Shown piece after piece: positions 1 through 64,000 of a stretch of DNA of 64,000 nt (the first letter of the stretch is position 1; each line of letters begins with the position of its first letter). The stretch spans positions 3,162,001 to 3,226,000 of the forward strand of contig NZ_JAUTAN010000001.1 of NCBI RefSeq assembly GCF_030818655.1, read 5' to 3'. A program made the translations under genes and the position numbers. This DNA comes from Nocardioides zeae. Its GTDB lineage: Bacteria; Actinomycetota; Actinomycetes; Propionibacteriales; Nocardioidaceae. The notes below the pieces were generated by a model. It saw only the letters and a list, made by a program, of their open reading frames with translations. It did not search any database and was not told the origin of the DNA.

Positions 1-109
1 GGCTCCCCCGGTTGAGCATGGTCGGTGCGTAACCGCGTTCCTGCAGTCCTCGGATGATGAGGGGGCCGGTGGGGCCCGTGCCTCCGACGACGAGTGCCTT
101 CTTGACCAT
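1..109 (-). CDS. NAD(P)-dependent epimerase/reductase, N-terminus only
   Basis: Only the first 36 codons lie in the window; the rest runs off the left edge. The reading begins MVKKALVVGGTGPTGPLIIR, with a glycine-rich GGTGPTGP nucleotide-binding loop right at the N-terminus. That is typical of extended short-chain dehydrogenases and NAD-dependent epimerase/dehydratases. An AAGGAG ribosome site precedes the ATG. It lies 49 bases downstream of the MmgE/PrpD gene and reads the same way, so it is probably the third gene of the acyl-CoA dehydrogenase unit. The substrate cannot be told from this fragment. Confidence 0.8.
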   Translation of the reverse strand, partial: MVKKALVVGGTGPTGPLIIRGLQERGYAPTMLNRGS

Positions 110-158
110 CTGGTTCAGCTCCTTGGCTTGGTGCGGACGGGGGGACCTGCTCACCTGC

Positions 159-1508
159 TCACGCGGGCGCCGCCCACGTCGCGACCGAGGGCGAGGACGG
201 CAGGTCGAGCAGGCGGTCGAAGAACGTCCGGGGGTCGGCGCCGGGGAGCTCGCAGCCGTCCACGCAGTCCGCGAACTTGGCCCACAGCTCGGCCTGTCCC
301 AGCGGATCGCGGCAGTCGCCACGCGGGACGTCGACGCGGGCGCACGCAGTCTCGCCACCACGGAGGTGGGCGACCACGACGGCGTAACCCTCGGACCACT
401 CCGGCGGGCCGTACGGCGGCGTCGCGGACTCCGACCACCGCACGCGACGCCCCAGGTCGGCGACGTCGGCACGCGACCGTTGGGCCGCGTCGAACGTCGC
501 GAAGCGGACAGCGCCGTCGAGCAGGGCGGACGCCACCAGGAAGGGCCCGCTGAACTTGGCGGCGAGCCCGGTGCGCGGCGCGTCGAAGGTGAGCGCGGCG
601 GTGGCACCCGGAGGCACCGTCACCTCGATCCGCTCGACGTCCTCCGTCCGGACCCGTTCCCGGAGACCGATCGTCGCCTCGATGGCTCGGTGCGCGAAGT
701 AGCAGCACGGATACTTCTTGACGTTGAGCCCGCGGTCGCTCGTCAGGACCCGCGGACCGTGGAGCGTGTCCAGGGCGCCCGCGACGTCGCGCTCACCGTG
801 CAGGCGGAGGAATCCCGTCTGGCTCTCGAGCTGGTCGGGGTTGGCGGTGAACCCGGCGCCGGCGGCGCGTGCGGCGAACAGGCCCCACTGCGCCGCGTGG
901 CCCGCATGCAGGGGCTTGGTCATCGTGCCGAAGTTGGCACGGCTGCCGGCCGCGAACGAGGCCGCGAGCCCGAGTGCCTCCGCGGCCTGACCCTCGTCCA
1001 GTCGCAGGAGGCGGGACGCTGCCGCCGCCGTGGCGATGGTGCCGAAGGTCGAGGTCGCGTGCCATCCGTCGGCGTAGTGCGTCGGACCGACCCCGGCAAG
1101 GAGCGCCGCGGCGACCTGGAGACCCACCTCGAACGCCGCGACGAACTCGGCGCCGCTGACGTCCGTCTCCTCCGACTGCGCGAGCAGGGCGGGGATGAGG
1201 ACGGCGCTCGGGTGCCCCCGCACCGCGTGCGAGACGTCGTCGAAGTCGAGGACGTGCGCTGCCGTGGCGTTGCACAACGCAGCGGACAGCACCGCACCCC
1301 GCTCCCCGGTGGACAGGAGGAACGCAGGACCGGCCCCGGGGGAGCCGTGCGCGACGAGGAGCCGCTCCAGCACGCCCTCGCCGAGCCGACCGGCGCCCGC
1401 TACCGCCACACCGACCGTGTCCACCAGGGAGCGGCCCACGATCGGTGCAGCCCCCTCGGAGGGTGTGGCCGCCGTCGCGAACGCGGCCAGGTCACGCGTG
1501 AGTCCCAT
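159..1508 (-). CDS. MmgE/PrpD family protein (first of three)
   Basis: This 449-residue protein has the all-helical MmgE/PrpD pattern: an early GRSLVDTVGVAVAG helix, then HVLDFDDVSHAVRGHPS, then the conserved GWHATSTFG stretch near residue 150. The family includes 2-methylcitrate dehydratase and cis-aconitate decarboxylase, so a dehydration or decarboxylation of a carboxylated substrate is expected, but members vary and the substrate is unknown. Length is normal (about 450). It follows the acyl-CoA dehydrogenase by 15 bases and so belongs to the unit under the operator at 2729-2746. Two further members are not in this unit: one at 14204-15625, and the related module around it. That repetition suggests several related carboxylate intermediates in the pathway. 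Confidence 0.88.
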   Translation of the reverse strand: MGLTRDLAAFATAATPSEGAAPIVGRSLVDTVGVAVAGAGRLGEGVLERLLVAHGSPGAGPAFLLSTGERGAVLSAALCNATAAHVLDFDDVSHAVRGHPSAVLIPALLAQSEETDVSGAEFVAAFEVGLQVAAALLAGVGPTHYADGWHATSTFGTIATAAAASRLLRLDEGQAAEALGLAASFAAGSRANFGTMTKPLHAGHAAQWGLFAARAAGAGFTANPDQLESQTGFLRLHGERDVAGALDTLHGPRVLTSDRGLNVKKYPCCYFAHRAIEATIGLRERVRTEDVERIEVTVPPGATAALTFDAPRTGLAAKFSGPFLVASALLDGAVRFATFDAAQRSRADVADLGRRVRWSESATPPYGPPEWSEGYAVVVAHLRGGETACARVDVPRGDCRDPLGQAELWAKFADCVDGCELPGADPRTFFDRLLDLPSSPSVATWAAPA

Positions 1509-1523
1509 TGCTGTTCGTTCCGC

Positions 1524-2693
1524 TCAGTACGAGCGAGGCAGTCGGAGCATCTTGGTCGCCACGTAGTTCATGACCAAGTTGTTGCTGACGGGGGCGACGA
1601 GCGAGAGCCGCGCCTCGCGGAACTTGCGCTCGATCCCGTACTCCTCGGTCATGCCCCATCCACCGAAGGTGTCCATGGCGGCGTTGGCAGCGGCCCACTG
1701 GGCCTTCGAGGACAGGTACTTGGCCGAGTTCGCCTCGAAGCCCGGCTGCTCCCCTGCCTCGAACAGGTCGATGGCACGCCAGCGCATGGCGCTCGCGGCC
1801 GAGAGCTCGACGTACGCCTGCGCCAGGGGGAACTGGATCCCCTGGTTCTTGCCGATCGGGCGGTCGAAGACGACACGCTCGTTGGCGTACTGCGCAGCCC
1901 GGTCCAGGAACCAGTACGCCCCTCCGAGCTGGCCCGAGCACGTCAGGATCCTCTCCGCGTTGAGGCCGCTGAGGATGTAGGAGAACCCCTTGCCCTCCTC
2001 ACCGATGAGGTTGGCCGCGGGCACCCGCAGGTTGTCGATGAACAGCGCCGTCGTCTCGTGGTTGACCATCGTCTTGATCGGGGAGGCCTTGATGGCGTCG
2101 CCCGCGGTGCGGAGGTCGACGATGAAGGTGCTGATGCCGTCGGCCTTGTTCTCGACGTCCGCCCGCTTCGTCGTGCGCGCCAGGAGGAGCATCAGGTCCG
2201 AGTGGAAGTAGCGGGAGATGAACACCTTCGACCCGTTGATGACGTAGTCGTCGCCGTCACGGTCGGCGAAGGTGGCGATCTGGGTCGTGTCCGACCCGGC
2301 GTCGGCCTCGGTGACGCCGAAGGACTGCAGCCGCAGCGACCCGTCGGCGATCTGGGGCAGGTAGCGCTGCCTCTGCTCGTCCGAGCCGTGCCGCAGCACC
2401 GTGCCCATGGTGTACATCTGCGCGTGGGCCGCGTAGGCGCTGCCGCCGTGCCGGTTGATGGTCTCGAGGACGACGGAGGCCGCGGAGATGCCCATCCCGC
2501 CGCCGCCGTACTCCTCCGGGATGAGGATGGACAGCCACCCCGCCTCCGTCAGCGCGTCGACGAAGGCCTCGGGGTAGCGGCGCTCGGCGTCCATCTCCTG
2601 CCAGTACGACGCCGGGAACTTGTCGCACAGCTGTCCCACCGCCGCCCGGATCTCCGCCAGGTCGCCCGACAACCGCTCGAAGTCCTTGATCAC
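1524..2693 (-). CDS. acyl-CoA dehydrogenase family protein
   Basis: A flavin-dependent acyl-CoA alpha,beta-dehydrogenase of 389 residues. Visible hallmarks are the FGVTEADAGSDTTQIAT substrate/flavin motif in the first half, DRPIGKNQGIQFPLAQ, and the C-terminal DTFGGWGMTEEYGIERKFREAR stretch. I chose the GTG at 2693 because GGAGGAATCAGC sits just upstream. A longer reading to 2798 would run through the promoter and operator. The usual catalytic Glu position after the FREAR helix (IYEGT in medium-chain enzymes) is here APV, without Glu. A Glu does occur in LNAERILTCSGQLGG, where isovaleryl- and long-chain dehydrogenases carry theirs. By motif position this hints at a branched-acyl type, unproven. 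Confidence 0.9.
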   Translation of the reverse strand: MIKDFERLSGDLAEIRAAVGQLCDKFPASYWQEMDAERRYPEAFVDALTEAGWLSILIPEEYGGGGMGISAASVVLETINRHGGSAYAAHAQMYTMGTVLRHGSDEQRQRYLPQIADGSLRLQSFGVTEADAGSDTTQIATFADRDGDDYVINGSKVFISRYFHSDLMLLLARTTKRADVENKADGISTFIVDLRTAGDAIKASPIKTMVNHETTALFIDNLRVPAANLIGEEGKGFSYILSGLNAERILTCSGQLGGAYWFLDRAAQYANERVVFDRPIGKNQGIQFPLAQAYVELSAASAMRWRAIDLFEAGEQPGFEANSAKYLSSKAQWAAANAAMDTFGGWGMTEEYGIERKFREARLSLVAPVSNNLVMNYVATKMLRLPRSY

Positions 2694-2728
2694 CGCTGAT
2701 TCCTCCGTCGCTCTCGATCCCCGCTGTT

Positions 2729-2746
2729 GCAACACGGTATACAGTA
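2729..2746. promoter_or_regulatory. operator A, GntR regulon (acyl-CoA dehydrogenase unit)
   Basis: Read on the minus strand the site is TACTGTATACCGTGTTGC. It matches the site at 12087-12104 in 17 of 18 positions. It lies 36 bases upstream of the GTG of the dehydrogenase. A TGGACA -35 candidate is followed after 17 bases by TACTGT as -10, so the operator covers the -10 element. I infer control by the nearby GntR/FCD protein. Confidence 0.6.
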
Positions 2747-2822
2747 GATGGTCATACGCTCCCTGTCCATTGATCCGCTCACCGTCGTCCTGCGACACGG
2801 GTCACGGCCAAACAGGGTGATT

Positions 2823-2840
2823 CCGTATGCAGTATTCTGT
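2823..2840. promoter_or_regulatory. operator B and likely leaderless promoter of the GntR gene
   Basis: CCGTATGCAGTATTCTGT lies directly before the GntR gene. It resembles the site at 22692-22711 apart from a one-base gap, and has GTATTC where the other sites have GTATAC. TATTCT at 2833-2838 fits the actinobacterial TANNNT -10 and ends 6 bases before the ATG at 2845. No ribosome site is visible, so a leaderless message with autoregulation is likely. Confidence 0.5.
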
Positions 2841-2844
2841 CGCC

Positions 2845-3561
2845 ATGCCTGCGGCCCCCCTCAGTGAGCTTGCGACCCACGTCGCCGTGACGCGTCCCCA
2901 GTCCCTGGGCAATCAGGTGGCCAGCGCCATCCGGCGCGACATCATCCTGGGCAAGCTCCCCGACGGGTCCCCCTTGCCCCAGGAGAAGCTGTGCGAGATC
3001 TACGGGGTCAGCCGGATCCCGGTGCGTGACGCGCTGCTGATGCTCGCGAACGAGGGGTTCGTGGTGCGCAACAGGCGCAACCAGATGATCGTCAACCAGT
3101 TCGACGCCCAGGACCTGGTCGACACGTTCAAGATCGAGGCCTTCATCGCCAGCCTCGCGACCCGTCGGGCCACGCTCCGCGGGACCGACGAGGAGATCGC
3201 GGAGCTCGAGGAGCTGGTGAGCGCGGGCGAGTCCGCAGTGGACCGCGACGCGATCGCCAAGTCGAGCTGGGCGTTCCACCACAAGGTCAACCGAATGGCG
3301 CGGTCGTCCCGGTTGATCGCGACCCTGCGGGCTGTGTCCCTCCCGCTGATGCAGGACTTCATGGACGAGAAGGCCGGGTGGTGGGGAGACACGCCGGAGG
3401 AGCACCGAGCCATCTACGAGGCGATCAGGGACCGCGATCCGGACACTGCGGAGGCGCTCACCGCGCAACACTTCGAGCACGCCGCGCTGGCATTGCTCAC
3501 CTATCTCGAGAACCGGGGGCTCGGGGGGACCAGCGCCGCTCCGACCGTCGCCGCCGACTGA
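2845..3561 (+). CDS. GntR family transcriptional regulator (FCD type)
   Basis: A 238-residue DNA-binding regulator. Residues near 20-85 form the winged helix: NQVASAIRRDIILGKLPDGS, then LCEIYGVSRIPVRDALLMLANEGFV. The rest is an alpha-helical ligand-binding domain of FCD type (DTFKIEAFIASLATRRA, FHHKVNRMARSSRLIATLRA, EEHRAIYEAIRDRDPDTAEALTAQHF). I chose ATG 2845 over ATG 2827 because the latter lies inside the operator and -10. The gene sits between the acyl-CoA dehydrogenase unit and the P450 unit and is convergent with the ferredoxin reductase. The GTATAC-type sites at 2729, 2823, 6235, 12076, 21258 and 22692 are its probable targets. FCD regulators usually respond to a small carboxylate from the pathway they control. 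Confidence 0.9.
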   Translation: MPAAPLSELATHVAVTRPQSLGNQVASAIRRDIILGKLPDGSPLPQEKLCEIYGVSRIPVRDALLMLANEGFVVRNRRNQMIVNQFDAQDLVDTFKIEAFIASLATRRATLRGTDEEIAELEELVSAGESAVDRDAIAKSSWAFHHKVNRMARSSRLIATLRAVSLPLMQDFMDEKAGWWGDTPEEHRAIYEAIRDRDPDTAEALTAQHFEHAALALLTYLENRGLGGTSAAPTVAAD

Positions 3562-3584
3562 CCGAGCCGTCACGTCCCCGGGCG

Positions 3585-4790
3585 TCAGACCGCGGCGAAC
3601 GGCGCCAGCGACAACGCGCGGCGCACCGCGGCGAACTCGCGCTGGGCGTCGATGGCGGTGGCACCGACGACCTGTCCCGTCGCCCCGCGGTGGTGGAAGA
3701 TCACACCGCCGTGATCGAGGTGGGCTACGTCCACCACGGCGTCCGCGCCGGGATCGGCGGAGCCCACGTGCTGGATGCGGTGGCCGAACTGGTCGCTCCA
3801 CACGAAGCCGGTGGCCCGGTGCGTCGCGGAGCCGACCTGCCGGATGTTCTGGGCCGCGATCGACGCCTGCTCGCGGGCACTGGTCCAGTGCTCGTGACGA
3901 GAGCTGGTCGATCCGTTCGCGTCGGTCGCCGAACGAACCCGCGCGACGTCCCCGATCGCGAAGACGCGATCCGTGCCCGCCACCCGGAGATCCGGCCCGC
4001 AGTGGAGTCCGTCGTCGATCGGCATGCCGCTGGAGGCCAGCCACTCGCAGTTCGGGACGGACCCCACGCCGATCACCACCAGGTCGGCCTCGACCACGGA
4101 TCCGTCGCCCATCTCGACCGATCGCAGGACTCCCCCGTCGCCCGGGACGCCCCGGGCGGCGACGGTGTCGAAGACGACCTGCACGCCGTGGCGCTCGTAG
4201 ATGCCCTGGAGGTGCTCGGCGACCTCGGCCGGCATCGAGCGCGTGAGCAGCCGCGGGCCGGCCTCGACGATCGTCACGTCCACGCCGCGCTCCCTCGCGG
4301 AGCTGGCCACCTCGCCCCCGATGAAGCCACCACCGACGACCACGATGCGACGGGCGGCGGCCAGGTCGGCACGAAGGCGACGGGCGTCGTCGAGGGACCG
4401 GAGGTAGTGGACGTTCGGGAAGACGTCGAACGAGGGGAGCCGGCGCGCACGGGCCCCCGTGGCGACGACCAGGTCGGAGAACACCAGGACGCGACCGCTG
4501 GAGAGGGCCACCTCTGAACGCGTGAGGTCGACCCCGGTGGCGGGGTCTCCCAGCACCACCTCGTCCCGGTCGTCGACCTCGGCGAGGTCCAGCAGGCGTC
4601 GCGGTTCAGTGCCCGTCAGTGCGGACTTCGACAGGTCCGGCTTGTCGTAGGGCTGGTGGACCTCTGCCTCGACCAGGGTGATCCGGCCGTCGTACCCCTT
4701 CTGCCGCAACGCCTGGAGACAGCGCACGCCGGCGACCGACCCCCCGACGATCACCGTGTGGGCGTCGCCGGGAGCACGCACGCTCATCAT
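3585..4790 (-). CDS. FAD-dependent ferredoxin reductase (P450 partner)
   Basis: A 401-residue pyridine-nucleotide-disulfide-type flavoprotein. The first Rossmann motif (VIVGGSVAGVRCLQALR) binds FAD, and a second (IVVVGGGFIGGEVASSARERGVDVTIVE) near residue 150 binds NAD(P)H. The GTDRVFAIGDVARV motif closes the FAD site, as in rhodocoxin or putidaredoxin reductases. It should pass electrons from NAD(P)H to the adjacent 3Fe-4S ferredoxin and on to the P450. Its ATG at 4790 overlaps the ferredoxin stop (ATGA), so the two are translationally coupled; a second ATG follows at 4787. It is the last gene of the P450-ferredoxin-reductase unit. Confidence 0.92.
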   Translation of the reverse strand: MMSVRAPGDAHTVIVGGSVAGVRCLQALRQKGYDGRITLVEAEVHQPYDKPDLSKSALTGTEPRRLLDLAEVDDRDEVVLGDPATGVDLTRSEVALSSGRVLVFSDLVVATGARARRLPSFDVFPNVHYLRSLDDARRLRADLAAARRIVVVGGGFIGGEVASSARERGVDVTIVEAGPRLLTRSMPAEVAEHLQGIYERHGVQVVFDTVAARGVPGDGGVLRSVEMGDGSVVEADLVVIGVGSVPNCEWLASSGMPIDDGLHCGPDLRVAGTDRVFAIGDVARVRSATDANGSTSSRHEHWTSAREQASIAAQNIRQVGSATHRATGFVWSDQFGHRIQHVGSADPGADAVVDVAHLDHGGVIFHHRGATGQVVGATAIDAQREFAAVRRALSLAPFAAV

Positions 4791-4990
4791 GGCCGGCGGA
4801 GCTTCAGGGCCTGCACCGGGCAGTCGGCGACAGCCTCCTCGACCGCGTCACGGTCCGCCTCCGTCGGGTGCCCCGGGAGGACGTAAGCGATGCTCGTGCC
4901 AGGCTCCAGGTCGAAGACCTCGGGAGCCGCGATCACGCAGTTCCCGTAGCCGTTGCAGGCCTCACGATCGATGTCGATGTGCACCGTCAT
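4787..4990 (-). CDS. 3Fe-4S type ferredoxin
   Basis: A 67-residue ferredoxin, MTVHIDIDREACNGYGNC at the N-terminus. Cluster cysteines are C12 and C18 (C-x5-C spacing) and C57 in ADCPVQAL. This is the single-cluster 3Fe-4S pattern of actinobacterial P450 redox partners. It sits 5 bases after the P450 stop and overlaps the reductase start by 4 bases. The three genes thus form a complete class I electron chain of NAD(P)H, reductase, ferredoxin and P450. Confidence 0.93.
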   Translation of the reverse strand: MTVHIDIDREACNGYGNCVIAAPEVFDLEPGTSIAYVLPGHPTEADRDAVEEAVADCPVQALKLRRP

Positions 4991-4995
4991 CGCAC

Positions 4996-6207
4996 TCACG
5001 CTCCTTCGAACCGTAGGGGAAGCCGGGCTGGGCCCAGGTGGGTCCCGCCCTGGAGGGGCGACCACTCGACCTCGCCGTCGAGGCGCAGCGGGGGCCGCTT
5101 GCAGAGCTCCTCGAGGAGCATCGTCAGCTCGGAGCGGACCAGGGCAGCCCCCATGCACTGGTGGATGCCCCAGCCGAAGCCGAGGTGGCCCCGCTCGGAG
5201 CGGCCGGGCACGAACTCGGTCGGTCGGTCGAACTTGGCCGGGTCGCGGTTGGCCGCGGCGTACGAGAGCAGGACGGAGTCGCCCTCGTCGATGCGTTGAC
5301 CCGCCACGTCGACGGGGCACGTGGCGCGCCTGGCGATGTTCTGCACCGGCGTGCGGAGGCGGAGCAGCTCCTCGATGTACTTCGGCGCGAGCGACGGGTC
5401 CGCCCGCAACGCGCTCTGCTCCTCCTCGTGGGTCGCGAGCGTCCACAGCAGCATGCTGATGGCGTTCATGGTCGACTCGTGGCCGGCGACGGCGAGGGTG
5501 CCGAGCACCCGCAGCCTCTCGTCGTCCTCGATGGGCCGGTCTCCCACCGTCGCCCCGAGCAGCGCGTCCACGAAGTCGTCGGCCGGCTCCTGCCGGTGCC
5601 GCTCGACCTCCTCCGCCATGAGGTCGAAGATCGACGCGCGCGCCTCCGCGAACGGGACCTGCGGAACCCGGCTCCACATCTCCTCGGTCAGCTCGCGGAA
5701 GCGGTTGACCGTGTGCTGGCTGAATCCGACCAGCTCCGTCAGGACCTGCAGCGGGATCGCCAGCGAGATGGCCCGCACCGCGTCGCCCCCGCCCTCGCGG
5801 GCGTAGTCGTCGACGATGGTCGACACCATCTGGCGCAGGAAGGGCGCCATGTCGCGGATGCGCGCCGGCGACAGCGCGAGTCCCATGATCGTGCGGTAGT
5901 GCGTGTGCAAGGGCGGGTCGGTGTCGATCGGGATGGAGCGGTGGCTCCCGTCGGTCGGCAGCCGGTGACCCCACCCGGAGGCATAGGTCTCGTGATCGCG
6001 GAGCGCGGTCCGGACGTCGTCGAAACCGGTGAGCGTCCAGAAACCGCCACGCTCCTCCGAGCGGGCCACCGGGCCCGCCGCCCGCACCTCCTCGTACACC
6101 GCCCACACGCCGGGCTCACCCAGGGTGGGGTCGTACGGGTCGAACGCGGCACTGTCGTGCGCGACCGGGCACACCGGGCTGCCGGTGGCGTCGCCTCCCT
6201 GCGTCAT
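4996..6207 (-). CDS. cytochrome P450
   Basis: A soluble bacterial P450 of 403 residues. The oxygen-activation helix has AGHEST (about residues 242-247), the ExxR motif is ELLR near 281-284, and the heme-ligand loop is FGWGIHQCMG with the Cys near 352. It should hydroxylate the pathway substrate using the ferredoxin and reductase encoded just downstream. The ATG at 6207 follows a GTG at 6210; either may be used, behind GAGAGGA. A 78-base gap separates it from the CoA ligase upstream, and operator C with a GTATAC core lies there, so this three-gene unit has its own regulated promoter. The family cannot be resolved to a substrate by reading alone. Confidence 0.94.
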   Translation of the reverse strand: MTQGGDATGSPVCPVAHDSAAFDPYDPTLGEPGVWAVYEEVRAAGPVARSEERGGFWTLTGFDDVRTALRDHETYASGWGHRLPTDGSHRSIPIDTDPPLHTHYRTIMGLALSPARIRDMAPFLRQMVSTIVDDYAREGGGDAVRAISLAIPLQVLTELVGFSQHTVNRFRELTEEMWSRVPQVPFAEARASIFDLMAEEVERHRQEPADDFVDALLGATVGDRPIEDDERLRVLGTLAVAGHESTMNAISMLLWTLATHEEEQSALRADPSLAPKYIEELLRLRTPVQNIARRATCPVDVAGQRIDEGDSVLLSYAAANRDPAKFDRPTEFVPGRSERGHLGFGWGIHQCMGAALVRSELTMLLEELCKRPPLRLDGEVEWSPLQGGTHLGPARLPLRFEGA

Positions 6208-6234
6208 CACGATGGCGTCATCCTCTCTGTGTTC

Positions 6235-6250
6235 TCGTATACCGTATCAG
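6235..6250. promoter_or_regulatory. operator C, GntR regulon (P450 unit)
   Basis: TCGTATACCGTATCAG contains the palindromic half-sites ATAC-C-GTAT. It lies 25-40 bases before the P450 start, between the CoA ligase stop and the P450 gene. The core matches operators A and D. It probably lets the GntR protein control the P450 unit separately from the ligase unit. Confidence 0.55.
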
Positions 6251-6263
6251 CCGAGCGTTCCGG

Positions 6264-6281
6264 GCGGTTCGCGCGAACCGC
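6264..6281 (-). terminator. perfect 18-bp palindrome after the CoA ligase gene
   Basis: GCGGTTCGCGCGAACCGC is a perfect palindrome starting 8 bases beyond the ligase stop on the minus strand. It can fold only with a very short loop and has no T run after it. It may slow or end transcription of the ligase unit, or bind a dimeric protein. I favour the 3-prime-end role from position alone. Confidence 0.35.
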
Positions 6282-6288
6282 GACCAGG

Positions 6289-7914
6289 TCAGCGCCGAGC
6301 GGGCCGCAGGTGGGCGACGTCGACCACCCCGGAGCCGTCGCGGGTGGCCAGCTCCGCCTTCCGCGTCTTCGCCGTGGCCGTCCTCGGGAGGTCGGGCCGC
6401 AGCTCCACGTAACGCGGGAACATGTGGCGCGGCAGGCCCTCGCCGATCTGACGGCACAGGTCCTCGACCGTCGTCCGACCGGGTCCGGGCACCACGACGA
6501 GCTTGAGGTCGTCCTCGCCCCCCTCGTTGGCGACCCCGACCGCGGCGCAGTCGACGACGTCGTCGAGGCCCCGCACGAAGTCCTCGATCTCCGAGGGCGA
6601 GATGTTCTCCCCGTTGCTGCGGATGACTTCCTTGAGCCGACTGACGAAGACGAGCTCGCCGTCCTCCTCCTGCCGCACGAGGTCGCCCGTGTGGAGCCAC
6701 TGGTTGCGGAAGAGCGCCGTCGTGGCCGCGGGGTCACCCTCGTAGCCCGGCGTCATCAGCCAGGGGTGCCGAGCCCGCAGCACCAGCTCGCCGGCCGCGC
6801 CCGGCGCGACGGGGACGTCCACCTCGTCCACCACCTGGGCCACGAAGTCGCGGTGGAGCCAGCCGAGCGATCCCGGTCTGGTCGAGGGGCCGGTGGACAC
6901 CGTCCCCGCCTCGGTCGATCCATAGCTGGCGTGCACGGTCACCCCGAACCGTGCGGCGAACTCCGCCGCGCGGGGGGAGACAGGCGCGGCGTACAGCTGC
7001 TGGAGCGGGTTGTCGGCGTCTGCCGGCTCCGGGGGCACCTGGAGCAGGTACTCCATCATCGAGCCCATCAGCAGGGTGGAGGTGACGCCGTGCGCGCGCA
7101 CCGTCGACCAGAAGCCGCTGACGCTGAAACGCTCGGCGACCACCACCTGCAGACCCGCCATCAGGGGGCCCAGCACGCCGCGGCACTGCCCGGCGACGTG
7201 GAAGAGCGGAACGGTGAGCAGGACGACGCCGTCACCCGTCGCCGGGCGCTGGTCGACGACCATCGCCCGGGTCACGGTCTGGGCCTGGGTGACCAGGACC
7301 CGCTTGGGCCCACCGGTGCTGCCGGAGGAGAACATCACCGCCTGCAGGTCCCAGGGCTCGGGACCGTCGGAGCCGAGGGCGGCTCCGCCGGGACGCCGCA
7401 GGAGCTCCGCCCACGGCAGCACCCGCACACCCTCCGGGACCTGCTGCGCATCGGTACGTCCGCCTCGGACGACCAACGTGAGCCGGCGCGCGTCGGGTCC
7501 GAGGTCGGCGAGGCCCGCGAGGACGGTGTCGAGCCGGTGGCCCTCGACGACCACGACCGAGGCGTCGACGGACGCGACGGAGCGGGCGAGCTGGGCGCTC
7601 GTCGACTCGGGGTTCACCGGCACGGACACGAGACCCGCCTCGGCGATGGCCAGCCAGAGGCAGACCTGGTCCACGTGGTTGTCCAGCACGGTTACGACGC
7701 GCGCCCCGTCACCGTCGACCAAGGTCCCCAGCCCACCCGCCAGCTCCCGGACCTCGCGGTGCAGCTCGTCGTAGGTCAGCGAACGGCTCCCGTCGCGGAC
7801 GGCGACCCGGGGGCCGTGCTCCGCGACGGCTGCCGCGAGCACCCGCGGGACGGTGCGCTCGCGAAGGCCGACGTCGAGGCCGGCCGGTGCCGGCGGCGGC
7901 TGCGCGGGGCTCAC
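6289..7914 (-). CDS. AMP-forming acyl-CoA synthetase (FadD/CaiC-like)
   Basis: A 541-residue adenylate-forming ligase. The phosphate loop is SSGSTGGPKR near residues 197-205, the adenine motif is YGSTEAG near 331-337, HTGDL lies near 408-412, and the hinge reads RLKEVIRSNGENISPSE. The catalytic Lys of the C-terminal domain is in TATAKTRKAEL near residue 523. It should activate a carboxylic acid to its CoA thioester with ATP. Its GTG start overlaps the stop of the gene upstream by 4 bases (GTGA). In this unit it accompanies a CaiB/BaiF transferase and an enoyl-CoA hydratase. With the acyl-CoA dehydrogenase nearby, this is the same set of activities as the carnitine cai system, though the substrate need not be carnitine. 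Confidence 0.92.
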   Translation of the reverse strand: MSPAQPPPAPAGLDVGLRERTVPRVLAAAVAEHGPRVAVRDGSRSLTYDELHREVRELAGGLGTLVDGDGARVVTVLDNHVDQVCLWLAIAEAGLVSVPVNPESTSAQLARSVASVDASVVVVEGHRLDTVLAGLADLGPDARRLTLVVRGGRTDAQQVPEGVRVLPWAELLRRPGGAALGSDGPEPWDLQAVMFSSGSTGGPKRVLVTQAQTVTRAMVVDQRPATGDGVVLLTVPLFHVAGQCRGVLGPLMAGLQVVVAERFSVSGFWSTVRAHGVTSTLLMGSMMEYLLQVPPEPADADNPLQQLYAAPVSPRAAEFAARFGVTVHASYGSTEAGTVSTGPSTRPGSLGWLHRDFVAQVVDEVDVPVAPGAAGELVLRARHPWLMTPGYEGDPAATTALFRNQWLHTGDLVRQEEDGELVFVSRLKEVIRSNGENISPSEIEDFVRGLDDVVDCAAVGVANEGGEDDLKLVVVPGPGRTTVEDLCRQIGEGLPRHMFPRYVELRPDLPRTATAKTRKAELATRDGSGVVDVAHLRPARR

Positions 7915-8897
7915 AGCGACGCGAAGCGGTCGTCGAAGAGCTCACGGACCGTGAAGGACGACGGGGTGATGCCCTGCTCGTGGAAGAACCGCGACAGCGT
8001 GTCGAGCCCGTGCGCGTTGGCCCGCAGACCGTAGGGGAAGAGGTCGACGTCCGTGCTCCCGGAGGCCGGCACCAGCCCGACCTCACGGTGGAGCCGGACC
8101 GCCTCCTGGAGCGCGGCGAGGTGGGTCGTCTTGGCATCCAGGAAGCCCTTGTAGATGTTCAGCAGCAGCCACGGGTGCGCCTCGACCAGGCTGCGCCGGA
8201 CGACCATGCAGTGGTTGAACGGGAGGAAGCCCCAGGTGCCGAAGGCACGCGCCTTCTCCGCGTCGTCGTCGGGGAAGAGCAGGCGCACGTTGGCCTCGTC
8301 CATCGAGCCCGTGCTGCGGTCCAGCATCGTCTTGTAGGTGATGAACAGGATCGACGCCTCGAGGCGCCCTTCCGCGAACATCCTCCGCTGGCTGTCGTCG
8401 GGGCCGATCTGGACGACCTCGACGTCCTCCGGCGGGCGGAACGACGTCGCGCCGCCGTGGCTCAGGCGCGTCGTGCGCTCCTGGAACCACGTCATGCTCG
8501 ACGGGTGCAGGTCGTGGTCGTGCTGCAGCACGCCGCGCGCCCAGACGGCTCCCGTCATGGAGTAGTCGGCCACGCCGATCCGCTTGCCGCGCAGGTCGGC
8601 CGGGGTCCGCACGTCGGAGTCCGCACGCACCACGACGGCGGCGTGGAAGAACCGCCGGTCGGGGAAGACCGGCAGCGCGACCCAGGTGTCGTCGCCCTGG
8701 AGCCGCAACCGGGTCAACGAGGCCAACGACATCTCGGAGATGTCGAAGTCCTGGAAGTTCAGCTGGCGCCAGAAGGTGTCGGCCGGCGGCAGCAGGGACG
8801 TGCGCAGGCGCACGCCCTCGATCGCGTGCGGGTCGTCGACCAGCGCCTGGACGCGCGGGTTGGTGCGCAGCGCCAGGCTCAGCTCGAGCTTCGTCAT
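7911..8897 (-). CDS. substrate-binding-fold protein, 4,5-dihydroxyphthalate decarboxylase-like
   Basis: A 328-residue protein with the periplasmic-binding-protein type II fold: TPADLRGKRIGVADYSMTGAVWARGVL is the typical hinge region. Sequences of this kind are often labelled ABC substrate-binding protein or 4,5-dihydroxyphthalate decarboxylase. It starts MTKLELSLALRTNPRV with no signal peptide or lipobox, so it is most likely cytoplasmic. That favours an enzyme over a transporter component. It lies between the enoyl-CoA hydratase and the CoA ligase in a tight minus-strand operon and overlaps the ligase start by 4 bases. A decarboxylation step on an aromatic or cyclic carboxylate is a reasonable guess, not shown. 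Confidence 0.75.
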   Translation of the reverse strand: MTKLELSLALRTNPRVQALVDDPHAIEGVRLRTSLLPPADTFWRQLNFQDFDISEMSLASLTRLRLQGDDTWVALPVFPDRRFFHAAVVVRADSDVRTPADLRGKRIGVADYSMTGAVWARGVLQHDHDLHPSSMTWFQERTTRLSHGGATSFRPPEDVEVVQIGPDDSQRRMFAEGRLEASILFITYKTMLDRSTGSMDEANVRLLFPDDDAEKARAFGTWGFLPFNHCMVVRRSLVEAHPWLLLNIYKGFLDAKTTHLAALQEAVRLHREVGLVPASGSTDVDLFPYGLRANAHGLDTLSRFFHEQGITPSSFTVRELFDDRFASL

Positions 8898-8939
8898 CGG
8901 GGTCTCCTGTGTCGGGGTGGGGCAGAAGGGGCGGTCGGG

Positions 8940-9743
8940 CTACCGGGCCTGCCAGGAGGCCTCGCGCTTCTCGAGGAAGGCGCGGACTCCTTCCTCGCGG
9001 TCCGCGGAGGCGTAGGGGTTCGGCCCCACGTTGAGCCGCAGGGCTGCCGGCACCGGCAGGTCCATGCCGCGCAGGACCATCTGCTTGTAGCGGAAGAGCG
9101 AGAGGGGCGCGTTCCGGGCGATGCCACGCGCCAGCGCCTCGACCGAGGCCGTCAGGTCGGCGCTGTCCACGACGCGCATCAGCAGGCCGACGTCGAGGGC
9201 GCGCGCCGCGTCGAAGCGTTCCGCGGTGTACAGCAGCTCGTAGGCCACCGCCGGCCCGACGAGCCGCGGCAGCATCACTGAGGCGAAGTTGGCACCCATC
9301 CCGATCTTGGCCTCCGGCATCCCGAAGACCGAGCCGTGCGTGGCGATCCTGAGGTCGCACGCCATCGCCAGCTCGAAGCCCCCGGCCAGGGCGTAGCCGT
9401 CGATCGCCGCGATCGTCGGCTTCGGGATCTCCAGCACCGCCTCGAACACGTTGCGCGCCTCACCCGTCATCGGCGTGGTGAGCCTGCGTCCTGCACGAGC
9501 GGTCTGGTCGATCTCCTTGAGGTCGGCCCCGACGCAGAAGGCACGGTCGCCGGCACCGCTCAGCACGACGACCCGGACCTCGGGGTCCTCCGCGAGGTCC
9601 GATGCGCACCTCACCAGGTCGCGCTTCAGGGCGCTGTCCAGCGCGTTGTGCCGGTGGGGGCGGTTGAGCGTGAGGTACGCGACGTGGTCACGGTGCTCGA
9701 CGAGCAGCCCGTCCGTCTCCGTGTGGTCGTCGGTTGCGGTCAT
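8940..9743 (-). CDS. enoyl-CoA hydratase/isomerase family protein
   Basis: A 267-residue crotonase-fold protein. Visible motifs are LTLNRPHRHNALDSAL, RAFCVGADLKE (oxyanion hole), and IDGYALAGGFELAMACDLRIAT followed by FGMPEAKIGMG. The second acidic position commonly used for hydration is occupied by the PEAKIG glutamate. It probably hydrates an unsaturated acyl-CoA made by the acyl-CoA dehydrogenase. The ATG overlaps the CoA-transferase stop by 4 bases (ATGA). Length is normal for single-domain hydratases. Confidence 0.92.
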   Translation of the reverse strand: MTATDDHTETDGLLVEHRDHVAYLTLNRPHRHNALDSALKRDLVRCASDLAEDPEVRVVVLSGAGDRAFCVGADLKEIDQTARAGRRLTTPMTGEARNVFEAVLEIPKPTIAAIDGYALAGGFELAMACDLRIATHGSVFGMPEAKIGMGANFASVMLPRLVGPAVAYELLYTAERFDAARALDVGLLMRVVDSADLTASVEALARGIARNAPLSLFRYKQMVLRGMDLPVPAALRLNVGPNPYASADREEGVRAFLEKREASWQAR

Positions 9744-10954
9744 CGTCGCTCCTGTCGGGAAGCGGAACCCTCGAAGGACTCCAGGGAGTGCTCCCCCAGC
9801 ACGGGGGGGCGGCGGCGCAGTGCGAAGTGCTCACCGTCGGTGCGGACGGGGGTGTGCACCGTGGCGTAGGCGGGGACCTCGGGGTGCTCGAGGGGGGCCA
9901 CCGCCCCCGTCGCGACCACTTGCTCGTCGCGGAGCACCTCGTCGACGCGGCGGATCAGCGAGCACGGGATCCCGACCGCCTCGAAGGTCGCGATCCACTC
10001 CTGCGCCGGGCGGCTCTTGAGCTCGACCTCGATCTCCTCCGCGAGCACCTCGCGGTTCCTGAACCGCGAGCCGTTGTCGACGAAGCGCTCGTCGGTGCGC
10101 CAGTCCTCGCGACCCATCACGGCGGTGAACTTCGACCACAGGCGCTCGTTCCCCACGGCGATGACGAGGTGTCGGTCCTGGGCGAGGAACGCCTGGTACG
10201 GCGCGATCCCCAGGGTGGCCGAGCCCAGCTGGCCCGCGACGCTCCCGTCGGCCAGCACTCCCAGGAGCTGCGCCGGCTCCCACTGCAGCGCCGTCTCGAG
10301 CAGGGACGTGGCCACGACCGACCCCGCGCCCGTCTGCTCCCGCAACCGGAGCGCGTTGAGGATGCCGATCACGGCCCACATGCCGGCTCCCTTGTCGAGC
10401 ACCGAGACCGGGATCCGGACGGGTGCGCGGCCCGGCTCGCCCACGATCCCCATGAGACCGCTGAATGCCTGCATCAGGGGGTCGTACGCCGGCTTGGCCG
10501 CCGACGGTCCCGGACCGAAGCCGGTGATGTGACAGACCACCAGTCGTGGGTTCAGGGCGCGCAGCGCGTCGTCGCCGAACCCGAGCCGGTCCATGGCGCC
10601 GGGGCGCATGTTCTCGACCAGCACGTCCGCCTCGGCCACGAGGCCGCGGAGCCGTTCCCGGCCCTCGTCGGACGACAGGTCGAGAGCGAGGCTGCGCTTG
10701 TTGCGGTTCAGGGTGGAGAACGTGACGCTCTCGCCGTTGGGCCAGTACGGCGGACCCCAGCCACGGGTGTCGTCACCGCCCGAGGGCCGCTCGACCTTGA
10801 TGACGTCGGCCCCGAGGTCGCCGAGGACCTGCGTCGCGAACGGACCGGCGACGTTGGTGGTGATGTCGAGGACCCTGATGTCGCCCAGCGACCCGGGTCC
10901 CGCGGGTTCCGGCGGGCCGGTGGTGGCGGACGTGTCGGCAGGAAGATCCATCAT
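9740..10954 (-). CDS. CaiB/BaiF family CoA-transferase
   Basis: A 404-residue class III CoA-transferase. It begins with GDIRVLDITTNVAGPFATQVLGDLGADVIKVE and carries the family block DDTRGWGPPYW, LNRNKRSLALDL and VLVENMRPGAMDRLG. The catalytic Asp is probably in AYDPLMQAFSGLMG. It should move CoA between a pathway acid and a donor thioester. Its first ATG at 10954 overlaps the aldolase stop by 4 bases. A much longer in-frame reading extends up to 11596 but runs over the aldolase gene and is not real. A second, separate family member lies at 34747-35991. Confidence 0.92.
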   Translation of the reverse strand: MMDLPADTSATTGPPEPAGPGSLGDIRVLDITTNVAGPFATQVLGDLGADVIKVERPSGGDDTRGWGPPYWPNGESVTFSTLNRNKRSLALDLSSDEGRERLRGLVAEADVLVENMRPGAMDRLGFGDDALRALNPRLVVCHITGFGPGPSAAKPAYDPLMQAFSGLMGIVGEPGRAPVRIPVSVLDKGAGMWAVIGILNALRLREQTGAGSVVATSLLETALQWEPAQLLGVLADGSVAGQLGSATLGIAPYQAFLAQDRHLVIAVGNERLWSKFTAVMGREDWRTDERFVDNGSRFRNREVLAEEIEVELKSRPAQEWIATFEAVGIPCSLIRRVDEVLRDEQVVATGAVAPLEHPEVPAYATVHTPVRTDGEHFALRRRPPVLGEHSLESFEGSASRQERR

Positions 10955-12060
10955 TGACTCCTCATCGGCGACGTGATCGGGCTCTTCCACGGCGAGAGGG
11001 CTCCCTCGTAGACGGTCGGCCCGAGTCGGAAGTGCTGCGCCTGCTCCTCGGTCTCGACGAACGGCATGTCCATCGCGTAGAGGTCGTTGCCCCGCGGCCG
11101 CGGGCCCGCCTTCGAGACGTGGCCCCAGAGCGGGTGACCGACGACGGACTCGGCGACGTGGGCGGCCTCGATCAGGGCCGGCAGGTCCACCCCGGTCTTG
11201 ACCCCCAGCTCCTCCAGGAGGTCCACGACGTCCTCCGTCGGGATCATGCGCGTGATGCGGCCGTGCCCGCAGTAGGGACAACCGCCCATCCCGCCGATCG
11301 ACGTGTCCAGGACGAGCGTGTGCTCGCTGGTGAGGACGCGCAGCGCCGAGTACGCCGAGAGCAGTGCGGCACCCCGGGCGTCGTGCAGGTGGAGGTGGAA
11401 CGTCGTGATCGACGGCCATCGCTCCATGATGTTGCGCAGGTGGCGCTCGACCACGTGCGGCAGGTTCCACCCCATCGGATCCCCCAGCCACACGCGCGTG
11501 ACCGGGATGCCCGCGTCGGTCCACAGCTGGTGCTGCGCCTCCAGCAGGTCGAGGCGCGTCTCCTCGGCGACGTCGCCGGTCCAGTTGGAGCCCCACGCGG
11601 CGTTCAGCGCGATCGTGGCCTCGGTGGTCCCGTGGGCGACCGCGTCAGCCACGACGCCCTCCCAGGCGGCGATCTCCTGCTGCTGGGTGCGGTTCGTGTT
11701 GCGCTGCGCGAAGACGTCGCACAGGTGGACCAGCGTCCGCCCCGCACCGGCCCGTTCGCTGAGCGGAGGCGACTGCGCCAGCATCCGCTCCCGTCCGCGT
11801 CGGTTGAGCGCGAGCGCGGTGTAGGTCACCCCGTCCGCCGGTCGCATCCGCGCGACGAGCTCCTCGGTGTCGGCCATCTGGGGACACCACTTCGGGCTCA
11901 CGTAGGAACCGACGACGATCGTCTTCAGGCCCGTGCGGGAGAGCGCGTCGAGGAGCCGCAGCTTCTCGTCGACCGAGATGTCGGCACTCTCGATCTGAAG
12001 TCCCTCACGCATGCCCTCCTCGACCAGGTGCACCTGCGGGGAGGTCATCCATCTCTTCAC
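10951..12060 (-). CDS. hydroxymethylglutaryl-CoA lyase-like aldolase
   Basis: A 369-residue TIM-barrel lyase of the HMG-CoA lyase group. SYVSPKWCPQMADTEELV is strongly HMGL-like, HLHLHDARG supplies the two His metal ligands, and GGMGGCPYCGHGRI holds the catalytic Cys. The usual metal-binding RDGLQ is MREGLQ (Arg18 kept, Asp to Glu19), and the Asn normally a few residues after the catalytic Cys is missing. It may therefore cleave a related 3-hydroxyacyl-CoA rather than HMG-CoA itself. The GTG at 12060 is used here; ATG 12048 is an alternative. A promoter and paired operators lie directly upstream, inside the end of the preceding gene. Confidence 0.82.
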   Translation of the reverse strand: MKRWMTSPQVHLVEEGMREGLQIESADISVDEKLRLLDALSRTGLKTIVVGSYVSPKWCPQMADTEELVARMRPADGVTYTALALNRRGRERMLAQSPPLSERAGAGRTLVHLCDVFAQRNTNRTQQQEIAAWEGVVADAVAHGTTEATIALNAAWGSNWTGDVAEETRLDLLEAQHQLWTDAGIPVTRVWLGDPMGWNLPHVVERHLRNIMERWPSITTFHLHLHDARGAALLSAYSALRVLTSEHTLVLDTSIGGMGGCPYCGHGRITRMIPTEDVVDLLEELGVKTGVDLPALIEAAHVAESVVGHPLWGHVSKAGPRPRGNDLYAMDMPFVETEEQAQHFRLGPTVYEGALSPWKSPITSPMRSQ

Positions 12061-12075
12061 ATCGCATGGCGATCA

Positions 12076-12104
12076 CTATACCGCATTACTGTATACCGTA
12101 TTGC
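12076..12104. promoter_or_regulatory. operator D, tandem GntR sites with a minus-strand promoter
   Basis: Two direct copies occur 15 bases apart: ATACCGCATT at 12078-12087 and ATACCGTATT at 12093-12102. The second sits in an 18-mer matching operator A at 17 positions. TATAGT on the minus strand (12080-12075) fits a -10 for the aldolase gene. Unusually, the whole block lies inside the last codons of the EthD-like gene. Confidence 0.6.
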
Positions 12105-12750
12105 CGTTTGCCAACCTGAAGATGCGCTCGTAGCGGTGCACGACGAAAGCGCCGCCGCCGTCTGCTGTCTCCGAGACGAGCTCGGGGACCTCGAAGGCGC
12201 TCCACGCAGCGGCGTCCACCTCGGCCACGGCCAGCGTGTTCGGCGGGACGAGCTGGGGGAAGAGGTTGTGCAGGCCGACGAGGTGCGACCACCACGCCCT
12301 GCTCGCCCCGGCGGCCACCAGCGCCGGGGCCGTCTCGCCCGCGAACGTCGCGAACGCCGCGTCGAGCTGCGTCTCGTGCACCTGCGCGCGCAGCGTCACC
12401 ACGTGCTCGGAATCGATCGACGGCAAGCCGCTCCCGGCCACGCCGGCCGCGACCCGGTGCGCGAACCGGCCCTTCGTCATCTTCGAACCGATGTGGCTCT
12501 CGGCGATCGGGAGGACCGGATCGGCGGCACGGGCGGCGGCGTACACCTCGGAGGTGAAGACGTTGTGCTCCGGCGCGTCGTACACGGTCAGGTAGGCGCT
12601 CGGCTCGTCGAGGGAACGGAACATCTGCGCGGAGAGGAAGCCTGACCGCACCAGGTCGGGGCCGTGCCGGTCGGCGTACCACCGCTCGAACTCGGCCTCG
12701 TAGTCGGCATCGACCGCGCACTGCACGACGTAGACGACGGGCTTGCTCAT
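12076..12750 (-). CDS. EthD-like two-domain protein
   Basis: This 224-residue protein starts MSKPVVYVVQCAVDADYEAE and continues FERWYADRHGPDLVRSGF. That is the WY..HGPD pattern of dimeric alpha-beta barrel (EthD-type) proteins, with a second similar half from about residue 115. EthD members occur next to P450 or ring-attacking enzymes and are thought to bind or process small reactive intermediates; the exact reaction is unknown. AGAAAGGACGAAACC precedes the ATG. Its last ten codons (NGNTVYSNAV) are the operator D sequence, so the reading frame appears to have been extended through a regulatory site. It follows the flavoprotein gene by 14 bases. Confidence 0.7.
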   Translation of the reverse strand: MSKPVVYVVQCAVDADYEAEFERWYADRHGPDLVRSGFLSAQMFRSLDEPSAYLTVYDAPEHNVFTSEVYAAARAADPVLPIAESHIGSKMTKGRFAHRVAAGVAGSGLPSIDSEHVVTLRAQVHETQLDAAFATFAGETAPALVAAGASRAWWSHLVGLHNLFPQLVPPNTLAVAEVDAAAWSAFEVPELVSETADGGGAFVVHRYERIFRLANGNTVYSNAV

Positions 12751-12764
12751 GGTTTCGTCCTTTC

Positions 12765-14207
12765 TCACGTTGTCCGGCCCGCGAGCTCGCGGCCGGCGAT
12801 CCTGCCGAAGACCAGTGCCTCGGTGACGTTCCCTGCACCGGGATAGTGCTTGCCCCAGATGGATCCGAGCTCGCCCGCGGCGTAGAGACCCGCGATCGGG
12901 TTCCCGTAGGGATCCAGCACCCGAGCGCGTGCGTCGCGACGCGGCCCGCCCTGGGTGTTGCAGAGGATCGGGAGGACCTCGAGCCCGTAGTAGGGCGGCG
13001 CGGCGAGCCCGGCGAGCTCGGTCCGCCCGAACGCGTCCGCGCGGGTTCCCCTGCAGGCCTCGTCGTAGTCGGCGAGGCTCCTGGCCAGCGCCTCGCCCGG
13101 GAGGCCGAGCTGCTCCGCCAGCTCCTCGGGCGTGGTGCCACGCTTGATCCAGCCCCGCTCGATCTCGGCGGAGTTGTCGGCGCTCCACCCCAGCCGGCGC
13201 CCCGCCCGGGTCGTCGCGTTGATGATCGGCCCGGCCCGGCGCGCGGTCTCGTCGAAGACGACGAAGGTGCGCCCCCAGGCCGCGGCCCCCGGCTCCCCCA
13301 CCGTCGGGAGGAAGGCATGCGGCAGGGCGTGCCAGTCGTAGCCCAGCTCGTCGAGGAACCTGTTGCCCCCGGCGTCCACATAGACGTAGTTCGGGACCGG
13401 CATCTGGTGCTGGAGCGCCTGGTCCACCCCGGGGAGGTCGTACCCCATCACCGTGGCGTAGGCGCTGACGTGCCAGAGCCCGGCTCCGGCCTGCTGCGCC
13501 AGACGGACCCCGTCACCGGTGTTGCCGTCGGGCAGCCCCATCGAGGGCATGCTGCGGCCCAGGAAGTTCAGCTGCATCTGGCGGTCGGCTCCGAAGCCCC
13601 CGGTCGCGAGGACCACACCACGCCGGGCGGTCAGCTCGACCGCACCGCCCTGGCCTCCCGCGTCGCGGGCGCGGACGCCGCGCACGGCACCATGGTCGTC
13701 GACGAGCAGCGCCTCGCACCGCATTCCGTGGCGCACCTCGATGCCGCGCTGCTCCACAGCGGCCCGCAACACGTCCCAGAGCGCCTCGCCCCCCGAGCGC
13801 CCGTCGTCGGCCGCCACGCGCAGTCGTCCGCCCAGCGCACCGTCGCGGCCGGCACCCTCGAGGGTCTGGGACTTGGTGCCCGGGTAACCCTTCGTCCACG
13901 CGCTGGGGGCCACGAGGTCCGCGCCGAGCGAGGTCAGCCACGCGGTGGTCGAGGGCAGGCCCTCGACGAACGCTCGCTGGACGTCCTCGCCCGTGACCGC
14001 GTCGGCGTACGTGCGCAGGGCGGCGCACGCGGCCTCCTGGTCATCGACGTGCCGCAGCGACCCTCCCGACTCCCGGGTGTTGCCACCCCCCTCGGCCGCC
14101 TTCTCCACCACCAGGACCGCCAGACCGGCGTCGTGGGCCTCGATCGCCGCCGCGGCGCCGGCTCCACCCAGGCCGACGACGACGACGTCGTACGTCGGCC
14201 CGCTCAC
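12765..14207 (-). CDS. FAD-binding fumarate reductase-like flavoprotein (copy 1)
   Basis: A 480-residue flavoprotein of the fumarate reductase/succinate dehydrogenase flavoprotein family, soluble type (tricarballylate dehydrogenase, ketosteroid dehydrogenase relatives). The FAD motif YDVVVVGLGGAGAAAAIEAHDAG opens the protein, followed by GGNTRESGGSLR. The closing motif is IAGLYAAGELGSIWGKHYPGAGNVTEA. It should insert or reduce a C=C next to a carbonyl. It is 58% or so alike by eye in layout to the copy at 15629-17074, including the NTQGGPRRD block. Between them lies an MmgE/PrpD gene whose stop overlaps this gene's ATG by 4 bases, giving a flavoprotein-PrpD-flavoprotein module. Confidence 0.88.
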   Translation of the reverse strand: MSGPTYDVVVVGLGGAGAAAAIEAHDAGLAVLVVEKAAEGGGNTRESGGSLRHVDDQEAACAALRTYADAVTGEDVQRAFVEGLPSTTAWLTSLGADLVAPSAWTKGYPGTKSQTLEGAGRDGALGGRLRVAADDGRSGGEALWDVLRAAVEQRGIEVRHGMRCEALLVDDHGAVRGVRARDAGGQGGAVELTARRGVVLATGGFGADRQMQLNFLGRSMPSMGLPDGNTGDGVRLAQQAGAGLWHVSAYATVMGYDLPGVDQALQHQMPVPNYVYVDAGGNRFLDELGYDWHALPHAFLPTVGEPGAAAWGRTFVVFDETARRAGPIINATTRAGRRLGWSADNSAEIERGWIKRGTTPEELAEQLGLPGEALARSLADYDEACRGTRADAFGRTELAGLAAPPYYGLEVLPILCNTQGGPRRDARARVLDPYGNPIAGLYAAGELGSIWGKHYPGAGNVTEALVFGRIAGRELAGRTT

Positions 14208-15625
14208 GCGGCACCCCCGACCTGCAGGAGCCGCGTCACGTCGAGGAGGCGGTTCGCGTCCCCCTCCAGGACACAGGCGGCGACCCGCTCGGCGTCCACC
14301 TCGGGCACGGCGAGCGCGAGCTCCCGGAACTTGGCCACCAGCTGCGCGGTGCTCAGCGGCAGCTGGGGGCTGCCCGGCCGGTGCACCGACTCCGTGACGA
14401 GCCGACGGCCGTCGTGCGTCCCCAGGGTCACCCGCGTGGAGAAGCGGAACGCCTCGCCGCGGGCGTCGAAGTCCTCGTCGGGACGCACGCGCACCCGTGC
14501 CGCGACCGCATGGACCAGGGGGTCGTCGAGCCGCTCGGGCGTGAACGCGGCACCACCCGTCTCCCCGTGCGCGACCAGCACGGCCACGGCGAAGGAGAAG
14601 CTCATCTGTGCACTGACGGCGTCGAACGTCTGGGTCTCGAAACCGCAGTGGACGAAGGCGTCGGTCGGCACGTCGATGTCGATCGACGCCACGTCGTCAC
14701 GTCCGAGGTCGTGGGCGCGGAGCAGCTCGGTCACGAGCGCGAGGGCGGGATGGATGACCGCGCAGCTCGCGTATGCCTTGAAGCCGACGCGGTCGATCTC
14801 CCAGCTGCCGTCCGCGGCCGGCTCGAGGGCGTCCCACTGCACCACGTCACCACGCAGCGACGCGACGAACCCGCCGAACTCGGCCTCCAGGATGTCGTGG
14901 GAGCCCTCGAGACCCTGCGCGGCGAGCAGCGCGGCGTACACCCCGCTCTGGGCGGCCCACCCGGAGTGGAACCGCTTGACCATGCCCTCCTCCTGGGCCC
15001 CCATCAGGCCCGCACCTTGGCTGGCCGCGATCGCGAGCGCGTGCCGCGTCCGGGTGACGTCGAGCCCGAGGGCGCGCGCAGCCGCCGCGGCCGCGGCGAC
15101 CGCGCCGATCGTCCCCTGGGGGTGGAACCCCCTCAGGAAGTGCGCGATCCCGAGCACGCTGCCCAGGCGCGCACCGACCTCGTACCCGGCGACGACCGCC
15201 GCGAGGAACGTCGCACCGTCCGCCTCGTCGCTGTGGGGCAGGAGCGCCATCGCCGCGGGGAACACGACGGCGCCCGGGTGCAGGCAGCCGGCCTCGTGCA
15301 GGTCGTCGATCTCGAAGGCGTGCGCCGCGGTGCCGTTGGCCATCGCTGCCGCGGTCGGCGAGCCGGTCGCCGACGTCCCCACGACGAGCGCCGGACCCGT
15401 CGCCCCCTCCGCCAGCGCCACGGCGCGCACCGCCGCGCTCCACGGCAGCGTCGACCCGTACAGGCTGCAGCCGATGTAGTCGAGGAGGCAGCGCCGCACG
15501 CTGTCGAGGACAGCGGGCGGAAGGTCCTCGGCGGTCACACCGGCCACCATGGCGGCGAGCCTCTCCGTCGCGGCCGGTCGCGCCTGCGCCGCGGCTCCCT
15601 GCTCGGTCTCGGTCGTCTGTCCCAC
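14204..15625 (-). CDS. MmgE/PrpD family protein (module copy)
   Basis: A 473-residue MmgE/PrpD protein. Recognisable blocks are VRRCLLDYIGCSLYGSTLPW, NGTAAHAFEIDDLHEAGCLHPG and RGFHPQGTIGAVAAA, then GFKAYASCAVIHPAL in the C-terminal half. The expected chemistry is dehydration or a related lyase reaction on a polycarboxylate, but family members differ. It lies between two related FAD flavoproteins, with a 4-base overlap on one side and 3 bases on the other. It is clearly different in sequence from the member at 159-1508, so this is not a recent duplication. Confidence 0.88.
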   Translation of the reverse strand: MGQTTETEQGAAAQARPAATERLAAMVAGVTAEDLPPAVLDSVRRCLLDYIGCSLYGSTLPWSAAVRAVALAEGATGPALVVGTSATGSPTAAAMANGTAAHAFEIDDLHEAGCLHPGAVVFPAAMALLPHSDEADGATFLAAVVAGYEVGARLGSVLGIAHFLRGFHPQGTIGAVAAAAAAARALGLDVTRTRHALAIAASQGAGLMGAQEEGMVKRFHSGWAAQSGVYAALLAAQGLEGSHDILEAEFGGFVASLRGDVVQWDALEPAADGSWEIDRVGFKAYASCAVIHPALALVTELLRAHDLGRDDVASIDIDVPTDAFVHCGFETQTFDAVSAQMSFSFAVAVLVAHGETGGAAFTPERLDDPLVHAVAARVRVRPDEDFDARGEAFRFSTRVTLGTHDGRRLVTESVHRPGSPQLPLSTAQLVAKFRELALAVPEVDAERVAACVLEGDANRLLDVTRLLQVGGAA

Positions 15626-15628
15626 GAC

Positions 15629-17074
15629 TCAGCTCCTCATCTCGCCGGCGGCATGTCGTCCTGCGGCACGACCGGACACCAGCGCCTCGGTGAGGTTGCC
15701 GGCACCCGGGTACATCTGGCCCCACATCGAACCCAGCTCGCCCGCCGCGTAGAGGCCGGGGATGACCGTCCCGTCGGGGCCGAGAACCCGGCCGTGCTCG
15801 TCACGACGCGGACCGCCCTGGGTGTTGACCAGGACCGGGGTCACGGGGACCGCGTAGAACGGCGGCTCCGCCACGGGTTCGAGGTCCTGGCGGCCGAGCG
15901 CGTCGCCGTCCCGCCGCGCGCAGCCCTCGTTGTAGCGACCGATCGTCCGCTCCAGCGTCGCCGCGTCGAGACCGAGGGTCTCGGCGAGCCCGGCGATCGT
16001 GGTGGAGGTCGCGATCAGCCCCGCTTCCACCTCGCGTGCGTTGTCCTCGCTCCAGTCGATGTCGGCCCACGTGAGACCGCCGTTCGCGATCGGGCCGGCC
16101 GCGCGCGTGCGCTCGTCGAAGACGAAGTACGACGGCATCCGCAGGTAGCGGCCCGTCCGTGCGTCCGCCTTCAGGAAGGCCATCGGCAGCGCGTGGAAGT
16201 CCGTGCCGGTCTCGTCGACGAAGCGCTCACCGGACGAGTCCACGTACACGAAGCCCGCCGCTGGCGACTGGTGGCGCACCGGGCCGTCGACGCCGTCGAG
16301 CACGTAGCCCAGGGTGGCCGCGACGGCTGGGGTGTGCCAGAGGTCCGCGCCGAGCGCCTGCGCCATCAGGAGGCCGTCGCCGCGGTTCTGGGGAGGACCG
16401 AAGGCGACGAGCGGGTGTCCGACGAAGTCCTCGACGAGGTCGGCCGCGTGGCCGAAACCGCCGAGCGCCAGCACGAGGGCGCGTGCCACCACCTCACGCT
16501 CGTCCGCGCCCGTCTGCACGACCACCCGGAAGGAACCGTCGGTACGACGCACCGCCGTCCGCGCGCGGGCGCCGAGCAGGACGGGGATGCCCCGCGCGGC
16601 GACCCCTGCCTCCAGCACGTTCCACAACGCCTCGCCACCCAGCTCTCCACGCGGGCTCGCGACCCGTAGGCGGCCGGCCATCGCGTCCGCCCCGGGCACA
16701 CCGGAGTAGGTGACGTCCGTGATACGCGGGTAGCTGCTGATCGCGCGTCCGTCGAGAGGGACCAGCTCGGCACCGAGGCTCTCCAGCCAACGCAGCGTGC
16801 GTGGAGTCTCGGCCAGGAACGCCTCGAGCATGCGCGACGGTGTCTCCCCCTGGGCCAGGTGCTCCAGGTACTGGAGGGCCCCCTGGGGATCCTGGACGGG
16901 GCGGAGGGATCCACCGGACGCTCGCGTGTTCCCGCCCGCCTGCCGCCCGGCCTCCACGAGGAGCGTCGTCGCGCCGCTGTCGTGCGCCGTCATGGCGGCG
17001 CTGGCGCCGGCGCCCCCGTACCCCAGGACGAGGACGTCGACCTCACCGGGGACCGTCGTCGGTGCGTCACTCAT
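15629..17074 (-). CDS. FAD-binding fumarate reductase-like flavoprotein (copy 2)
   Basis: A 481-residue relative of the protein at 12765-14207. It has VDVLVLGYGGAGASAAMTAHDSG for FAD, GGNTRASGGSLRPV, LVNTQGGPRRDEHGRVLGPD and the C-terminal VIPGLYAAGELGSMWGQMYP block. The ATG overlaps the end of the ABC permease gene by 8 bases. As with copy 1, a double-bond-forming or -reducing reaction on a carbonyl or carboxylate substrate is expected. Whether the two copies act on successive intermediates or form a complex cannot be told. Confidence 0.88.
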   Translation of the reverse strand: MSDAPTTVPGEVDVLVLGYGGAGASAAMTAHDSGATTLLVEAGRQAGGNTRASGGSLRPVQDPQGALQYLEHLAQGETPSRMLEAFLAETPRTLRWLESLGAELVPLDGRAISSYPRITDVTYSGVPGADAMAGRLRVASPRGELGGEALWNVLEAGVAARGIPVLLGARARTAVRRTDGSFRVVVQTGADEREVVARALVLALGGFGHAADLVEDFVGHPLVAFGPPQNRGDGLLMAQALGADLWHTPAVAATLGYVLDGVDGPVRHQSPAAGFVYVDSSGERFVDETGTDFHALPMAFLKADARTGRYLRMPSYFVFDERTRAAGPIANGGLTWADIDWSEDNAREVEAGLIATSTTIAGLAETLGLDAATLERTIGRYNEGCARRDGDALGRQDLEPVAEPPFYAVPVTPVLVNTQGGPRRDEHGRVLGPDGTVIPGLYAAGELGSMWGQMYPGAGNLTEALVSGRAAGRHAAGEMRS

Positions 17075-17924
17075 GTCCCAGCCTCCGTCGCATGCGGTTC
17101 GCGTACCAGATGCCCGCAGCCACCGGCACGAGGATGACCGCCACGAGGATCACCGACAGGGCCGCGCTCGCCGCGTAGTCGAGGTTCTTCAGCGTCTGCT
17201 GCCAGATGAGGAGCGACAGCACGCCGACCCTGCCGGCTCCCAGCAGGACGACCGTCGTGAACGAACCCCCCGTGACCGCGAAGGCGAGCAGGAAGGCCGG
17301 CAACAGACCCCGCACGGAGATCGGGAAGATCACCCGGGTGAAGGTGTAGCGCCGAGAGGCTCCCAGACCTCGCGCCGCCGCGATGCAGTCCTTGGGCACC
17401 GAGTCGAGGATCGGCACCAGGCTCAGCACCATGAACGGGATGATCGCGTGGACCAGGCCGATGGCGACGCCCGAGAAGCTGCCGATGAAGGTCACCGGGG
17501 AGTCCACGAGGCCCGCTCCCGTCAACGCCTCGTTGAGCATTCCGCTGTCGGTGAGCATCACCCGCAGGCCGAGCGCGCTCGCGACCGGGTTGACGAACAT
17601 GGTCGACACGGTCACCAGGAACACGAAGGTCCCCCAGCGCCTCGAGAAGACGATCAGGTAGGCCAGCGGGTATCCGAGGAGGACCGCTGCTCCGGCGACC
17701 ACGACCCCCAGCACCACGGTGCGGCGGATGACGGCCAGGTAGTAGGGATCGGTCAGGATGCCCGTGTACGTCGCGAGGGTGGCCTGCCCGTCCGTCAGCG
17801 CGGGCCCTGCGTATCCGGTGAAGCTGAGGGCGAAGAACTTGCCGACGGGGATCACGTACCAGATGACGAAGATCACCAGCGCCGGCAGCATCGCGAACCA
17901 GGCGACCTTCTTGTCGCGGATCAT
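17067..17924 (-). CDS. ABC transporter permease, polyamine/opine type, subunit 1
   Basis: A 285-residue inner-membrane permease with about six hydrophobic segments, starting MIRDKKVAWFAMLPALVIFVIWYVIP. The ATP-binding-protein contact loop (EAA type) reads DCIAAARGLGASRRYTFTRVIFP. I chose ATG 17924 because GGAGG lies just upstream; a reading up to 18014 overlaps the partner gene. It pairs with the permease at 17959-18846 and the ATPase at 18843-19904 in a PotB/PotC/PotA-like importer. Confidence 0.9.
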   Translation of the reverse strand: MIRDKKVAWFAMLPALVIFVIWYVIPVGKFFALSFTGYAGPALTDGQATLATYTGILTDPYYLAVIRRTVVLGVVVAGAAVLLGYPLAYLIVFSRRWGTFVFLVTVSTMFVNPVASALGLRVMLTDSGMLNEALTGAGLVDSPVTFIGSFSGVAIGLVHAIIPFMVLSLVPILDSVPKDCIAAARGLGASRRYTFTRVIFPISVRGLLPAFLLAFAVTGGSFTTVVLLGAGRVGVLSLLIWQQTLKNLDYAASAALSVILVAVILVPVAAGIWYANRMRRRLGHE

Positions 17925-17958
17925 CGCGGAGAACCTCCAGGGTGCCGTGGGCAGTAGC

Positions 17959-18846
17959 TCATCGCGCCGCCCCGACCACCGAGCGCAGGCCGACCAGACG
18001 ATCGACCGCGACACAGGCCACGAGGGAGAGGACGACGACGACGGCCGAGATCGCGTAGAGGTACACGCCCGGCATGGTCTCGGCGTCGGAGAGCATGACG
18101 ACGGGCAGCGGCGACTGACCCGCGCCCGTCAGGAAGACGGACAGCGCGACGTCGTTGAACGAGACGAGGAAGGCGAGGAACGAGCCGGCAACCAGGCCCG
18201 GACGCATCTGCGGGAGGGTGACGCGCAGGAGCACCCGGAAGAAGCCCGCACCGAGCCCTGCGGCAGCGTCCTCGATCACCGGGTCCATCTCGCTCAGCCG
18301 ACCGACGGCCGCGCTGAGGAGGAACGGGGTGATGGCGATGACGTGGCCGACGACCAGCCCGATGAAGGTGCCGCGCAGGGTCACACCGGACGACCCGATG
18401 AAGATGAAGTACTGGTACAACGCGACACCGAGGACGAGGGCGGGCAGCTGGAGCGGACTCCGGAAGAAGGCCTCGACGAGGGACCGACCCGGGAGACGCC
18501 CGCGCACCATCGCCACGGCGAGCGGAATGGTGAGGACGAGGGAGATGACCACGGCGACCGCGGCCAGCCTCGTGCTCAGCCACAGGGCCTCGAACATGTA
18601 GCCGGGGATGTCGCCGTACGCGTCCCAGCCGAACGACCGGGGCCAGAACTCGATCCCGCTGGTCGAGAAGGACACGATGACGACCACGACGACCGGCGCG
18701 AGCAGGAAGGCCACGACGAACACCGCGAGCAGGCGCGATCCGACGTCGTACAGCGCGTCGAGGACCCGGTTGGTGCCTGCGGGAGGTGTGGTGACGTTCG
18801 GGGCGGGCGGAGCGTCCTGACGCCGGTCGTCGATCACGGTCGTCAT
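17959..18846 (-). CDS. ABC transporter permease, polyamine/opine type, subunit 2
   Basis: A 295-residue PotC-like permease. A cytoplasmic N-terminus of about 35 residues is followed by roughly six membrane segments, the first being LLAVFVVAFLLAPVVVVVIV. The EAA loop is VIEDAAAGLGAGFFRVLLRVTLPQ. The ATG overlaps the ATPase stop by 4 bases. It forms the transmembrane channel with the permease at 17067-17924. Confidence 0.9.
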   Translation of the reverse strand: MTTVIDDRRQDAPPAPNVTTPPAGTNRVLDALYDVGSRLLAVFVVAFLLAPVVVVVIVSFSTSGIEFWPRSFGWDAYGDIPGYMFEALWLSTRLAAVAVVISLVLTIPLAVAMVRGRLPGRSLVEAFFRSPLQLPALVLGVALYQYFIFIGSSGVTLRGTFIGLVVGHVIAITPFLLSAAVGRLSEMDPVIEDAAAGLGAGFFRVLLRVTLPQMRPGLVAGSFLAFLVSFNDVALSVFLTGAGQSPLPVVMLSDAETMPGVYLYAISAVVVVLSLVACVAVDRLVGLRSVVGAAR

Positions 18847-19904
18847 CGCGGCGCATCCGTTCCCAGGACCAGGACTCGCTCCGGGTCGATGTCGATCCCC
18901 ACCACGTCGCCGACCTCCGTGGCCAGCTGGCGGTCCTCGAGGTGCACGGTCCCCCGACCGATCTTCACCGAGGTCAGGGGGATGCCGTCGGCGAAGGTGC
19001 GCCCCACGACGGTCCCCTTCAGCGCAGCGGGCCCCGCGTCGGAGGCGATGCTCGCAGCGCCGGCGCGCAGCAGCAGGTGGGTCGGATCGGCGACATCGCC
19101 GGCACCTGCGACGGTCACCGCATCGCCCGTGCCGGCGAGGAGGACCGTGGACCGGCCGTCGCCCGTGCTCACGGCTTCGATGTCCAGCAGGTTGACGTGA
19201 CCGAGCAGGCGCGCCGTGACCTCCGTCCTCGGGTTGAAGAAGAGGTCCTGGGGCTTGCCTGCGTCGACGGGCCGACCCTCGTGCACCACCACGATGCGGT
19301 CGGACATCGCGAATGCCTCGGACTGGTCGTGCGTGACGTAGAGGGTCGTGATGCCCAGCGACGTCTGGATCCGCTTCAGCTCCTGCTGCAGGCGGACGCG
19401 GAGGCTGACGTCGAGCGCACCCATCGGCTCGTCCATCAGGAGCACCGACGGATTGATGACGATCGACCGCGCGAGCGCCACCCGCTGCTGCTGCCCGCCG
19501 CTCAGCTGCGCGGGATAGCGATCCGCCAGGCGGGTCAGGTCGACCATCTCGAGCATGGCCATCACCCGCTGAGTGGTCTCGGACCGGGACACCCGCCGGG
19601 TGCGCAGGCCGAAGGCGACGTTGTCGGCCACCGTCATGTGCGGGAAGAGGGCGTACTGCTGGAAGACGGTGCCGATGTTCCGTCGCTGCGGTTGCAGGGT
19701 CGTGATGTCGCGCCCCTCGACCGTGATGGTCCCCGACGTGGCGTTGACGTAGCCCCCGATGATGCGGAGCATGCTCGTCTTGCCCGAGCCGGACGCGCCG
19801 AGCAGGGTGACGAACTCTCCGGACGCGAGCGACAGGTCGAAGTCCCGCAGGACCGGGTTGTCTTTGTACTTCAGGCAGATCTTGCTGGCGACGAGTTCAC
19901 TCAC
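18843..19904 (-). CDS. ABC transporter ATP-binding protein, PotA-like
   Basis: A 353-residue ATPase. Walker A is GASGSGKT (residues 36-43), the Q-loop FQQYALFPHMTVADNVAFGL, the signature LSGGQQQR (134-141), and Walker B VLLMDEPMGALD (154-165) with the switch His in YVTHDQSEA. The last 110 residues form a TOBE-type domain, as in polyamine, iron and opine importers. It is read after the frameshifted lipoprotein gene, with a 104-base gap that holds a strong hairpin. Confidence 0.93.
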   Translation of the reverse strand: MSELVASKICLKYKDNPVLRDFDLSLASGEFVTLLGASGSGKTSMLRIIGGYVNATSGTITVEGRDITTLQPQRRNIGTVFQQYALFPHMTVADNVAFGLRTRRVSRSETTQRVMAMLEMVDLTRLADRYPAQLSGGQQQRVALARSIVINPSVLLMDEPMGALDVSLRVRLQQELKRIQTSLGITTLYVTHDQSEAFAMSDRIVVVHEGRPVDAGKPQDLFFNPRTEVTARLLGHVNLLDIEAVSTGDGRSTVLLAGTGDAVTVAGAGDVADPTHLLLRAGAASIASDAGPAALKGTVVGRTFADGIPLTSVKIGRGTVHLEDRQLATEVGDVVGIDIDPERVLVLGTDAPR

Positions 19905-19960
19905 GGGTTCTCCCGGTTGCTAGGTGGGGCACGCGTCGGTGTCGGGTGGGTGCCGGACGC

Positions 19961-19996
19961 GACGGCCGGGCGCTCGGCGCCGAGCGCCTGGCCGTC
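19961..19996 (-). other. RNA hairpin between the binding-protein gene and the ATPase gene
   Basis: A stem of 16 base pairs (19961-19976 with 19981-19996, one G-U) with a 4-base loop lies in the 104-base gap. There is no T run. Such hairpins after a binding-protein gene commonly protect the upstream mRNA and lower expression of the transporter genes that follow. That is my reading here. Confidence 0.5.
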
Positions 19997-20008
19997 GGTC
20001 GGACGGGC

Positions 20009-21212
20009 TCAGCCCTGGAACTCCCGGTTCCACTGCTCGATCCACTCGGGGCGGCTCTCGAGGAAGGCCTCGTAGTCGGCCTGGTAGTAGGTCGCCGGAT
20101 CGCCGGTGAGCAGGGCGGCGCGCTCCGGAGCCTCGGCCTCGAGGGCGGTGAAGGTCTCCGGGTTGGTCGGTCGGTAGATGGCGCGATCGGTCAGGTAGGG
20201 CATGAGGCCGGCCGGCTGGTTGACCAGGTGGACGTAGATCTCCGCCAGCTTCGACACCTCCGTGCCTGCGACGACGTACGCACCGGTGGTCGCACCGACG
20301 GCGGAGTACGTCGTGCCGTCGACCTCCATGTCGAGCTCGTGGTACTCGACCGGCACGCCCTGCTCCTGCAGGGCCAGGCAACGACCGTCGGTGGCCGGAG
20401 CAGCCCACACGTCACCCGCGGTCAGCCACTGGTCCAGGTCGCCGCTGCTCGCCCAGAACTTGAGCCCGTCGATGTCGTTCAGCCAGTCGATCGTCGCGCT
20501 CGGGTCGTCCACGGAGGAGCCCAGGTAGTCGCTGATCGCGCGGCACCAGCAGGTCCCACTGGCTGATGCCGGCGTTGGGGAAGGCCACCTTCCCCGCGAG
20601 GGCCGGCTCCTGCAGCAGGTCGAAGCCCTCGGTGGCGTCGAGCCCTGCCTCGGCCATCTTGTCGGAGCGGACGCACATGCCGGTGACGAAGTAGTAGAAC
20701 CCCGGCTGGTAGCCCTCGGCACCGAAGGCCTGCTCCGGGAAGTCGGCGAACTCGTCGAGGTTGCTCGGCTCCACGAGGAGCTGGCTGTCCACCAGGCTGA
20801 TCTGGTCGACGGTCGTCATCGCGCTCACCACGTCGAACGGAGGCGCAGCGCCACGACTGGCGAGGATCTGGCTGATGGCGGTGGCGTTGTCGACGCCCAC
20901 CCACTCGATCGTGGCACCGGTGGCTTCCTCCACGAGCTTGCCGACCCCGGCCTGCAACGCCTCGGTCATGGCGCCCGTGTAGGCGGCCACCGTCAGCGTC
21001 TGCCCCTCGAAGTTGCACTCCTCCGGAGCCGTCGCCGTGCCGTCGCCCGAGACGGTGACGTCAGCCGGGTTGCAGTCCGCACCCGTGTTGCCGTTCCCCT
21101 CGGCGCCGCCCCCGCAGGCCGCGAGCCCCGTGGCGGCCAAGGACATGGCAGCAGCCAGTGCCACGGCGCGACTGCGCCGCCGACGAGAACCTGCGTTTCC
21201 GATCAATCGCAT
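20009..21212 (-). pseudogene. polyamine-type ABC substrate-binding lipoprotein, frameshifted
   Basis: The 5-prime part (from ATG 21212) reads a lipoprotein signal with lipobox LAAC, then FEGQTLTVAAYTGAMTEALQ and WVGVDNATAISQILASRG. It runs in frame to WDLLVPR. The 3-prime part resumes in the next frame as AISDYLGSSVDDPSATIDWLNDIDGL and continues to WIEQWNREFQG at 20009. The shift is at about 20536-20545, where the two readings overlap. Removing one base would give about 400 residues, normal for an extracellular solute-binding protein of this family. Either the base is a sequencing or assembly error or the importer has lost its binding protein. The position before two permeases and an ATPase leaves no doubt about the original role. 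Confidence 0.8.
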
Positions 21213-21257
21213 CTGCGTCTCCCACGCTTAGGCCGAGATGAGCTGGTAGTGCGGAAG

Positions 21258-21287
21258 ACGGTATACGGTGTTACATCAGACGGTCAA
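21258..21287. promoter_or_regulatory. operator E and promoter of the importer operon
   Basis: ACGGTATACGGTGTTAC at 21258-21274 carries the GTATAC core. On the minus strand TTGACC (21287-21282) and TATACC (21265-21260) form a -35/-10 pair with 16 bases between, so the operator covers the -10. It lies 48 bases before the lipoprotein start. Confidence 0.55.
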
Positions 21288-21355
21288 CGGTGGTCGCGAG
21301 ATGCATCACAGTGTTTTCACGGTCGAAACAACTCACGCTCTCGTGCGCTCGACCG

Positions 21356-22183
21356 TCACGACGGTGCGGAGGTCGCACACAGGTTTCGGCAGGCACCCAG
21401 GCCCTCGACCTCCGTGCGGAGCTCGGAGCCGCGACGCAGCCACGGCCCTCCGCCTCCGGCCGCGACACCAGCAGGGGTGCCCATCGCGATCACGTCCCCG
21501 GGGCGCAGGGTCACGAACGTGCTCAGGTAGGCGACGACCTCGGGAGGGCCGAACAGCAGGTCCGACAGAGGTGCGCGCTGGACCCGCTGGCCGTCGACGT
21601 GGCACGACAGGATGCGGTCGCCGAGGTCCGTGACGGCTGCTCGCGTGGTGAGCACGGGGCCCAACGGGGCGGTCCCCTCGAAGTTCTTCCCCGGGGTCCA
21701 CTGGCTGCCGTGGTTCTGCCAGTCGCGCGCGGTGACGTCGTTCGTCACGCAGTAGCCCGCGATCACCTCGGTCGCCTCCGCGACCGTCACCCGCCGGGCC
21801 GCACGCCCCACGACGACGGCGAGCTCGGCCTCGTAGTCCCAACGCTCGGAGGCGTCGTCGAGGCTGATCGCGTCGTGCGCGCCGATCAAGGTCGAGCGGT
21901 GCTTGGTGAAGATCGTCGGGCGGCTGGGGAGCTCACGCCCCATCTCCAGGATGTGCGAGCGGAAGTTGAGCCCGACGGCGTACATCGCATCGGGCATGAC
22001 GACGGGAGCCATCTCGACGCCCGACAGGCTGCGCTCGTCGAGCGCGTGGTAACGCCAGTCCGAGACGTCGCCGCCACCGGCCAGCAGTGAGCCCAGGTCG
22101 GGGAACGGCAGGAGGTGCACCGACTCGTCGTCGACGGCTGCGGCCTGCGTGCGCCCCTCGACACGGACGGTCGCGAGCCTCAT
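21356..22183 (-). CDS. fumarylacetoacetate hydrolase family protein
   Basis: A 275-residue FAH-fold protein. The family core is visible: YAVGLNFRSHILEMG, then FTKHRSTLIGAHDAI, DYEAELAVVVGR with the metal-binding Glu residues, GYCVTNDVTARDWQ, GKNFEGTAPLGP and PGDVIAMGTPAGV. Members hydrolyse or decarboxylate acylpyruvates and related 2-oxo acids, often late in ring degradation. The ATG at 22183 overlaps the thioesterase stop by 4 bases, so the two form one unit behind operator F. Confidence 0.9.
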   Translation of the reverse strand: MRLATVRVEGRTQAAAVDDESVHLLPFPDLGSLLAGGGDVSDWRYHALDERSLSGVEMAPVVMPDAMYAVGLNFRSHILEMGRELPSRPTIFTKHRSTLIGAHDAISLDDASERWDYEAELAVVVGRAARRVTVAEATEVIAGYCVTNDVTARDWQNHGSQWTPGKNFEGTAPLGPVLTTRAAVTDLGDRILSCHVDGQRVQRAPLSDLLFGPPEVVAYLSTFVTLRPGDVIAMGTPAGVAAGGGGPWLRRGSELRTEVEGLGACRNLCATSAPS

Positions 22184-22665
22184 CCCAGCACCAGCTCGGT
22201 GCAGCGGAACTCGGCGAGCGTCTTGCTGGCCCCGCCCTCGACCTCCACCACGACCGTCACCGCGATCACCATCGAGGTCCGCCCGAGATGGACAGGCGAG
22301 GCCGTGGCGACGAGGCGGTCTCCCGGACGGGCGGCCCGCACCAGGTTCGCGTTCAGCTCCAGCGTCGTGAAGCTCTGGCCGGCACGGAGCGCGGTCTTCG
22401 CCCCCCACCCGGCGGCCGCGTCCGCCAGGGCCATCACAGCACCGGCCTGCGCGACCCCGGCCTGGTTCAGGTGCTGGGTCGCGATCTCCATGGTCGCCAC
22501 GGCGGCTCCCGGCCCCACGTGGGTGAGACGGATGCCCAGCGAGTCGATCAGCGAGCCCGGCGGCACCGGGGCATCGCCCGCCGAGACCGCGCGGACCGCG
22601 CCGGGCTCCTGTCCGCCGTAGGTCATCGCCAATGGGTTCTGGGGCTGGTCGGCACGTGCCGTCAT
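22180..22665 (-). CDS. PaaI-type hotdog thioesterase
   Basis: A 161-residue hotdog-fold protein. The central helix region reads LNQAGVAQAGAVMALADAAAGWGAKTAL, followed by FTTLELNANLVRAARPGDRL, as in PaaI-like acyl-CoA thioesterases. GGAGGATCCC precedes the ATG. It probably hydrolyses stalled or toxic acyl-CoA intermediates of the pathway. It is transcribed divergently from the M24 peptidase gene across an 82-base gap that holds operator F. Confidence 0.85.
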   Translation of the reverse strand: MTARADQPQNPLAMTYGGQEPGAVRAVSAGDAPVPPGSLIDSLGIRLTHVGPGAAVATMEIATQHLNQAGVAQAGAVMALADAAAGWGAKTALRAGQSFTTLELNANLVRAARPGDRLVATASPVHLGRTSMVIAVTVVVEVEGGASKTLAEFRCTELVLG

Positions 22666-22691
22666 GGGATCCTCCGCGTCAGATGGTGGTC

Positions 22692-22711
22692 TCTGTATGG
22701 CAGTATACAGT
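22692..22711. promoter_or_regulatory. operator F between divergent units
   Basis: TCTGTATGGCAGTATACAGT has inverted ends (CTGTAT and ATACAG) around a GCAG/TGCC centre and contains GTATAC at 22703-22708. It sits in the 82-base divergent gap, 26 bases from the thioesterase ATG and 36 from the peptidase ATG, so one site could control both units. Confidence 0.55.
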
Positions 22712-22747
22712 TGAGCGCAGGGCACCCCATCCGGAGGAGACGACCCC

Positions 22748-23890
22748 ATGCACGACCTGACCACGGCAGAGTTCGAGCGCCGCATGTCCCTGGTGCGCGC
22801 GGCCATGGCCGATCTCGACTGCGACCTGTGGATCGTGACCAGGCCCGAGAACATCTACTACCTCAGCGGCTACCGGGCGGCCCACGTCGCGGCGCGGACC
22901 AGCAGGTTCCACGGCATCCTCGTCCCCCGCGAGGGCCACCCGGTCCTGGTGGCCCGCTCGCTCGAGGCGGTCACCGCCGACGACCAGAGGATCGACGCTG
23001 TCCTGCTGTTCGACGACGACGTCGACCCGTATCCCCGCATGCGGGACACGCTCTTCGACGGCTCCACACCCCGCACGTTGCGGGTCGGCGTCGAGCAGCG
23101 GTTCCTGTCGGTGCGTCAGTGGCGAGAGCTGGGCGCCGTCTTCGACATCGCGGACGCGGTCGACATCACGGGCCGCGTCGAGGGCTTCGCCTCGTCACCA
23201 TCGGCCGACGAGCGCGGCGCCATCGACGGCGCCGCTCGGGTCACCATGGCCGGGCTCGAGGCAGCCAGCCGAGCGCTCGCACCCGGCCGGCGCGCGCACG
23301 ACGTCGTCGGCGCGGCCCACGAGGCGATGTACGCCGCCGGACAGACGGACTTCGACAAGGCACTCGTGGCCGTGTGGACGGGCCCGCGTGGTGGCGCGAT
23401 GCACGACACCCGGGTCACCCAGGAGCTGGTCGAGGGCCACGTCGCCACGATCGAGATCATGGGGGTCGACCACCACCTGCGCACGGGCGCCCAAGCCTGC
23501 TTCTACCTCGGCGAGGAGCCGCGCCCGGAGCTGACCGATGCCTATGCACTGGTGCTCGCCATGCACGACGCCGCGCGCGACACGATCGCAGCCGGGCGGA
23601 CCGCCGGAGAGGTCTTCGGCGAGGCGGATCGTGTCTACCAGCAGGCCCGGGGCATTCCCTACCACCGGCGCGTCGGCGGTTCCATGGGTCTCACCAACTT
23701 CGCGGTCGACCTCACCCGTGGCAATCCAGCAGTCCTGCAGGAGGGCCAGCCCATCCTGGTGCAGACCCTGGTCGACGATCCCGCCCTCATCACCCACGCG
23801 ACCACGGTCGTCGTCACCGCGGACGGCTGCGTGGAGCTCACCTCGACACCCCGCACCTTCGCGGCTCCGCAATGGAGCCGTCGGAGGTGA
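22748..23890 (+). CDS. M24 family creatinase/aminopeptidase-like protein
   Basis: A 380-residue pita-bread-fold protein with an N-terminal creatinase domain (RMSLVRAAMADLDCDLWIVTRPENIYYLSGYRA) and a C-terminal M24 domain. The places normally filled by the five metal ligands read VAVWTGPRGGAMHDTRV and ATIEIMGVDHHL. The full Asp-Asp-His-Glu-Glu set is not evident. This suggests a creatinase-like C-N hydrolase rather than a metallo-aminopeptidase. GGAGGAGACGACCCC precedes the ATG. The asparaginase gene starts 2 bases after its stop, so both probably attack C-N bonds of the same substrate. Confidence 0.85.
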   Translation: MHDLTTAEFERRMSLVRAAMADLDCDLWIVTRPENIYYLSGYRAAHVAARTSRFHGILVPREGHPVLVARSLEAVTADDQRIDAVLLFDDDVDPYPRMRDTLFDGSTPRTLRVGVEQRFLSVRQWRELGAVFDIADAVDITGRVEGFASSPSADERGAIDGAARVTMAGLEAASRALAPGRRAHDVVGAAHEAMYAAGQTDFDKALVAVWTGPRGGAMHDTRVTQELVEGHVATIEIMGVDHHLRTGAQACFYLGEEPRPELTDAYALVLAMHDAARDTIAAGRTAGEVFGEADRVYQQARGIPYHRRVGGSMGLTNFAVDLTRGNPAVLQEGQPILVQTLVDDPALITHATTVVVTADGCVELTSTPRTFAAPQWSRRR

Positions 23891-23892
23891 AC

Positions 23893-24900
23893 GTGCGCCG
23901 ACGACTCGCGCTCCTCAGCTTCGGCGGGACCATCTCGCAGCAGTCCGGACCCGGCGGCCCCTCCGCGCCCGGTTTCGACGTCCGCCGCCTGACGACGAGC
24001 ATCCTCGACCTCGACGTCGAGGTCGAGCACCACGTCGTCGCCCAGATCGGCAGCAAGGACGTCCAGCCGGCCCACTGGATCCGTGCGACGAACCTGGTCA
24101 CCGAGCTGCTGGACCGACCGGACCCACCGATCGACGGCGTCGTCCTGCTCCACGGCACCGACACGCTGCACTACACCGCAGCCGCTCTCAGCTTCGCGCT
24201 ACGGGCTCCCGACGTGCCCGTCGTCCTCACCGGATCCATGCGCCCGGGAGGAGACGACGGCAGCGACGCTCGGGCCAACCTGCGCGCATCGGTCGTCGCT
24301 GCCTGCGACCCCCGCCTCCGGGGGGTCTCGATCGTCTTCTCCGACCGGGACGACCTCACGCGTGCCACGATCCTGGCCGGGACGAACGCCCGGAAGACGC
24401 ACAGCTCGTCCCCCGCGGCGTTCGGCCCCTACGAGGTGGCGAACCTCGGCCACGTCGAGCAGGACGAGGTGCGACTCGCGTGGGGGCCTCCCCGCCGAGC
24501 GCGCGAGCCACTCCCCTCCGCCGCCTTCGACTCCCGCGTCCCCATCCTCAAGGCGAGCCCGGGTCTCGGCGCCGATCACCTGACGGCCGTGCTCGCGCTG
24601 TCGTCCGGCCTCGTCATCGAGGGAACGGGCGTGGGCCACGTCCCGACGAGCTGGATCCCCGCTCTTGCAGGGTTCCCCGGTCCGATCGTCGCCGCGACCC
24701 AGGTCGCCGCGGGTGGCGAGCGCCTCGGCGCCTATCGCGGCGACCGCGAGCTGCTGGACCTGCCGAACGTCATGCCGGCCGGCCGGATGAGCAGCGAGAC
24801 CGCTCAGGTCAAGCTCATGTGGGCGCTCGCGCATCCGCGTGCCGCGGTCGACGCCATCATGCGGCGCGACGTGTGCGGCGAGATGGCGACGCGCACCTAG
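23893..24900 (+). CDS. asparaginase family protein
   Basis: A 335-residue type I/II asparaginase. The first catalytic Thr is in LLSFGGTISQQSG, the second catalytic block in VVLLHGTDTLHYTAAALSF, and AGTNARKTHS carries the Lys. I chose GTG 23893 because GGAGGTGAAC stands right before it; an ATG at 23872 would overlap the M24 gene by 19 bases. It should release ammonia from an amide, asparagine or an analogue. Its stop TAG shares the bases CTAG with the stop of the convergent hydrolase gene. Confidence 0.9.
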   Translation: MRRRLALLSFGGTISQQSGPGGPSAPGFDVRRLTTSILDLDVEVEHHVVAQIGSKDVQPAHWIRATNLVTELLDRPDPPIDGVVLLHGTDTLHYTAAALSFALRAPDVPVVLTGSMRPGGDDGSDARANLRASVVAACDPRLRGVSIVFSDRDDLTRATILAGTNARKTHSSSPAAFGPYEVANLGHVEQDEVRLAWGPPRRAREPLPSAAFDSRVPILKASPGLGADHLTAVLALSSGLVIEGTGVGHVPTSWIPALAGFPGPIVAATQVAAGGERLGAYRGDRELLDLPNVMPAGRMSSETAQVKLMWALAHPRAAVDAIMRRDVCGEMATRT

Positions 24901-26510
24901 CTGCAGACCAGCCCGTCCTCGGGCACCTCGCCGTCGACGAGGAACGCCTCGACCGCCTCGTCGATGCAGTCGTTGCCCGAGCCGTACGCCGTGTGGCCCT
25001 CGCCCTCGCGCGTCACCAGCACGCCCGACTCGAGCGTCTCGGCCATCGCGACGGCCTCCTCGTACGGCGTCGCGGGGTCGCCCGTCGTGCCGATGACGAC
25101 GATCGGGGCGGCGCCGGCGCCCGTGACCTCGCGCGGCTCCTCCGCCTGGCGCCCCGGGTAGGCGCTGCACCAGCCGAGGCCGAGCTCGCCGCCGTCACCG
25201 AAGGTGGGCGCCGCCTCCTCGAAGTCGTCGGCGTACTGCGCCGCCTGCTCCGGGGAGAGGCTGGTCGGGTCGTCGAGGCAGGAGATCGCGTAGAACGCCT
25301 CCATGAGGTTCGACGCGTAGCCCCCGCTGAAGTCGCGGTCGGCGTAGAAGTCCGCCAGCAGCAGGAGCGTGTCGCCCTGGCCGCCGAGCGCCTCCTCGAG
25401 GCCGTCGGTGAGGAACGGCCAGTTCTGCTCGTTGTAGAGCGCCGCCTGGATGCCCGTCGTGCCGAGCGCCTGGGTGAGCACCCGATCGGGGTCGCTCGTG
25501 GGCAGGGGCTCCGCGAGCAGCGAGTCGAGCAGGGACTGCACGGTCTGCAGTCCCTCGTCGACCGAGTCGCCGACGGGGCAGTCGCCGTCGTCGACGCACG
25601 CCTGCAGGTAGTTGCGGAACGCCAGCTCGAAGCCTGCGGTCTGGCTCAGCGAGCCCTCGATGCGGTCGAGGTTCGGGTCGGTCGCCCCGTCGAGCACGAG
25701 CCGCTCCGAGCGCTCGGGGAAGTACGTCGCGTAGACCGCCCCCAGCGTCGTGCCGTAGGAGAAGCCCAGGTAGTGCATCTGGTCGTCGCCGAGCACGGCA
25801 CGCAGGACGTCCATGTCCTTCGCGGTCTCCACGGTCGAGATGTGGTCGACCAGGTCGGGCGACAGCTCCTCGCAGCCCTCGCCGAGCCGCTGCTGCCACT
25901 CCTCGGCCAGCGCGACGCCCTCCGGCGTGTCCGGGTCACCGGACGCCGCGAGGTAGTCGTCGAGGTCGGCGTCGCTCAGGCAGTCAATGGGCGAGCTCTG
26001 GCCGGTGCCGCGCGGGTCCCAGCCGACGATGTCGAAGGACTCGAGCAGCGCGTCGCCGTAGGCGTCCTCGCGGGCCGCGAGCTCGGTGCCGCCGGAGCCG
26101 GGACCACCGGGGTTGACGAGCAGCGAGCCCACCCGCTCGTCCGCCGGGCCGTCGGCCGCGCGGCGCAGCACCCGCAGCTCGATCGTGTCGCCCTCGGGCT
26201 CGTCGTAGTCCAGCGGCACCTCGAGCCACGTGCACTCGAAGTCGCCGCGGCCGTCCTCGGCCGTCTCGTCGCACTCGTCCCACGAGAGCGACTGCGTGTA
26301 GAACGGCTCCAGCTCGGGGCTGGGCGACTCGCCGGTCGGGCCGCGGTCGTCCCCCCGCTCGGTGGGTGACGGCGAGGCGTCGTCGGACGTGTCCGACCCG
26401 TCGTCGTCGCCGTTCATCAGCAGGAACGCGGTCGTGGCCGCCGCCCCCACCGTCACGACGAGGGCGACCACGAGGCCGACCACCAGCCACACCACCGAGC
26501 TGCGCTTCAC
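24897..26510 (-). CDS. secreted alpha/beta hydrolase, tripeptidyl aminopeptidase type
   Basis: A 537-residue serine hydrolase anchored or exported by the N-terminal segment VVWLVVGLVVALVVTVGAAATTAFLL, followed by an acidic, Ser-rich linker. The oxyanion region is LLVNPGGPGSGG, the nucleophile elbow GFSYGTTLGA, the acid GTTGDPATPY and the His EGHTAYG in a TAP-like C-terminal domain. This matches actinobacterial tripeptidyl aminopeptidases and Rv2223c/Rv2672-type exported hydrolases. Its GTG overlaps the delta prime stop by 4 bases, a layout common beside holB in actinobacteria. Confidence 0.9.
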   Translation of the reverse strand: MKRSSVVWLVVGLVVALVVTVGAAATTAFLLMNGDDDGSDTSDDASPSPTERGDDRGPTGESPSPELEPFYTQSLSWDECDETAEDGRGDFECTWLEVPLDYDEPEGDTIELRVLRRAADGPADERVGSLLVNPGGPGSGGTELAAREDAYGDALLESFDIVGWDPRGTGQSSPIDCLSDADLDDYLAASGDPDTPEGVALAEEWQQRLGEGCEELSPDLVDHISTVETAKDMDVLRAVLGDDQMHYLGFSYGTTLGAVYATYFPERSERLVLDGATDPNLDRIEGSLSQTAGFELAFRNYLQACVDDGDCPVGDSVDEGLQTVQSLLDSLLAEPLPTSDPDRVLTQALGTTGIQAALYNEQNWPFLTDGLEEALGGQGDTLLLLADFYADRDFSGGYASNLMEAFYAISCLDDPTSLSPEQAAQYADDFEEAAPTFGDGGELGLGWCSAYPGRQAEEPREVTGAGAAPIVVIGTTGDPATPYEEAVAMAETLESGVLVTREGEGHTAYGSGNDCIDEAVEAFLVDGEVPEDGLVCS

Positions 26511-27694
26511 CGCACGTTCCTCCCCGTCGGGGCGCCGGCGCCGTCACGGCGCGGGAGGAGCCCCACCATCATCGACTCGAGCGCGAGCATGACAGGGACG
26601 TTGAACTCCAGCATCTGCTCACGCGCGGCGAACACCACCTCGATGCGCGCCAGGTTCGCCTCCGGGCCGCCGGCCTCGGCCAGCGCCTCCACCTGCTCCC
26701 GCAGCTCCTCGTTGACGAGCTCCGTGCCGACCCCGAGCCCCACCGCCACGGCGTCCCGGTAGACCGAGACCAGGTCGGTCAGGGCCCGGTCGACCACGTC
26801 GAGGTGGCGCCGCTTGGCCCGCGACTTCTGCTCGCGCTCGAGCGCGGCGCGGGCCGGGGCGTACTCCCGCGGCTTCCGTCCCCGCTCCACCACCCCGTAC
26901 GCCGCGTCCAGGTCCGCCCGCTCCGCCGCGTCGAGCTCGACGGTGATCGCGTCGGCCTCGGCCTTCGTCGTCTCGCTCAGCATCGTCGCCGCCGCCATCG
27001 CCGCGCCCAGCGAGCGGAGCCGCCCCGGCAGGGCGACCACCTCGGCGCGGCGCTGACGGGTGTCGGGGTCGGTCGCGAGGGCCTTGGCGCGGCCGATGTG
27101 GCCCTGGCTGGCGCGCGCCGCCCGGAGGGCGAGCGCGGGCTCGACCGCGGCCGTGCGCTCGAGGAAGGCCGCGACGTCCGCCGTCGCCGGGGTGCTCAGC
27201 GTGACGAGACGGCAGCGCGAGCGGATCGTGGGCAGCACGTCCTCGACCGTGGGGGCGCAGAGCATCCACACCGTGCGCTCCGTGGGCTCCTCGATCGCCT
27301 TGAGCAGGGCGTTGAACGCCTGGTCGGTGAGCCGGTCCGCGTCCTCCACCACCAGGACCTGCCAGCGCCGCCCGACGGGGGCGAGGGCCGAGCGGCGCAC
27401 GAGGTCGCGCACCTGGTCGACACCGATCGACAGGCGCTGGGTGCGGATCACGGCCACGTCGGCGTGGGAGCCGGCCAGCACCGTGCGGCAGGCGTGGCAC
27501 GTTCCGCAGCCGCCCTCCTCGCACTGGAGCGCCGCCGCGAAGGCGATGGCCGCGTTGGAGCGCCCCGACCCGGGCGGCCCGGTGAAGAGCCAGGCGTGGG
27601 TCATGCCCTGCGGGCGCGCCCCGCCGGTGCCCGCCGCCTGGGCGAGCGCGGCGATGGCGGGCCGCTGGCCGACCAGGTGGTCCCAGACCGTCAT
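26507..27694 (-). CDS. holB: DNA polymerase III subunit delta prime
   Basis: A 395-residue clamp-loader subunit. It starts MTVWDHLVGQRPAIAALAQA, has a P-loop-like GPPGSGRSNAAIAFA, the zinc-type cysteines CEEGGCGTCHACRTV, and VLVVEDADRLTDQAFNALLKAIEEPTERTVW, the delta prime hallmark. The P-loop lysine is Arg (GSGRS), fitting a subunit that does not hydrolyse ATP. The ATG overlaps the tmk stop by 4 bases. An in-frame reading up to 28312 lies over tmk and is not coding. Confidence 0.93.
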   Translation of the reverse strand: MTVWDHLVGQRPAIAALAQAAGTGGARPQGMTHAWLFTGPPGSGRSNAAIAFAAALQCEEGGCGTCHACRTVLAGSHADVAVIRTQRLSIGVDQVRDLVRRSALAPVGRRWQVLVVEDADRLTDQAFNALLKAIEEPTERTVWMLCAPTVEDVLPTIRSRCRLVTLSTPATADVAAFLERTAAVEPALALRAARASQGHIGRAKALATDPDTRQRRAEVVALPGRLRSLGAAMAAATMLSETTKAEADAITVELDAAERADLDAAYGVVERGRKPREYAPARAALEREQKSRAKRRHLDVVDRALTDLVSVYRDAVAVGLGVGTELVNEELREQVEALAEAGGPEANLARIEVVFAAREQMLEFNVPVMLALESMMVGLLPRRDGAGAPTGRNVR

Positions 27695-28371
27695 CGCGCG
27701 CCCCGCCGCGCCTGCACCAGGAGGGGCGCGACCCGCGCCCACACGGCCTCGGCGATCTCGTCGCGCGTGCCCGTGGCGTCGACGACCAGGTAGTGCGCCG
27801 GGTCGGCCTCCGCCAGCGCGAGGAACTCGGCCCGCACCCGCTCGTGGAACTCCACCGACTCGGCCTCGATGCGGTCGCGGCCGGTGAGCCGCGCCAGTCC
27901 GGCACCGGGCCGCACGTCGAGCACGACCGTGAGGTGGGGCCGCAGGTCGCCGGTGGCCCAGCGCGCCACGTGCTCGAGGCCCGCGACGGCGTCGCCCAGC
28001 GCGCGGCCCGCCCCCTGGTAGGCCAGCGTCGAGTCGACGTACCGGTCCGTCACCACCACCGCCCCGCGGTCGAGCGCCGGCCGGACGACCTCCGCGACGT
28101 GCTCCGCCTTGTCCGCGACGTACAGCAACGCCTCCGTGCGCGCCGCGAGGTGACCGGTGGCCGGGTCGAGCACGATGCGCCGGAGCTCGCGCCCCACGGG
28201 CGTGTCGCCGGGCTCGAAGGTGGGGACGGCGTCGTACCCCTCCCGGCGCAGCCGCTCGACCAGCAGCGCCGACTGCGTCGACTTGCCGCCGCCGTCGCCG
28301 CCCTCGAAGCACACGAAGACGCCGGTGGCGGCGCGGAGGCCCGGCGCGGGGGCGGGGTCGGGGGACGTCAC
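27691..28371 (-). CDS. tmk: thymidylate kinase
   Basis: A 226-residue dTMP kinase. The P-loop is FEGGDGGGKSTQ, the dTMP motif VVTDRYVDSTLAYQGAGRAL and the nucleoside motif VVLDVRPGAGLARLTGRDRIE. It phosphorylates dTMP to dTDP. The tmk-holB order with a 4-base overlap is standard in actinobacteria. Divergent transcription from the DUF4178 gene leaves a 110-base gap with no clear regulatory site except a lone TTATCCACC. Confidence 0.95.
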   Translation of the reverse strand: MTSPDPAPAPGLRAATGVFVCFEGGDGGGKSTQSALLVERLRREGYDAVPTFEPGDTPVGRELRRIVLDPATGHLAARTEALLYVADKAEHVAEVVRPALDRGAVVVTDRYVDSTLAYQGAGRALGDAVAGLEHVARWATGDLRPHLTVVLDVRPGAGLARLTGRDRIEAESVEFHERVRAEFLALAEADPAHYLVVDATGTRDEIAEAVWARVAPLLVQARRGAR

Positions 28372-28481
28372 GCAGGCGAACCTACGAGGTCGCGGCGACA
28401 GTTATCCACCGCGGGTGTCGGGTTTGGCCGCACCGCATGACGGGGTAACGACCGCGCCGGACATCTCGGAGGAGGCACATC

Positions 28482-29120
28482 GTGGGTTGGGTCATCGCGC
28501 TGCTCGTCGTGGCAGCGGCCGTCGCGGCCGTCGTCGTCATCGTGCGCACGCGCGCGTCGAAGCCGGCCGGGGCGTCGAGCCGCGGTCCGAGCGACGTCAT
28601 CGCCGAGTCCGACCTCGCGTCGGTCGAGCCGCTGCGGCGGCTGCAGGTCGGCGACGTCGTGGGCTACGAGGGCGCCATGCTGTTCGTCCGGGGTCGTCTC
28701 GACTTCGACGAGGAGGGCTACCGCTGGACGGAGCACTTCCTCGACGACGACACCACCCGCCGCTGGCTGACCGTCGAGGAGGACGAGGGCTTCGAGGTCT
28801 CCCTCTGGCGCAGCATCGCGGCGGGCGACGTCGAGCAGGGCGGGGCGGGCGACCGCGACGTCATCGTCGGCGGGGTGGCCTACCGGCTGCAGGAGAAGGG
28901 CTCCGCGTCGTTCCGTGCCTCGGGGGCGACGGGCACCGCGCCGCAGGGCACGGCGGAGTACGCCGACTACGCCAGCGCCGACGGGAAGCACCTCCTGGGC
29001 TTCGAGAAGTTCGGCAGCACCTGGGAGGCCTCGCTCGGCGAGCCCCTCCAGCCGTGGGAGCTGACCGTCTACCCCGGATCGGACGGGCCCGCGACCAGCA
29101 CCGGTCCGGCGGGACGCTGA
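28482..29120 (+). CDS. DUF4178 domain-containing membrane protein
   Basis: A 212-residue protein with one N-terminal membrane helix (WVIALLVVAAAVAAVVVIV). A soluble domain beginning LQVGDVVGYEGAMLFVRGRL then carries the WTEHFLDDD pattern typical of DUF4178. The GTG start follows GGAGGAGGCACATC. It opens a plus-strand run with DUF4247, DUF350, a membrane spermidine-synthase-like enzyme and a K+ channel. This conserved set has been linked by genome context to envelope stress and polyamine or ion handling; the biochemical role is unknown. Confidence 0.85.
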   Translation: MGWVIALLVVAAAVAAVVVIVRTRASKPAGASSRGPSDVIAESDLASVEPLRRLQVGDVVGYEGAMLFVRGRLDFDEEGYRWTEHFLDDDTTRRWLTVEEDEGFEVSLWRSIAAGDVEQGGAGDRDVIVGGVAYRLQEKGSASFRASGATGTAPQGTAEYADYASADGKHLLGFEKFGSTWEASLGEPLQPWELTVYPGSDGPATSTGPAGR

Positions 29121-29129
29121 GGGGGCGGC

Positions 29130-29576
29130 ATGAGCTCACGCGCGAAGGGCCTCCTCGTCATCGGGGTGCTCCTGCTGGTCGGCATCATCGTCGTGCCGTT
29201 CGCCTTCGGCGGGTTCGGCAACGGCCCGAAGGGCTGGATCGACGACCGCTACACGCACGTGTCGGGCTCCGATCCCGACAACGAGACGGTCACCTGGCGC
29301 TCCGACGACGACGTCACCACGACGGCGGCGGCCATCGCGTCGGGCACCGACGCCTCCGACCGTCGCGAGGCCGACGGTCGCGCCTTCCTCCGCTACAGCA
29401 ACGACTGGATCGTCACGGTCGAGGAGGACGGCGACGGGTCGCGCATCACGCTCGACGAGTTCGACCGCGGCTACTCCGCGAACAGCACGTACGTCGGTTT
29501 CTGGGGCGGCTACTACGGCGGTGGCGGCGGTGGCGGCAGCAGCTACCGCGGCGGCGGCTCCGGCTCCGGCAAGTAG
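29130..29576 (+). CDS. DUF4247 domain-containing protein
   Basis: A 148-residue exported or anchored protein with an N-terminal hydrophobic segment LLVIGVLLLVGIIVVPFAF. The DUF4247 core follows (IDDRYTHVSGSDPDNETVTWRS, FLRYSNDWIVTVEEDGDGSRITLDEFDRGY). The C-terminus is a Gly/Ser/Tyr-rich low-complexity tail ending GGGSGSGK. It starts 9 bases after the DUF4178 gene behind GAGGGGGCGGC. Function unknown. Confidence 0.82.
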   Translation: MSSRAKGLLVIGVLLLVGIIVVPFAFGGFGNGPKGWIDDRYTHVSGSDPDNETVTWRSDDDVTTTAAAIASGTDASDRREADGRAFLRYSNDWIVTVEEDGDGSRITLDEFDRGYSANSTYVGFWGGYYGGGGGGGSSYRGGGSGSGK

Positions 29577-29635
29577 CCCCGCGCGCCACCCGCCCGTCCC
29601 GCCCCCTCGCCCCACCCACTCCCGAAAGGCACGAC

Positions 29636-30058
29636 ATGCCCGAGCTCCTCGACGAGTCCCTGGCCACGCTGGCGTTCGCCGGCGTGGGCATCGTCCTCCT
29701 CCTCGTCGGCTACTTCATGGTCGACCTGCTGACCCCCGGTCACCTCGGCCGGCAGGTGTTCGTCGAGCACAAGCGGGACGCCGCGCTGGTGCTGGCCTCG
29801 ACGCAGATCTCCGTCGGCATCATCGTGGCGACGGCGTTCTACACGGCGCAGGGCGACACCTGGGACACCCTGCTCGAGGCGACCGTGTTCGGGATCATCG
29901 GCGTCGCGCTGCTCGGCATCGCGTTCTTCCTCCTCGACCTGCTGACGCCCGGCAGCCTCGCCGAGCTCGTGGTCGACGAGTCCGACGACCCGGCCGTCTA
30001 CGTGGCCGTGGCCCTCCAGCTGGCGGTCGGCCTCGTGGTCGCCGCCTCGATCACCTGA
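29636..30058 (+). CDS. DUF350 family membrane protein
   Basis: A 140-residue protein of four predicted membrane helices arranged as two similar halves. The first half has VGIVLLLVGYFMVDLLTPGHLGRQV and the second IIGVALLGIAFFLLDLLTPGSLAELV; the repeated DLLTPG block is a visible internal duplication. AAAGGCACGAC precedes the ATG. DUF350 proteins occur with spermidine-synthase-like enzymes, as here. No enzymatic role is known. Confidence 0.88.
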   Translation: MPELLDESLATLAFAGVGIVLLLVGYFMVDLLTPGHLGRQVFVEHKRDAALVLASTQISVGIIVATAFYTAQGDTWDTLLEATVFGIIGVALLGIAFFLLDLLTPGSLAELVVDESDDPAVYVAVALQLAVGLVVAASIT

Positions 30059-30153
30059 CGACCACGTCCACGACCGCGGTCCCGGACGGGGCCACCCCGA
30101 CGACGACCGCCGAGCCCACCGGGGTCCCCCACCACCGGGCCCTCCGCACGATC

Positions 30154-31692
30154 GTGCTCGCCGCCGTGTTCGTGTGCGCGGCCTGCGGCCTGGTCTACGA
30201 GCTGGCCCTCGTGACGCTGGGCAGCTACCTGCTCGGCAACACGATCACCCAGACGTCCCTCGTGCTCGCGGTGACGATGTTCGCGATGGGCGTCGGCGCC
30301 GTCGCGGCGAAGCCGTTGCTCGGCCGACCGCTGCGGGCGTTCGTGGCGATCGAGCTGGCCCTCGCCGTCGTCGGCGGCTTCGCGGTGCCGGTGCTCTACG
30401 CCGCGTTCGCCTGGCTGTCGGTCTACACGCCCGCGATGGTCGTCGTGACCTTCGCGATCGGTCTCCTCGTCGGCGCCGAGATCCCGCTGCTCATGGCCCT
30501 CCTGCAGCGACTGCGGCGGCAGGACGCGGCGCACGCGGTGGCCGACATCAACGCGGTCGACTACGTCGGCGCCCTGGTGGGCGGCCTCGCCTTCCCGTTC
30601 GTGCTCCTCCCGACCCTCGGGCTCCTCGAGGGCACGCTCGCCGTGGCGGCCCTCAACGTCGTGGCCGCTGGCGTGGTGGCGGTGATGCTCGGGTGGCGCG
30701 GACCGCGGCGTACGCCGGTGGTCACCGCGCTCGTCCTCTGCCTCGTCACCGGCCTCGGCCTCGGGCTGATGGCCTGGCGCGCCTCCGCGTTCGAGGCGAC
30801 CGCCCTGCAGGCGCTCTACCGCGACCCGATCGTCCACGCCGAGCGCTCCGACTACCAGTCGATCGTCGTCACGCGCGGCTGGTTCCAGGGAGCGGAGTTC
30901 GACGACGTGCGGCTCTACCTCGACGGCGACCTGCAGTTCTCGTCGGTGGACGAGTACCGCTACCACGAGATGCTCGTGCACCCCGCGATGGCGGGCGAGC
31001 ACGCCCGCGTGCTGGTGCTGGGCGGCGGGGACGGGCTCGCGCTGCGCGAGATCCTCGGCTACGACGACGTCGAGGAGGTGACGTTGGTCGACCTCGACCC
31101 CGCGGTCGTCGACCTGGCCCGCACCTATGCGCCGATCCGCGACCTCAACGACGACGCCTGGGCGGACCCCCGGGTCGAGTACGTCGCGGCCGATGCCTTC
31201 GGCTGGGCACGCGAGCAGCCGCTGGACGCCTACGACGTGATCGTCGTCGACTACCCCGACCCCGACTCGCCGGCCCTCGCGAAGCTCTACTCCCAGGAGC
31301 ACTACACGGCGCTGGCAGGGCTGCTGGCGGACGGTGGCCGCATGGTCGTGCAGTCGGGGTCGCCGTTCTTCGCGCCCGACGCCTTCTGGTGCGTCCGACG
31401 CACCCTGGAGGCGGCCGGGCTGGCCACGACGCCGTACCACGCCGACGTCCCGTCCTTCGGTGACTGGGGCTGGGTGCTCGCCCAGGCCCCCGCTGGCGGC
31501 AGCCCCACCGCCGCCGACGCGCCGCCCCTGACCCTCGCCCCGGACGCCCCCGCGCTCCGCTTCGCCTCCCCCGCGACGCTCACCGCCGCCGCCGTGTTCC
31601 CGCCCGACCGCGACGACCCCGGCGGGGAGGTCTCGACGCTGCTCGACCCGGCGATCCTGACCTACTCCGAGCACGCCTGGGTCGGGTACTGA
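30154..31692 (+). CDS. membrane spermidine-synthase-like protein
   Basis: The N-terminal 200 residues hold about six membrane helices (AACGLVYELALVTLGSYLLGN, VVVTFAIGLLVGAEIPLL and others). The C-terminal half is an aminopropyltransferase/methyltransferase fold: QSIVVTRGWF, VLVLGGGDGLALREIL for the nucleotide ligand, EVTLVDLDPAVVDL, and the active-site-like VDYPDPDSPALAKLYSQEHY. The first ordinary start codon is GTG 30154, but coding sense continues upstream (HHRALRTI and a positive patch before helix 1). The only start-like codon there is CTG 30055, which overlaps the DUF350 stop as CTGA. The true N-terminus is therefore uncertain. Confidence 0.85.
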   Translation: MLAAVFVCAACGLVYELALVTLGSYLLGNTITQTSLVLAVTMFAMGVGAVAAKPLLGRPLRAFVAIELALAVVGGFAVPVLYAAFAWLSVYTPAMVVVTFAIGLLVGAEIPLLMALLQRLRRQDAAHAVADINAVDYVGALVGGLAFPFVLLPTLGLLEGTLAVAALNVVAAGVVAVMLGWRGPRRTPVVTALVLCLVTGLGLGLMAWRASAFEATALQALYRDPIVHAERSDYQSIVVTRGWFQGAEFDDVRLYLDGDLQFSSVDEYRYHEMLVHPAMAGEHARVLVLGGGDGLALREILGYDDVEEVTLVDLDPAVVDLARTYAPIRDLNDDAWADPRVEYVAADAFGWAREQPLDAYDVIVVDYPDPDSPALAKLYSQEHYTALAGLLADGGRMVVQSGSPFFAPDAFWCVRRTLEAAGLATTPYHADVPSFGDWGWVLAQAPAGGSPTAADAPPLTLAPDAPALRFASPATLTAAAVFPPDRDDPGGEVSTLLDPAILTYSEHAWVGY

Positions 31693-31701
31693 GGCGCCGT
31701 C

Positions 31702-32727
31702 GTGGTCTTCGTCCTCGCCCGCCTGTGGGCCCGCATGACCTCCGCCGTCACCTGGCGCACGCCCCTGCTCGTGCTGCTCACCGTGTTCGTGACGAGCTGG
31801 GGCGCCATGGCGCTGCTCGACCGCGACAGCGGCATCGCCGACCCCGGCCACTACTGGTGGTGGTTCCTCGTCACGGCCTCGACCGTCGGCTACGGCGACT
31901 TCTTCCCCACCACGACCGGCGGCCGCATCGTCGGCGCCTACGTCGTGCTCGGCGGCGTCGTCACCCTCACCACCTTCTTCACCCACCTCGCCGCGACGCT
32001 GGCGACCGCGAAGGGACGACGCATGCACGGCCTGCTCGACCACGACCTCGCCGACCACCTCGTGCTCGTGGGCTGGACCCCGGGGCGCACCGACCGGCTG
32101 GTCGCCGACCTGCGCAGCGACGGGACCGTGCCCATCGTCGTGTGCGCGTGGGAGGACCAGCTGGAGCAGCACCCGCTGCCCGAGACCGCGGACGTGCACT
32201 TCGTGCGCGGCGACCTCACCGACCTCGCGGTGCTCCGCCGCGCCCACCCCGAGAGCGCGCGGGCCGTGCTCGTCGACGCGCGCGACGACAACGAGGCGGT
32301 GACGCTCACGGTCGCCGCCGAGGAGGCGGCGCCCGGCGTGCACACCGTGGTCACCCTGCGCGACGTCGCGCGCCGACGCACGATCCGTCGCATCGACGCC
32401 ACCGTCCACTGCGTGCAGTGGCACGCCCTCGGGCTCGTCTTCGACGAGCTGTCCGACCCGGGGATCGCGGAGGTGTACGACGCGTTGATGACCCCCGGCG
32501 GACCCAGCACGTGGTCGACGGTGGTGCCCGCGGGCGCCACCGCGACGTACGGCGCGTGGCAGCAGGCCCTGGGCCCCGCGCGGTCCACGACGCTGCTGGC
32601 GGTGGCGGTCGACGGGGACGTGCGCGTGAGCCCGGCGTGGGACACGCCGGTCCCGGCGGGGGCCGTCCTCTACTACGTCGGGCCCGCCCGGATCGAGCCC
32701 GCCGACCTGCGGGCGGCACTGGCGTAG
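31702..32727 (+). CDS. potassium channel with TrkA-N (RCK) domain
   Basis: A 341-residue two-helix channel subunit. Helix 1 is LLVLLTVFVTSWGAMALL, the selectivity filter TASTVGYGDFFPTT, and helix 2 IVGAYVVLGGVVTLTTFFTHLA. The cytoplasmic RCK domain starts DHLVLVGWTPGRTDRLV, a Rossmann-type fold that gates the pore in response to a ligand. It starts with GTG 9 bases after the spermidine-synthase-like gene and ends the run that begins with DUF4178. Confidence 0.9.
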   Translation: MVFVLARLWARMTSAVTWRTPLLVLLTVFVTSWGAMALLDRDSGIADPGHYWWWFLVTASTVGYGDFFPTTTGGRIVGAYVVLGGVVTLTTFFTHLAATLATAKGRRMHGLLDHDLADHLVLVGWTPGRTDRLVADLRSDGTVPIVVCAWEDQLEQHPLPETADVHFVRGDLTDLAVLRRAHPESARAVLVDARDDNEAVTLTVAAEEAAPGVHTVVTLRDVARRRTIRRIDATVHCVQWHALGLVFDELSDPGIAEVYDALMTPGGPSTWSTVVPAGATATYGAWQQALGPARSTTLLAVAVDGDVRVSPAWDTPVPAGAVLYYVGPARIEPADLRAALA

Positions 32728-32831
32728 CGGAGGGTCGAGGTCGCCCGCACCACCCGTTCGTGGGGGCGTCCGTCATGATGGCACCCGACGGGCACCCAGG
32801 AGGGACGGCCCCGGCAGGCAGGAGGGGACCC

Positions 32832-34652
32832 GTGCTGGACAGGCCCGGCCCGCACCCCACCGAGCCGGTCGCTGCCCCCCTACCCCTCGACGCGCCCGGT
32901 CGTCTCGCCGCGCTCCGCGCGATCGGGACGGGGCCGAGCGCCGACCCCGACCTGCAGCGCTTCGCCCGGCTGGTGGCCAGCACCCTCCACGTCCCGGTGG
33001 CCCTGGTGTCCGTCGTCGAGCAGGACCGCCAGGTCTTCCCCGGTCAGGTGGGGTTGCCCGAGCCGTGGGCGTCGGCGCGCTGCACGCCCCTGAGCCACTC
33101 GTTCTGCCAGCACGTGGCGACCACGGCCGAGCCGCTCGTCATCAGCGACGCCCGCACGGTGGACCTCGTGAGGGACAACCTCGCGATCCCCGAGCTCGGG
33201 GTGGTGGCCTACGCGGGGATGCCCCTCACCGCGGAGGGCGGCGAGGTGCTCGGCTCGCTGTGCGCCATCGACCACGAGCCGCGGGTGTGGACCCCGACGG
33301 AGCTCGAGGTGCTCGCCGACCTCGCCGCGGCGTGCAGCGCGGCCCTGCGGCTGAAGGTCTCGGGGCGCCGCACCGCCGACGCGCGCCGGGAGGTCGACCG
33401 CGGCCGCGAGCGCGCCGAGCTGATGCTCCAGGCCGCCGTCGAGCTGGGCGAGGTGTGGTCGCTGACGGACCTGCTGCGACGCGTGCGCGACCTCGTCACC
33501 GGACCGCTCCACCCCGTCTTCGTCGGCCTGTCGCTCGTCGACGGCGAGCACGTGTTGCGGGTGGAGGACCCCACCTGGGACGAGCCGGTCACCCACCTCC
33601 CCGACACCGTCGGGCTCGACGCGTCCTGGCCGGAGGCCCGCTGTGTCGCGGAGCAGCGCCGCGTCATCGTCGCCGGCCCGGAGCAGCTGGTGGCGGACGG
33701 CTACAGCGCCGACGCGCTGGCGGCCTGGCGCGAGCTGGACCTCCGCGCGCTGGAGTGCGTGCCGGTCCTCGGCAGCGGGCGGGCGCTCGGTGCGCTCACC
33801 TTCGGCTGGGACGCGCCCCACGCGTGGGAGCTGACGGAGGACGCCGTGCTGACGGCGATCGCGGCCTACACCGCGACGGCGGTCGAGCGCATCCTCCAGC
33901 TCGAGCGGCGCGTGACCACCGCGACCGAGCTCCAGGAGGCGATGCTGAGCGAGCCGCCGGCGGTGGCCGGCCTCGAGGTCGCCACGCTCTACCGACCGTC
34001 CTCGACGGCCGACATGGTCGGCGGGGACTGGTACGACGTGCACGAGCTCCCGCCCCTCGCCCCCGGTGGCCCGCGGCCGGTCGCGGTCACGGTCGGCGAC
34101 ATCACCGGCCACGACACCCGGGCGGCGGCCGTCATGGGCCAGGTGCGGAGCATGCTGCGCCAGGCGCGCGCCGACGCTCCCGGGGCCGGTCCGGCCCGGG
34201 CTGTGCTGGCCGTGGAGAACGCCGCCCGCATGCTCGGTCTCGAGGCCCACGGCACGGTGGTGCACGGGGACCTGGTCCCCGGCGCGGACGGCTGGACACT
34301 GCGCTGGACCAACGCCGGGCACCCGCCGCCCCTCGTGCTCGCGCCCGACGGCACCGCGCGGGTGCTGCTGGAGGGCGATCCGTTCCTCTACCCCGACCTC
34401 GAGGTCGAGGAGCGCCACGACCACCACGTCCACCTGGCTCCCGGGACGCTGCTGCTCGTCCACACCGACGGCCTGCTCGACGAGCGCCGGGCCGACCTCG
34501 CCGCGATGGTCGAGGAGGTGCGGGTCGTGTTCGCACGTCTCGTCCACGACGAGGGCCGACCGCTGACCGAGGCCGTCCGCCTGCTGGCCGACGAGATGCT
34601 CGGTGGCCGCGCCGAGGACGACGTCGCGATCCTCGCCGTCCGGGTGCACTGA
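32832..34652 (+). CDS. GAF-domain SpoIIE-type protein phosphatase
   Basis: A 606-residue signalling protein. A GAF domain near residues 35-165 (FARLVASTLHVPVALVSVVEQDRQ, then MPLTAEGGEVLGSLCAID) is followed by a second GAF-like region near 190-340. A PP2C/SpoIIE catalytic domain follows, with STADMVGGDWYDV, VGDITGHDTRAAAVMGQVR, WTNAGHPPPLVL and LVHTDGLLDER holding the Asp metal ligands. Such proteins dephosphorylate anti-sigma-factor antagonists. I chose GTG 32832 because GGAGGGGACCC lies before it; ATG 32775/32778 upstream lack a good ribosome site but remain possible. Confidence 0.9.
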   Translation: MLDRPGPHPTEPVAAPLPLDAPGRLAALRAIGTGPSADPDLQRFARLVASTLHVPVALVSVVEQDRQVFPGQVGLPEPWASARCTPLSHSFCQHVATTAEPLVISDARTVDLVRDNLAIPELGVVAYAGMPLTAEGGEVLGSLCAIDHEPRVWTPTELEVLADLAAACSAALRLKVSGRRTADARREVDRGRERAELMLQAAVELGEVWSLTDLLRRVRDLVTGPLHPVFVGLSLVDGEHVLRVEDPTWDEPVTHLPDTVGLDASWPEARCVAEQRRVIVAGPEQLVADGYSADALAAWRELDLRALECVPVLGSGRALGALTFGWDAPHAWELTEDAVLTAIAAYTATAVERILQLERRVTTATELQEAMLSEPPAVAGLEVATLYRPSSTADMVGGDWYDVHELPPLAPGGPRPVAVTVGDITGHDTRAAAVMGQVRSMLRQARADAPGAGPARAVLAVENAARMLGLEAHGTVVHGDLVPGADGWTLRWTNAGHPPPLVLAPDGTARVLLEGDPFLYPDLEVEERHDHHVHLAPGTLLLVHTDGLLDERRADLAAMVEEVRVVFARLVHDEGRPLTEAVRLLADEMLGGRAEDDVAILAVRVH

Positions 34653-34689
34653 CCTCCCGGGCTGTCACTGCGGCGGCCGGGATGGCATA

Positions 34690-34702
34690 TTGGCCAGTCC
34701 AA
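34690..34702. promoter_or_regulatory. candidate operator before the second CoA-transferase
   Basis: TTGGCCAGTCCAA is an inverted repeat (TTGG, 5 bases, CCAA) 45 bases before the chosen GTG start. TGG-N5-CCA symmetry is common for GntR/FadR regulators. The same spacing recurs at 36729-36741 before the convergent GntR gene's own start. Linking the two is inference. Confidence 0.35.
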
Positions 34703-34746
34703 TGAGCCTCCGGGCTCCCACCGACCTGACCCCGCGAGAGGACACC

Positions 34747-35991
34747 GTGACCCACGACCCCACCGCCCCGTCCCCCGAGCGCCCGACCGAGGCCGCCGGC
34801 GGCTCCGGGAGCGGCCCCCTCGGCGACGTCGTCGTCGTCGACCTCTCCCGCGCACTGGCGGGCCCGCACGCCACGATGATGCTGGGCGACCTCGGCGCCC
34901 GGGTCATCAAGGTCGAGGCGCCCGGCACCGGTGACGACACCCGCGGCTGGGGTCCGCCCTTCGTGACCCCCGAGGACGGTGGGGACCGGCAGTCGACGTA
35001 CTTCCTCTCCGCCAACCGCAACAAGGAGTCCATCGCGCTCGACCTGAAGGACGCCGCGGACCGCGACGTGCTGCTCGGTCTCGTCGACCGCGCCGACGTG
35101 CTCGTGGAGAACTTCCGCACCGGCGTGCTCGAGCGCCTCGGGCTCGGCATCGAGTCCCTCATGGAGCGCAACCCGCGCCTCGTGGTCCTCTCCATCACCG
35201 GCTTCGGCCACGACGGCCCCGAGGGCGGCCGCGCCGGCTACGACCAGATCGCCCAGGGCGAGGCCGGCCTCATGTCCCTCACCGGCTCCGGCCCCGACGA
35301 CCCGCAGCGCGTCGGGGTGCCCATCGCGGACCTCCTCTCGGGCATGTACGGCGCGTACGGCGTGCTCGCCGCCCTCCACGAGCGCACCGTGACCGGCGTC
35401 GGCCAGGTCGTGCGCACCTCGCTCCTCGCCGCCGTCGTCGGCGTGCACGCCTTCCAGGGCACACGGTGGACCGTCGCCGGCGAGGTCGGTCGTGCCCAGG
35501 GCAACCACCACCCGTCGATCGCGCCGTACGGGCTCTTCCGGTGCCGCGACGGTGCCGTGCAGATCGCCCTCGGCAGCGAGAGCCTGTGGCGCCGCTTCTG
35601 CGCGGGCTTCGACCTCGACCCCGAGGCCGAGGGCCTCGCCACCAACGCCGAGCGGGTGGCCGCCCGCGAGCGCGTGATCGGGGTCGTCGAGGAGGCGTTC
35701 GCGACCTGGGACTCCGCTCCCCTGCTCGAGCGGCTCTCCGAGGTGGGCGTGCCGGCGGGCAAGGTGCGCACGCTCGACGAGGTCTACGCCTGGGACCAGA
35801 CGCGCAGCCAGGGCCTGCTCCTCGACATCGAGCACCCGACCCTGGGCCGCATCTCGCTGCCCGGCCCCCCGCTGCGGTTCTTCGACGGCGCCGGAGCCGA
35901 GACCACCCGCACCGGCCACCGCCCGCCGCCCCTGCTCGACGGGGACGCCGCGGCGATCCGCGCCTGGGCCACGGGCGACGACCAGGCCTGA
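34747..35991 (+). CDS. CaiB/BaiF family CoA-transferase (second)
   Basis: A 414-residue class III CoA-transferase. It carries LGDVVVVDLSRALAGPHATMMLGDLGARVIKVE, DDTRGWGPPF, SANRNKESIALDLK and VLVENFRTGVLERLG. The catalytic Asp is probably in AGYDQIAQGEAGLMSLTG. GTG 34747 follows GAGAGGACACC; an in-frame ATG at 34702 overlaps the inverted repeat and is less likely. It converges on a GntR regulator whose other side faces a MatC-like dicarboxylate transporter. A role in activating an imported dicarboxylate is therefore plausible. Confidence 0.9.
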   Translation: MTHDPTAPSPERPTEAAGGSGSGPLGDVVVVDLSRALAGPHATMMLGDLGARVIKVEAPGTGDDTRGWGPPFVTPEDGGDRQSTYFLSANRNKESIALDLKDAADRDVLLGLVDRADVLVENFRTGVLERLGLGIESLMERNPRLVVLSITGFGHDGPEGGRAGYDQIAQGEAGLMSLTGSGPDDPQRVGVPIADLLSGMYGAYGVLAALHERTVTGVGQVVRTSLLAAVVGVHAFQGTRWTVAGEVGRAQGNHHPSIAPYGLFRCRDGAVQIALGSESLWRRFCAGFDLDPEAEGLATNAERVAARERVIGVVEEAFATWDSAPLLERLSEVGVPAGKVRTLDEVYAWDQTRSQGLLLDIEHPTLGRISLPGPPLRFFDGAGAETTRTGHRPPPLLDGDAAAIRAWATGDDQA

Positions 35992-36030
35992 CGCACCCGC
36001 TGCACCAACCGCCGCGGCGGCCCGGGGGAC

Positions 36031-36693
36031 TCAGTCCGCCGGGCCGCCCAGCAGTCCCTGGCACGCAGTGGCCGCCGTGGCCGCGTCGCCCGCGACGATG
36101 GCGTCGGCCACGACGTCGAGGCGGTGACGCAGGCCGGGATCGGCGTCGACCGCAGGGGCCGGGGCGTGCTCGGCGAGCACGTCGTCGAGATCGGCGAGCA
36201 GGGGCGCCGCCGACAGGCGCCGCACGCACCGCCACGTGTGCTCGAAGTCCCGGGCGCGACCGTCGGGCGCGAGCATCGCCACCCGCAGCGAGCTGTCGGG
36301 GTTGCTCGCGGCCGCACGCGCGAGGCCGGCCAGCACCGCCTCCCGCGCCACCACGACCTCCGAGACCGGGCTCTCGGCGACCCGCCGCCCCCAGCCGTCA
36401 CCCCCGGCCCGACCGCCGGATCCCTCGGCACCGCCGGGCGCGTCCGCCTCGCGGACCAGCGCCCCCACGCCGTGGCGCACCTCGATGCGCCCCTTCGTCT
36501 CCAGCGCCGCCAGCGCCCGGGAGAGCGTCGCTCGACTGACCCCCAGCTCGGCCGCCAGCTGCCGCTCCGACGGGAGCCGGTCGCCACCGACGAGCCCCTG
36601 CGCCTCGATGAAGTCGGAGATGTGCGCCGCGAGGCTCTCGTAGAGGCGCTCGCGCCGCAGCGGCTGGAGGCGGCGGGGGGCGTCACCGGGCAT
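36031..36693 (-). CDS. GntR family transcriptional regulator (FadR type)
   Basis: A 220-residue regulator. The winged helix reads RERLYESLAAHISDFIEAQG, then LPSERQLAAELGVSRATLSRALAALETKGRIEVR, close to FadR-type GntR proteins. The C-terminal domain is helical (LRHRLDVVADAIVAGDAATAATACQ), short for FCD, after a Gly/Ala-rich linker near residues 85-105. It is convergent with the CoA-transferase and divergent from the MatC-like transporter across a 103-base gap. It probably controls both through TGG-N5-CCA sites. Confidence 0.88.
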   Translation of the reverse strand: MPGDAPRRLQPLRRERLYESLAAHISDFIEAQGLVGGDRLPSERQLAAELGVSRATLSRALAALETKGRIEVRHGVGALVREADAPGGAEGSGGRAGGDGWGRRVAESPVSEVVVAREAVLAGLARAAASNPDSSLRVAMLAPDGRARDFEHTWRCVRRLSAAPLLADLDDVLAEHAPAPAVDADPGLRHRLDVVADAIVAGDAATAATACQGLLGGPAD

Positions 36694-36728
36694 GGCGGCA
36701 TCCTACCCGGACGTGGTCCGGTTGCCAG

Positions 36729-36741
36729 GTGGCTGAGCCAC
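36729..36741. promoter_or_regulatory. candidate operator in the GntR/MatC divergent gap
   Basis: GTGGCTGAGCCAC is a perfect inverted repeat (6+1+6) in the 103-base divergent gap, 36 bases from the GntR start and 56 from the transporter start. Its TGG-N5-CCA core has the same spacing as the site at 34690. Confidence 0.4.
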
Positions 36742-36796
36742 TGACATGATCCCCCGGTCGGCACATGACGTGCATCACAATCCGAGAGGGAACTCC

Positions 36797-38152
36797 ATGC
36801 CCACCGAACTGGTCTCGTTGGCGGTCCTCGTCATCGTCTTCCTGGTCGCGACGGTCAGGGGCGTCAACATGGGCGCCCTCGCCCTCGTGGCCGCCTTCGT
36901 CGTCGGACTCAGCGTCTACGACCTCGACGCGGACGGCGTGCTGGGTGGCTTCCCCAGCGACCTCTTCGTCATCCTCGTCGGCGTCACCTACCTCTTCGCG
37001 CTGGCGAAGAACAACGGCACCGTGGACTGGATCGTGCACGCCGCCGTGCGCGCGGTCGGCGGCCGCGTGGCCCTCGTGCCGTGGGCGATGTTCCTCGTCT
37101 GCGCGGCCGTCACCTCGATCGGCGCGGTCAGCCCCGCCGCGGTGGCGATCGTCGCGCCGGTCGCCATGGGCTTCGCGCTCCGCTACCGGATCCACCCCGT
37201 GATGATGGGCATGATGGTCGTGCAGGGCGCCACGGCGGGCAGCTTCTCCCCCATCGGCATCTTCGGCAGCATCACCAACGGCGTCGTCGAGCAGAACGAC
37301 CTCCCCGGCAACCAGCTCGTGCTCTTCGTGACCACCTTCTCCGCCGCGGCGCTCATCGCCGCGATCACCTACCTCGCGTTCGGCGGACGGGCCCTCCTCG
37401 CCCGCGGCAAGGAGACCGAGGCGGTGCAGGAGATGGGCGCCGAGGCGGAGGCCGTCGCCCACGCCGCGACCCACGCCGGCGGACCCGGCACGCCGCACTC
37501 CGCCGTCGAGGCCACCCGCAGCCGCGCCCCCGAGGACGAGCCCGCCGCGCAGCACACCCTCGACGCGCAGCGCATCGTCACGCTCCTCGGCCTCGTCGCC
37601 CTGATGATCGGCGCGCTCGGCTTCGACCTCGACGTCGGCTTCACGGCCCTCACGATCGCCGTCGCGCTCACGCTGGCGTTCCCCGCCTCCGCGAAGGGCG
37701 CGGTGGAGAAGATCAGCTGGGGCACCGTGCTGCTCATCGGCGGCATCGTCACCTACGTGAACCTGCTGCAGGCCCAGGGCGTCGTCGACTGGGTCGGCGA
37801 GCGCGTCGCCGAGGTCGGCGCGCCGCTCGTGGCCGCGCTGCTCATCTGCTTCATCGCCGCGGTCGTCTCGGCCTTCGCCTCCACCACCGGCATCATCGGC
37901 GCGCTCATCCCCCTCGCCGTGCCGTTCCTGCTCACCGGCCAGGTCAACGCCATCGGCCTCATCGCCGCCCTCGCGATCTCGAGCTCGGTGGTCGACTGCA
38001 GCCCGTTCTCCACCAACGGCGCCCTCGTCGTCGCCAACGCCGACGCCAAGGAGCGCGAGATGGTGTTCAAGCGGCTCATGCAGTGGGGCATGTCGATCGT
38101 CGTCGTCGCGCCGATCGTCGCCTGGGTGCTGCTGGTGGTGCCGACGGCCTGA
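36797..38152 (+). CDS. MatC-like dicarboxylate transporter, SLC13 family
   Basis: A 451-residue permease with about twelve hydrophobic segments. It starts MPTELVSLAVLVIVFLVATVRGVNMGALALVAAFVVG and has SIGAVSPAAVAIVAPVAMGFALRY and GATAGSFSPIGIFGSITNGV, the pattern of MatC-type malonate/dicarboxylate carriers. A hydrophilic, acidic loop near residues 200-255 splits the two halves. The second half carries FASTTGIIGALIPLAVPFLL and SSSVVDCSPFSTNGAL. GAGAGGGAACTCC precedes the ATG. Substrate not provable here. Confidence 0.87.
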   Translation: MPTELVSLAVLVIVFLVATVRGVNMGALALVAAFVVGLSVYDLDADGVLGGFPSDLFVILVGVTYLFALAKNNGTVDWIVHAAVRAVGGRVALVPWAMFLVCAAVTSIGAVSPAAVAIVAPVAMGFALRYRIHPVMMGMMVVQGATAGSFSPIGIFGSITNGVVEQNDLPGNQLVLFVTTFSAAALIAAITYLAFGGRALLARGKETEAVQEMGAEAEAVAHAATHAGGPGTPHSAVEATRSRAPEDEPAAQHTLDAQRIVTLLGLVALMIGALGFDLDVGFTALTIAVALTLAFPASAKGAVEKISWGTVLLIGGIVTYVNLLQAQGVVDWVGERVAEVGAPLVAALLICFIAAVVSAFASTTGIIGALIPLAVPFLLTGQVNAIGLIAALAISSSVVDCSPFSTNGALVVANADAKEREMVFKRLMQWGMSIVVVAPIVAWVLLVVPTA

Positions 38153-38180
38153 GGCCGGGCCTCGTTCGTCGCCAGAACTG

Positions 38181-38206
38181 GGCGGCTGGGGCAGGCCCCA
38201 GCGCCC
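38181..38206. terminator. bidirectional hairpin between convergent genes
   Basis: GCTGGGGC and GCCCCAGC pair around a 2-base AG loop, extended by GGGC/GCCC with one bulge. It lies between the MatC-like gene and the convergent HAD gene. There is no strong T run; outer AACTG/CAGTT arms at about 38176 and 38225 add a larger possible fold. Confidence 0.5.
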
Positions 38207-38253
38207 GGGACCCACACCAACCCAACAGTTCGCGACCCGGCCCCGACGCACCC

Positions 38254-38943
38254 TCACCCCGCCGCGCCGGCGGCCTCCTCCACGGCCCGGAGGAGGTCGC
38301 CGGCGTCCGCCACCTCGACCGGCGGGACGGGTCCGGCGGGGTCGACCACGTGCCCGGGCCGCACCAGCCGCACCGTCGCCAGGCCCGCCTCGAGCGCACC
38401 CCGTACGTCGCGGCCCGAGGCCGCCACGTGGACGAGGGGCTCGGGGGCGACGGCGACTGCGGCCGCGGCGTACAGCTCCGGGCTGGGCTTGTAGGCCCCC
38501 AGCCGCTGGGAGGTGAGGACGAGGGCGGGGTCGACGAGCGCGTGGGCCCGCGTCGTGCGGGCGAGGTCGTCGTCGACGTTGGAGAGGATGCCGACGCGGT
38601 GCCGCGCCGCCACCGCGGTCACGCCCGCCGCCACGTCGGGCCACAGCGGCCAGTCGGCGGCCGAGGCCTGGAGCGCGGTGAGGTCCGCGTCGACGTCGAC
38701 CCGGTCGTCCGCAGCCAGCCCGAGCTCGTCGTAGGCGCGGAGCAACGACGCCCCCGACAGGTCGCGGAACGTGACCGGCGGCCGGGCCGTCCGCTGGGCG
38801 GCCTTGTTGTGGCGGTCCCAGCAGTCGTAGAGCTCCTCGCCGGACACGGCCCACCCGTGCTCGGCGGCGAGGCGTCCGAGGAACGCCGAGGCTCCCGAAC
38901 GGCTGTCGGTCAGGGCGCTGAACAGGTCGAAGGTGACGATCAC
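38254..38943 (-). CDS. HAD family hydrolase, haloacid dehalogenase type II-like
   Basis: A 229-residue HAD protein. The N-terminal nucleophile motif is VTFDLFSALTD, motif II is VGILSNVDDDLA, the Lys is in SQRLGAYKPSPELY, and motif IV is LVHVAASGRDVRGALEAG. The spacing is that of haloacid dehalogenase type II and related phosphatases. The GTG start at 38943 has GAGGG almost touching it, a short spacing. Reading upstream in frame to 40344 passes through the MFS gene and is not coding. Confidence 0.82.
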   Translation of the reverse strand: MIVTFDLFSALTDSRSGASAFLGRLAAEHGWAVSGEELYDCWDRHNKAAQRTARPPVTFRDLSGASLLRAYDELGLAADDRVDVDADLTALQASAADWPLWPDVAAGVTAVAARHRVGILSNVDDDLARTTRAHALVDPALVLTSQRLGAYKPSPELYAAAAVAVAPEPLVHVAASGRDVRGALEAGLATVRLVRPGHVVDPAGPVPPVEVADAGDLLRAVEEAAGAAG

Positions 38944-38994
38944 CCCTCGACCGTAGCGCCCCGCCCGTCTCGCTGGACGAGACGGTGATTTCAC

Positions 38995-40218
38995 ATGACG
39001 GACACGCGGGTCTTGACTGGACCCGTGACCGCCACCGACCTGCCCGTCCACGAGCGCATCACCACCGCGCGGCGGTGGGGCATGCTCGCGGCCGGCACCG
39101 GCGCGCAGGCGTCGTCGTCGGTGATGGTGCACGGACCGGCGTTCCTCATCCCGGTCCTCCACACCGAGGCCGGGCTCCCGCTCGCCCAGGCGGGGCTCGT
39201 CGCCTCGGCCCCGCTCGCCGGCATCATGGTCGCGCTGCTCGCCTGGGGCGCGGTCGTCGACCGCCGCGGCGAGCGGTTCGCCCTGCTGAGCGGCCTGGGG
39301 CTCGCCGCCGCCGGCGGTCTCGTGGCCACCCAGACGACGGGCCTGGTGCCCCTGGCCGGCGCGCTGTTCGTCGCGGGCGTGGGCGGAGCGGCCACCAACT
39401 CGGCGTCGGGCCGGGTCGTCGTCGGCTGGTTCCCACCGGAGCGCCGTGGCCTCGCGATGGGCATCCGCCAGACCGCGCAGCCCCTCGGCGTCGGCCTCGC
39501 GGCGGCCACGATGGCGGTCGTGGCGCAGCGGTACGGCGTCGCCGCAGCTCTCTGGATCCCCACCGCCGCCACCCTGGTGGCGCTCGTGGTGGTCGCCCTC
39601 GTCGTGCTCGACCCGCCGCGCCCGCCAGCGGCGGAGCGGGCGGACGCCCCCAACCCCTACCGCGCCGACCGCTACCTGGCCCGGATCCACGGGGTCTCCG
39701 TGCTCCTCGTCGTGCCGCAGTTCGTGGTGTGGACCTTCGCCCTGACCTGGATGGTCACCGACCTCGGCTGGTCGGTCGGCGCGGCGGGCGGCGTGGTGGC
39801 CGGCACCCAGGTCGCCGGGGCCGTCGCCCGCGTCGGCGCCGGGTGGCTGTCCGACGTCGTCGGCTCCCGGATGCGACCACTGCGGTGGGTCGCGGTCGTC
39901 GCCGCCCTGACCATGAGCCTGCTGGGCGTGACCGCCGAGTGGGTGCCGGGCGTCGCCGTCGCCCTCATGGTGCTCGCCTCGGCCGTCACCGTCGCGGACA
40001 ACGGCCTCGCCTTCACCGCCGTCGCGGAGCGGGCCGGGCCGTTCTGGTCGGGCCGGGCGCTCGGCATGCAGAACACGGCCCAGAACCTCGTCGCCTCCGC
40101 GGTCCCGCCCGTCGCCGGGCTCGCCGTGACGGCGTGGGGCTACCCCGCGACGTACGCGCTCGTCGCCCTCCTCCCCCTGCTCGCCGCCCCGCTCGTGCCG
40201 GTGCGCGGGGAGCGGTAG
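38995..40218 (+). CDS. MFS transporter
   Basis: A 407-residue major facilitator with twelve predicted helices. The loop between helices 2 and 3 carries GAVVDRRGERFALLSGLGLAAAG, matching the family GxxxDRxGRR motif. The second half starts near residue 225 (RIHGVSVLLVVPQFVVWTFAL). Substrate is unknown. A terminator-like repeat follows its stop by 3 bases. Confidence 0.88.
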   Translation: MTDTRVLTGPVTATDLPVHERITTARRWGMLAAGTGAQASSSVMVHGPAFLIPVLHTEAGLPLAQAGLVASAPLAGIMVALLAWGAVVDRRGERFALLSGLGLAAAGGLVATQTTGLVPLAGALFVAGVGGAATNSASGRVVVGWFPPERRGLAMGIRQTAQPLGVGLAAATMAVVAQRYGVAAALWIPTAATLVALVVVALVVLDPPRPPAAERADAPNPYRADRYLARIHGVSVLLVVPQFVVWTFALTWMVTDLGWSVGAAGGVVAGTQVAGAVARVGAGWLSDVVGSRMRPLRWVAVVAALTMSLLGVTAEWVPGVAVALMVLASAVTVADNGLAFTAVAERAGPFWSGRALGMQNTAQNLVASAVPPVAGLAVTAWGYPATYALVALLPLLAAPLVPVRGER

Positions 40219-40221
40219 GCG

Positions 40222-40310
40222 GAGGAAAACGCGGACCGGGGAAGAAAACGCGGACCCGGGCGGCCCCTGGATCGATCGAACCCGGCCCCCGGTCCGCGTT
40301 TTCTTTTCCC
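40222..40310. repeat. 89-bp terminator-like repeat, copy 1
   Basis: This block shares its first 37 bases, a central GCCCCTGGATCGATC and its right arm with the copy at 52960-53048. The left arm AAAACGCGGACC occurs twice in tandem (from 40226 and 40245), and a single right arm GGTCCGCGTTTT (40291-40302) can pair with either. A TTTTCTTTTCCC run follows. It lies between the MFS gene and the ferredoxin-reductase gene. It works plausibly as an intrinsic terminator. Confidence 0.7.
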
Positions 40311-40394
40311 AGGCCCTCCCGCCGTCACCACCCTCGGTGTACAACTGGCCACTGAAGACGTGACCCGCATCACCCGACCCCTCCGGGAGCGCCC

Positions 40395-41519
40395 ATGGCC
40401 GTCCGCACCGCCGTCCGCGAGCTCAGCCCCACGCGGCGCCGCCGCGACTGGTTCGCCGTCCGTTCGCTGGCCGAGGGGCTGACGACCCCGCTGCATCCCG
40501 ACGACTACCTCCGCTACGTGAACCCCCTGTGGACCTCGCGCGAGCTGCGCGGCCGCGTCGAGTCGGTGGTGCGGGAGACGGAGGACGCGGCGACGCTCGT
40601 CATCCGGCCCGGGTGGGGGTGGCGGTTCGACCACAAGGCGGGGCAGTACGTCGGCATCGGCGTGCCGATCGAGGGCCGCTACCAGTGGCGCTCCTACTCC
40701 CTGACGAGCACGCCCCGACGCCGTGGCCGTCGCATCACCATCACGATCCGGGCGATGCCCGAGGGCAAGCTGTCGGGCCACCTCATCGACGGCCTCGCCC
40801 CCGGCACCGTCGTGCGGCTCGCCGCCCCCGCGGGCGACTTCGTGCTCCCCGACCCGCCACCCGAGCGCATCCTCTTCCTCGTCGGCGGCTCCGGCATCAC
40901 GCCGATCATGGCGATGCTCAAGACCCTCGTGCGGCGGGCCGGCGAGGGCCGGTGGCCGCTCCCCGACATCCACCTCGTCTACTCGTCGCCCACGCCCGAG
41001 CGGATGATCTTCCGCGAGCGCCTCATCCGCCTCGCCGCGAACCACGACTCGCTCACCTTCACGCCGATCTACACCGACACCGACGGCGTGCTGACCTTCG
41101 ACGAGCTCGACGAGGTCGTGCCCGACTGGCGCGAGCGCCAGACCTGGGCGTGCGGCCCCGCGCCGATGCTCGACGCGGCCACCGAGCACTGGCAGGGCGC
41201 CGACCTCGAGGACGCCCTGCACCTCGAGCGCTTCACGCTCGAGCGCGGCGACGACGCCGGCGAGGGCGGCACGGTCTCCTTCCAGAACTCCGGCAAGGAG
41301 CAAGAGGCCGAGCCCGGCACCACCGTGCTCGAGGCGGGCGAGGCGGCCGGCGTCGGCATGCCCTACGGCTGCCGCATGGGCATCTGCCACACCTGCACGC
41401 TCACCCTCGTCAAGGGCTCGGTCACCGACGTCCGCAACGGCGACCGCTTCGACCAGCCCAACGAGCAGATCCAGACCTGCGTCACCGTCCCCGACGGCGA
41501 CTGCACCATCGCCATCTGA
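40395..41519 (+). CDS. ferredoxin reductase of the acyl-CoA desaturase (Rv3230c-like)
   Basis: A 374-residue fusion of an FAD/NAD(P)H reductase and a C-terminal 2Fe-2S ferredoxin. The flavin motif is RSYSLTST, the NAD motif LFLVGGSGITPIMAML, and the CGPAPM block ends the reductase part. The cluster cysteines are in GCRMGICHTCTL (C-x4-C-x2-C) and IQTCVTV. It should feed electrons to the desaturase encoded 44 bases downstream, as the Rv3230c/DesA3 pair does in mycobacteria. GGGAGCGCCC precedes the ATG. Confidence 0.93.
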   Translation: MAVRTAVRELSPTRRRRDWFAVRSLAEGLTTPLHPDDYLRYVNPLWTSRELRGRVESVVRETEDAATLVIRPGWGWRFDHKAGQYVGIGVPIEGRYQWRSYSLTSTPRRRGRRITITIRAMPEGKLSGHLIDGLAPGTVVRLAAPAGDFVLPDPPPERILFLVGGSGITPIMAMLKTLVRRAGEGRWPLPDIHLVYSSPTPERMIFRERLIRLAANHDSLTFTPIYTDTDGVLTFDELDEVVPDWRERQTWACGPAPMLDAATEHWQGADLEDALHLERFTLERGDDAGEGGTVSFQNSGKEQEAEPGTTVLEAGEAAGVGMPYGCRMGICHTCTLTLVKGSVTDVRNGDRFDQPNEQIQTCVTVPDGDCTIAI

Positions 41520-41563
41520 TCCCCCGACCCGTCCCCCGACCCGTCCCCTGACTGGAGGCCCCC

Positions 41564-42812
41564 ATGGCCATCGCCGACGTGAAGGAATACACCCACCTCA
41601 CCGCCGAGGAGGTCGAGGACATCGGGCGACGCCTCGACGAGCTCCGCGCCCGCGTCGAGGCGTCGCGCAACGCCGACGACGCGGCGTACATCCACCGCCT
41701 GATCCGCGTGCAGCGCGGCATGGCCTTCGCCGGGCGGGTCGCGATGGCCGTCGGCGCCTGGGCGCCGAAGGAGCGCAAGGCGGTACGCCGCGGCGCGGTC
41801 CTCGGCGGCACCGCACTGCTCGGCGTGGCCAAGATCCTCGAGAACATGGAGATCGGCCACAACGTCATGCACGGGCAGTGGGACTGGATGAACGACCCCG
41901 AGATCCACTCCTCCACGTGGGAGTGGGACACCGCGCAGCCGGCCGAGCAGTGGAAGCACAGCCACAACTACGTGCACCACCAGTTCACCAACGTGCTCGG
42001 CTACGACAACGACATCGGCTACGGCATCCTGCGGATGGCCCCGCGAGCAGAAGTGGCACCCGGCGAACCTCGGCCAGCCGGTCTACAACGCGCTGCTCGC
42101 GACGCTGTTCGAGTGGGGCGTCGCGCTCCACGACCTCGACATCGAGCGCATCCGCAAGCTCGAGAAGGACCCCGTCGAGATGAAGCGGCAGCTGAAGCAG
42201 ATCTTCCGCAAGGGCCGCAACCAGATCCTCAAGGACTACATCGTCTACCCGGCCCTCTCCGGCCCCGGCTGGAAGCAGACGCTGCAGGCCAACGTCGCGG
42301 CGAACATCACGCGCAACCTGTGGGCCTACGTCATCATCTTCTGCGGCCACTTCCCGGACGGTGCCCTGCACTTCACCGAGGAGGAGGTCGAGGACGAGAC
42401 GCGCGCCGAGTGGTACCTCCGCCAGATGCTCGGCTCCGCCAACTTCGACGGCGGGCGCCTGCTGCACATCCTGTCGGGCAGCCTCGGCTACCAGATCGAG
42501 CACCACGTCTTCCCCGACCTGCCGAGCAACCGCTACCCGGAGATCGCCGTCGAGGTGCGCAAGATCTGCGCCGAGCACGGCATCCCCTACACCACCGGCC
42601 CGCTCTACAAGCAGTACGGCCAAGCGCTGCGCACCATCACGCTGCTGTCGCTTCCGAACTCGTGGACCAAGCACGCGAGCGAGAAGTACGGCGCGATCCA
42701 GCCCCCCACGCGCAAGGTGGCCGACCGCGGACGCAAGAGCGACGCGGAGCGGCCCACGCGCCGTACGGAGCTGGGGGGCTGGTCGCGGGCCAGCGCCTCG
42801 GCCCGCGCGTGA
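41564..42812 (+). pseudogene. stearoyl-CoA type fatty-acid desaturase, one-base frameshift
   Basis: The first part reads MAIADVKEYTHLTAEEVEDI, the first His box GHNVMHGQW and the second WKHSHNYVHHQF, to GYGILRMA. A run of four C at 42039-42042 then shifts the frame. With three C the reading continues REQKWHPANLGQPVYNALL to the third His box GYQIEHHVFPDLP and ends at 42812, giving about 415 residues, the usual length. All catalytic His are present, so the gene was functional before the change. A homopolymer sequencing error is a serious alternative. GGAGG lies before the ATG, and the gene pairs with the reductase upstream. Confidence 0.85.
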
Positions 42813-43258
42813 GCGCCGGGCTGCGGCTGTCGCGCCTGGGTCTCGGCGGGGACCCGGGGCGATCGCCGCACCTGGCGGCCGTGCCGTTCGTCGCCACCGA
42901 CCCCGGCGGCGTCGGCGACGTGGCCGTGCTGCAGCGCGGCCGGGTGGTCCAGTGCGCGCTGAGCCGGGTCTGCGGCGTGTGCGCGCAGACGCTGGACCGC
43001 CCGCTCCACCTCGTCGGCACGGCGTCGGAGGCGGACGACAACGCGTTCCGTCTCCCGCCCGTGCACGCGGCCTGCGTGGACGACCTGCTCGCCGTGCTGA
43101 CGGCGGCGGGGGACGGCGCGGTGCTCGGCCACGAGGCGGGTCCGGACCGCCGGTGGACGCTGGTGACGACCGGCGGGTTCGACCTCGTGCGGCCGACCGC
43201 CCGCGACGGGCTGCACCTGTTCCGGCCGAACGCGGTGGTGGAGCGGCGCGAGGTCTGA
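42809..43258 (+). CDS. uncharacterised protein with CGVC and HAAC motifs
   Basis: A 149-residue protein not recognised. Its GTG overlaps the desaturase stop by 4 bases (GTGA), so it is coupled to that gene. Near residue 50 it has ALSRVCGVCAQTL, and near residue 85 PPVHAACVDDLLAVL, a pattern that could bind a metal or form a disulfide. No signal peptide or membrane helix is evident. The C-terminus reads DLVRPTARDGLHLFRPN. A role near lipid desaturation is only suggested by position. Confidence 0.6.
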   Translation: MSAGLRLSRLGLGGDPGRSPHLAAVPFVATDPGGVGDVAVLQRGRVVQCALSRVCGVCAQTLDRPLHLVGTASEADDNAFRLPPVHAACVDDLLAVLTAAGDGAVLGHEAGPDRRWTLVTTGGFDLVRPTARDGLHLFRPNAVVERREV

Positions 43259-43260
43259 GC

Positions 43261-43336
43261 GGGTAACCTCGATCCCGGTGTGCCGGGAAGTCTGGTCGGC
43301 GGGCGCCCCGGACCTCCCGGGGCAGGTGCCGACCCC
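43261..43336 (+). ncRNA. nhaA-I (Li+-type) riboswitch candidate
   Basis: The leader before nhaA begins GGGTAACCTCGATCCCGG. It forms a short CCCGG-TGTG-CCGGG hairpin (43274-43287), then GAAGTCT and a 7-bp stem GGTCGGC (43294-43300) with GCCGACC (43328-43334). This order and the GGTAACC start match my memory of the nhaA-I motif, described as a lithium-sensing riboswitch class. The ribosome site TTGAGGAGCTCC follows immediately. Placement directly before a Na+/H+ antiporter gene supports the call; it was not scored against a covariance model. Confidence 0.7.
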
Positions 43337-43348
43337 TTGAGGAGCTCC

Positions 43349-44605
43349 GTGAGCCTGTCCCCCCAGCCCCGCACGTCCCGCGCCGCCCGGCTCGCCGCCT
43401 GGACCCGCCGGGAGACCACCGGTGGCCTCCTCCTCATGGCGGCCGCCGTGGTCGCGCTCGTCTGGGCCAACTCGCCGTGGCGGGAGGCCTACCAGTCCCT
43501 CTCCGCGCTCACGGTCGGACCCTCGGCGCTCCACCTCGACCTGTCGCTGGCGACCTGGGCGGCCGACGCCGTGCTGGCCGTCTTCTTCTTCGTCGTCGGC
43601 CTCGAGCTCAAGCACGAGCTCGTGGCCGGGTCGCTGCGCAATCCGCGCGAGGCGGCGGTACCGGTGTGCGCAGCCGTCGGCGGCGTCGTCCTGCCCTCGG
43701 CGATCTACCTCGCGGTGGTCGTCGGCAGCGGCGACGCGGGGCACCGGGACGGGTGGGCCATCCCGGCCGCCACCGACATCGCGTTCGCGCTCGCCGTGCT
43801 GGCGGTGCTCGGCCGCGGCCTGCCGGTCGCGCTGCGGGTCTTCCTGCTGACCCTGGCCGTCGTGGACGACCTCATCGCCATCACGATCATCGCCGTCTTC
43901 TACACGTCGGGGCTCGAGCCCCTCTGGCTCGTGCCCGCCGCGGCGCTCATCGCCCTGTTCGCGGTGCTACTGCGACGTCCGGCGCCACCTGTCTGGGCGC
44001 TCGTGCCGATCGCCGTCGTGACCTGGGTCCTCGTCCACGAGTCGGGGGTCCACGCGACCGTCGCGGGGGTGCTGCTGGGCCTCGTCGCGCCCGCACTGCC
44101 CCTGCACGGCGAGCCGCACGGCCGGGCCCACCACGTCGCGGACGTGTTCAACCCCTGGTCCTCGACGATCGCGCTGCCCGTCTTCGCGTTCTTCGCCGCG
44201 GGCGTCACCGTCGTCGACGACGGCCTCGGCAGCGTGCTGAGCGAGGAGGTCGCGCTGGGCGTCATGGCCGGCCTCGTCGTCGGCAAGGTCGTCGGCGTGC
44301 TCGGCACGACGGCGCTCGTCACCCGGCTCACGCCGTTCCGGCTGCCGCAGGGCATCGGCGTGCGCGACCTGCTGCCGATCGGGTTCCTCACCGGCATCGG
44401 CTTCACGGTCGCCCTGCTCGTGGCGGAGCTGTCGTTCGACGAGGAGCACTTCGTCGCCGCCGGCAAGGCCGCGGTGCTCGTCGCCTCGCTCATCTGCGCG
44501 GTGCTGGGCGGCCTCCTGCTGCGCTGGGACGCCCGACAGGCCCGCACGCGGGACATGAACCTCGACGGCATCGACGACGGCGACGTGCCGCTCATCGGGG
44601 GGTGA
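43349..44605 (+). CDS. nhaA: Na+/H+ antiporter NhaA
   Basis: A 418-residue antiporter. It has LLLMAAAVVALVWANSPW, FFFVVGLELKHELVAGSLRNP, the paired-Asp motif TLAVVDDLIAITII (proton/sodium site), and IPAATDIAFALAVLAVLG. The C-terminal half has FFAAGVTV, VVGKVVGVLG and TGIGFTVALLVAELSF. It exchanges sodium (or lithium) for protons across the membrane. GTG 43349 was chosen because GAGGAGCTCC lies before it and after the riboswitch-like leader. Confidence 0.95.
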   Translation: MSLSPQPRTSRAARLAAWTRRETTGGLLLMAAAVVALVWANSPWREAYQSLSALTVGPSALHLDLSLATWAADAVLAVFFFVVGLELKHELVAGSLRNPREAAVPVCAAVGGVVLPSAIYLAVVVGSGDAGHRDGWAIPAATDIAFALAVLAVLGRGLPVALRVFLLTLAVVDDLIAITIIAVFYTSGLEPLWLVPAAALIALFAVLLRRPAPPVWALVPIAVVTWVLVHESGVHATVAGVLLGLVAPALPLHGEPHGRAHHVADVFNPWSSTIALPVFAFFAAGVTVVDDGLGSVLSEEVALGVMAGLVVGKVVGVLGTTALVTRLTPFRLPQGIGVRDLLPIGFLTGIGFTVALLVAELSFDEEHFVAAGKAAVLVASLICAVLGGLLLRWDARQARTRDMNLDGIDDGDVPLIGG

Positions 44606-44634
44606 CCGGCGGGGGCGGTCCGGATCCGCGCCGA

Positions 44635-44744
44635 TGTAACGCGGTGTCCGGGCTACTTCACACGCGGTCGACCACCGCACAGGTGGCACCTACACCGCAC
44701 CAGTGGTCCTGGGGCTTCCATGGACGCTCGGACACCGCGTTACA
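44635..44744. repeat. 110-bp element with perfect 16-bp inverted ends
   Basis: TGTAACGCGGTGTCCG at 44635-44650 and its exact complement at 44729-44744 bound a 110-bp non-coding block between nhaA and the IclR gene. An interior GGTCGACCACCG is itself palindromic. The first 70 bp have an inverted partner at 48755-48824. No transposase is present. It looks like a small MITE-like or other extragenic palindromic element. Confidence 0.65.
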
Positions 44745-44770
44745 CGAGGGGGCGCCCCGAGCCGAGCCGC

Positions 44771-44810
44771 CGCGAGGCCGCGAGGCCGCGAGGCCGCGAG
44801 GCCGCGAGGC
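44771..44810. repeat. five tandem copies of an 8-bp unit
   Basis: CGCGAGGC is repeated five times without a mismatch, ending 31 bases before the IclR start. Its length in eights means copy-number change would alter promoter or leader spacing. The repeat lies between the inverted-end element and the gene, in the 236-base non-coding gap. Confidence 0.8.
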
Positions 44811-44841
44811 ACATGCGCCGTCCCCGCGAGATGATCGCCCG

Positions 44842-45600
44842 GTGAGCCAGGTCCCCGCCGCGACGCGCACGCTGAAGGTGCTGCGCTTCCTCGCCGAGCA
44901 GCCCGGCCCCGTCCCGCTCGACCGCATCGCCCGCGCGTGCGACCTGCCGCGCAGCACGGCGTACCACCTCCTCGGCGCCATGGTCGCCGAAGGCTTCGTC
45001 GTGCACCTCGCCGACGAGCGGCGCTACGGCCTGGGCGTCGCGGCGTTCGAGGTGGGCAGCGGCTACGTGCGGCAGGGCGCGCTGGCGCGGATCGCGCGAC
45101 GCCCGCTCGCCACGCTCGTCGACGAGGTCGGGCAGAGCGCGCACCTGGCGGTCGCGCACGGGCGGGACGTGCTGTACGTCGTGGAGGAGCGCGCCCCGGG
45201 CCGACCGCCGCTCGTGACGGACGTCGGCGTGCGGCTCCCGGCCCATCTCACCGCCAGCGGTCGCGCGATCCTCGCCGCGCTGCCCGCGGCCCAGGTGCGG
45301 GCGCTCTTCCCCGACCGGGAGGCCTTCGTCGACCGGCACGGCACCGGCCCCCGCACGCTGACGGCGCTCCGGGAGGTGCTGAGCGCGACGCGCCGCCGCG
45401 GCTGGGCCGAGGAGGACGGCGAGGTCACACCGGGCCTCGCCAGCGTTGCCGCGCCCGTGCTCGACCACAACGACCACCCCGTCGCGGGCCTCGCCGTCAC
45501 CTACCCGACGGAGCCGGGGCACTCCCCCGTCGCGGACCCCACGGCGTTGGCGACGGCGGTGCGCCGTACGGCTGCCCTCCTCACCCGCCGCCTGCGCTAG
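44842..45600 (+). CDS. IclR family transcriptional regulator
   Basis: A 252-residue regulator. The helix-turn-helix part reads RTLKVLRFLAEQPGPVPLDRIARACDLPRSTAYHLLGAM (near residues 9-47). The IclR effector domain follows with QSAHLAVAHGRDVLYVVEE, RLPAHLTASGRAILAALP and ASVAAPVLDHNDHPVAGLAV. GTG 44842 is the start used; no strong ribosome site is seen. It converges on the PhzF-like gene with overlapping stop codons. Its target genes are not apparent. Confidence 0.9.
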   Translation: MSQVPAATRTLKVLRFLAEQPGPVPLDRIARACDLPRSTAYHLLGAMVAEGFVVHLADERRYGLGVAAFEVGSGYVRQGALARIARRPLATLVDEVGQSAHLAVAHGRDVLYVVEERAPGRPPLVTDVGVRLPAHLTASGRAILAALPAAQVRALFPDREAFVDRHGTGPRTLTALREVLSATRRRGWAEEDGEVTPGLASVAAPVLDHNDHPVAGLAVTYPTEPGHSPVADPTALATAVRRTAALLTRRLR

Positions 45601-46460
45601 AGCGCGGCGTCCCCCGCGAGCACCGTCGTCGTCACGCCCCCGACCCAGATCCGGCCGTCGTCGGCCGTGGTGACCGTGACGCGGCCGTCGCGGCCGACGG
45701 CGGTGCCCTGGCGGGCGACGTACGACGCGGGCAGCACCCCGCCCGCCGTGAGCCACAGGGCGAGTCCGGCGTTGAGCGACCCGGTCACCGGGTCCTCCGG
45801 CACCCCGAGGCCCGGCACGAACGCGCGGACCTCGACGTCGGCGCCCAGGGCCTCCCGGTCCGCGTCCGTGTGGGGGCCGACGACGCCCACCTTGAGGTCG
45901 CCCATCACCGCGAGGTCGGGACGGATCGCGAGGACCGTGGCGGCGCTGTCGACCCGGAGGCCCACCCAGCCCGGTCCGTTGTCGACCCAGGCGGCGTCGA
46001 GCACCTGCTCCGGAGCGACACCGAGGGCGGCCGTGGCCTGCTCGCGCACGTCCGGTGCCACGTCGCCCGACCGGAGCAGCGGCGGGGCCGCGAAGGCGAG
46101 GGGGCCGGCGTCGCGGCGTACCTCCACGAGCCCCACCCCGCACTCCTGCACCACGACGTCGTCCCGGGCCGGTTCACCGCCGGCCTCGAGCCAGGCGTGG
46201 GCGCTGCCCAGGGTGGGGTGACCGGCGAACGGCAGCTCGCCGCCCGGGGTGAAGATGCGCAGCCGGTAGTCCGCGCCCGCCGCCCGGCCCTCCGCGGTCG
46301 GGGCGAGCAGGAAGGTGGTCTCGGAGAGGTTGGTCCAGCGGGCGAAGGCCGCCATCCGGTCGTCGTCGAGCGCGTCGGCGTCGTGCACGACCGCGACCGG
46401 GTTGCCGGTCAGCGGACCGGGGGCGAAGACGTCGACCTGGCGGAAGGAGTAGCGCGTCAC
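45597..46460 (-). CDS. PhzF family isomerase/epimerase
   Basis: A 287-residue PhzF-fold protein. It begins YSFRQVDVFAPGPLTGNPVAVV, has NLSETTFLLAP (catalytic Glu), RIFTPGGELPFAGHPTLGSAH, and VPGLGVPEDPVTGSLNAGLA with the usual DP-TGSA-like block. The family catalyses isomerisation or trans-to-cis type proton shifts on small acids; the substrate is unknown. The stop shares CTAG with the IclR stop. A hairpin at 46516-46576 lies just upstream of its start. Confidence 0.88.
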   Translation of the reverse strand: MTRYSFRQVDVFAPGPLTGNPVAVVHDADALDDDRMAAFARWTNLSETTFLLAPTAEGRAAGADYRLRIFTPGGELPFAGHPTLGSAHAWLEAGGEPARDDVVVQECGVGLVEVRRDAGPLAFAAPPLLRSGDVAPDVREQATAALGVAPEQVLDAAWVDNGPGWVGLRVDSAATVLAIRPDLAVMGDLKVGVVGPHTDADREALGADVEVRAFVPGLGVPEDPVTGSLNAGLALWLTAGGVLPASYVARQGTAVGRDGRVTVTTADDGRIWVGGVTTTVLAGDAAL

Positions 46461-46515
46461 GCGGCCACGGTACGGCGCGGGAGCGGCGTCGGTCGGGCCT
46501 GGTCCGGGTCCGCTG

Positions 46516-46576
46516 CGGAAAGGGTCACGAACGCCAGCCGGACGGCGCCAGAGCCCGTCGTTCGTGGCCCTTTCCG
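46516..46576 (-). terminator. long hairpin between two minus-strand genes
   Basis: CGGAAAGGGTCACGAACG at 46516-46533 pairs with 46559-46576 in 17 of 18 positions around a 25-base loop. It lies after the stop of the gene at 46601-47572. Its general build, an A-rich left end and T-rich right end, resembles the 89-bp repeat family but the sequence differs. Confidence 0.5.
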
Positions 46577-46600
46577 GGCGGATGGCTCGGCGAGGTCGCC

Positions 46601-47572
46601 TCAGGGCTCGGGGTCGAAGAGCTCCGGCCGGAGCTCGACCATGCGCTCGGCAGCGGCATCGAGCCCCCCGGAGCTGAACGCGTCCCACGCCGGGTGCCCC
46701 GAGCCCCAGTCCTCGTCGGCGGGCGGCAGATCCTCGAGGGTCGTGCCGCGGAGTCTCCGCGCCGTGGCGCGGACCATCGTCGCCGCGTCGTCCATCCCCA
46801 GCAGGTCGAAGCCCTCGAGCACCCGGTCCAGGGGGAAGTACTCGTCGTCCACGTGCATCAGCACGGCCCACTCGAGGCTCTCGCCCATCGCGCGACCGTC
46901 GAAGGTCAGCACGTCGCGCAGCGCGCGATCACCCGGGAGGCGGAGCAGCTGGTCCTCGGGCACCGCGTCGTCGGCGACGTAGCGCCACAGGTAGCCGCGT
47001 CCGATCACCACGTCGGCCAGGGTCGGTTCCGGCAGGGGCTCCGGGGCCACCGTCGGGTCGACGTCCGGCTCGACCTTGAGCTCGGTGACGCCCCGTTCGC
47101 GCAGGCCGTCGAGGACGCGCGCGCTGACCACGAGGTCCCACGTGCGCCACTCCGGCATCCGGGCGCGCACCTCGCCGTGGCCGATCGGCTCCAACAAGCC
47201 GAGGTAGTCCGCGTCGATGCGCCGCATCCGGCGGTCGCGCAGCTCGACCGGGAACGTGCGGACCCCGTCGAGTGCCCCGAGCTCCTCGAGGGCCTCGACG
47301 AGGCGGCGGGAGACCACCTTGAGGCCCAGGCCGGACCCGGCCAGCATGTCGCCGCGCCGCTTGTCGCGGGAGCCCTCCACCTGTCGGAACCAGACCGGGA
47401 ACCCCAGCTCGTCCTGCCGCCCCTCCATGACGAGCTCGTAGGCGTCCCGTCCGTCGTCGAGGAGCCACGGTCCCAGCTCCGGCATGCCCTCCCACTCCGG
47501 GGCCACCAGGAGCTCGCGGCTCGAGTGCCGCGCGGACAAGCCGTACCACCCCGTCGTCGACACCCGCGCCAT
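46601..47572 (-). CDS. uncharacterised protein, possibly Imm11-like
   Basis: A 323-residue soluble protein not firmly recognised. Two similar strand-helix blocks are visible: LKVVSRRLVEALEELGALDGVRTFPVELRD and LVVSARVLDGLRERGVTELKVEPDVD. This duplicated pattern recalls Imm11 (DUF1629) immunity-like proteins, but the likeness is weak. A later block is LMHVDDEYFPLDRVLEGFDLLGMD. I used ATG 47572 (MARVSTTGWYGLSAR); a GTG at 47599 would add nine residues. No toxin gene is adjacent. Confidence 0.6.
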   Translation of the reverse strand: MARVSTTGWYGLSARHSSRELLVAPEWEGMPELGPWLLDDGRDAYELVMEGRQDELGFPVWFRQVEGSRDKRRGDMLAGSGLGLKVVSRRLVEALEELGALDGVRTFPVELRDRRMRRIDADYLGLLEPIGHGEVRARMPEWRTWDLVVSARVLDGLRERGVTELKVEPDVDPTVAPEPLPEPTLADVVIGRGYLWRYVADDAVPEDQLLRLPGDRALRDVLTFDGRAMGESLEWAVLMHVDDEYFPLDRVLEGFDLLGMDDAATMVRATARRLRGTTLEDLPPADEDWGSGHPAWDAFSSGGLDAAAERMVELRPELFDPEP

Positions 47573-47657
47573 GACGTCATCCAACCAGCCCGGCCACACA
47601 CGAAGACCGCCGCCGGCCGGGCTCAGGGCCCGGCCGGCGGCGGTGTCGAGGGGGAGG

Positions 47658-48608
47658 TCAGCCCACGCAGCCCGACGTCGGCAGCGAGGCCGGGTCGGGG
47701 GGCGCGACGCCGTCGTACAACGCCAGCGCCAGCGTCTGCGGGCAGCGCAGGGAGCCGCCGACGGTCACCTGGAAGTGCAGGTGGGGGCCGGTCGAGTTGC
47801 CGGTGTTGCCCGTGTGGCCGAGCAGGTCGCCGGCGTTGACGGTGCGGGTGCCGGAGAAGGCGTGGCTGGAGAAGTGGCAGTAGAGGTAGGTCGCCCCACC
47901 GGCCGACAGGCTCACGCCGTTGCCGCAGCGGTCGTTGTAGGTGGCCGTGGCGGTGCCGCCGGTGACGGCGTACGCCGGGGTGCCCGTCGGCGTCGGCAGG
48001 TCGAGCGCCGGGTAGGTGTGGTGGGGGTCGTCGTAGTAGCCGCGCCCGACCGTCTCGCGCGGGATGAGCGGCGACCAGCCGGCGGTGCCGCCACCGCCGC
48101 CCGAGCCGGCGAGCGTCTCCCAGGTGGCGGGGCCGACGATGCCGTCGACCGCGAGGCCGCGGGCGGACTGGAAGCTGCGCACGGCTCCGGCGGTGCCGGG
48201 TCCGAACGCGCCGTCGACGGCGATGCCGGCGCCGTGCTTGTTGAGCAGGGTCTGCGCGGCCGACACCGCGGAGCCGTTGTCGCCCTCGCGCACGGTGACG
48301 ACGAGTGCGCCCCAGGTCTGGGCGCCGACGATGCCGTCCGCGGCGAGGCCGGCGCTGCCCTGGAACGCGCGGACCGAGCTCGCGGTGCCCGGGCCGAAGG
48401 CGCCGTCGGCGTCGGTCGCGTGCCCGCGGGCGGTGAGCAGGTGCTGCACCGCGGCCACGTCGGGTCCGCTGGAGCCCTGCTGCAGCACGGGCCAGGCGGC
48501 CTGGGCGGGTGACGCCGTCGCCACGAGCGACAGGCCGAGCGCCGCGGCGAGCGCGACGAGCACACCGGCGAGGCGGCGGAGCGGTGGATGGGTGGGGCGG
48601 TCGTGCAT
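47658..48608 (-). CDS. secreted peptidoglycan-binding M23-type protein
   Basis: A 316-residue exported protein. The signal peptide LAGVLVALAAALGLSLVATASPAQA is followed by two PG_binding_1 domains, each with a DGAFGPGTA and GLAxDGIVGxxTW pattern. A LytM/M23-type domain follows, with LYCHFSSHAFSG, AGDLLGHTGNTGNSTGPHLHFQV. The usual first zinc His of HxGxD is replaced, the block reading HHTYPALDLPTPTG. Activity is thus likely but not certain. I chose ATG 48608 behind GGGAGGACCCGTC. An upstream in-frame extension runs into the 48755 repeat and is rejected. Confidence 0.87.
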   Translation of the reverse strand: MHDRPTHPPLRRLAGVLVALAAALGLSLVATASPAQAAWPVLQQGSSGPDVAAVQHLLTARGHATDADGAFGPGTASSVRAFQGSAGLAADGIVGAQTWGALVVTVREGDNGSAVSAAQTLLNKHGAGIAVDGAFGPGTAGAVRSFQSARGLAVDGIVGPATWETLAGSGGGGGTAGWSPLIPRETVGRGYYDDPHHTYPALDLPTPTGTPAYAVTGGTATATYNDRCGNGVSLSAGGATYLYCHFSSHAFSGTRTVNAGDLLGHTGNTGNSTGPHLHFQVTVGGSLRCPQTLALALYDGVAPPDPASLPTSGCVG

Positions 48609-48754
48609 GACGGGTCCTCCCGAGAACGTCGCGGCCCGACGCCCGAGTGCGTCGGCCCTCGCGGCTCCACCCTCGCCGTACCGGACCCCTCGTCGCAAGG
48701 TCACCTCCCCCACGACGGAACGTTCCGCGTACCCCCACCGGCTCGGCGATCGCA

Positions 48755-48824
48755 ACTGGTGCGGTGTTGGTGCGTCCATGCCGGTGGTCGACCACCTCCT
48801 CAGTAGCCCGGACACCGCGTTACA
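48755..48824. repeat. inverted 70-bp partner of the 44635 element
   Basis: Read on the minus strand, this block starts TGTAACGCGGTGTCCGGGCTACT, contains GGTCGACCACCG and ends CACCGCACCAGT. It matches the left 70 bp of the 44635 element in order and total length. The second inverted end is not found. It lies in the 288-base gap between two divergent secreted-protein genes. The two copies face each other across about 4 kb. Confidence 0.65.
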
Positions 48825-48896
48825 CGACGGCGAGGTCACGAGTGACCCGGCTCACCCTCGATCGTTGCACCCGACAAGCGATCCAGGAGGTCACCC

Positions 48897-51560
48897 GTGC
48901 GCCCTGCCCCGACGGACCGGAGCCGCGCCCGGCTGCACGTCCTCCTCGCCCTCGTCACCGCGGTCGTGACCGCGGCGGCGCTGCTCGACGGCCCCCGCCT
49001 CCTCGGGGGTGGGGCGGGGGCCCGGGACACCACTGCCGTGCCACCGGACCGCACCGGCGGCGCGATCCACGACCTGGCCGACCAGTCGGAGGCGTACGCC
49101 GCGGGGCTCGGCACCACCGACGTCGACGGCGTCCACACCCACGCGGACGGCACGTCCCACGACCACGCCGACCCCACGACGCGGAACGACCTCTCCCGGA
49201 GCGGGGAGGCCGCCACCGACCCGACGACACCGGCGCGGGCCGCCGCCAACCGCGCGGGGGTCGAGGCGGGCCGCGCGGCACCCGAGCCCGCGACCACCAC
49301 CGTCGACCTCGAGCGTCCCCGCCTGCCCGTGCCGGAGGACGTGTGGGCGATGGCCCGCGGCTGCTACACCCTCCAGGCGCCGGACGGCCGGTACGTCGTC
49401 ACGGGGACCTCCCGCGGCACCGGGGTCTCCGCCGGCACGACGCGGGCGAGCGACGCGACACCGTTCCGGTTCCAGGCCACCGACCTGGGCGTCTACCTCC
49501 TCTACACGCTCGACGAGCGCTTCACCGCCGCCGCGTCGAACGGCGGCGTGCGCATCGCCGAGGCGCCGTCGCAGCAGGCCGAGTGGGTGGCCGAGCGCGG
49601 CGACGACGGACGGTTCACCTTCGCCAACCTCGCCCTCGACCTGCGGCTGGCCGTCACCCCGACCGGCGCCGCCCTGACCGAGCCCGGCACGCGCTTCGCG
49701 CTGCGGACGGCGACCGGGTGCGCGACGTACCCGGAGGCGGAGGTGAACATCGACGGCGACCCGCTGGCCGGGGTGACGCCGTACCAGGAGGTGCGGGGCT
49801 ACATCGACGCCCACACCCACGGGATGGCGTTCGAGTTCCTGGGCGGCGCGGCGCACTGCGGGCGGCCGTGGCACCGCTACGGGATCGAGCACGCGACCCG
49901 CGACTGCCCCGACCACGAGGCGACCCTCGGCCTCGCGACGCCGCTCGAGACGGTGCTGAGCGGCCGGCCCTCCCACGACACGACCGGTTGGCCGACCTAC
50001 CGCGACTTCCCGGCGCCGGACTCGCTCACGCACGGCGGCACCTACATGACGTGGATGGAGCGCAACTGGCGCGGCGGCCAGCGCGTGCTCGTCAACCTGC
50101 TGGTGGAGAACGGCCAGCTGTGCGAGATCTACCCGATCCGCAAGCCCGGCTACAACTGCGACGACATGGACACGATCCGCCGCCAGGCCCAGCGGATGGT
50201 CGAGTTCGAGCGCTACGTCGATGCCCAGCACGGCGGTCCCGGGCGCGGCTGGTACCGCATCGTCCGCACCCCGGCCGAGGCCCGCGCCGTCATCAACGGC
50301 GGACGCCTCGCCGTCGTGATGGGCATCGAGACCTCGGTGCCGTTCGGCTGCTCGATGACCCTCGACGTGCCCCACTGCGACACCGCGGCGATCGACGCGC
50401 AGCTCGACGAGATGTACGACCTGGGCGTCCGCCAGATGGAGATCGTCAACAAGTTCGACAACGCGCTCTCCGGCGTCGCCGGCGACGCCGGGGCCATCGG
50501 CGTCGCGGTCAACCTCGGCAACTTCCTCGAGACCGGCACCTTCTGGAACATGGAGCACTGCGAGCCCGCCGACGGCGAGTCCGCGGACCGCACCCAGTCG
50601 ACGGCGCTGCCGCCCCAGGCGGACGGGCCGCAGCAGGACGCGATCTTCGGTGCCGTGGTCGAGGCGAGCGGCCTGCTCAGCCTCCCGGCCCTGCCGATCT
50701 ATCCCAGCCCGCTGCACTGCAACCGGCGCGGGCTCACCGACCTCGGCGCGCACCTCGTCGACGCCATGGCCGACCGCGGCATGCTCATCGACCCCGACCA
50801 CATGTCCGTCGCGGGGCGGTCCGCGCTGCTCGACCGGCTCGAGGCGCGCAGCTACCCGGGCGTGCTGTCCAGCCACTCCTGGTCGACGCCCGACGCCTAC
50901 CCGCGCATCTACGCCCTCGGGGGCTTCGTCGCGCCGTACGCCGGCGACTCCGTCGGGTTCTACGAGAAGTGGCAGCGGCACCTCGCCTGGGCGGACCCGC
51001 GCTACTACTTCGGCTTCGGGTACGGCGCGGACATCAACGGCCTCGGCGCCCAGGGCAACCCCCGCGGCGCGGACGTCGACAACCCCGTGACCTATCCCTT
51101 CGCCGGCTTCGGCGGCACCGTCGTCGACCGTCAGGTCTCGGGCGAGCGGGTCTACGACCTCAACGTCGACGGCGTCGCGCACTACGGTCTCTACCCCGAC
51201 TGGATCGAGGACCTGCGCCTCATCGCAACCGCCGACGCCGGACCCGACCAGGCGGCCGCGCTGCTCGAGGACCTGGCCCGCGGACCGGAGGCCTACCTGC
51301 AGACCTGGGAGCGGGCGACCGGGATCGCGCCCGACTCCTGCCGCAACCCGGAGCTGCGCCTCAGCGTGCCGGAGCTGCTCAACGTCGCGCACCGCGGCGC
51401 GTCGACCCAGCAGGTGCTGGAGGGAGCCGGGCAGCCCTACCTGCGGCCCGGCCGCACCTTCGTCTACTGCACCGAGCCCGTCCGCGGCCTCGACCGCGTG
51501 CGGGTCACGTTCGGCCCCGACGGGCGCGTGGCGGCGACGCAGCAGGTGCGGGAGTCCTGA
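48897..51560 (+). CDS. secreted amidohydrolase/membrane-dipeptidase-like protein
   Basis: An 887-residue exported enzyme. The N-terminal hydrophobic segment LHVLLALVTAVVTAAALL acts as signal or anchor. A His/Asp-rich linker follows near residue 75-100 (VHTHADGTSHDHAD). Residues near 150-275 form a beta-trefoil-like region (GCYTLQAPDGRYVVTG, FRFQATDLGVYLLYT). The amidohydrolase core has GYIDAHTHGMAFEFLGG (HxH), GMLIDPDHMSVAGRSALL and LSSHSWSTPDAYPRIYALGGFVAPY. The GTG start follows AGGAGGTCACCC. The substrate is unknown; a peptide or cell-wall fragment is plausible. Confidence 0.83.
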   Translation: MRPAPTDRSRARLHVLLALVTAVVTAAALLDGPRLLGGGAGARDTTAVPPDRTGGAIHDLADQSEAYAAGLGTTDVDGVHTHADGTSHDHADPTTRNDLSRSGEAATDPTTPARAAANRAGVEAGRAAPEPATTTVDLERPRLPVPEDVWAMARGCYTLQAPDGRYVVTGTSRGTGVSAGTTRASDATPFRFQATDLGVYLLYTLDERFTAAASNGGVRIAEAPSQQAEWVAERGDDGRFTFANLALDLRLAVTPTGAALTEPGTRFALRTATGCATYPEAEVNIDGDPLAGVTPYQEVRGYIDAHTHGMAFEFLGGAAHCGRPWHRYGIEHATRDCPDHEATLGLATPLETVLSGRPSHDTTGWPTYRDFPAPDSLTHGGTYMTWMERNWRGGQRVLVNLLVENGQLCEIYPIRKPGYNCDDMDTIRRQAQRMVEFERYVDAQHGGPGRGWYRIVRTPAEARAVINGGRLAVVMGIETSVPFGCSMTLDVPHCDTAAIDAQLDEMYDLGVRQMEIVNKFDNALSGVAGDAGAIGVAVNLGNFLETGTFWNMEHCEPADGESADRTQSTALPPQADGPQQDAIFGAVVEASGLLSLPALPIYPSPLHCNRRGLTDLGAHLVDAMADRGMLIDPDHMSVAGRSALLDRLEARSYPGVLSSHSWSTPDAYPRIYALGGFVAPYAGDSVGFYEKWQRHLAWADPRYYFGFGYGADINGLGAQGNPRGADVDNPVTYPFAGFGGTVVDRQVSGERVYDLNVDGVAHYGLYPDWIEDLRLIATADAGPDQAAALLEDLARGPEAYLQTWERATGIAPDSCRNPELRLSVPELLNVAHRGASTQQVLEGAGQPYLRPGRTFVYCTEPVRGLDRVRVTFGPDGRVAATQQVRES

Positions 51561-51683
51561 GCCCGCACCATCTTTCTGCAATGCACGAACCTGGGGCACG
51601 CACGGCCCCCCGTCGGGTCCCGCGAGACCTTACGTTCATCCCCCCGTCGTCGAGATCCGACGACGCAGCAGGGAGGACCCACG

Positions 51684-52940
51684 ATGAGATCTCGGGCAGG
51701 AGCAGCGGGCACGCTGCTCGTCATCGCCGCGATGGGCGCCGTCATGACCCCGGCCGGCGCCGCACCCGCGGAGGTGGTGCCACTGGTGTCCGGCAGCACC
51801 GGAACCGGTTCCGACGGGGACGTCCCCGCCGGGGCGACCGCCATGGCGGACCCCACGTACGACGCGGAGGTCGTCGCCCTGATGGCCGCCACCAGCGGCC
51901 GGTCGGTCGCGGCGCAGGAGCAGCGTCTCGAGCGCCAGGCCGCCTCCAACACGACCCTCGCCGCGCTGCAGCGGGCCGGGCACGACTTCGACGGCGCCTT
52001 CCTCGCCGACGACGGCCGCCTCGTCGTGCGGGCGACCCCCGGCACGCCGGACGCCCGCGCCGCCACCGCGGCGGGCGCCACGGTCGCTCCCGCCCGGTTC
52101 GGCGAGGCCGAGCTCGAGGCGCTGGCCGACGAGCTCGCCAGCCTCGACCCGACCGGCGTCGCGACGGTGCAGGTCGACGTCGCCGCCGACCGGCTGGTCG
52201 TCGGCACCGCGGGCGACCTGTCGACGGAGGCCGCGGAGTTCCTCGCCGAGCACGATGCGGCCGTCGCCGCGGTCGACACGCCGGCGTACTCCACCAACGC
52301 CGCCACCGTCCGCGGCGGCGACGCCGTCTACGCGCCCAACGGCGGCCGCTGCTCCGCCGGCTTCCCGGCGCGCGACCGGGCCGGGGCGCGCTACATGATC
52401 TGGGCCGGCCACTGCAACGAGGGCGGCGGCACCTTCACCTCGGCCGGCGAGCGGATCGGTACGTCGGCGGGCTCGGCCTTCACGAGCTACGACGGCACCC
52501 CGGACCGCGACATCGGGGCCCTGCGGATCGACGCCGACGACACCGTGGTCACGCGGGTGAACCCCTACGGCACCTCGGGCTACAACCTCGACGCCCCGCT
52601 GGGCGCGTCGCGTCCCGCGGTCGGCACCGAGCTGTGCAAGTCGGGCTCCACGACCGGCATCACCTGCGGCCGGATCACCGGCTACAACACGTCGGTCAAC
52701 TACACCGACGCCCAGGGTCGCCAGGTGGCGCAGGTCAGCGGGCTCATGACCACGACGGTCTGCACCCAGGGCGGCGACTCGGGCGGCGCCTACACGACGG
52801 GCGGGTACGCCGTCGGCCTCACCTCCGGCGGGCCGAGCACGCAGCGCTGCACCTACAACGGCGGGTTCGAGAGCGGGAAGTCCTCGCTCGTGCAGCCCGT
52901 CACCGACGCGCTGTCCTACTACGGGCTGACGTACGGCTGA
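51684..52940 (+). CDS. secreted S1 family serine protease (streptogrisin-like)
   Basis: A 418-residue preproenzyme. After the signal peptide (AGTLLVIAAMGAVMTPAGA) comes a pro-region of about 180 residues like the alpha-lytic protease pro-domain. The mature chymotrypsin-fold domain starts near residue 205. The catalytic triad is His in IWAGHCNEG, Asp in TPDRDIGALRI and Ser in TQGGDSGGAYT. Disulfide-type Cys pairs are present. It should act outside the cell. The 89-bp repeat follows its stop by 19 bases. Confidence 0.92.
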   Translation: MRSRAGAAGTLLVIAAMGAVMTPAGAAPAEVVPLVSGSTGTGSDGDVPAGATAMADPTYDAEVVALMAATSGRSVAAQEQRLERQAASNTTLAALQRAGHDFDGAFLADDGRLVVRATPGTPDARAATAAGATVAPARFGEAELEALADELASLDPTGVATVQVDVAADRLVVGTAGDLSTEAAEFLAEHDAAVAAVDTPAYSTNAATVRGGDAVYAPNGGRCSAGFPARDRAGARYMIWAGHCNEGGGTFTSAGERIGTSAGSAFTSYDGTPDRDIGALRIDADDTVVTRVNPYGTSGYNLDAPLGASRPAVGTELCKSGSTTGITCGRITGYNTSVNYTDAQGRQVAQVSGLMTTTVCTQGGDSGGAYTTGGYAVGLTSGGPSTQRCTYNGGFESGKSSLVQPVTDALSYYGLTYG

Positions 52941-52959
52941 TCCGGCTGCCCCCCGGGCC

Positions 52960-53048
52960 GAGGAAAACGCGGACCGGGGAAGAAAACGCGGACCCGAGGT
53001 GCCCCTGGATCGATCCAGGTGGCCTTCGGGTCCGCGTTTTCTTTCCCC
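52960..53048. repeat. 89-bp terminator-like repeat, copy 2
   Basis: Shares 37 leading bases, the centre GCCCCTGGATCGATC and right arm with the copy at 40222-40310. Here the right arm CGGGTCCGCGTTTTCTTTCC pairs best with the second tandem left arm, whereas copy 1 favours the first. It lies between the convergent protease and SppA genes and can act as a terminator in both directions. Confidence 0.7.
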
Positions 53049-53068
53049 CGACGGGCCGGGCCGCGGCC

Positions 53069-54844
53069 TCAGCGCACGACGATCCGGCCCGGCATGGTCA
53101 GCGCGCCGTACGCCGGCAGCCCCGCCTGCTCGACCAGCAGCCGGAGCACCCGGTCGACGACGCCCACGCCCTCGCCGGGCAGGAGCGCCGCGGCCGGGGC
53201 CTCGCTGTTCTCGGGCGGGTTGAACGCGGCGAGCGGGTTCGGCTTCGGCCAGGCGCGGACGTCGACGTCGCCCCGGCTCGTCCCCGCGATCGCGACCGCC
53301 CGGTCCACGGCCAGGCTGAGGCCGCCGAGGTGGTCGACGAGACCGCGCTCGGCGGCGTCGGCGCCGGTCCAGACCCGGCCCCGGGCGAGCGGCTCGAGCT
53401 CGGCGAGGGGCATCCCGCGGTCGGCGGCGGCCTTGGCGGTGAAGTCGGCGTAGATGGCGTCGAGCCAGCCCTCGACGCGGGCCCACTCCTCCTCGTCGAA
53501 CGGCCGGTCGGAGGAGAACATGTCGCTGAACCGGCCGGCGCGGACGGTCTCGCGGTCCACGCCGATGCGGCCGAGCGTCTCGCGCAGCACCTGCTTCCCG
53601 CCGAGCACGCCGATGGAGCCCGTGAGGGTCGCCGCCCCGGCGACGATCTCGTCGCACGGCATCGCGATGAAGTAGCCGCCCGACCCGGCGACCGCTCCCA
53701 TGGAGGCGACCACGGGCGTGCCGTCGGCGCGCACCTGCTGGACCGCGCGGCGTACCGCGTCGGAGGCCACCGCGGAACCGCCCGGGCTGTCGATCCGGAG
53801 CACGATCGCGCGGACCGACGGGTCGTTGCCGGCGGTGCGCAGCGCCGAGGCGAGCGAGTCGGAGCCGATGCTCGGGCCGCCCAACGGGTTCGGCCCGCCG
53901 TTGCGGCCGAGGTGGATCGGGCCGTGCGCGCCGACGACGGCGACGACGCCCTTGCCGCGCGGGCCGGGCAGCTGGTCCTTGAGGCCGGCGAGCGGGCCGC
54001 CGGGCTTGGCGTAGCGCTCGACGTAGCGCAGCGTCGGCTCCCCGCCGACCGCCAGCTCCGACCGCAGCGCCGCGTAGACGTCCTCGCGGTAGCCGATCCG
54101 GTCCACGAGGCCCCGCGCGACGGCGTCGTCGGGCGACAGCGGCCCGACCTCGAGGGCGGCGCGCACCGCGGCGGGCTCCAGCCCCCGGCCGGCGGCCACG
54201 TCGGCGACCAGCGTGTCGGTGATCGAGTCGACGATCCGCGTCATCATCTCGCGGTGCGGCTCGGTCATGCTGCGCTCGAGGTAGGTGTTCGCGGCCGACT
54301 TGTACTCGTGCCGCTGCCCCAGCTGCGTCTCCACCCCCAGCTTGTCGAGGGTGCCCCGCAGGAAGGTCACCTCGGCGTGGGCGCCGACGAGCCCGACCTG
54401 GCCGGTGGGCTGCACCCAGACCTCCTCGAAGGCGCTGGCGAGGTGGTACGCCGCGTTGCCGCCCCCCATCTCGCCGTAGGTCTCCGACCAGGCGACCGCC
54501 CGCTTGCCCGCCGCCCGGAAGGTGGCCACGGCCGCACGGATCTCCGCGGTGGCGGTCAGGCCGAGCGAGCCGCCGACGTGGGCCACCACGCCGACGACCT
54601 CGTCGTCCTCCGCGGCCTTCTCCAGCGCGGTGACGACGCCCCGCAGCGTGGGGGTCTGCAGCGCGCGGAAGGCGGCGAGGGGCGACGTGGGCGGTGCCTC
54701 CAGGAGGCCGCGGGTGAGGTCGAGCTCGAGCAGCAGGCGCTCGGTCTCCCCCCGGTTCGCGACCCGCCCGGCGACGGTGCGCACGGAGGCGACCACCGGG
54801 TCGAGGTAGGGACGGAGCGGGGCGGGAAAGCGTCGCGCGGCCAT
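53069..54844 (-). CDS. sppA: signal peptide peptidase SppA, 67K type
   Basis: A 591-residue double-domain SppA. The catalytic Lys is in RHEYKSAANTYLERSMT in the N-terminal half, and the Ser in VASMGAVAGSGGYFIAMPCD in the C-terminal half. IVLRIDSPGGSAVASDAVRRAV and TLTGSIGVLGGK are standard. It should degrade cleaved signal peptides at the membrane, though no clear N-terminal membrane helix is visible, so attachment may be peripheral. Convergent with the protease gene. Confidence 0.92.
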   Translation of the reverse strand: MAARRFPAPLRPYLDPVVASVRTVAGRVANRGETERLLLELDLTRGLLEAPPTSPLAAFRALQTPTLRGVVTALEKAAEDDEVVGVVAHVGGSLGLTATAEIRAAVATFRAAGKRAVAWSETYGEMGGGNAAYHLASAFEEVWVQPTGQVGLVGAHAEVTFLRGTLDKLGVETQLGQRHEYKSAANTYLERSMTEPHREMMTRIVDSITDTLVADVAAGRGLEPAAVRAALEVGPLSPDDAVARGLVDRIGYREDVYAALRSELAVGGEPTLRYVERYAKPGGPLAGLKDQLPGPRGKGVVAVVGAHGPIHLGRNGGPNPLGGPSIGSDSLASALRTAGNDPSVRAIVLRIDSPGGSAVASDAVRRAVQQVRADGTPVVASMGAVAGSGGYFIAMPCDEIVAGAATLTGSIGVLGGKQVLRETLGRIGVDRETVRAGRFSDMFSSDRPFDEEEWARVEGWLDAIYADFTAKAAADRGMPLAELEPLARGRVWTGADAAERGLVDHLGGLSLAVDRAVAIAGTSRGDVDVRAWPKPNPLAAFNPPENSEAPAAALLPGEGVGVVDRVLRLLVEQAGLPAYGALTMPGRIVVR

Positions 54845-54866
54845 GGGACGACCCTACGGAACCGGT

Positions 54867-55574
54867 CTACGGGAGGGGCACCACCAGGTCCGCCCGCTCC
54901 CGGCCCGCGGCCACGAGCCGCGCGTTGGGCTCGTCGACCTCGTCGACCCAGGCGGCGGCCGCCGCGGGCGTCTTGCCGAACCGGACGTGCCGGGCGACGA
55001 GGCGCTCGTGGCGCAGGGTGTCGGGGACCTCGACGTACCAGGTCTCGTCGAGCAGGGCCCGCACCTCGCCCCAGCCCTGCGCGAGGTGGTCCGCGTCGCC
55101 GTCGGCGCCGAGCAGCAGGTAGTTGCCCTCCGTGAGCACCAGGCGGGCCTCCGGCCGTACGGCGAGGGCCGCGGCGATCGGCTGCTCCAGCTCGCGCTCG
55201 AACCCGGGCACGAACACGGTGTGGTCCTGCTCGGTGCGCGCGCGGCGGAGCGCGGCGGCGTACCCCCGCGCGTCGAAGGTGTCGGGAGCCCCCTTGCGGT
55301 CCCGCCGGCCGAGGCGGTCGAGCTGCGCGTCGGCGAGGTGGAAGCCGTCCATGGGCAGGTGGGCGACCCAGTCGGGGCCGGCACCCGCGGGCGGCGCCGC
55401 GGCCAGGGCCGCGAGGAGCGCGTCGACGAGCGTCGACTTCCCCGCGCCCGGCGCGCCGACGACGCCGATCACCGCCCGGTCGCCCACGAGCTCGGCCTGC
55501 CGCAGCAGGTCGTGCGCGCGGGCGACCAGGCGGCCGACCAGGTCGGCGAGCCCGACCGTGGAGGGCTCGGTCAC
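54867..55574 (-). CDS. P-loop nucleoside/nucleotide kinase family protein
   Basis: A 235-residue kinase of the uridine kinase/PanK-like fold. The P-loop is IGVVGAPGAGKSTLVDALL near residue 42, then LPMDGFHLADAQLDRLG, a substrate loop seen in fructose- or pantothenate-type kinases, and LVLTEGNYLLLG. GTG 55574 overlaps the stop of the epimerase gene by 4 bases. With the sugar ABC importer upstream, a sugar kinase function fits well. Confidence 0.85.
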   Translation of the reverse strand: MTEPSTVGLADLVGRLVARAHDLLRQAELVGDRAVIGVVGAPGAGKSTLVDALLAALAAAPPAGAGPDWVAHLPMDGFHLADAQLDRLGRRDRKGAPDTFDARGYAAALRRARTEQDHTVFVPGFERELEQPIAAALAVRPEARLVLTEGNYLLLGADGDADHLAQGWGEVRALLDETWYVEVPDTLRHERLVARHVRFGKTPAAAAAWVDEVDEPNARLVAAGRERADLVVPLP

Positions 55575-56431
55575 GCGTGCTTGGCGAGCTGCGCCGCCAT
55601 GTACTCGCGGGCGTGCGTCGCCAGGTCCATGCCGTCGTCCCACAGGTTGCGCCAGACGGCGAGGTCGTTGGAGAGCGTCGGGGAGACGACCGCGGAGGAG
55701 AACGACTCGAACGTGATCGGTCCGGTGTAGCCGATCTCCGCGAGCGCCGCGAAGAACGCGTCGAAGTCGATGTGGCCCTGCCCGAGGTAGCCGCGGTGGT
55801 TCTCGCCGATGTGGACGTAGCCGAGCCGCTCGCCGACGAGCCGCACCGGGGCGTCGAGCGAGTCCTCCTCGATGTTCATGTGGTAGGTGTCGAGGTGGAT
55901 CGTGACGTTGTCGGCGCCGATGTCGTCGGCGAGGCGCAGCGCGTCGGCGGCCGTGTTGATCACGTTGGTCTCGTAGCGGTTGCAGATCTCGAGACCGAGC
56001 GTCATGTCGAGGCCGGCGGCCTCCGCGGCGAGGTCGCGCAGCACCCGCACGACGTTGGCGCGGCCCGCGGTGCTCAGCGGGGCGGAGTACTTGCCCAGCG
56101 CCGAGTAGAGCGCGCCCGTGAAGTGGGTGCCGCCCAGTGCGTGGGTGATCTGCAGCGAGTCCTGCAGCAGCTTCTCGCCGCGGGCGACGACCTCCGTGTC
56201 CGCGCTGGACACGTCGGCGTCGAACGCGAGACCGCGCGAGCAGGCGATGCCGAGGCCCTCGGCCTCGAGCACCGCACGGGCGGCGGCCGCGTCCAGGTTC
56301 ACGGCGTCGTGCAGGGAGAGCTCGAGCAGGTCGTAGCCCGCGGCCTTGGTCTGGCGCACGGCCGTCTCCACGTCGGCCGGCGAGGTGCCGCCGACCCAGA
56401 CGAGGGCGTGGACGCCGAGGGGGTTGCTCAT
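55571..56431 (-). CDS. sugar phosphate isomerase/epimerase, tagatose 3-epimerase-like
   Basis: A 286-residue TIM barrel of the AP-endonuclease 2 superfamily. Metal ligands fit the ketose 3-epimerases: Glu in LGLEICNRYET, Asp in TIHLDTYHMN, His in YVHIGENHRGYLGQGHIDF, and Glu in GPITFESFSS. It probably interconverts free keto-sugars. It overlaps the kinase gene by 4 bases and lies 77 bases after the ABC ATPase stop. An importer-epimerase-kinase order suggests catabolism of an uncommon ketose. Confidence 0.88.
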   Translation of the reverse strand: MSNPLGVHALVWVGGTSPADVETAVRQTKAAGYDLLELSLHDAVNLDAAAARAVLEAEGLGIACSRGLAFDADVSSADTEVVARGEKLLQDSLQITHALGGTHFTGALYSALGKYSAPLSTAGRANVVRVLRDLAAEAAGLDMTLGLEICNRYETNVINTAADALRLADDIGADNVTIHLDTYHMNIEEDSLDAPVRLVGERLGYVHIGENHRGYLGQGHIDFDAFFAALAEIGYTGPITFESFSSAVVSPTLSNDLAVWRNLWDDGMDLATHAREYMAAQLAKHA

Positions 56432-56508
56432 GGGGAGGACCTTTCGGTACGGCGCCGGATCGCGGCGCGCGGGAGTTCGGGGGGCGTGCGGGTGGCGGGC
56501 CGGGCGGG

Positions 56509-57285
56509 TCAGCCCGGGATGGCGCCGGTGATGAGGCCGACGATCTCCTGCCCGGTGGTCGCGTCGGTGCGGCGACCGGCGACGCAGCGACCGGCGCGCA
56601 TGACCCAGACCTGCTGGCTCAGGCGCATGACCTGGTCGAAGTTGTGGCTGATGAGGAGCACCGCGTGGCCCTCGTCGCGCAGCTTGAGGATCAGCTGCTC
56701 GACGCGCGCGGTCTCCTGCACGCCGAGGGCGGCGGTCGGCTCGTCCATGATCACGAGCCGCGACGAGAAGCCGGCGGCGCGGCAGATCGAGACCGCCTGG
56801 CGCTGGCCGCCGGAGAGGCGACGGACGCGGGCGGTGACCTCCGGGACGTTGACGGCGAGCTCGGAGACCATCTTCTGCGCCTCCGTGCGCATCCGCTTCC
56901 GGTCGAGCATCCCGAAGCGGGTGAGCTCGCGGTTGAGGAAGAGGTTCTGCCAGACGGTGAGGTCCTCGACGAGCGCCAGGTTCTGGTGCACCGTCTCGAT
57001 GCCGGCCGCGCGGGCCGCCTCGGGCGTGCCGAACGAGACGGGCTCGCCGTCGAGCAGGATCTCGCCCGCCTGCGGCTTGTGCACGCCGGAGAAGCAGCGC
57101 ACGAGGGTCGACTTGCCGGCGCCGTTGTCGCCGACGAGCGCGGTGATCTCGCCCGCCGCGACGGTCACGTCGACGTCGCGGAGCGCGCGCACGCTGCCGA
57201 ACGACAGCGAGACGCCGCGGGCCTCGAGGATGGGGCGGGTGGCGGTGGTGGTCCCGCCGGCGGGGTCCTTCTCGAGCGACGTCAC
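56509..57285 (-). CDS. sugar ABC transporter ATP-binding protein (single-domain)
   Basis: A 258-residue ATPase of ribose-type importers, but with one nucleotide domain rather than two. Walker A is GDNGAGKST, the Q-loop region HQNLALVEDLTVWQN, the signature RLSGGQRQAV, Walker B LVIMDEPTAALG and switch LISHNFDQV. GTG 57285 overlaps the permease stop by 4 bases. Single-domain forms of this family occur in actinobacterial FrcA-like systems. Confidence 0.9.
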   Translation of the reverse strand: MTSLEKDPAGGTTTATRPILEARGVSLSFGSVRALRDVDVTVAAGEITALVGDNGAGKSTLVRCFSGVHKPQAGEILLDGEPVSFGTPEAARAAGIETVHQNLALVEDLTVWQNLFLNRELTRFGMLDRKRMRTEAQKMVSELAVNVPEVTARVRRLSGGQRQAVSICRAAGFSSRLVIMDEPTAALGVQETARVEQLILKLRDEGHAVLLISHNFDQVMRLSQQVWVMRAGRCVAGRRTDATTGQEIVGLITGAIPG

Positions 57286-58319
57286 TTCTGGAACCTCATC
57301 AGGAAGGCCGCCGCCACGACGACGACACCGACGGACAGGGGCTGGTAGTACTGCGAGACGCCCAGCGTCGTGAGGCCGTTGAGCAGCACGGTGAGGAGCA
57401 GCGCTCCGAAGACCGGGCCGAGGATGCTCGCGCGGCCGCCGAAGAGGCTGACCCCGCCGAGCACCACCGCGGCGACCGAGTTGAGCAGGTACGACGTGTT
57501 CGCGGCCGGCGGCGTCGACCCGAGGCGGGCCACGATGATGATGGCCGCGATGCCGGCGAGGAGACCGGCGATCGTGTAGACCGCCACCTTGACCCGCGCC
57601 GTCGAGATGCCGGTGGCCGTCGCCGCCTCGGGCGATCCGCCCGTCGCGAGCACGTGGGTGCCGAACCGCGTGTGGTAGAGCACGACGTGGGCGAGCACCG
57701 CGACGACCACGGCGATGACGACGATCCAGCTGACCATCTCCACCGGGCCGTCGAGGGAGATGTCGAAGAAGAAGCCCTCGGTGACCGTGACGGGCTGGCC
57801 GTCGGAGAGCACCAGCGCTAGGCCCGAGGCGGCCGACAGCATGCCGAGGGTGACGACGAAGTCGGTGATCTTCGCCTTCGCCACCAGCAGGCCGTTGACC
57901 AGGCCGGCCAGCAGGGAGGCGAGCACGGCGCCGACGAAGCAGACCCACAGGGGCTGCTCCGCGACGTACAGCTGCCCGAGGACCACGATGCCCAGCGTCG
58001 TCACGGAGGCGATCGACAGGTCGATGCCCGCCGTGGCGACGACGAAGGTCTGCGCGACGGCCAGGATCACCAGCGCCGCGGAGGCCGAGAGCATGCCGGT
58101 GACGTTGCCGGAGCTCAGGAAGGACGGGTCGAGGACCGTGAAGACGACGACAAGGGCGACGAGGCCGACGAGGGCGGCCCAGTCGGCCCAGAAGCCGACG
58201 TCGGTCAGGCGGGCGACGACCGGGTTCCGGCCTCGTCCGGGCGCGTCACCGGGCTCGGGGGTCGAGCCCTTCGTGAGCGCGGTGGTACCGGCCGGCGTAC
58301 CGGTGGCGGCGGTGGACAT
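57282..58319 (-). CDS. sugar ABC transporter permease, RbsC-like
   Basis: A 345-residue permease of the BPD_transp_2 family with about nine to ten hydrophobic segments. Typical blocks are FVVATAGIDLSIASVTTLGIV, KAKITDFVVTLGMLSAASGLAL, and LNSVAAVVLGGVSLFGGRASILGPVFGALLL. A 35-residue hydrophilic N-terminal leader precedes the first helix. It works with the ATPase and lipoprotein genes on either side. Confidence 0.92.
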   Translation of the reverse strand: MSTAATGTPAGTTALTKGSTPEPGDAPGRGRNPVVARLTDVGFWADWAALVGLVALVVVFTVLDPSFLSSGNVTGMLSASAALVILAVAQTFVVATAGIDLSIASVTTLGIVVLGQLYVAEQPLWVCFVGAVLASLLAGLVNGLLVAKAKITDFVVTLGMLSAASGLALVLSDGQPVTVTEGFFFDISLDGPVEMVSWIVVIAVVVAVLAHVVLYHTRFGTHVLATGGSPEAATATGISTARVKVAVYTIAGLLAGIAAIIIVARLGSTPPAANTSYLLNSVAAVVLGGVSLFGGRASILGPVFGALLLTVLLNGLTTLGVSQYYQPLSVGVVVVAAAFLMRFQK

Positions 58320-58373
58320 CGTGGCTCCTCGGGGTGCTGTCGTGCGGGGGGTGACGGACCGTCTGACCGACCG

Positions 58374-59396
58374 TCAGTTCAGGAGGTCGGCGAACGGGTC
58401 CTCGTAGTCCTCGAACGGCGCCGGGGCGGCGTCGAGGGCCTGGTCCACGTTGTCGGCGGTGACGAGCGCGATGGGCGCGGTCACGTTCTCGGGCAGGTCC
58501 TGGCCGTCCATGGCGGCGCGGCAGGCGTTCACGCCCATCTCGCCGATGGCGTAGGGGTACTGCGCCACGACCGCCGAGATGCCGCCGTCCTTGACGCCGT
58601 TGAGGCCGTCCTCGACGCCGTCGACGCTGATGATCTCGACCTCGCCGGTGCGGCCGACGTCGGAGACGGCACGGGCGACGCCGAGCGCCATGTCGTCGTT
58701 GGCGACGAAGAAGCCGGCGAGGTCCTCGTTGGCGCGGAGCAGGGTGGTGGCCTGGGTGAGGGCCTCGTCGCGCGACCAGTTGGCGGAGACCGTCTGCACG
58801 ATCTCGACGCCGTCGCCGACGGCCTCGGTGAACCCGTCGAGGCGCGCGTTGCTCGTGACGTCGCCGGCGATGCCGCCGACGAGCGCGACCTTCCCGCCGT
58901 CGGGGAGCAGCGTCAGCATGTGCTCGCCGCCCATGCGGCCGGCCTCGGTGTTGTCGGTGCCGATGTAGGTCGCGGGCGTGGCGTCCGCCTCCGCCGCGGC
59001 GTCCGCGTCGACCGGGCTGTCGATGTTGACGATCGGGACGTCCTTGGCCGCCAGCTGGGCGAGACCCTGGACGAGGTTGGTGCCGTCGATCGGGTTGACG
59101 ATCACGCAGCCCGGGTCCTGGCCCGCCACGACGTTGAGCTTGTCGAGCTGACCGGTGGTGTCGGTGATGTCGGCGGCCGCCTGCACGTCGACGGAGAAGC
59201 CGCCCTCCTCGCCGCCCGCGTCGATGCCCGCCTCCATCTGCTGGAAGAACGGGTTGTCGAGGCCCTTGATGACGGCGGCGACGTCGCCGTCGCTGCCACC
59301 CGAGGAGGACGAGTCGTCGCTGCACGCGGAGGCGACGAGGCAGAGGCTGGCCGCGACCGCGGCGGCAGCCAGGCGGCGAGAGGGGACACGACGCAT
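58374..59396 (-). CDS. sugar ABC transporter substrate-binding lipoprotein
   Basis: A 340-residue ribose-binding-type lipoprotein. The signal ends in lipobox VASAC, followed by a Ser/Asp-rich linker. The mature protein has the Peripla_BP_4 pattern: GLDNPFFQQMEAGIDAGGEE, GCVIVNPIDGTNL, PIVNIDSPVDADAA and EIISVDGVEDGLNGV. ATG 59396 was chosen because AAGGACTACCCGA lies before it; a longer reading to 59441 lacks one. It opens the sugar operon next to the ROK repressor. Confidence 0.92.
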   Translation of the reverse strand: MRRVPSRRLAAAAVAASLCLVASACSDDSSSSGGSDGDVAAVIKGLDNPFFQQMEAGIDAGGEEGGFSVDVQAAADITDTTGQLDKLNVVAGQDPGCVIVNPIDGTNLVQGLAQLAAKDVPIVNIDSPVDADAAAEADATPATYIGTDNTEAGRMGGEHMLTLLPDGGKVALVGGIAGDVTSNARLDGFTEAVGDGVEIVQTVSANWSRDEALTQATTLLRANEDLAGFFVANDDMALGVARAVSDVGRTGEVEIISVDGVEDGLNGVKDGGISAVVAQYPYAIGEMGVNACRAAMDGQDLPENVTAPIALVTADNVDQALDAAPAPFEDYEDPFADLLN

Positions 59397-59484
59397 TCGG
59401 GTAGTCCTTCGATCGGTGCTCCGGCAGCTCTGCCGGAGCAAAACCTGTGACCGCCGTCATGCGGTCGTGGAGCATCGAACCGCC

Positions 59485-59510
59485 ATTAATGACTTCTGTC
59501 AATCATTAAT
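59485..59510. promoter_or_regulatory. candidate ROK operator, divergent gap
   Basis: ATTAATGA at 59485-59492 and TCATTAAT at 59503-59510 form an 8+8 inverted repeat with 10 bases between, strikingly AT-rich for this genome. A minus-strand TTGACA lies inside it. The site is 89 bases from the lipoprotein start and 44 from the ROK start, suited to repress both. Confidence 0.55.
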
Positions 59511-59553
59511 CGGGGTCTTTCCGTTTGCCGCCTTCGTTTAATAGGGTGCGGGC

Positions 59554-60804
59554 ATGTCGACCACGTCTGCCGGGCTGCCGGGCACGCCGCTGGACGGTGC
59601 CCTGAGTCCCGGCGCGGGCATCGTCGGCCCCGGGGAGCTGCTCGCCCTCTTCCGGGCGCGCCCCGCCCTCACCCGCGCGGAGGTCATGACCCTCACGGGC
59701 CTGTCCCGCTCCACGGTGAACCAGCGCATCGACCTGCTCCAGGACGCCGGGCTCCTCGTCGCCCGGGAGCCCGACGTCGTCCCGGGCCGCGGGCGCGGCC
59801 GCCCGTCGGCCTCCTTCGCCTTCAACGAGGAGCAGGGCGTCCTCCTCGTCTGCGACATCGGCGCCACCGCGCTGCGCGCCGCCATCTGCGACCTCAGCGG
59901 ACGGGTGCTGCGCGACCTGCCCCTCACCAGCGACGTCACCGAGGGCCCCGAGGCGGTCCTGTCGCGCGTCGACCCCCTCTTCGCCGAGCTCCTGGAGTCC
60001 GCGGGCCGCGGCCCGGAGGACGTGCGCGGCATCGCGCTGTCGGTGCCGGGCCCGGTCGACCACGAGCAGGCCACCGTCGTCAGCCCGCCGATCATGACCG
60101 GCTGGGACCGCTACGACATCCGCGGGCGGTTCGCCCGCACGTACGCCTGCCCGCTGCTGCTCGAGAAGGACGCCACGGCGATGGCCTGGGGCGAGTACCG
60201 CACCCACTACCCCGACGCCGACACCCTCCTCATGCTCAAGCTGGGCACCGGTGTGGGCGCGGGCATCATCGCCGGCGGCCGCATCCACCGCGGCGCCGAC
60301 GGCGCCGCGGGCGACATCGGGCACACCCAGACCGCCGGCGCCGAGGGCGACGCGGGCCCGCTCTGCCGGTGCGGCAACCACGGGTGCGTCGAGGCCCGCG
60401 CGGGCGGGTGGGCCATGCTGCGCGACCTCGCGGCCGCCGGCCGCGACCTCAGCACCGTCGACGAGGTCGTCGAGCGGATCCACACGGCCGACCCCGTGGC
60501 CGTCGGCCTCGCGCGCACGGCCGGCCGCGTCCTCGGTACGGCGCTGGCCGAGACCGTCAACATCCTCAACCCCCGCGTGGTGGTCGTCGGAGGCCAGCTG
60601 GCGGAGGCCGAGGAGCAGATCTTCGCCGGGCTGCGGGAGATGGTGTACTCGCGCTCGCTGCCGCTGGCGACGCGCCGCCTGGAGCTCCACCGGAGCCGTC
60701 TCGACGTGCGGGCCGGGTCCGTCGGCCTGGCCCTCCTGCTGGCCGACCACATCTTCGCGCCCGCGACCGTCGACGTCGCCCTGGCCTCGGTTACCGGCCA
60801 GTAA
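59554..60804 (+). CDS. ROK family transcriptional repressor
   Basis: A 416-residue ROK protein. The N-terminal helix-turn-helix is ALTRAEVMTLTGLSRSTVNQRIDLLQDAGLL (near residues 38-68). The sugar-kinase-like part has CDIGATALRAAICD, KDATAMAWGEY, LKLGTGVGAGII and the ROK zinc motif LCRCGNHGCVEARAG. Divergent from the sugar ABC operon, it most likely represses that operon until a sugar binds. Confidence 0.92.
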   Translation: MSTTSAGLPGTPLDGALSPGAGIVGPGELLALFRARPALTRAEVMTLTGLSRSTVNQRIDLLQDAGLLVAREPDVVPGRGRGRPSASFAFNEEQGVLLVCDIGATALRAAICDLSGRVLRDLPLTSDVTEGPEAVLSRVDPLFAELLESAGRGPEDVRGIALSVPGPVDHEQATVVSPPIMTGWDRYDIRGRFARTYACPLLLEKDATAMAWGEYRTHYPDADTLLMLKLGTGVGAGIIAGGRIHRGADGAAGDIGHTQTAGAEGDAGPLCRCGNHGCVEARAGGWAMLRDLAAAGRDLSTVDEVVERIHTADPVAVGLARTAGRVLGTALAETVNILNPRVVVVGGQLAEAEEQIFAGLREMVYSRSLPLATRRLELHRSRLDVRAGSVGLALLLADHIFAPATVDVALASVTGQ

Positions 60805-60811
60805 GACAAGT

Positions 60812-60856
60812 GTCACACCGACTGGTGTGACGCAGCGAACGCCCCGACACTAAGGT
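60812..60856 (+). promoter_or_regulatory. promoter with 8+4+8 palindrome before the Fe-S gene
   Basis: GTCACACC-GACT-GGTGTGAC is a perfect inverted repeat at 60812-60831. TGACGC (60828-60833) and TAAGGT (60851-60856) make a -35/-10 pair with 17 bases between, so the palindrome overlaps the -35. A dimeric regulator could block it. Regulator unknown. Confidence 0.5.
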
Positions 60857-60921
60857 CGGACGACGCGCGCCTCCGGATGTGGCCGGGATGCGCGCACGTA
60901 GTGACGAGGAGCTTCTCGCTG

Positions 60922-63900
60922 ATGAGTGCTATCCAGATCGTGGCCATCGTCGTGTCGCTGGCGGTCACCGCCGTGGCCGTGACGATGACGACGATGGCCG
61001 TTCGTTCGATCGTCGCGACCGTGAAGGTCGGGCAACCGACCTCCGGCCGCACGGACCAGCCGGTCCGCCGCACCCTCACCATGGTGAAGGAGACGTTCCT
61101 CCACACCCGGATGCTCCAGTGGCACTGGGTCGGGATCATGCACTGGTTCGTCTACGCGGCGTTCATCCTGCTGTCGACCGCGGTCATGACGGGCTACGTG
61201 CAGCTGTTCAAGCCCGACTTCGCGCTGCCGATCATCGGTCACTTCTTCCTCTTCGAGTGGGCCAGCGAGGGTCTCGGCCTGCTCGGCACGATCGGCATCG
61301 TCTTCCTCATCGTCTACCGCCAGCTCCACCACCCGCGTCGCGAGGGCCGGCGCAGCCGGTTCTACGGCTCCAACCAGTGGCAGGCCTACTTCGTCGAGGC
61401 GATGGCGCTGCTCGAGGGCTCCGCGATCCTGTTCATCCGCGGCGCGGAGTACAACCTCGGCCAGATCGCCAGCGACCACCCCGAGGACTTCTCCACCTTC
61501 CACTTCCCGCTGAGCTCCCACGTCGGTACGGCGCTGTTCCCGACCGGCGCGGGCTCCGAGGGCACGCTGGAGAACATCATCGTCGTCATCGCGATGATCA
61601 AGATCCTCCTCGCGATGGTCTGGCTCATCGTCATCTCCTCGAACCTCAACATGGGCGTGGCGTGGCACCGGTTCACCGCCTGGCCGAACATCTGGTTCAA
61701 GCGCGAGGGCTCGGGCCGCACGGCGCTCGGCGCCCTCAAGCCGCTGACCTCGGACGGCAAGCCGATCACCCTCGATGACATCGACGACCTCGACGAGGAC
61801 TCCACGCTCGGCGTCGGCAAGATCGAGGACTTCTCCTGGAAGGGCATCCTCGACTTCACCACCTGCACCGAGTGCGGTCGCTGCCAGAGCCAGTGCCCGG
61901 CCTGGAACACCGAAAAGCCGCTGTCGCCGAAGCTGCTCATCATGGGCCTGCGCGACCACGCCTACGCGAAGGGTCCGTACTCCCGCGCCGGCGGCGAGGA
62001 GAGCGAGGCGGCCGTCGCCCTGCTCGAGGGCAACGAGGTGCTGCAGCGCGAGGCCGAGCGCCCGCTGGTCGGCGACACGGGCGACGACTGGTTCTACATG
62101 CCCGAGAGCGGCGCCGCCGTGATCGACCCCGACGTGCTGTGGTCGTGCACCTCCTGCGGCGCGTGCGTCCAGCAGTGCCCGGTCGACATCGAGCACGTGG
62201 ACCACATCGTCGACATGCGCCGCTACCAGGTGCTCGTCGAGTCCAACTTCCCCGCCGAGCTCAACGGCCTCTTCAAGCGCCTCGAGAGCAAGGGCAACCC
62301 GTGGGGCATGTCCCCCAACGACCGCCTCGACTGGGCCAAGGGCCTCGACTTCGAGGTGCCCGTCGTCGGCGAGACCATCGAGTCGCTCGACGAGGTCGAC
62401 TGGCTGTTCTGGGTGGGCTGCGCCGGGGCGTACGAGGACCGCGCGAAGAAGACCACCCGCGCCACCGCGGAGCTGCTCAACATGGCCGGCATCAGCTTCG
62501 GCGTGCTGGGCAACGGCGAGACCTGCACCGGTGACTCGGCGCGCCGCGCGGGCAACGAGTTCGTCTTCCAGGGCCTCGCGGCGCAGAACGTGGAGACGCT
62601 CAAGGAGTTCAAGGCCAAGAAGGTCGTCTCCACCTGCCCGCACTGCATGAACACGCTGAAGAACGAGTACAAGTCGTTCGGCATCGAGCTCGAGGTCATC
62701 CACCACACGCAGCTGCTCAACCGCCTCGTGCGGGACGGCAAGCTGACGCCGGTCGCGACCGGCGCGGGCGCCCACCAGCGCACGATCACCTACCACGACC
62801 CCTGCTACCTGGGTCGCCACAACCAGGTCTACACGCCCCCGCGCGAGCTGCTCCAGATCATGCCGGGCGCCGAGGTCAAGGAGATGGAGCGCAACTCCGA
62901 GCGGTCCTTCTGCTGCGGCGCCGGCGGTGCCCGCATGTGGATGGAGGAGAACATCGGGGAGCGCATCAACGTCAACCGCACCCAGGAGGCGGTGGGCACC
63001 GGCGCCGACCAGATCGCCGTCGGCTGCCCCTTCTGCCGCGTGATGATCTCCGACGGCCTGACCGCGGAGCAGTCCGGCGGCCGGGCGCGCGAGGAGGTCG
63101 AGGTCCTCGACGTCGCCCAGATGCTGCTCGCCTCGGTGAAGGGCGAGCAGGCGACCAAGCTGCTCCCCGGCGAGGGCGCGCAGGCGGCCCCCGCGAGGAA
63201 GGCGGCGCCCGCGGCGAAGAAGAAGGACGAGGCCCTCAAGGCCGAGCCCGAGCCGGGTGACGTGACCGTCACCGACTCCACCGTCACCGAGACGGCGGAC
63301 GTCGGTCCCCTCGCCAAGGCCTCCGGCGGCGACTCGCTCTTCGACTCGCCCGAGTCGAAGAAGGAGGAGCCGAAGAAGGAGGGCACCGGCGGCTCGCTCT
63401 TCGACGACGACGCCTCGTCGCTGTTCGACACGCCCGCGAGGCCCGCGGCGAAGGCGGAGCCGGCTGCCGAGCCCGAGGAGAAGCCCGCGGCCAAGCCCGC
63501 CGCCGACCTCGGCGCCGGAGGGTCGCTGTTCGACCTGGGCGGCGACGCTCCTGCGACGCCGGCCGAGAAGAAGCCCGCTGCCGAGAAGAAGCCCGCTGCC
63601 GCGGAGCCGGCTGCGGAGAAGCCCGCCGCCAAGCCGGCGGTCGACCTCGGCGCCGGCGGGTCGCTCTTCGACATCCCGGCGCAGGAGTCGGCTCCGGCTG
63701 CCCCGAAGGCGGAGCCGGCCGAGGCCGAGCCCGCCGCGAAGGCGGAGCCGGCAGCGTCGGGTGGCGGGTCCACCAGCACGCCGCGCACCGACGTCGACCT
63801 GAGCGCGGGCGGCTCGCTGTTCGACATCGCCGCCCCCGAGACCGGTACGGCGCCCGCCCGCCCGGCAGCGCCCACCCCGGCGGCGGAGCCGGAGCCGGCT

Positions 63901-64000
63901 GCCGAGGCTGAGCCGGTTGCCGAGGCGGTTGCCGAGGCGGAGCCGGCCAAGCCCGCGGCTGCGACGCCGGCGGCCGGCGGGGGCGCGACCTCCGCCCCGC
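60922..64000 (+). CDS. membrane Fe-S reductase with CCG domains (Rv0338c-like), C-terminus beyond window
   Basis: The first 1026 codons are in the window. Residues 1-260 hold about six membrane segments of NarI/HdrE type (WHWVGIMHWFVYAAFILLS, LLGTIGIVFLIVYRQL). Two 4Fe-4S motifs follow: CTECGRCQSQCP from residue 315 and CTSCGACVQQCP from 409. Two CCG-type domains are marked by LFWVGCAG, CPHC, CCGAGGARM (residue 664) and GCPFC. This matches actinobacterial heterodisulfide-reductase-like proteins, which pass electrons between the quinone pool and an unknown acceptor. From about residue 760 the protein becomes Ala/Pro/Lys/Glu-rich and repeats SLFD at about 20-50 residue intervals. GAGGAG lies before the ATG. 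Confidence 0.9.
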   Translation, partial: MSAIQIVAIVVSLAVTAVAVTMTTMAVRSIVATVKVGQPTSGRTDQPVRRTLTMVKETFLHTRMLQWHWVGIMHWFVYAAFILLSTAVMTGYVQLFKPDFALPIIGHFFLFEWASEGLGLLGTIGIVFLIVYRQLHHPRREGRRSRFYGSNQWQAYFVEAMALLEGSAILFIRGAEYNLGQIASDHPEDFSTFHFPLSSHVGTALFPTGAGSEGTLENIIVVIAMIKILLAMVWLIVISSNLNMGVAWHRFTAWPNIWFKREGSGRTALGALKPLTSDGKPITLDDIDDLDEDSTLGVGKIEDFSWKGILDFTTCTECGRCQSQCPAWNTEKPLSPKLLIMGLRDHAYAKGPYSRAGGEESEAAVALLEGNEVLQREAERPLVGDTGDDWFYMPESGAAVIDPDVLWSCTSCGACVQQCPVDIEHVDHIVDMRRYQVLVESNFPAELNGLFKRLESKGNPWGMSPNDRLDWAKGLDFEVPVVGETIESLDEVDWLFWVGCAGAYEDRAKKTTRATAELLNMAGISFGVLGNGETCTGDSARRAGNEFVFQGLAAQNVETLKEFKAKKVVSTCPHCMNTLKNEYKSFGIELEVIHHTQLLNRLVRDGKLTPVATGAGAHQRTITYHDPCYLGRHNQVYTPPRELLQIMPGAEVKEMERNSERSFCCGAGGARMWMEENIGERINVNRTQEAVGTGADQIAVGCPFCRVMISDGLTAEQSGGRAREEVEVLDVAQMLLASVKGEQATKLLPGEGAQAAPARKAAPAAKKKDEALKAEPEPGDVTVTDSTVTETADVGPLAKASGGDSLFDSPESKKEEPKKEGTGGSLFDDDASSLFDTPARPAAKAEPAAEPEEKPAAKPAADLGAGGSLFDLGGDAPATPAEKKPAAEKKPAAAEPAAEKPAAKPAVDLGAGGSLFDIPAQESAPAAPKAEPAEAEPAAKAEPAASGGGSTSTPRTDVDLSAGGSLFDIAAPETGTAPARPAAPTPAAEPEPAAEAEPVAEAVAEAEPAKPAAATPAAGGGATSAP

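Follow-up and report, generated by a model that had tools for sequence, protein, structure and literature searches.

A putative GntR/FCD regulon with GTATAC-centred operators in a catabolic gene block of Nocardioides zeae

Genes and candidate operators of the block

Here, we describe a block of about 25 kb (159-24900) of Nocardioides zeae that holds catabolic genes, one GntR/FCD regulator gene and six candidate operator regions (Table 1); positions are those of the window, the whole stretch of 64,000 nucleotides that was analysed. Judged from gene direction and gaps, the block would comprise seven transcription units, namely ACAD-MmgE1, GntR alone, P450-ferredoxin-reductase, lyase-CoA-transferase-hydratase-binding protein-ligase, transporter-flavoproteins-MmgE2, and the divergent pair PaaI-FAH and M24-asparaginase. 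The set of oxygenase, CoA activation, ACAD, hydratase and HMG-lyase-like functions points weakly to a branched carboxylic acid, or an amide hydrolysed to one, as the pathway substrate. The substrate was also sought through NCBIfam, where the listed matches of the submitted proteins lay under their cut-offs, save for a general thioesterase domain; literature on the enzyme module gave nothing on point among the matches listed.

Table 1. Genes and candidate operators in 159-24900, with profile matches or placement (mismatches are to the 16-mer ATACnGTATACnGTAT)
Feature	Position	Strand	Details
MmgE/PrpD family protein (MmgE1)	159..1508	-	PF03972, PF19305
Acyl-CoA dehydrogenase (ACAD)	1524..2693	-	PF00441, PF02770, PF02771; 78% identity to P. 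oroxyli copy
Operator 1, ACACGGTATACAGTAG	2732..2747		core 43 bp upstream of ACAD start codon; 2 mismatches
Operator 2, ATTCCGTATGCAGTATTCTGT	2820..2840		7-14 bp upstream of GntR start codon; 2 mismatches
GntR/FCD transcriptional regulator, 238 aa, proposed reader of all sites	2845..3561	+	PF00392 4e-15, PF07729 2e-20
Ferredoxin reductase	3585..4790	-	PF07992, PF14759
Ferredoxin, Fer4_13/Fer4_15 type	4787..4990	-	
Cytochrome P450	4996..6207	-	PF00067
Operator 3, TTCTCGTATACCGTATCAG	6232..6250		core 29 bp upstream of P450 start codon; 3 mismatches
AMP-forming acyl-CoA ligase	6289..7914	-	PF00501
Phosphonate-bd/SsuA-like binding-protein fold	7911..8897	-	PF12974 3e-8; TIGR01728 4e-6, under its cut-off
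Enoyl-CoA hydratase family	8940..9743	-	PF00378
Class III CoA-transferase	9740..10954	-	PF02515
HMG-CoA-lyase-like protein	10951..12060	-	PF00682; PRK05692 under its cut-off
Operator 4, extended	12076..12104		core 30 bp upstream of HMGL-like lyase start codon
Protein of ~221 aa	12086..12750	-	no Pfam match above cut-off
FAD-dependent oxidoreductase, flavocytochrome c/TcuA-like	12765..14207	-	PF00890; NCBIfam matches under cut-off
MmgE/PrpD family (MmgE2)	14204..15625	-	closest solved protein by sequence: IDS-epimerase
Second FAD-dependent oxidoreductase	15629..17074	-	profile matches
ABC permeases, two (17067-17924, 17959-18846)	17067..18846	-	PF00528
ABC ATPase, PhnT2/PotA-like	18843..19904	-	PF00005; NCBIfam matches under cut-off
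ABC solute-binding protein (SBP) gene, two reading frames (frameshift)	20009..21212	-	N-terminal-part Pfam matches under cut-off
Operator 5, AGACGGTATACGGTGTTAC	21256..21274		core 48 bp upstream of SBP start codon; 2 mismatches
Fumarylacetoacetate-hydrolase (FAH) family protein	21356..22183	-	PF01557
PaaI-type thioesterase	22180..22665	-	4HBT PF03061; TIGR00369
Operator 6, TCTGTATGGCAGTATACAGT	22692..22711		between divergent start codons: PaaI 37 bp, M24 39 bp
M24 creatinase/prolidase/ectoine-hydrolase-like protein	22748..23890	+	PF00557, PF01321
Asparaginase/GatD-like protein	23887..24900	+	PF00710

All six sites of the original prediction were present where it had placed them, with GTATAC in five and GTATTC in one, and 2729-2746 (gcaacacggtatacagta) agreed at 17 of 18 bases with the reverse complement of 12087-12104 (gcaatacggtatacagta), as had been stated. 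The regulator gene, which had been put in the middle of the cluster, lies near its left end. Its promoter does carry a site, as foreseen, with the best 16-bp register at 2820-2835 (ATTCCGTATGCAGTAT) rather than 2823-2840; Operator 2 has two registers 7 bp apart, the better one standing to the left of the GTATTC register. A palindrome lies 7-48 bp 5' of the start codon at each of the seven putative unit starts, in keeping with the claim that every site marks the start of a unit, with the qualification that 12076-12104 overlaps the 3' end of the preceding gene (stop codon 12086-12088). Operator 4 gave the closest 16-mer match of all (one mismatch, 12086-12101), and Operator 6 holds an exact CnGTATACnG, yet has five mismatches to the 16-mer.

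Across 13 sites read on both strands, the base adjoining GT in the core was variable, and 25 of 26 cases had C (on the opposite side, G) as the outer base at -4/+5. Of 44 arms, 24 had an outer GTAT box (at least 3 of 4 bases matching) at exactly +7 and eight had one at +14; the background in the window was 0.014 per position. The arms are not independent, since each core contributes its two sides and some of the cores overlap.

Overlap with a plausible -10 element, predicted for several sites, was found with a simple -35/-10 scan at two of the seven starts, ACAD (TGGACA-17-TACTGT, its -10 overlapping Operator 1) and SBP (TTGACC-18-TACCGT, overlapping Operator 5), and not at the others. Such overlap is also described for the Atu1419 repressor (PMC7797058, in the sections cited) and, like the short distances to the start codons (7-14 bp for the regulator's own), argues for repression. 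Activation of the units by the regulator is improbable on these grounds, though activators exist among FCD regulators, such as CitO, which with citrate binds upstream of the cit promoters that it induces (PMC4746285), and the authors of the PenR study leave either sign open in the sections cited (PMC11998424). In the cited part of the CitO paper GTATAC occurs in a primer.

The regulator and its relatives

Both domains of the 2845-3561 protein scored above curated cut-offs (PF00392, 55.6 bits against 27; PF07729, 73.9 bits against 24.3), which places it in the GntR superfamily, FCD (FadR) subfamily. Its closest PDB relative by sequence was 6z74 (Atu1419, 6e-15), of the VanR group, in which the FCD domain has six helices; the NanR model, its second NCBIfam match, fell under its cut-off. 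Aligned to Atu1419, the protein keeps the base-reading Arg45, as well as Arg49, and has Gln for Glu34, Ile for Thr46 and Ser for Asn137; as read from this alignment, the metal ligand set (Asp/Asn and three His) retains its three His, with Ser at the Asn137 position.

The best relative was found in Pseudonocardia oroxyli (54% identity, both Pfam domains, 47 of 64 aligned residues identical in the DNA-binding domain). Its gene belongs to a related enzyme cluster, three promoter regions of which carry the palindrome: between the AMP-ligase and a 2OG-oxygenase gene, with the lyase next; ahead of a binding-protein-like gene heading a transporter-ACAD stretch; and between PaaI and GntR, where TGTATGTCAGTATACGG precedes the PaaI homologue. 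This comparison of upstream regions, proposed as a check with the original prediction, came out in its favour. A distant genome of the same genus (G467) encodes a regulator of 37% identity (36% by BLAST) and has four GTATAC cores within 20 kb; a pair of these immediately follows the regulator gene, ahead of genes for a Fer2 ferredoxin and a reductase. When a matrix was built from seven sites of P. oroxyli and G467, its nine best window positions all fell inside the six operators (Operator 5, 22.5, top in the window; Operator 4, 22.4, plus 14.1 at 12069; Operator 2, 21.7, third; Operator 3, 21.2; Operator 6, 14.05), and the next position scored 10.98, the weakest main site 14.05.

Searches with the regulator returned five distant matches besides itself in 196 genus genomes (29-34%), none besides itself in 394 class genomes at E <= 1e-30, and P. 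oroxyli plus one other (37%) in 62 genomes of that genus at E <= 1e-35. A scan of genome contigs gave no relative, a second scan being queried with the lyase, and the 18 genomes behind 18 of 80 lyase loci gave an FCD match in 16, with more than 50% identity in one. Because only one ortholog above 50% was found, the footprint rests on one second genus and one distant genome of that same genus. Relatives under 35% identity were considered and set aside: GTATAC was present at two of the 23 loci with a match, at one of these two (L116) as CCGTATACAG, ~0.1 kb upstream of the gene; in this comparison L117 gave no match to the regulator. ACAD, MmgE, CoA-transferase and lyase genes occur together at 17 or more of the 80 lyase loci (counted over loci with at least six matched genes). 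The 16-mer (<=3 mismatches) was found at two of these 17, P. oroxyli (L026, three overlapping registers) and L047 (one register), and bare GTATAC at 6 of 17; the enzyme module is thus widespread and the regulator-operator pair is not.

The N. zeae genome has 10 FCD loci including the cluster's own, and true FCD-type operators could be read by another of these proteins, or shared by several. In congeners, 21 regions of 13-20 kb were selected by the motif; eight held other FCD genes and 13 gave no FCD match, compared with 0 of 20 controls holding one. In the five regions where an alignment to the regulator was obtained, the FCD products were 26-34% identical to it. The motif alone would therefore not name its reader, its specificity may be widely shared, and one of the nine other FCD proteins could cross-bind. 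We nonetheless consider a different or shared reader quite unlikely, since GTATAC was found near the cluster's own FCD gene and in none of the ~3.3-kb surroundings of the other nine, the P. oroxyli relative is accompanied by the same palindrome and by related genes, and one operator directly precedes the regulator's own start codon (7-14 bp).

Clustering of the palindrome in the window and genome

Against an expectation of 0.75, the window holds five copies of GTATAC, all within 2737-22708, and none of 100 shuffles reached that count. Genome-wide there were 20 in 4.38 Mb; when 20 were placed at random, 4 of 100,000 trials brought five together within 19,966 bp. Neither genome was enriched for GTATAC as a whole, with 20 against 16 for the reversed pattern here and 38 against 32 in P. 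oroxyli. In the intergenic gaps of the cluster (10-bp margins added) GTATAC ranked first among 6-mers, with a count of four, since the 12091 core falls just within the preceding gene; some 6-mer reached the same score in 2 of 1000 dinucleotide-shuffled intergenic sets.

Five of the six genomic places of the 16-mer (<=3 mismatches) are in the cluster, as are four of the five exact CnGTATACnG in 4.38 Mb, so the genome scan by which the original prediction might have been refuted showed clustering rather than scatter. At <=2 mismatches the 16-mer had four places in its own genome and at most three in any of 195 other genus genomes. Outside the cluster, the perfect palindrome GTTCCGTATACGGAAC at C1:2494277 had a matrix score as high as cluster sites (21.6), and two other examined regions scored above some of them (L135, 18.5; L136, 17.1). 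The three GTATAC of L135, ~60 kb to the left, were rejected as regulon members. One has a VanA-type Rieske oxygenase gene on one side and a divergent PucR-type HTH gene on the other, and another lies ahead of a cupin gene; these two have a different flank in common, GTATACGTA then TA. The third is within the cupin gene.

Rather than operators, the sites might be AT-rich core stretches of promoters (TAnnnT -10 elements), alike as promoters are, but this is very unlikely: the palindrome does hold TATAC and TACnGT, which resemble a -10 hexamer, but its conservation extends to the C and G on both sides, its exact form is rare in the genome, and the same sequence recurs in the P. oroxyli cluster holding the regulator's relative. 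Chance or repeat-derived accumulation of scattered short repeats, for which the pair alike at 17 of 18 bases might speak, can be practically dismissed, as the sites diverge outside the core, fall at the putative unit starts and cluster to a degree that random placement scarcely reproduced.

Proposed regulation and comparison with known systems

We propose, with a probability of roughly 0.85, that 159-24900 is a single regulon of the 2845-3561 GntR/FCD protein, a dimer of which would bind CnGTATACnG, repress, and be released by an effector. The sequence evidence (clustered sites, the regulator-palindrome pair of P. oroxyli, other FCD loci without GTATAC) supports the idea, put forward in the original prediction, of one such regulator for a dispersed regulon, and the block's one regulator very probably docks at the palindrome. 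Its GT-AT-AC core would be the two-nucleotide-spacing form of the FadR-subfamily operator, binding often being aided by a further half-site, GTAT or ATAC, 7 bp outward. The bound regulator would block RNA polymerase at the seven putative units and limit its own synthesis via Operator 2 (autoregulation), until an effector, probably a pathway carboxylic acid held in the FCD domain, releases it.

Because of the +7 and +14 outer boxes and the FCD genes in 8 of 21 congener regions, one may also entertain a broader and rather doubtful idea, that the operator is a 7-bp-stepped half-site array (CnGTATA CnGTAT ...) taken by more than one dimer in alternative or neighbouring registers, and at the same time an operator dialect that many divergent FCD regulators have in common in the catabolic islands of actinobacteria; acquired clusters might then be cross-read by resident FCD proteins. 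On the single-regulator reading, a catabolic pathway is given its regulator, operator and gene list ahead of its substrate, so that the inducer can be sought by a simple reporter screen. Across the genus one palindrome centred on GTATAC is met again near FCD regulators, which offers a practical, sequence-only means of finding such regulons and their limits in high-GC genomes.

The comparisons below draw on the sections cited of each paper. NanR of Escherichia coli, with its (GGTATA)3 operator, is likewise a GntR-type repressor with GGTATA-type half-sites in a row (PMC8012715); those are direct repeats, whereas the core here is an inverted repeat about GTATAC with outer boxes at a 7-bp step (+7). 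The GT-N2-AC core fits the consensus NyGTM-N0-1-KACNy (PMC4494728), GTATAC in five of six sites belonging to the two-nucleotide-spacing class, and additional weaker half-sites nearby are a further likeness. As differences, the outer T/A usual in TKGT/ACMA boxes, the common consensus, is C/G here, the base beside GT varies, and the outer box lies somewhat nearer the centre than the reported 7-12 nt; the outer C/G is a variation within the FCD (FadR) subfamily and no ground for exclusion from it.

Among the matches listed for literature on GntR regulators with GTATAC or TGTATACA were PenR and Atu1419. PenR, the FadR/GntR regulator of the pen (pentose) operon of Rhodococcus jostii RHA1, has a GTATAC palindrome in a -10 box as its proposed operator (PMC11998424); it too is from an actinomycete, with the regulator promoter very near its own start codon, but it serves a sugar pathway, and its operator was proposed in silico for one operon. 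Atu1419 of Agrobacterium fabrum (FCD, VanR group; PDB 6z74, 6za0, 6za3, 6za7, 6zab) is a tetrameric repressor, able to loop DNA between two palindromes, that binds ATGTATACAT on or near -10 boxes (PMC7797058). It shares the GntR and FCD domains and a GTATAC-core operator at catabolic-region promoters, its own included, and differs in its operator flanks (AT...AT there, Cn...nG here) and in having three palindromes, against six operator regions over 20 kb here. The kind of gene control is already known, and the block is a well-supported new example of it.

Proposed operator sites and presumed transcription units

All six sites claimed by the original prediction were present as described, and its reading of them as the regulon of one GntR/FCD regulator stands with small corrections; from sequence comparison, the cluster (159-24900) is well supported as a new regulon of a known kind. 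GTATAC occurred 5 times in the window (0.75 expected; 5 reached in 0 of 100 shuffles), with none in the window outside 2737-22708, and no GTATAC, GTATTC, or GAATAC was found in the 20 kb left of the window (L136). The whole genome (4,380,404 bp, one contig, C1, with the window at C1:3162001-3226000) contained 20 copies (16 of the reversed pattern); when 20 copies were placed at random, 4 of 100,000 trials brought five together within 19,966 bp. GTATAC was the top-ranked 6-mer of the cluster intergenic gaps (4 versus 0.108 expected), a score matched by 2 of 1,000 shuffled sets with any 6-mer allowed.

A 16-bp consensus, ATACnGTATACnGTAT, was derived by eye from the six sites. The genome-wide scan suggested in the original prediction gave six places with up to 3 mismatches (two for the reversed pattern), five in the cluster (2732, 2820, 6232, 12086, and 21256) and the sixth outside it at C1:1144800. 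The operator with its core at 22703 retained CnGTATACnG, with five positions deviating from the 16-mer; the remaining 15 genomic GTATAC had 4 to 8 mismatches.

Units were assigned from gene direction and gaps (widest gap within any presumed unit, 104 bp, 19905-20008), and every one of the seven unit starts has a site. The gene for the ABC solute-binding protein runs over two frames (N-terminal part in ORF 20412-21212; C-terminal part in ORF 20009-20722, in a different frame), which is a frameshift or sequencing error.

Predicted operators and presumed transcription units of the cluster (window positions)
Unit	Gene coordinates	Operator	Core to start codon (bp)
ACAD (acyl-CoA dehydrogenase)-MmgE		2732-2747	43
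GntR	2845-3561 (+), regulator	2820-2840	7-14
P450-ferredoxin-reductase	3585-6207	6232-6250	29
Lyase-CoA-transferase-hydratase-binding protein-ligase		12076-12104	30
Solute-binding protein-ABC-flavoproteins-MmgE	20009-21212 (-), solute-binding protein	21256-21274	48
PaaI-FAH		22692-22711 (in common)	37
M24-asparaginase		22692-22711 (in common)	39

The motif in Pseudonocardia oroxyli and across the genus

Among the loci compared, the most similar enzyme neighbourhood was that of Pseudonocardia oroxyli (L026), with identities to the cluster of 78% (ACAD), 69% (lyase), 58% (enoyl-CoA hydratase), 55% (CoA-transferase), 53% over 101 residues (PaaI), 52% (ligase), 51% (MmgE), 50% (M24), and 44% (asparaginase). 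The oxygenases differ: P450, ferredoxin, and reductase in the window versus a 2OG-Fe(II) oxygenase (L026 8916-9965). The upstream comparison with a related cluster, also asked for originally, found three palindromes here beside a regulator 54% identical to ours (47 of 64 aligned residues in the DNA-binding domain; 66 of 133 elsewhere). These three GTATAC lie within 12.4 kb (Poisson, 6e-5) of a 6.1-Mb genome with 38 (32 of the reversed pattern); CnGTATACnG occurs eight times, three in the cluster and five outside. Site 1 lies between the ligase gene and the 2OG-Fe(II) oxygenase gene, which is followed by the lyase; site 2 is upstream of an NMT1-type binding-protein gene, 58 bp from the start codon that we chose (L133:4965; the longest open frame would span the site); and site 3 is between PaaI and the regulator. 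The extended PaaI site is common to both genera (TGTATGGCAGTATACAG in the window, TGTATGTCAGTATACGG in P. oroxyli).

Another genome of that genus (G467) encodes a regulator match (37%; 36% by BLAST) that contains both Pfam domains; the neighbouring genes differ from the cluster module. It has four GTATAC in 20 kb, the outer two cores at 543 and 19544 and the other two within CCGTATACCGTATCCGTATAC, directly 3' of the regulator gene and ahead of Fer2 ferredoxin and reductase genes. A matrix built on the seven foreign sites (P. oroxyli and G467; no window site included) was scanned over the 64-kb window, and its nine top positions (22.5 to 11.8) all fell inside the six operators, the tenth scoring 10.98 at 54858. 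As a point against, three of the regions examined elsewhere in the genome also scored high: 21.6 at C1:2494277, 18.5 in L135 (C1:3099500-3108000), and 17.1 in L136.

At C1:2494277 (L170, ~1070-1085), a perfect 16-bp palindrome with the cluster core, GTTCCGTATACGGAAC, lies ~30 bp upstream of an HTH_3-cupin regulator gene (L170:1114-1665) and is probably the operator of another regulator. L135, 60 kb to the left, has three GTATAC (2405, 5732, and 6163). A different flank, GTATACGTA followed by TA, is common to two of them: one separates VanA-type Rieske oxygenase and PucR-type HTH genes, and the other precedes a cupin gene, within which the third GTATAC falls. No GTATAC was found in the ~3.3 kb covered at each of the nine other FCD loci of this genome.

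The 16-mer (up to 2 mismatches) was present in 21 of 196 genomes of the genus, with most places in our genome (4), then 3 (G192), 2, and 2. The other 20 genomes contributed 24 places, all of which were used, as 21 regions of 13 to 20 kb taken in two steps (8 chosen by eye, the remaining 13 later), with 20 arbitrary 19-kb regions from 10 of those genomes as controls. Genes matching FCD-GntR proteins (tblastn, E ≤ 1e-6, four queries) were found in 8/21 motif regions versus 0/20 controls (Fisher, 0.002) and were absent by that search from 13/21; four of the eight had the site ≤200 bp from the match. This enrichment argues that the palindrome is not private to the cluster regulator and, as judged from sequence, serves diverse FCD regulators of the genus as a type of operator. 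At loci L183, L184, L190, and L026 and at window 2820-2840, the palindrome recurs in two or three registers offset by exactly 7 bp.

Predicted pathway

The genes suggest monooxygenation by a P450 system, CoA activation by the ligase and CoA-transferase, dehydrogenation, hydration, and HMG-CoA-lyase-like cleavage. Also encoded are two MmgE/PrpD proteins, two FAD enzymes, members of the M24 and asparaginase families, which may hydrolyse amides, and an importer whose ATPase is PhnT2/PotA-like. This set of putative enzymes is consistent with degradation of a branched carboxylic acid or its amide. At least 17 of 80 loci combine ACAD, MmgE/PrpD, CoA-transferase, and HMG-lyase-like genes (window parts, 159-2693 and 8940-12060); this combination is a conserved actinobacterial module, mostly without this operator.

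Regulator and comparison with known systems

The regulator carries both defining domains (GntR and FCD). An outer box lay at exactly +7 in 24/44 arms and at +14 in 8/44, the arms being both sides of each core, non-independent and including some overlapping cores. From these domains, the outer boxes, and the parallels below, we read the protein as a putative autoregulated FCD repressor, which would act at predicted operators over or beside promoters; we infer both the inducer and the sign of control. For Rhodococcus jostii RHA1, the proposed operator of the FadR/GntR regulator PenR is a GTATAC palindrome located in the pen operon -10 box (PMC11998424). Operators with two bases separating GT and AC are known from several FadR-subfamily groups, and additional weaker half-sites close to the palindrome have been described (PMC4494728). 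The closest solved-structure relative by sequence is Atu1419 (6z74), a repressor of hydroxycinnamate-region genes. It binds a 10-bp palindrome, ATGTATACAT, with two copies ahead of atu1418-1419 and a single copy ahead of atu1420, located at or close to -10 boxes; its Arg45 reads a guanine (PMC7797058). By our reading of the alignment, the cluster regulator retains Arg45 and Arg49, has His at all three metal-binding His positions, and carries Gln in place of Glu34, Ile in place of Thr46, and Ser in place of Asn137.
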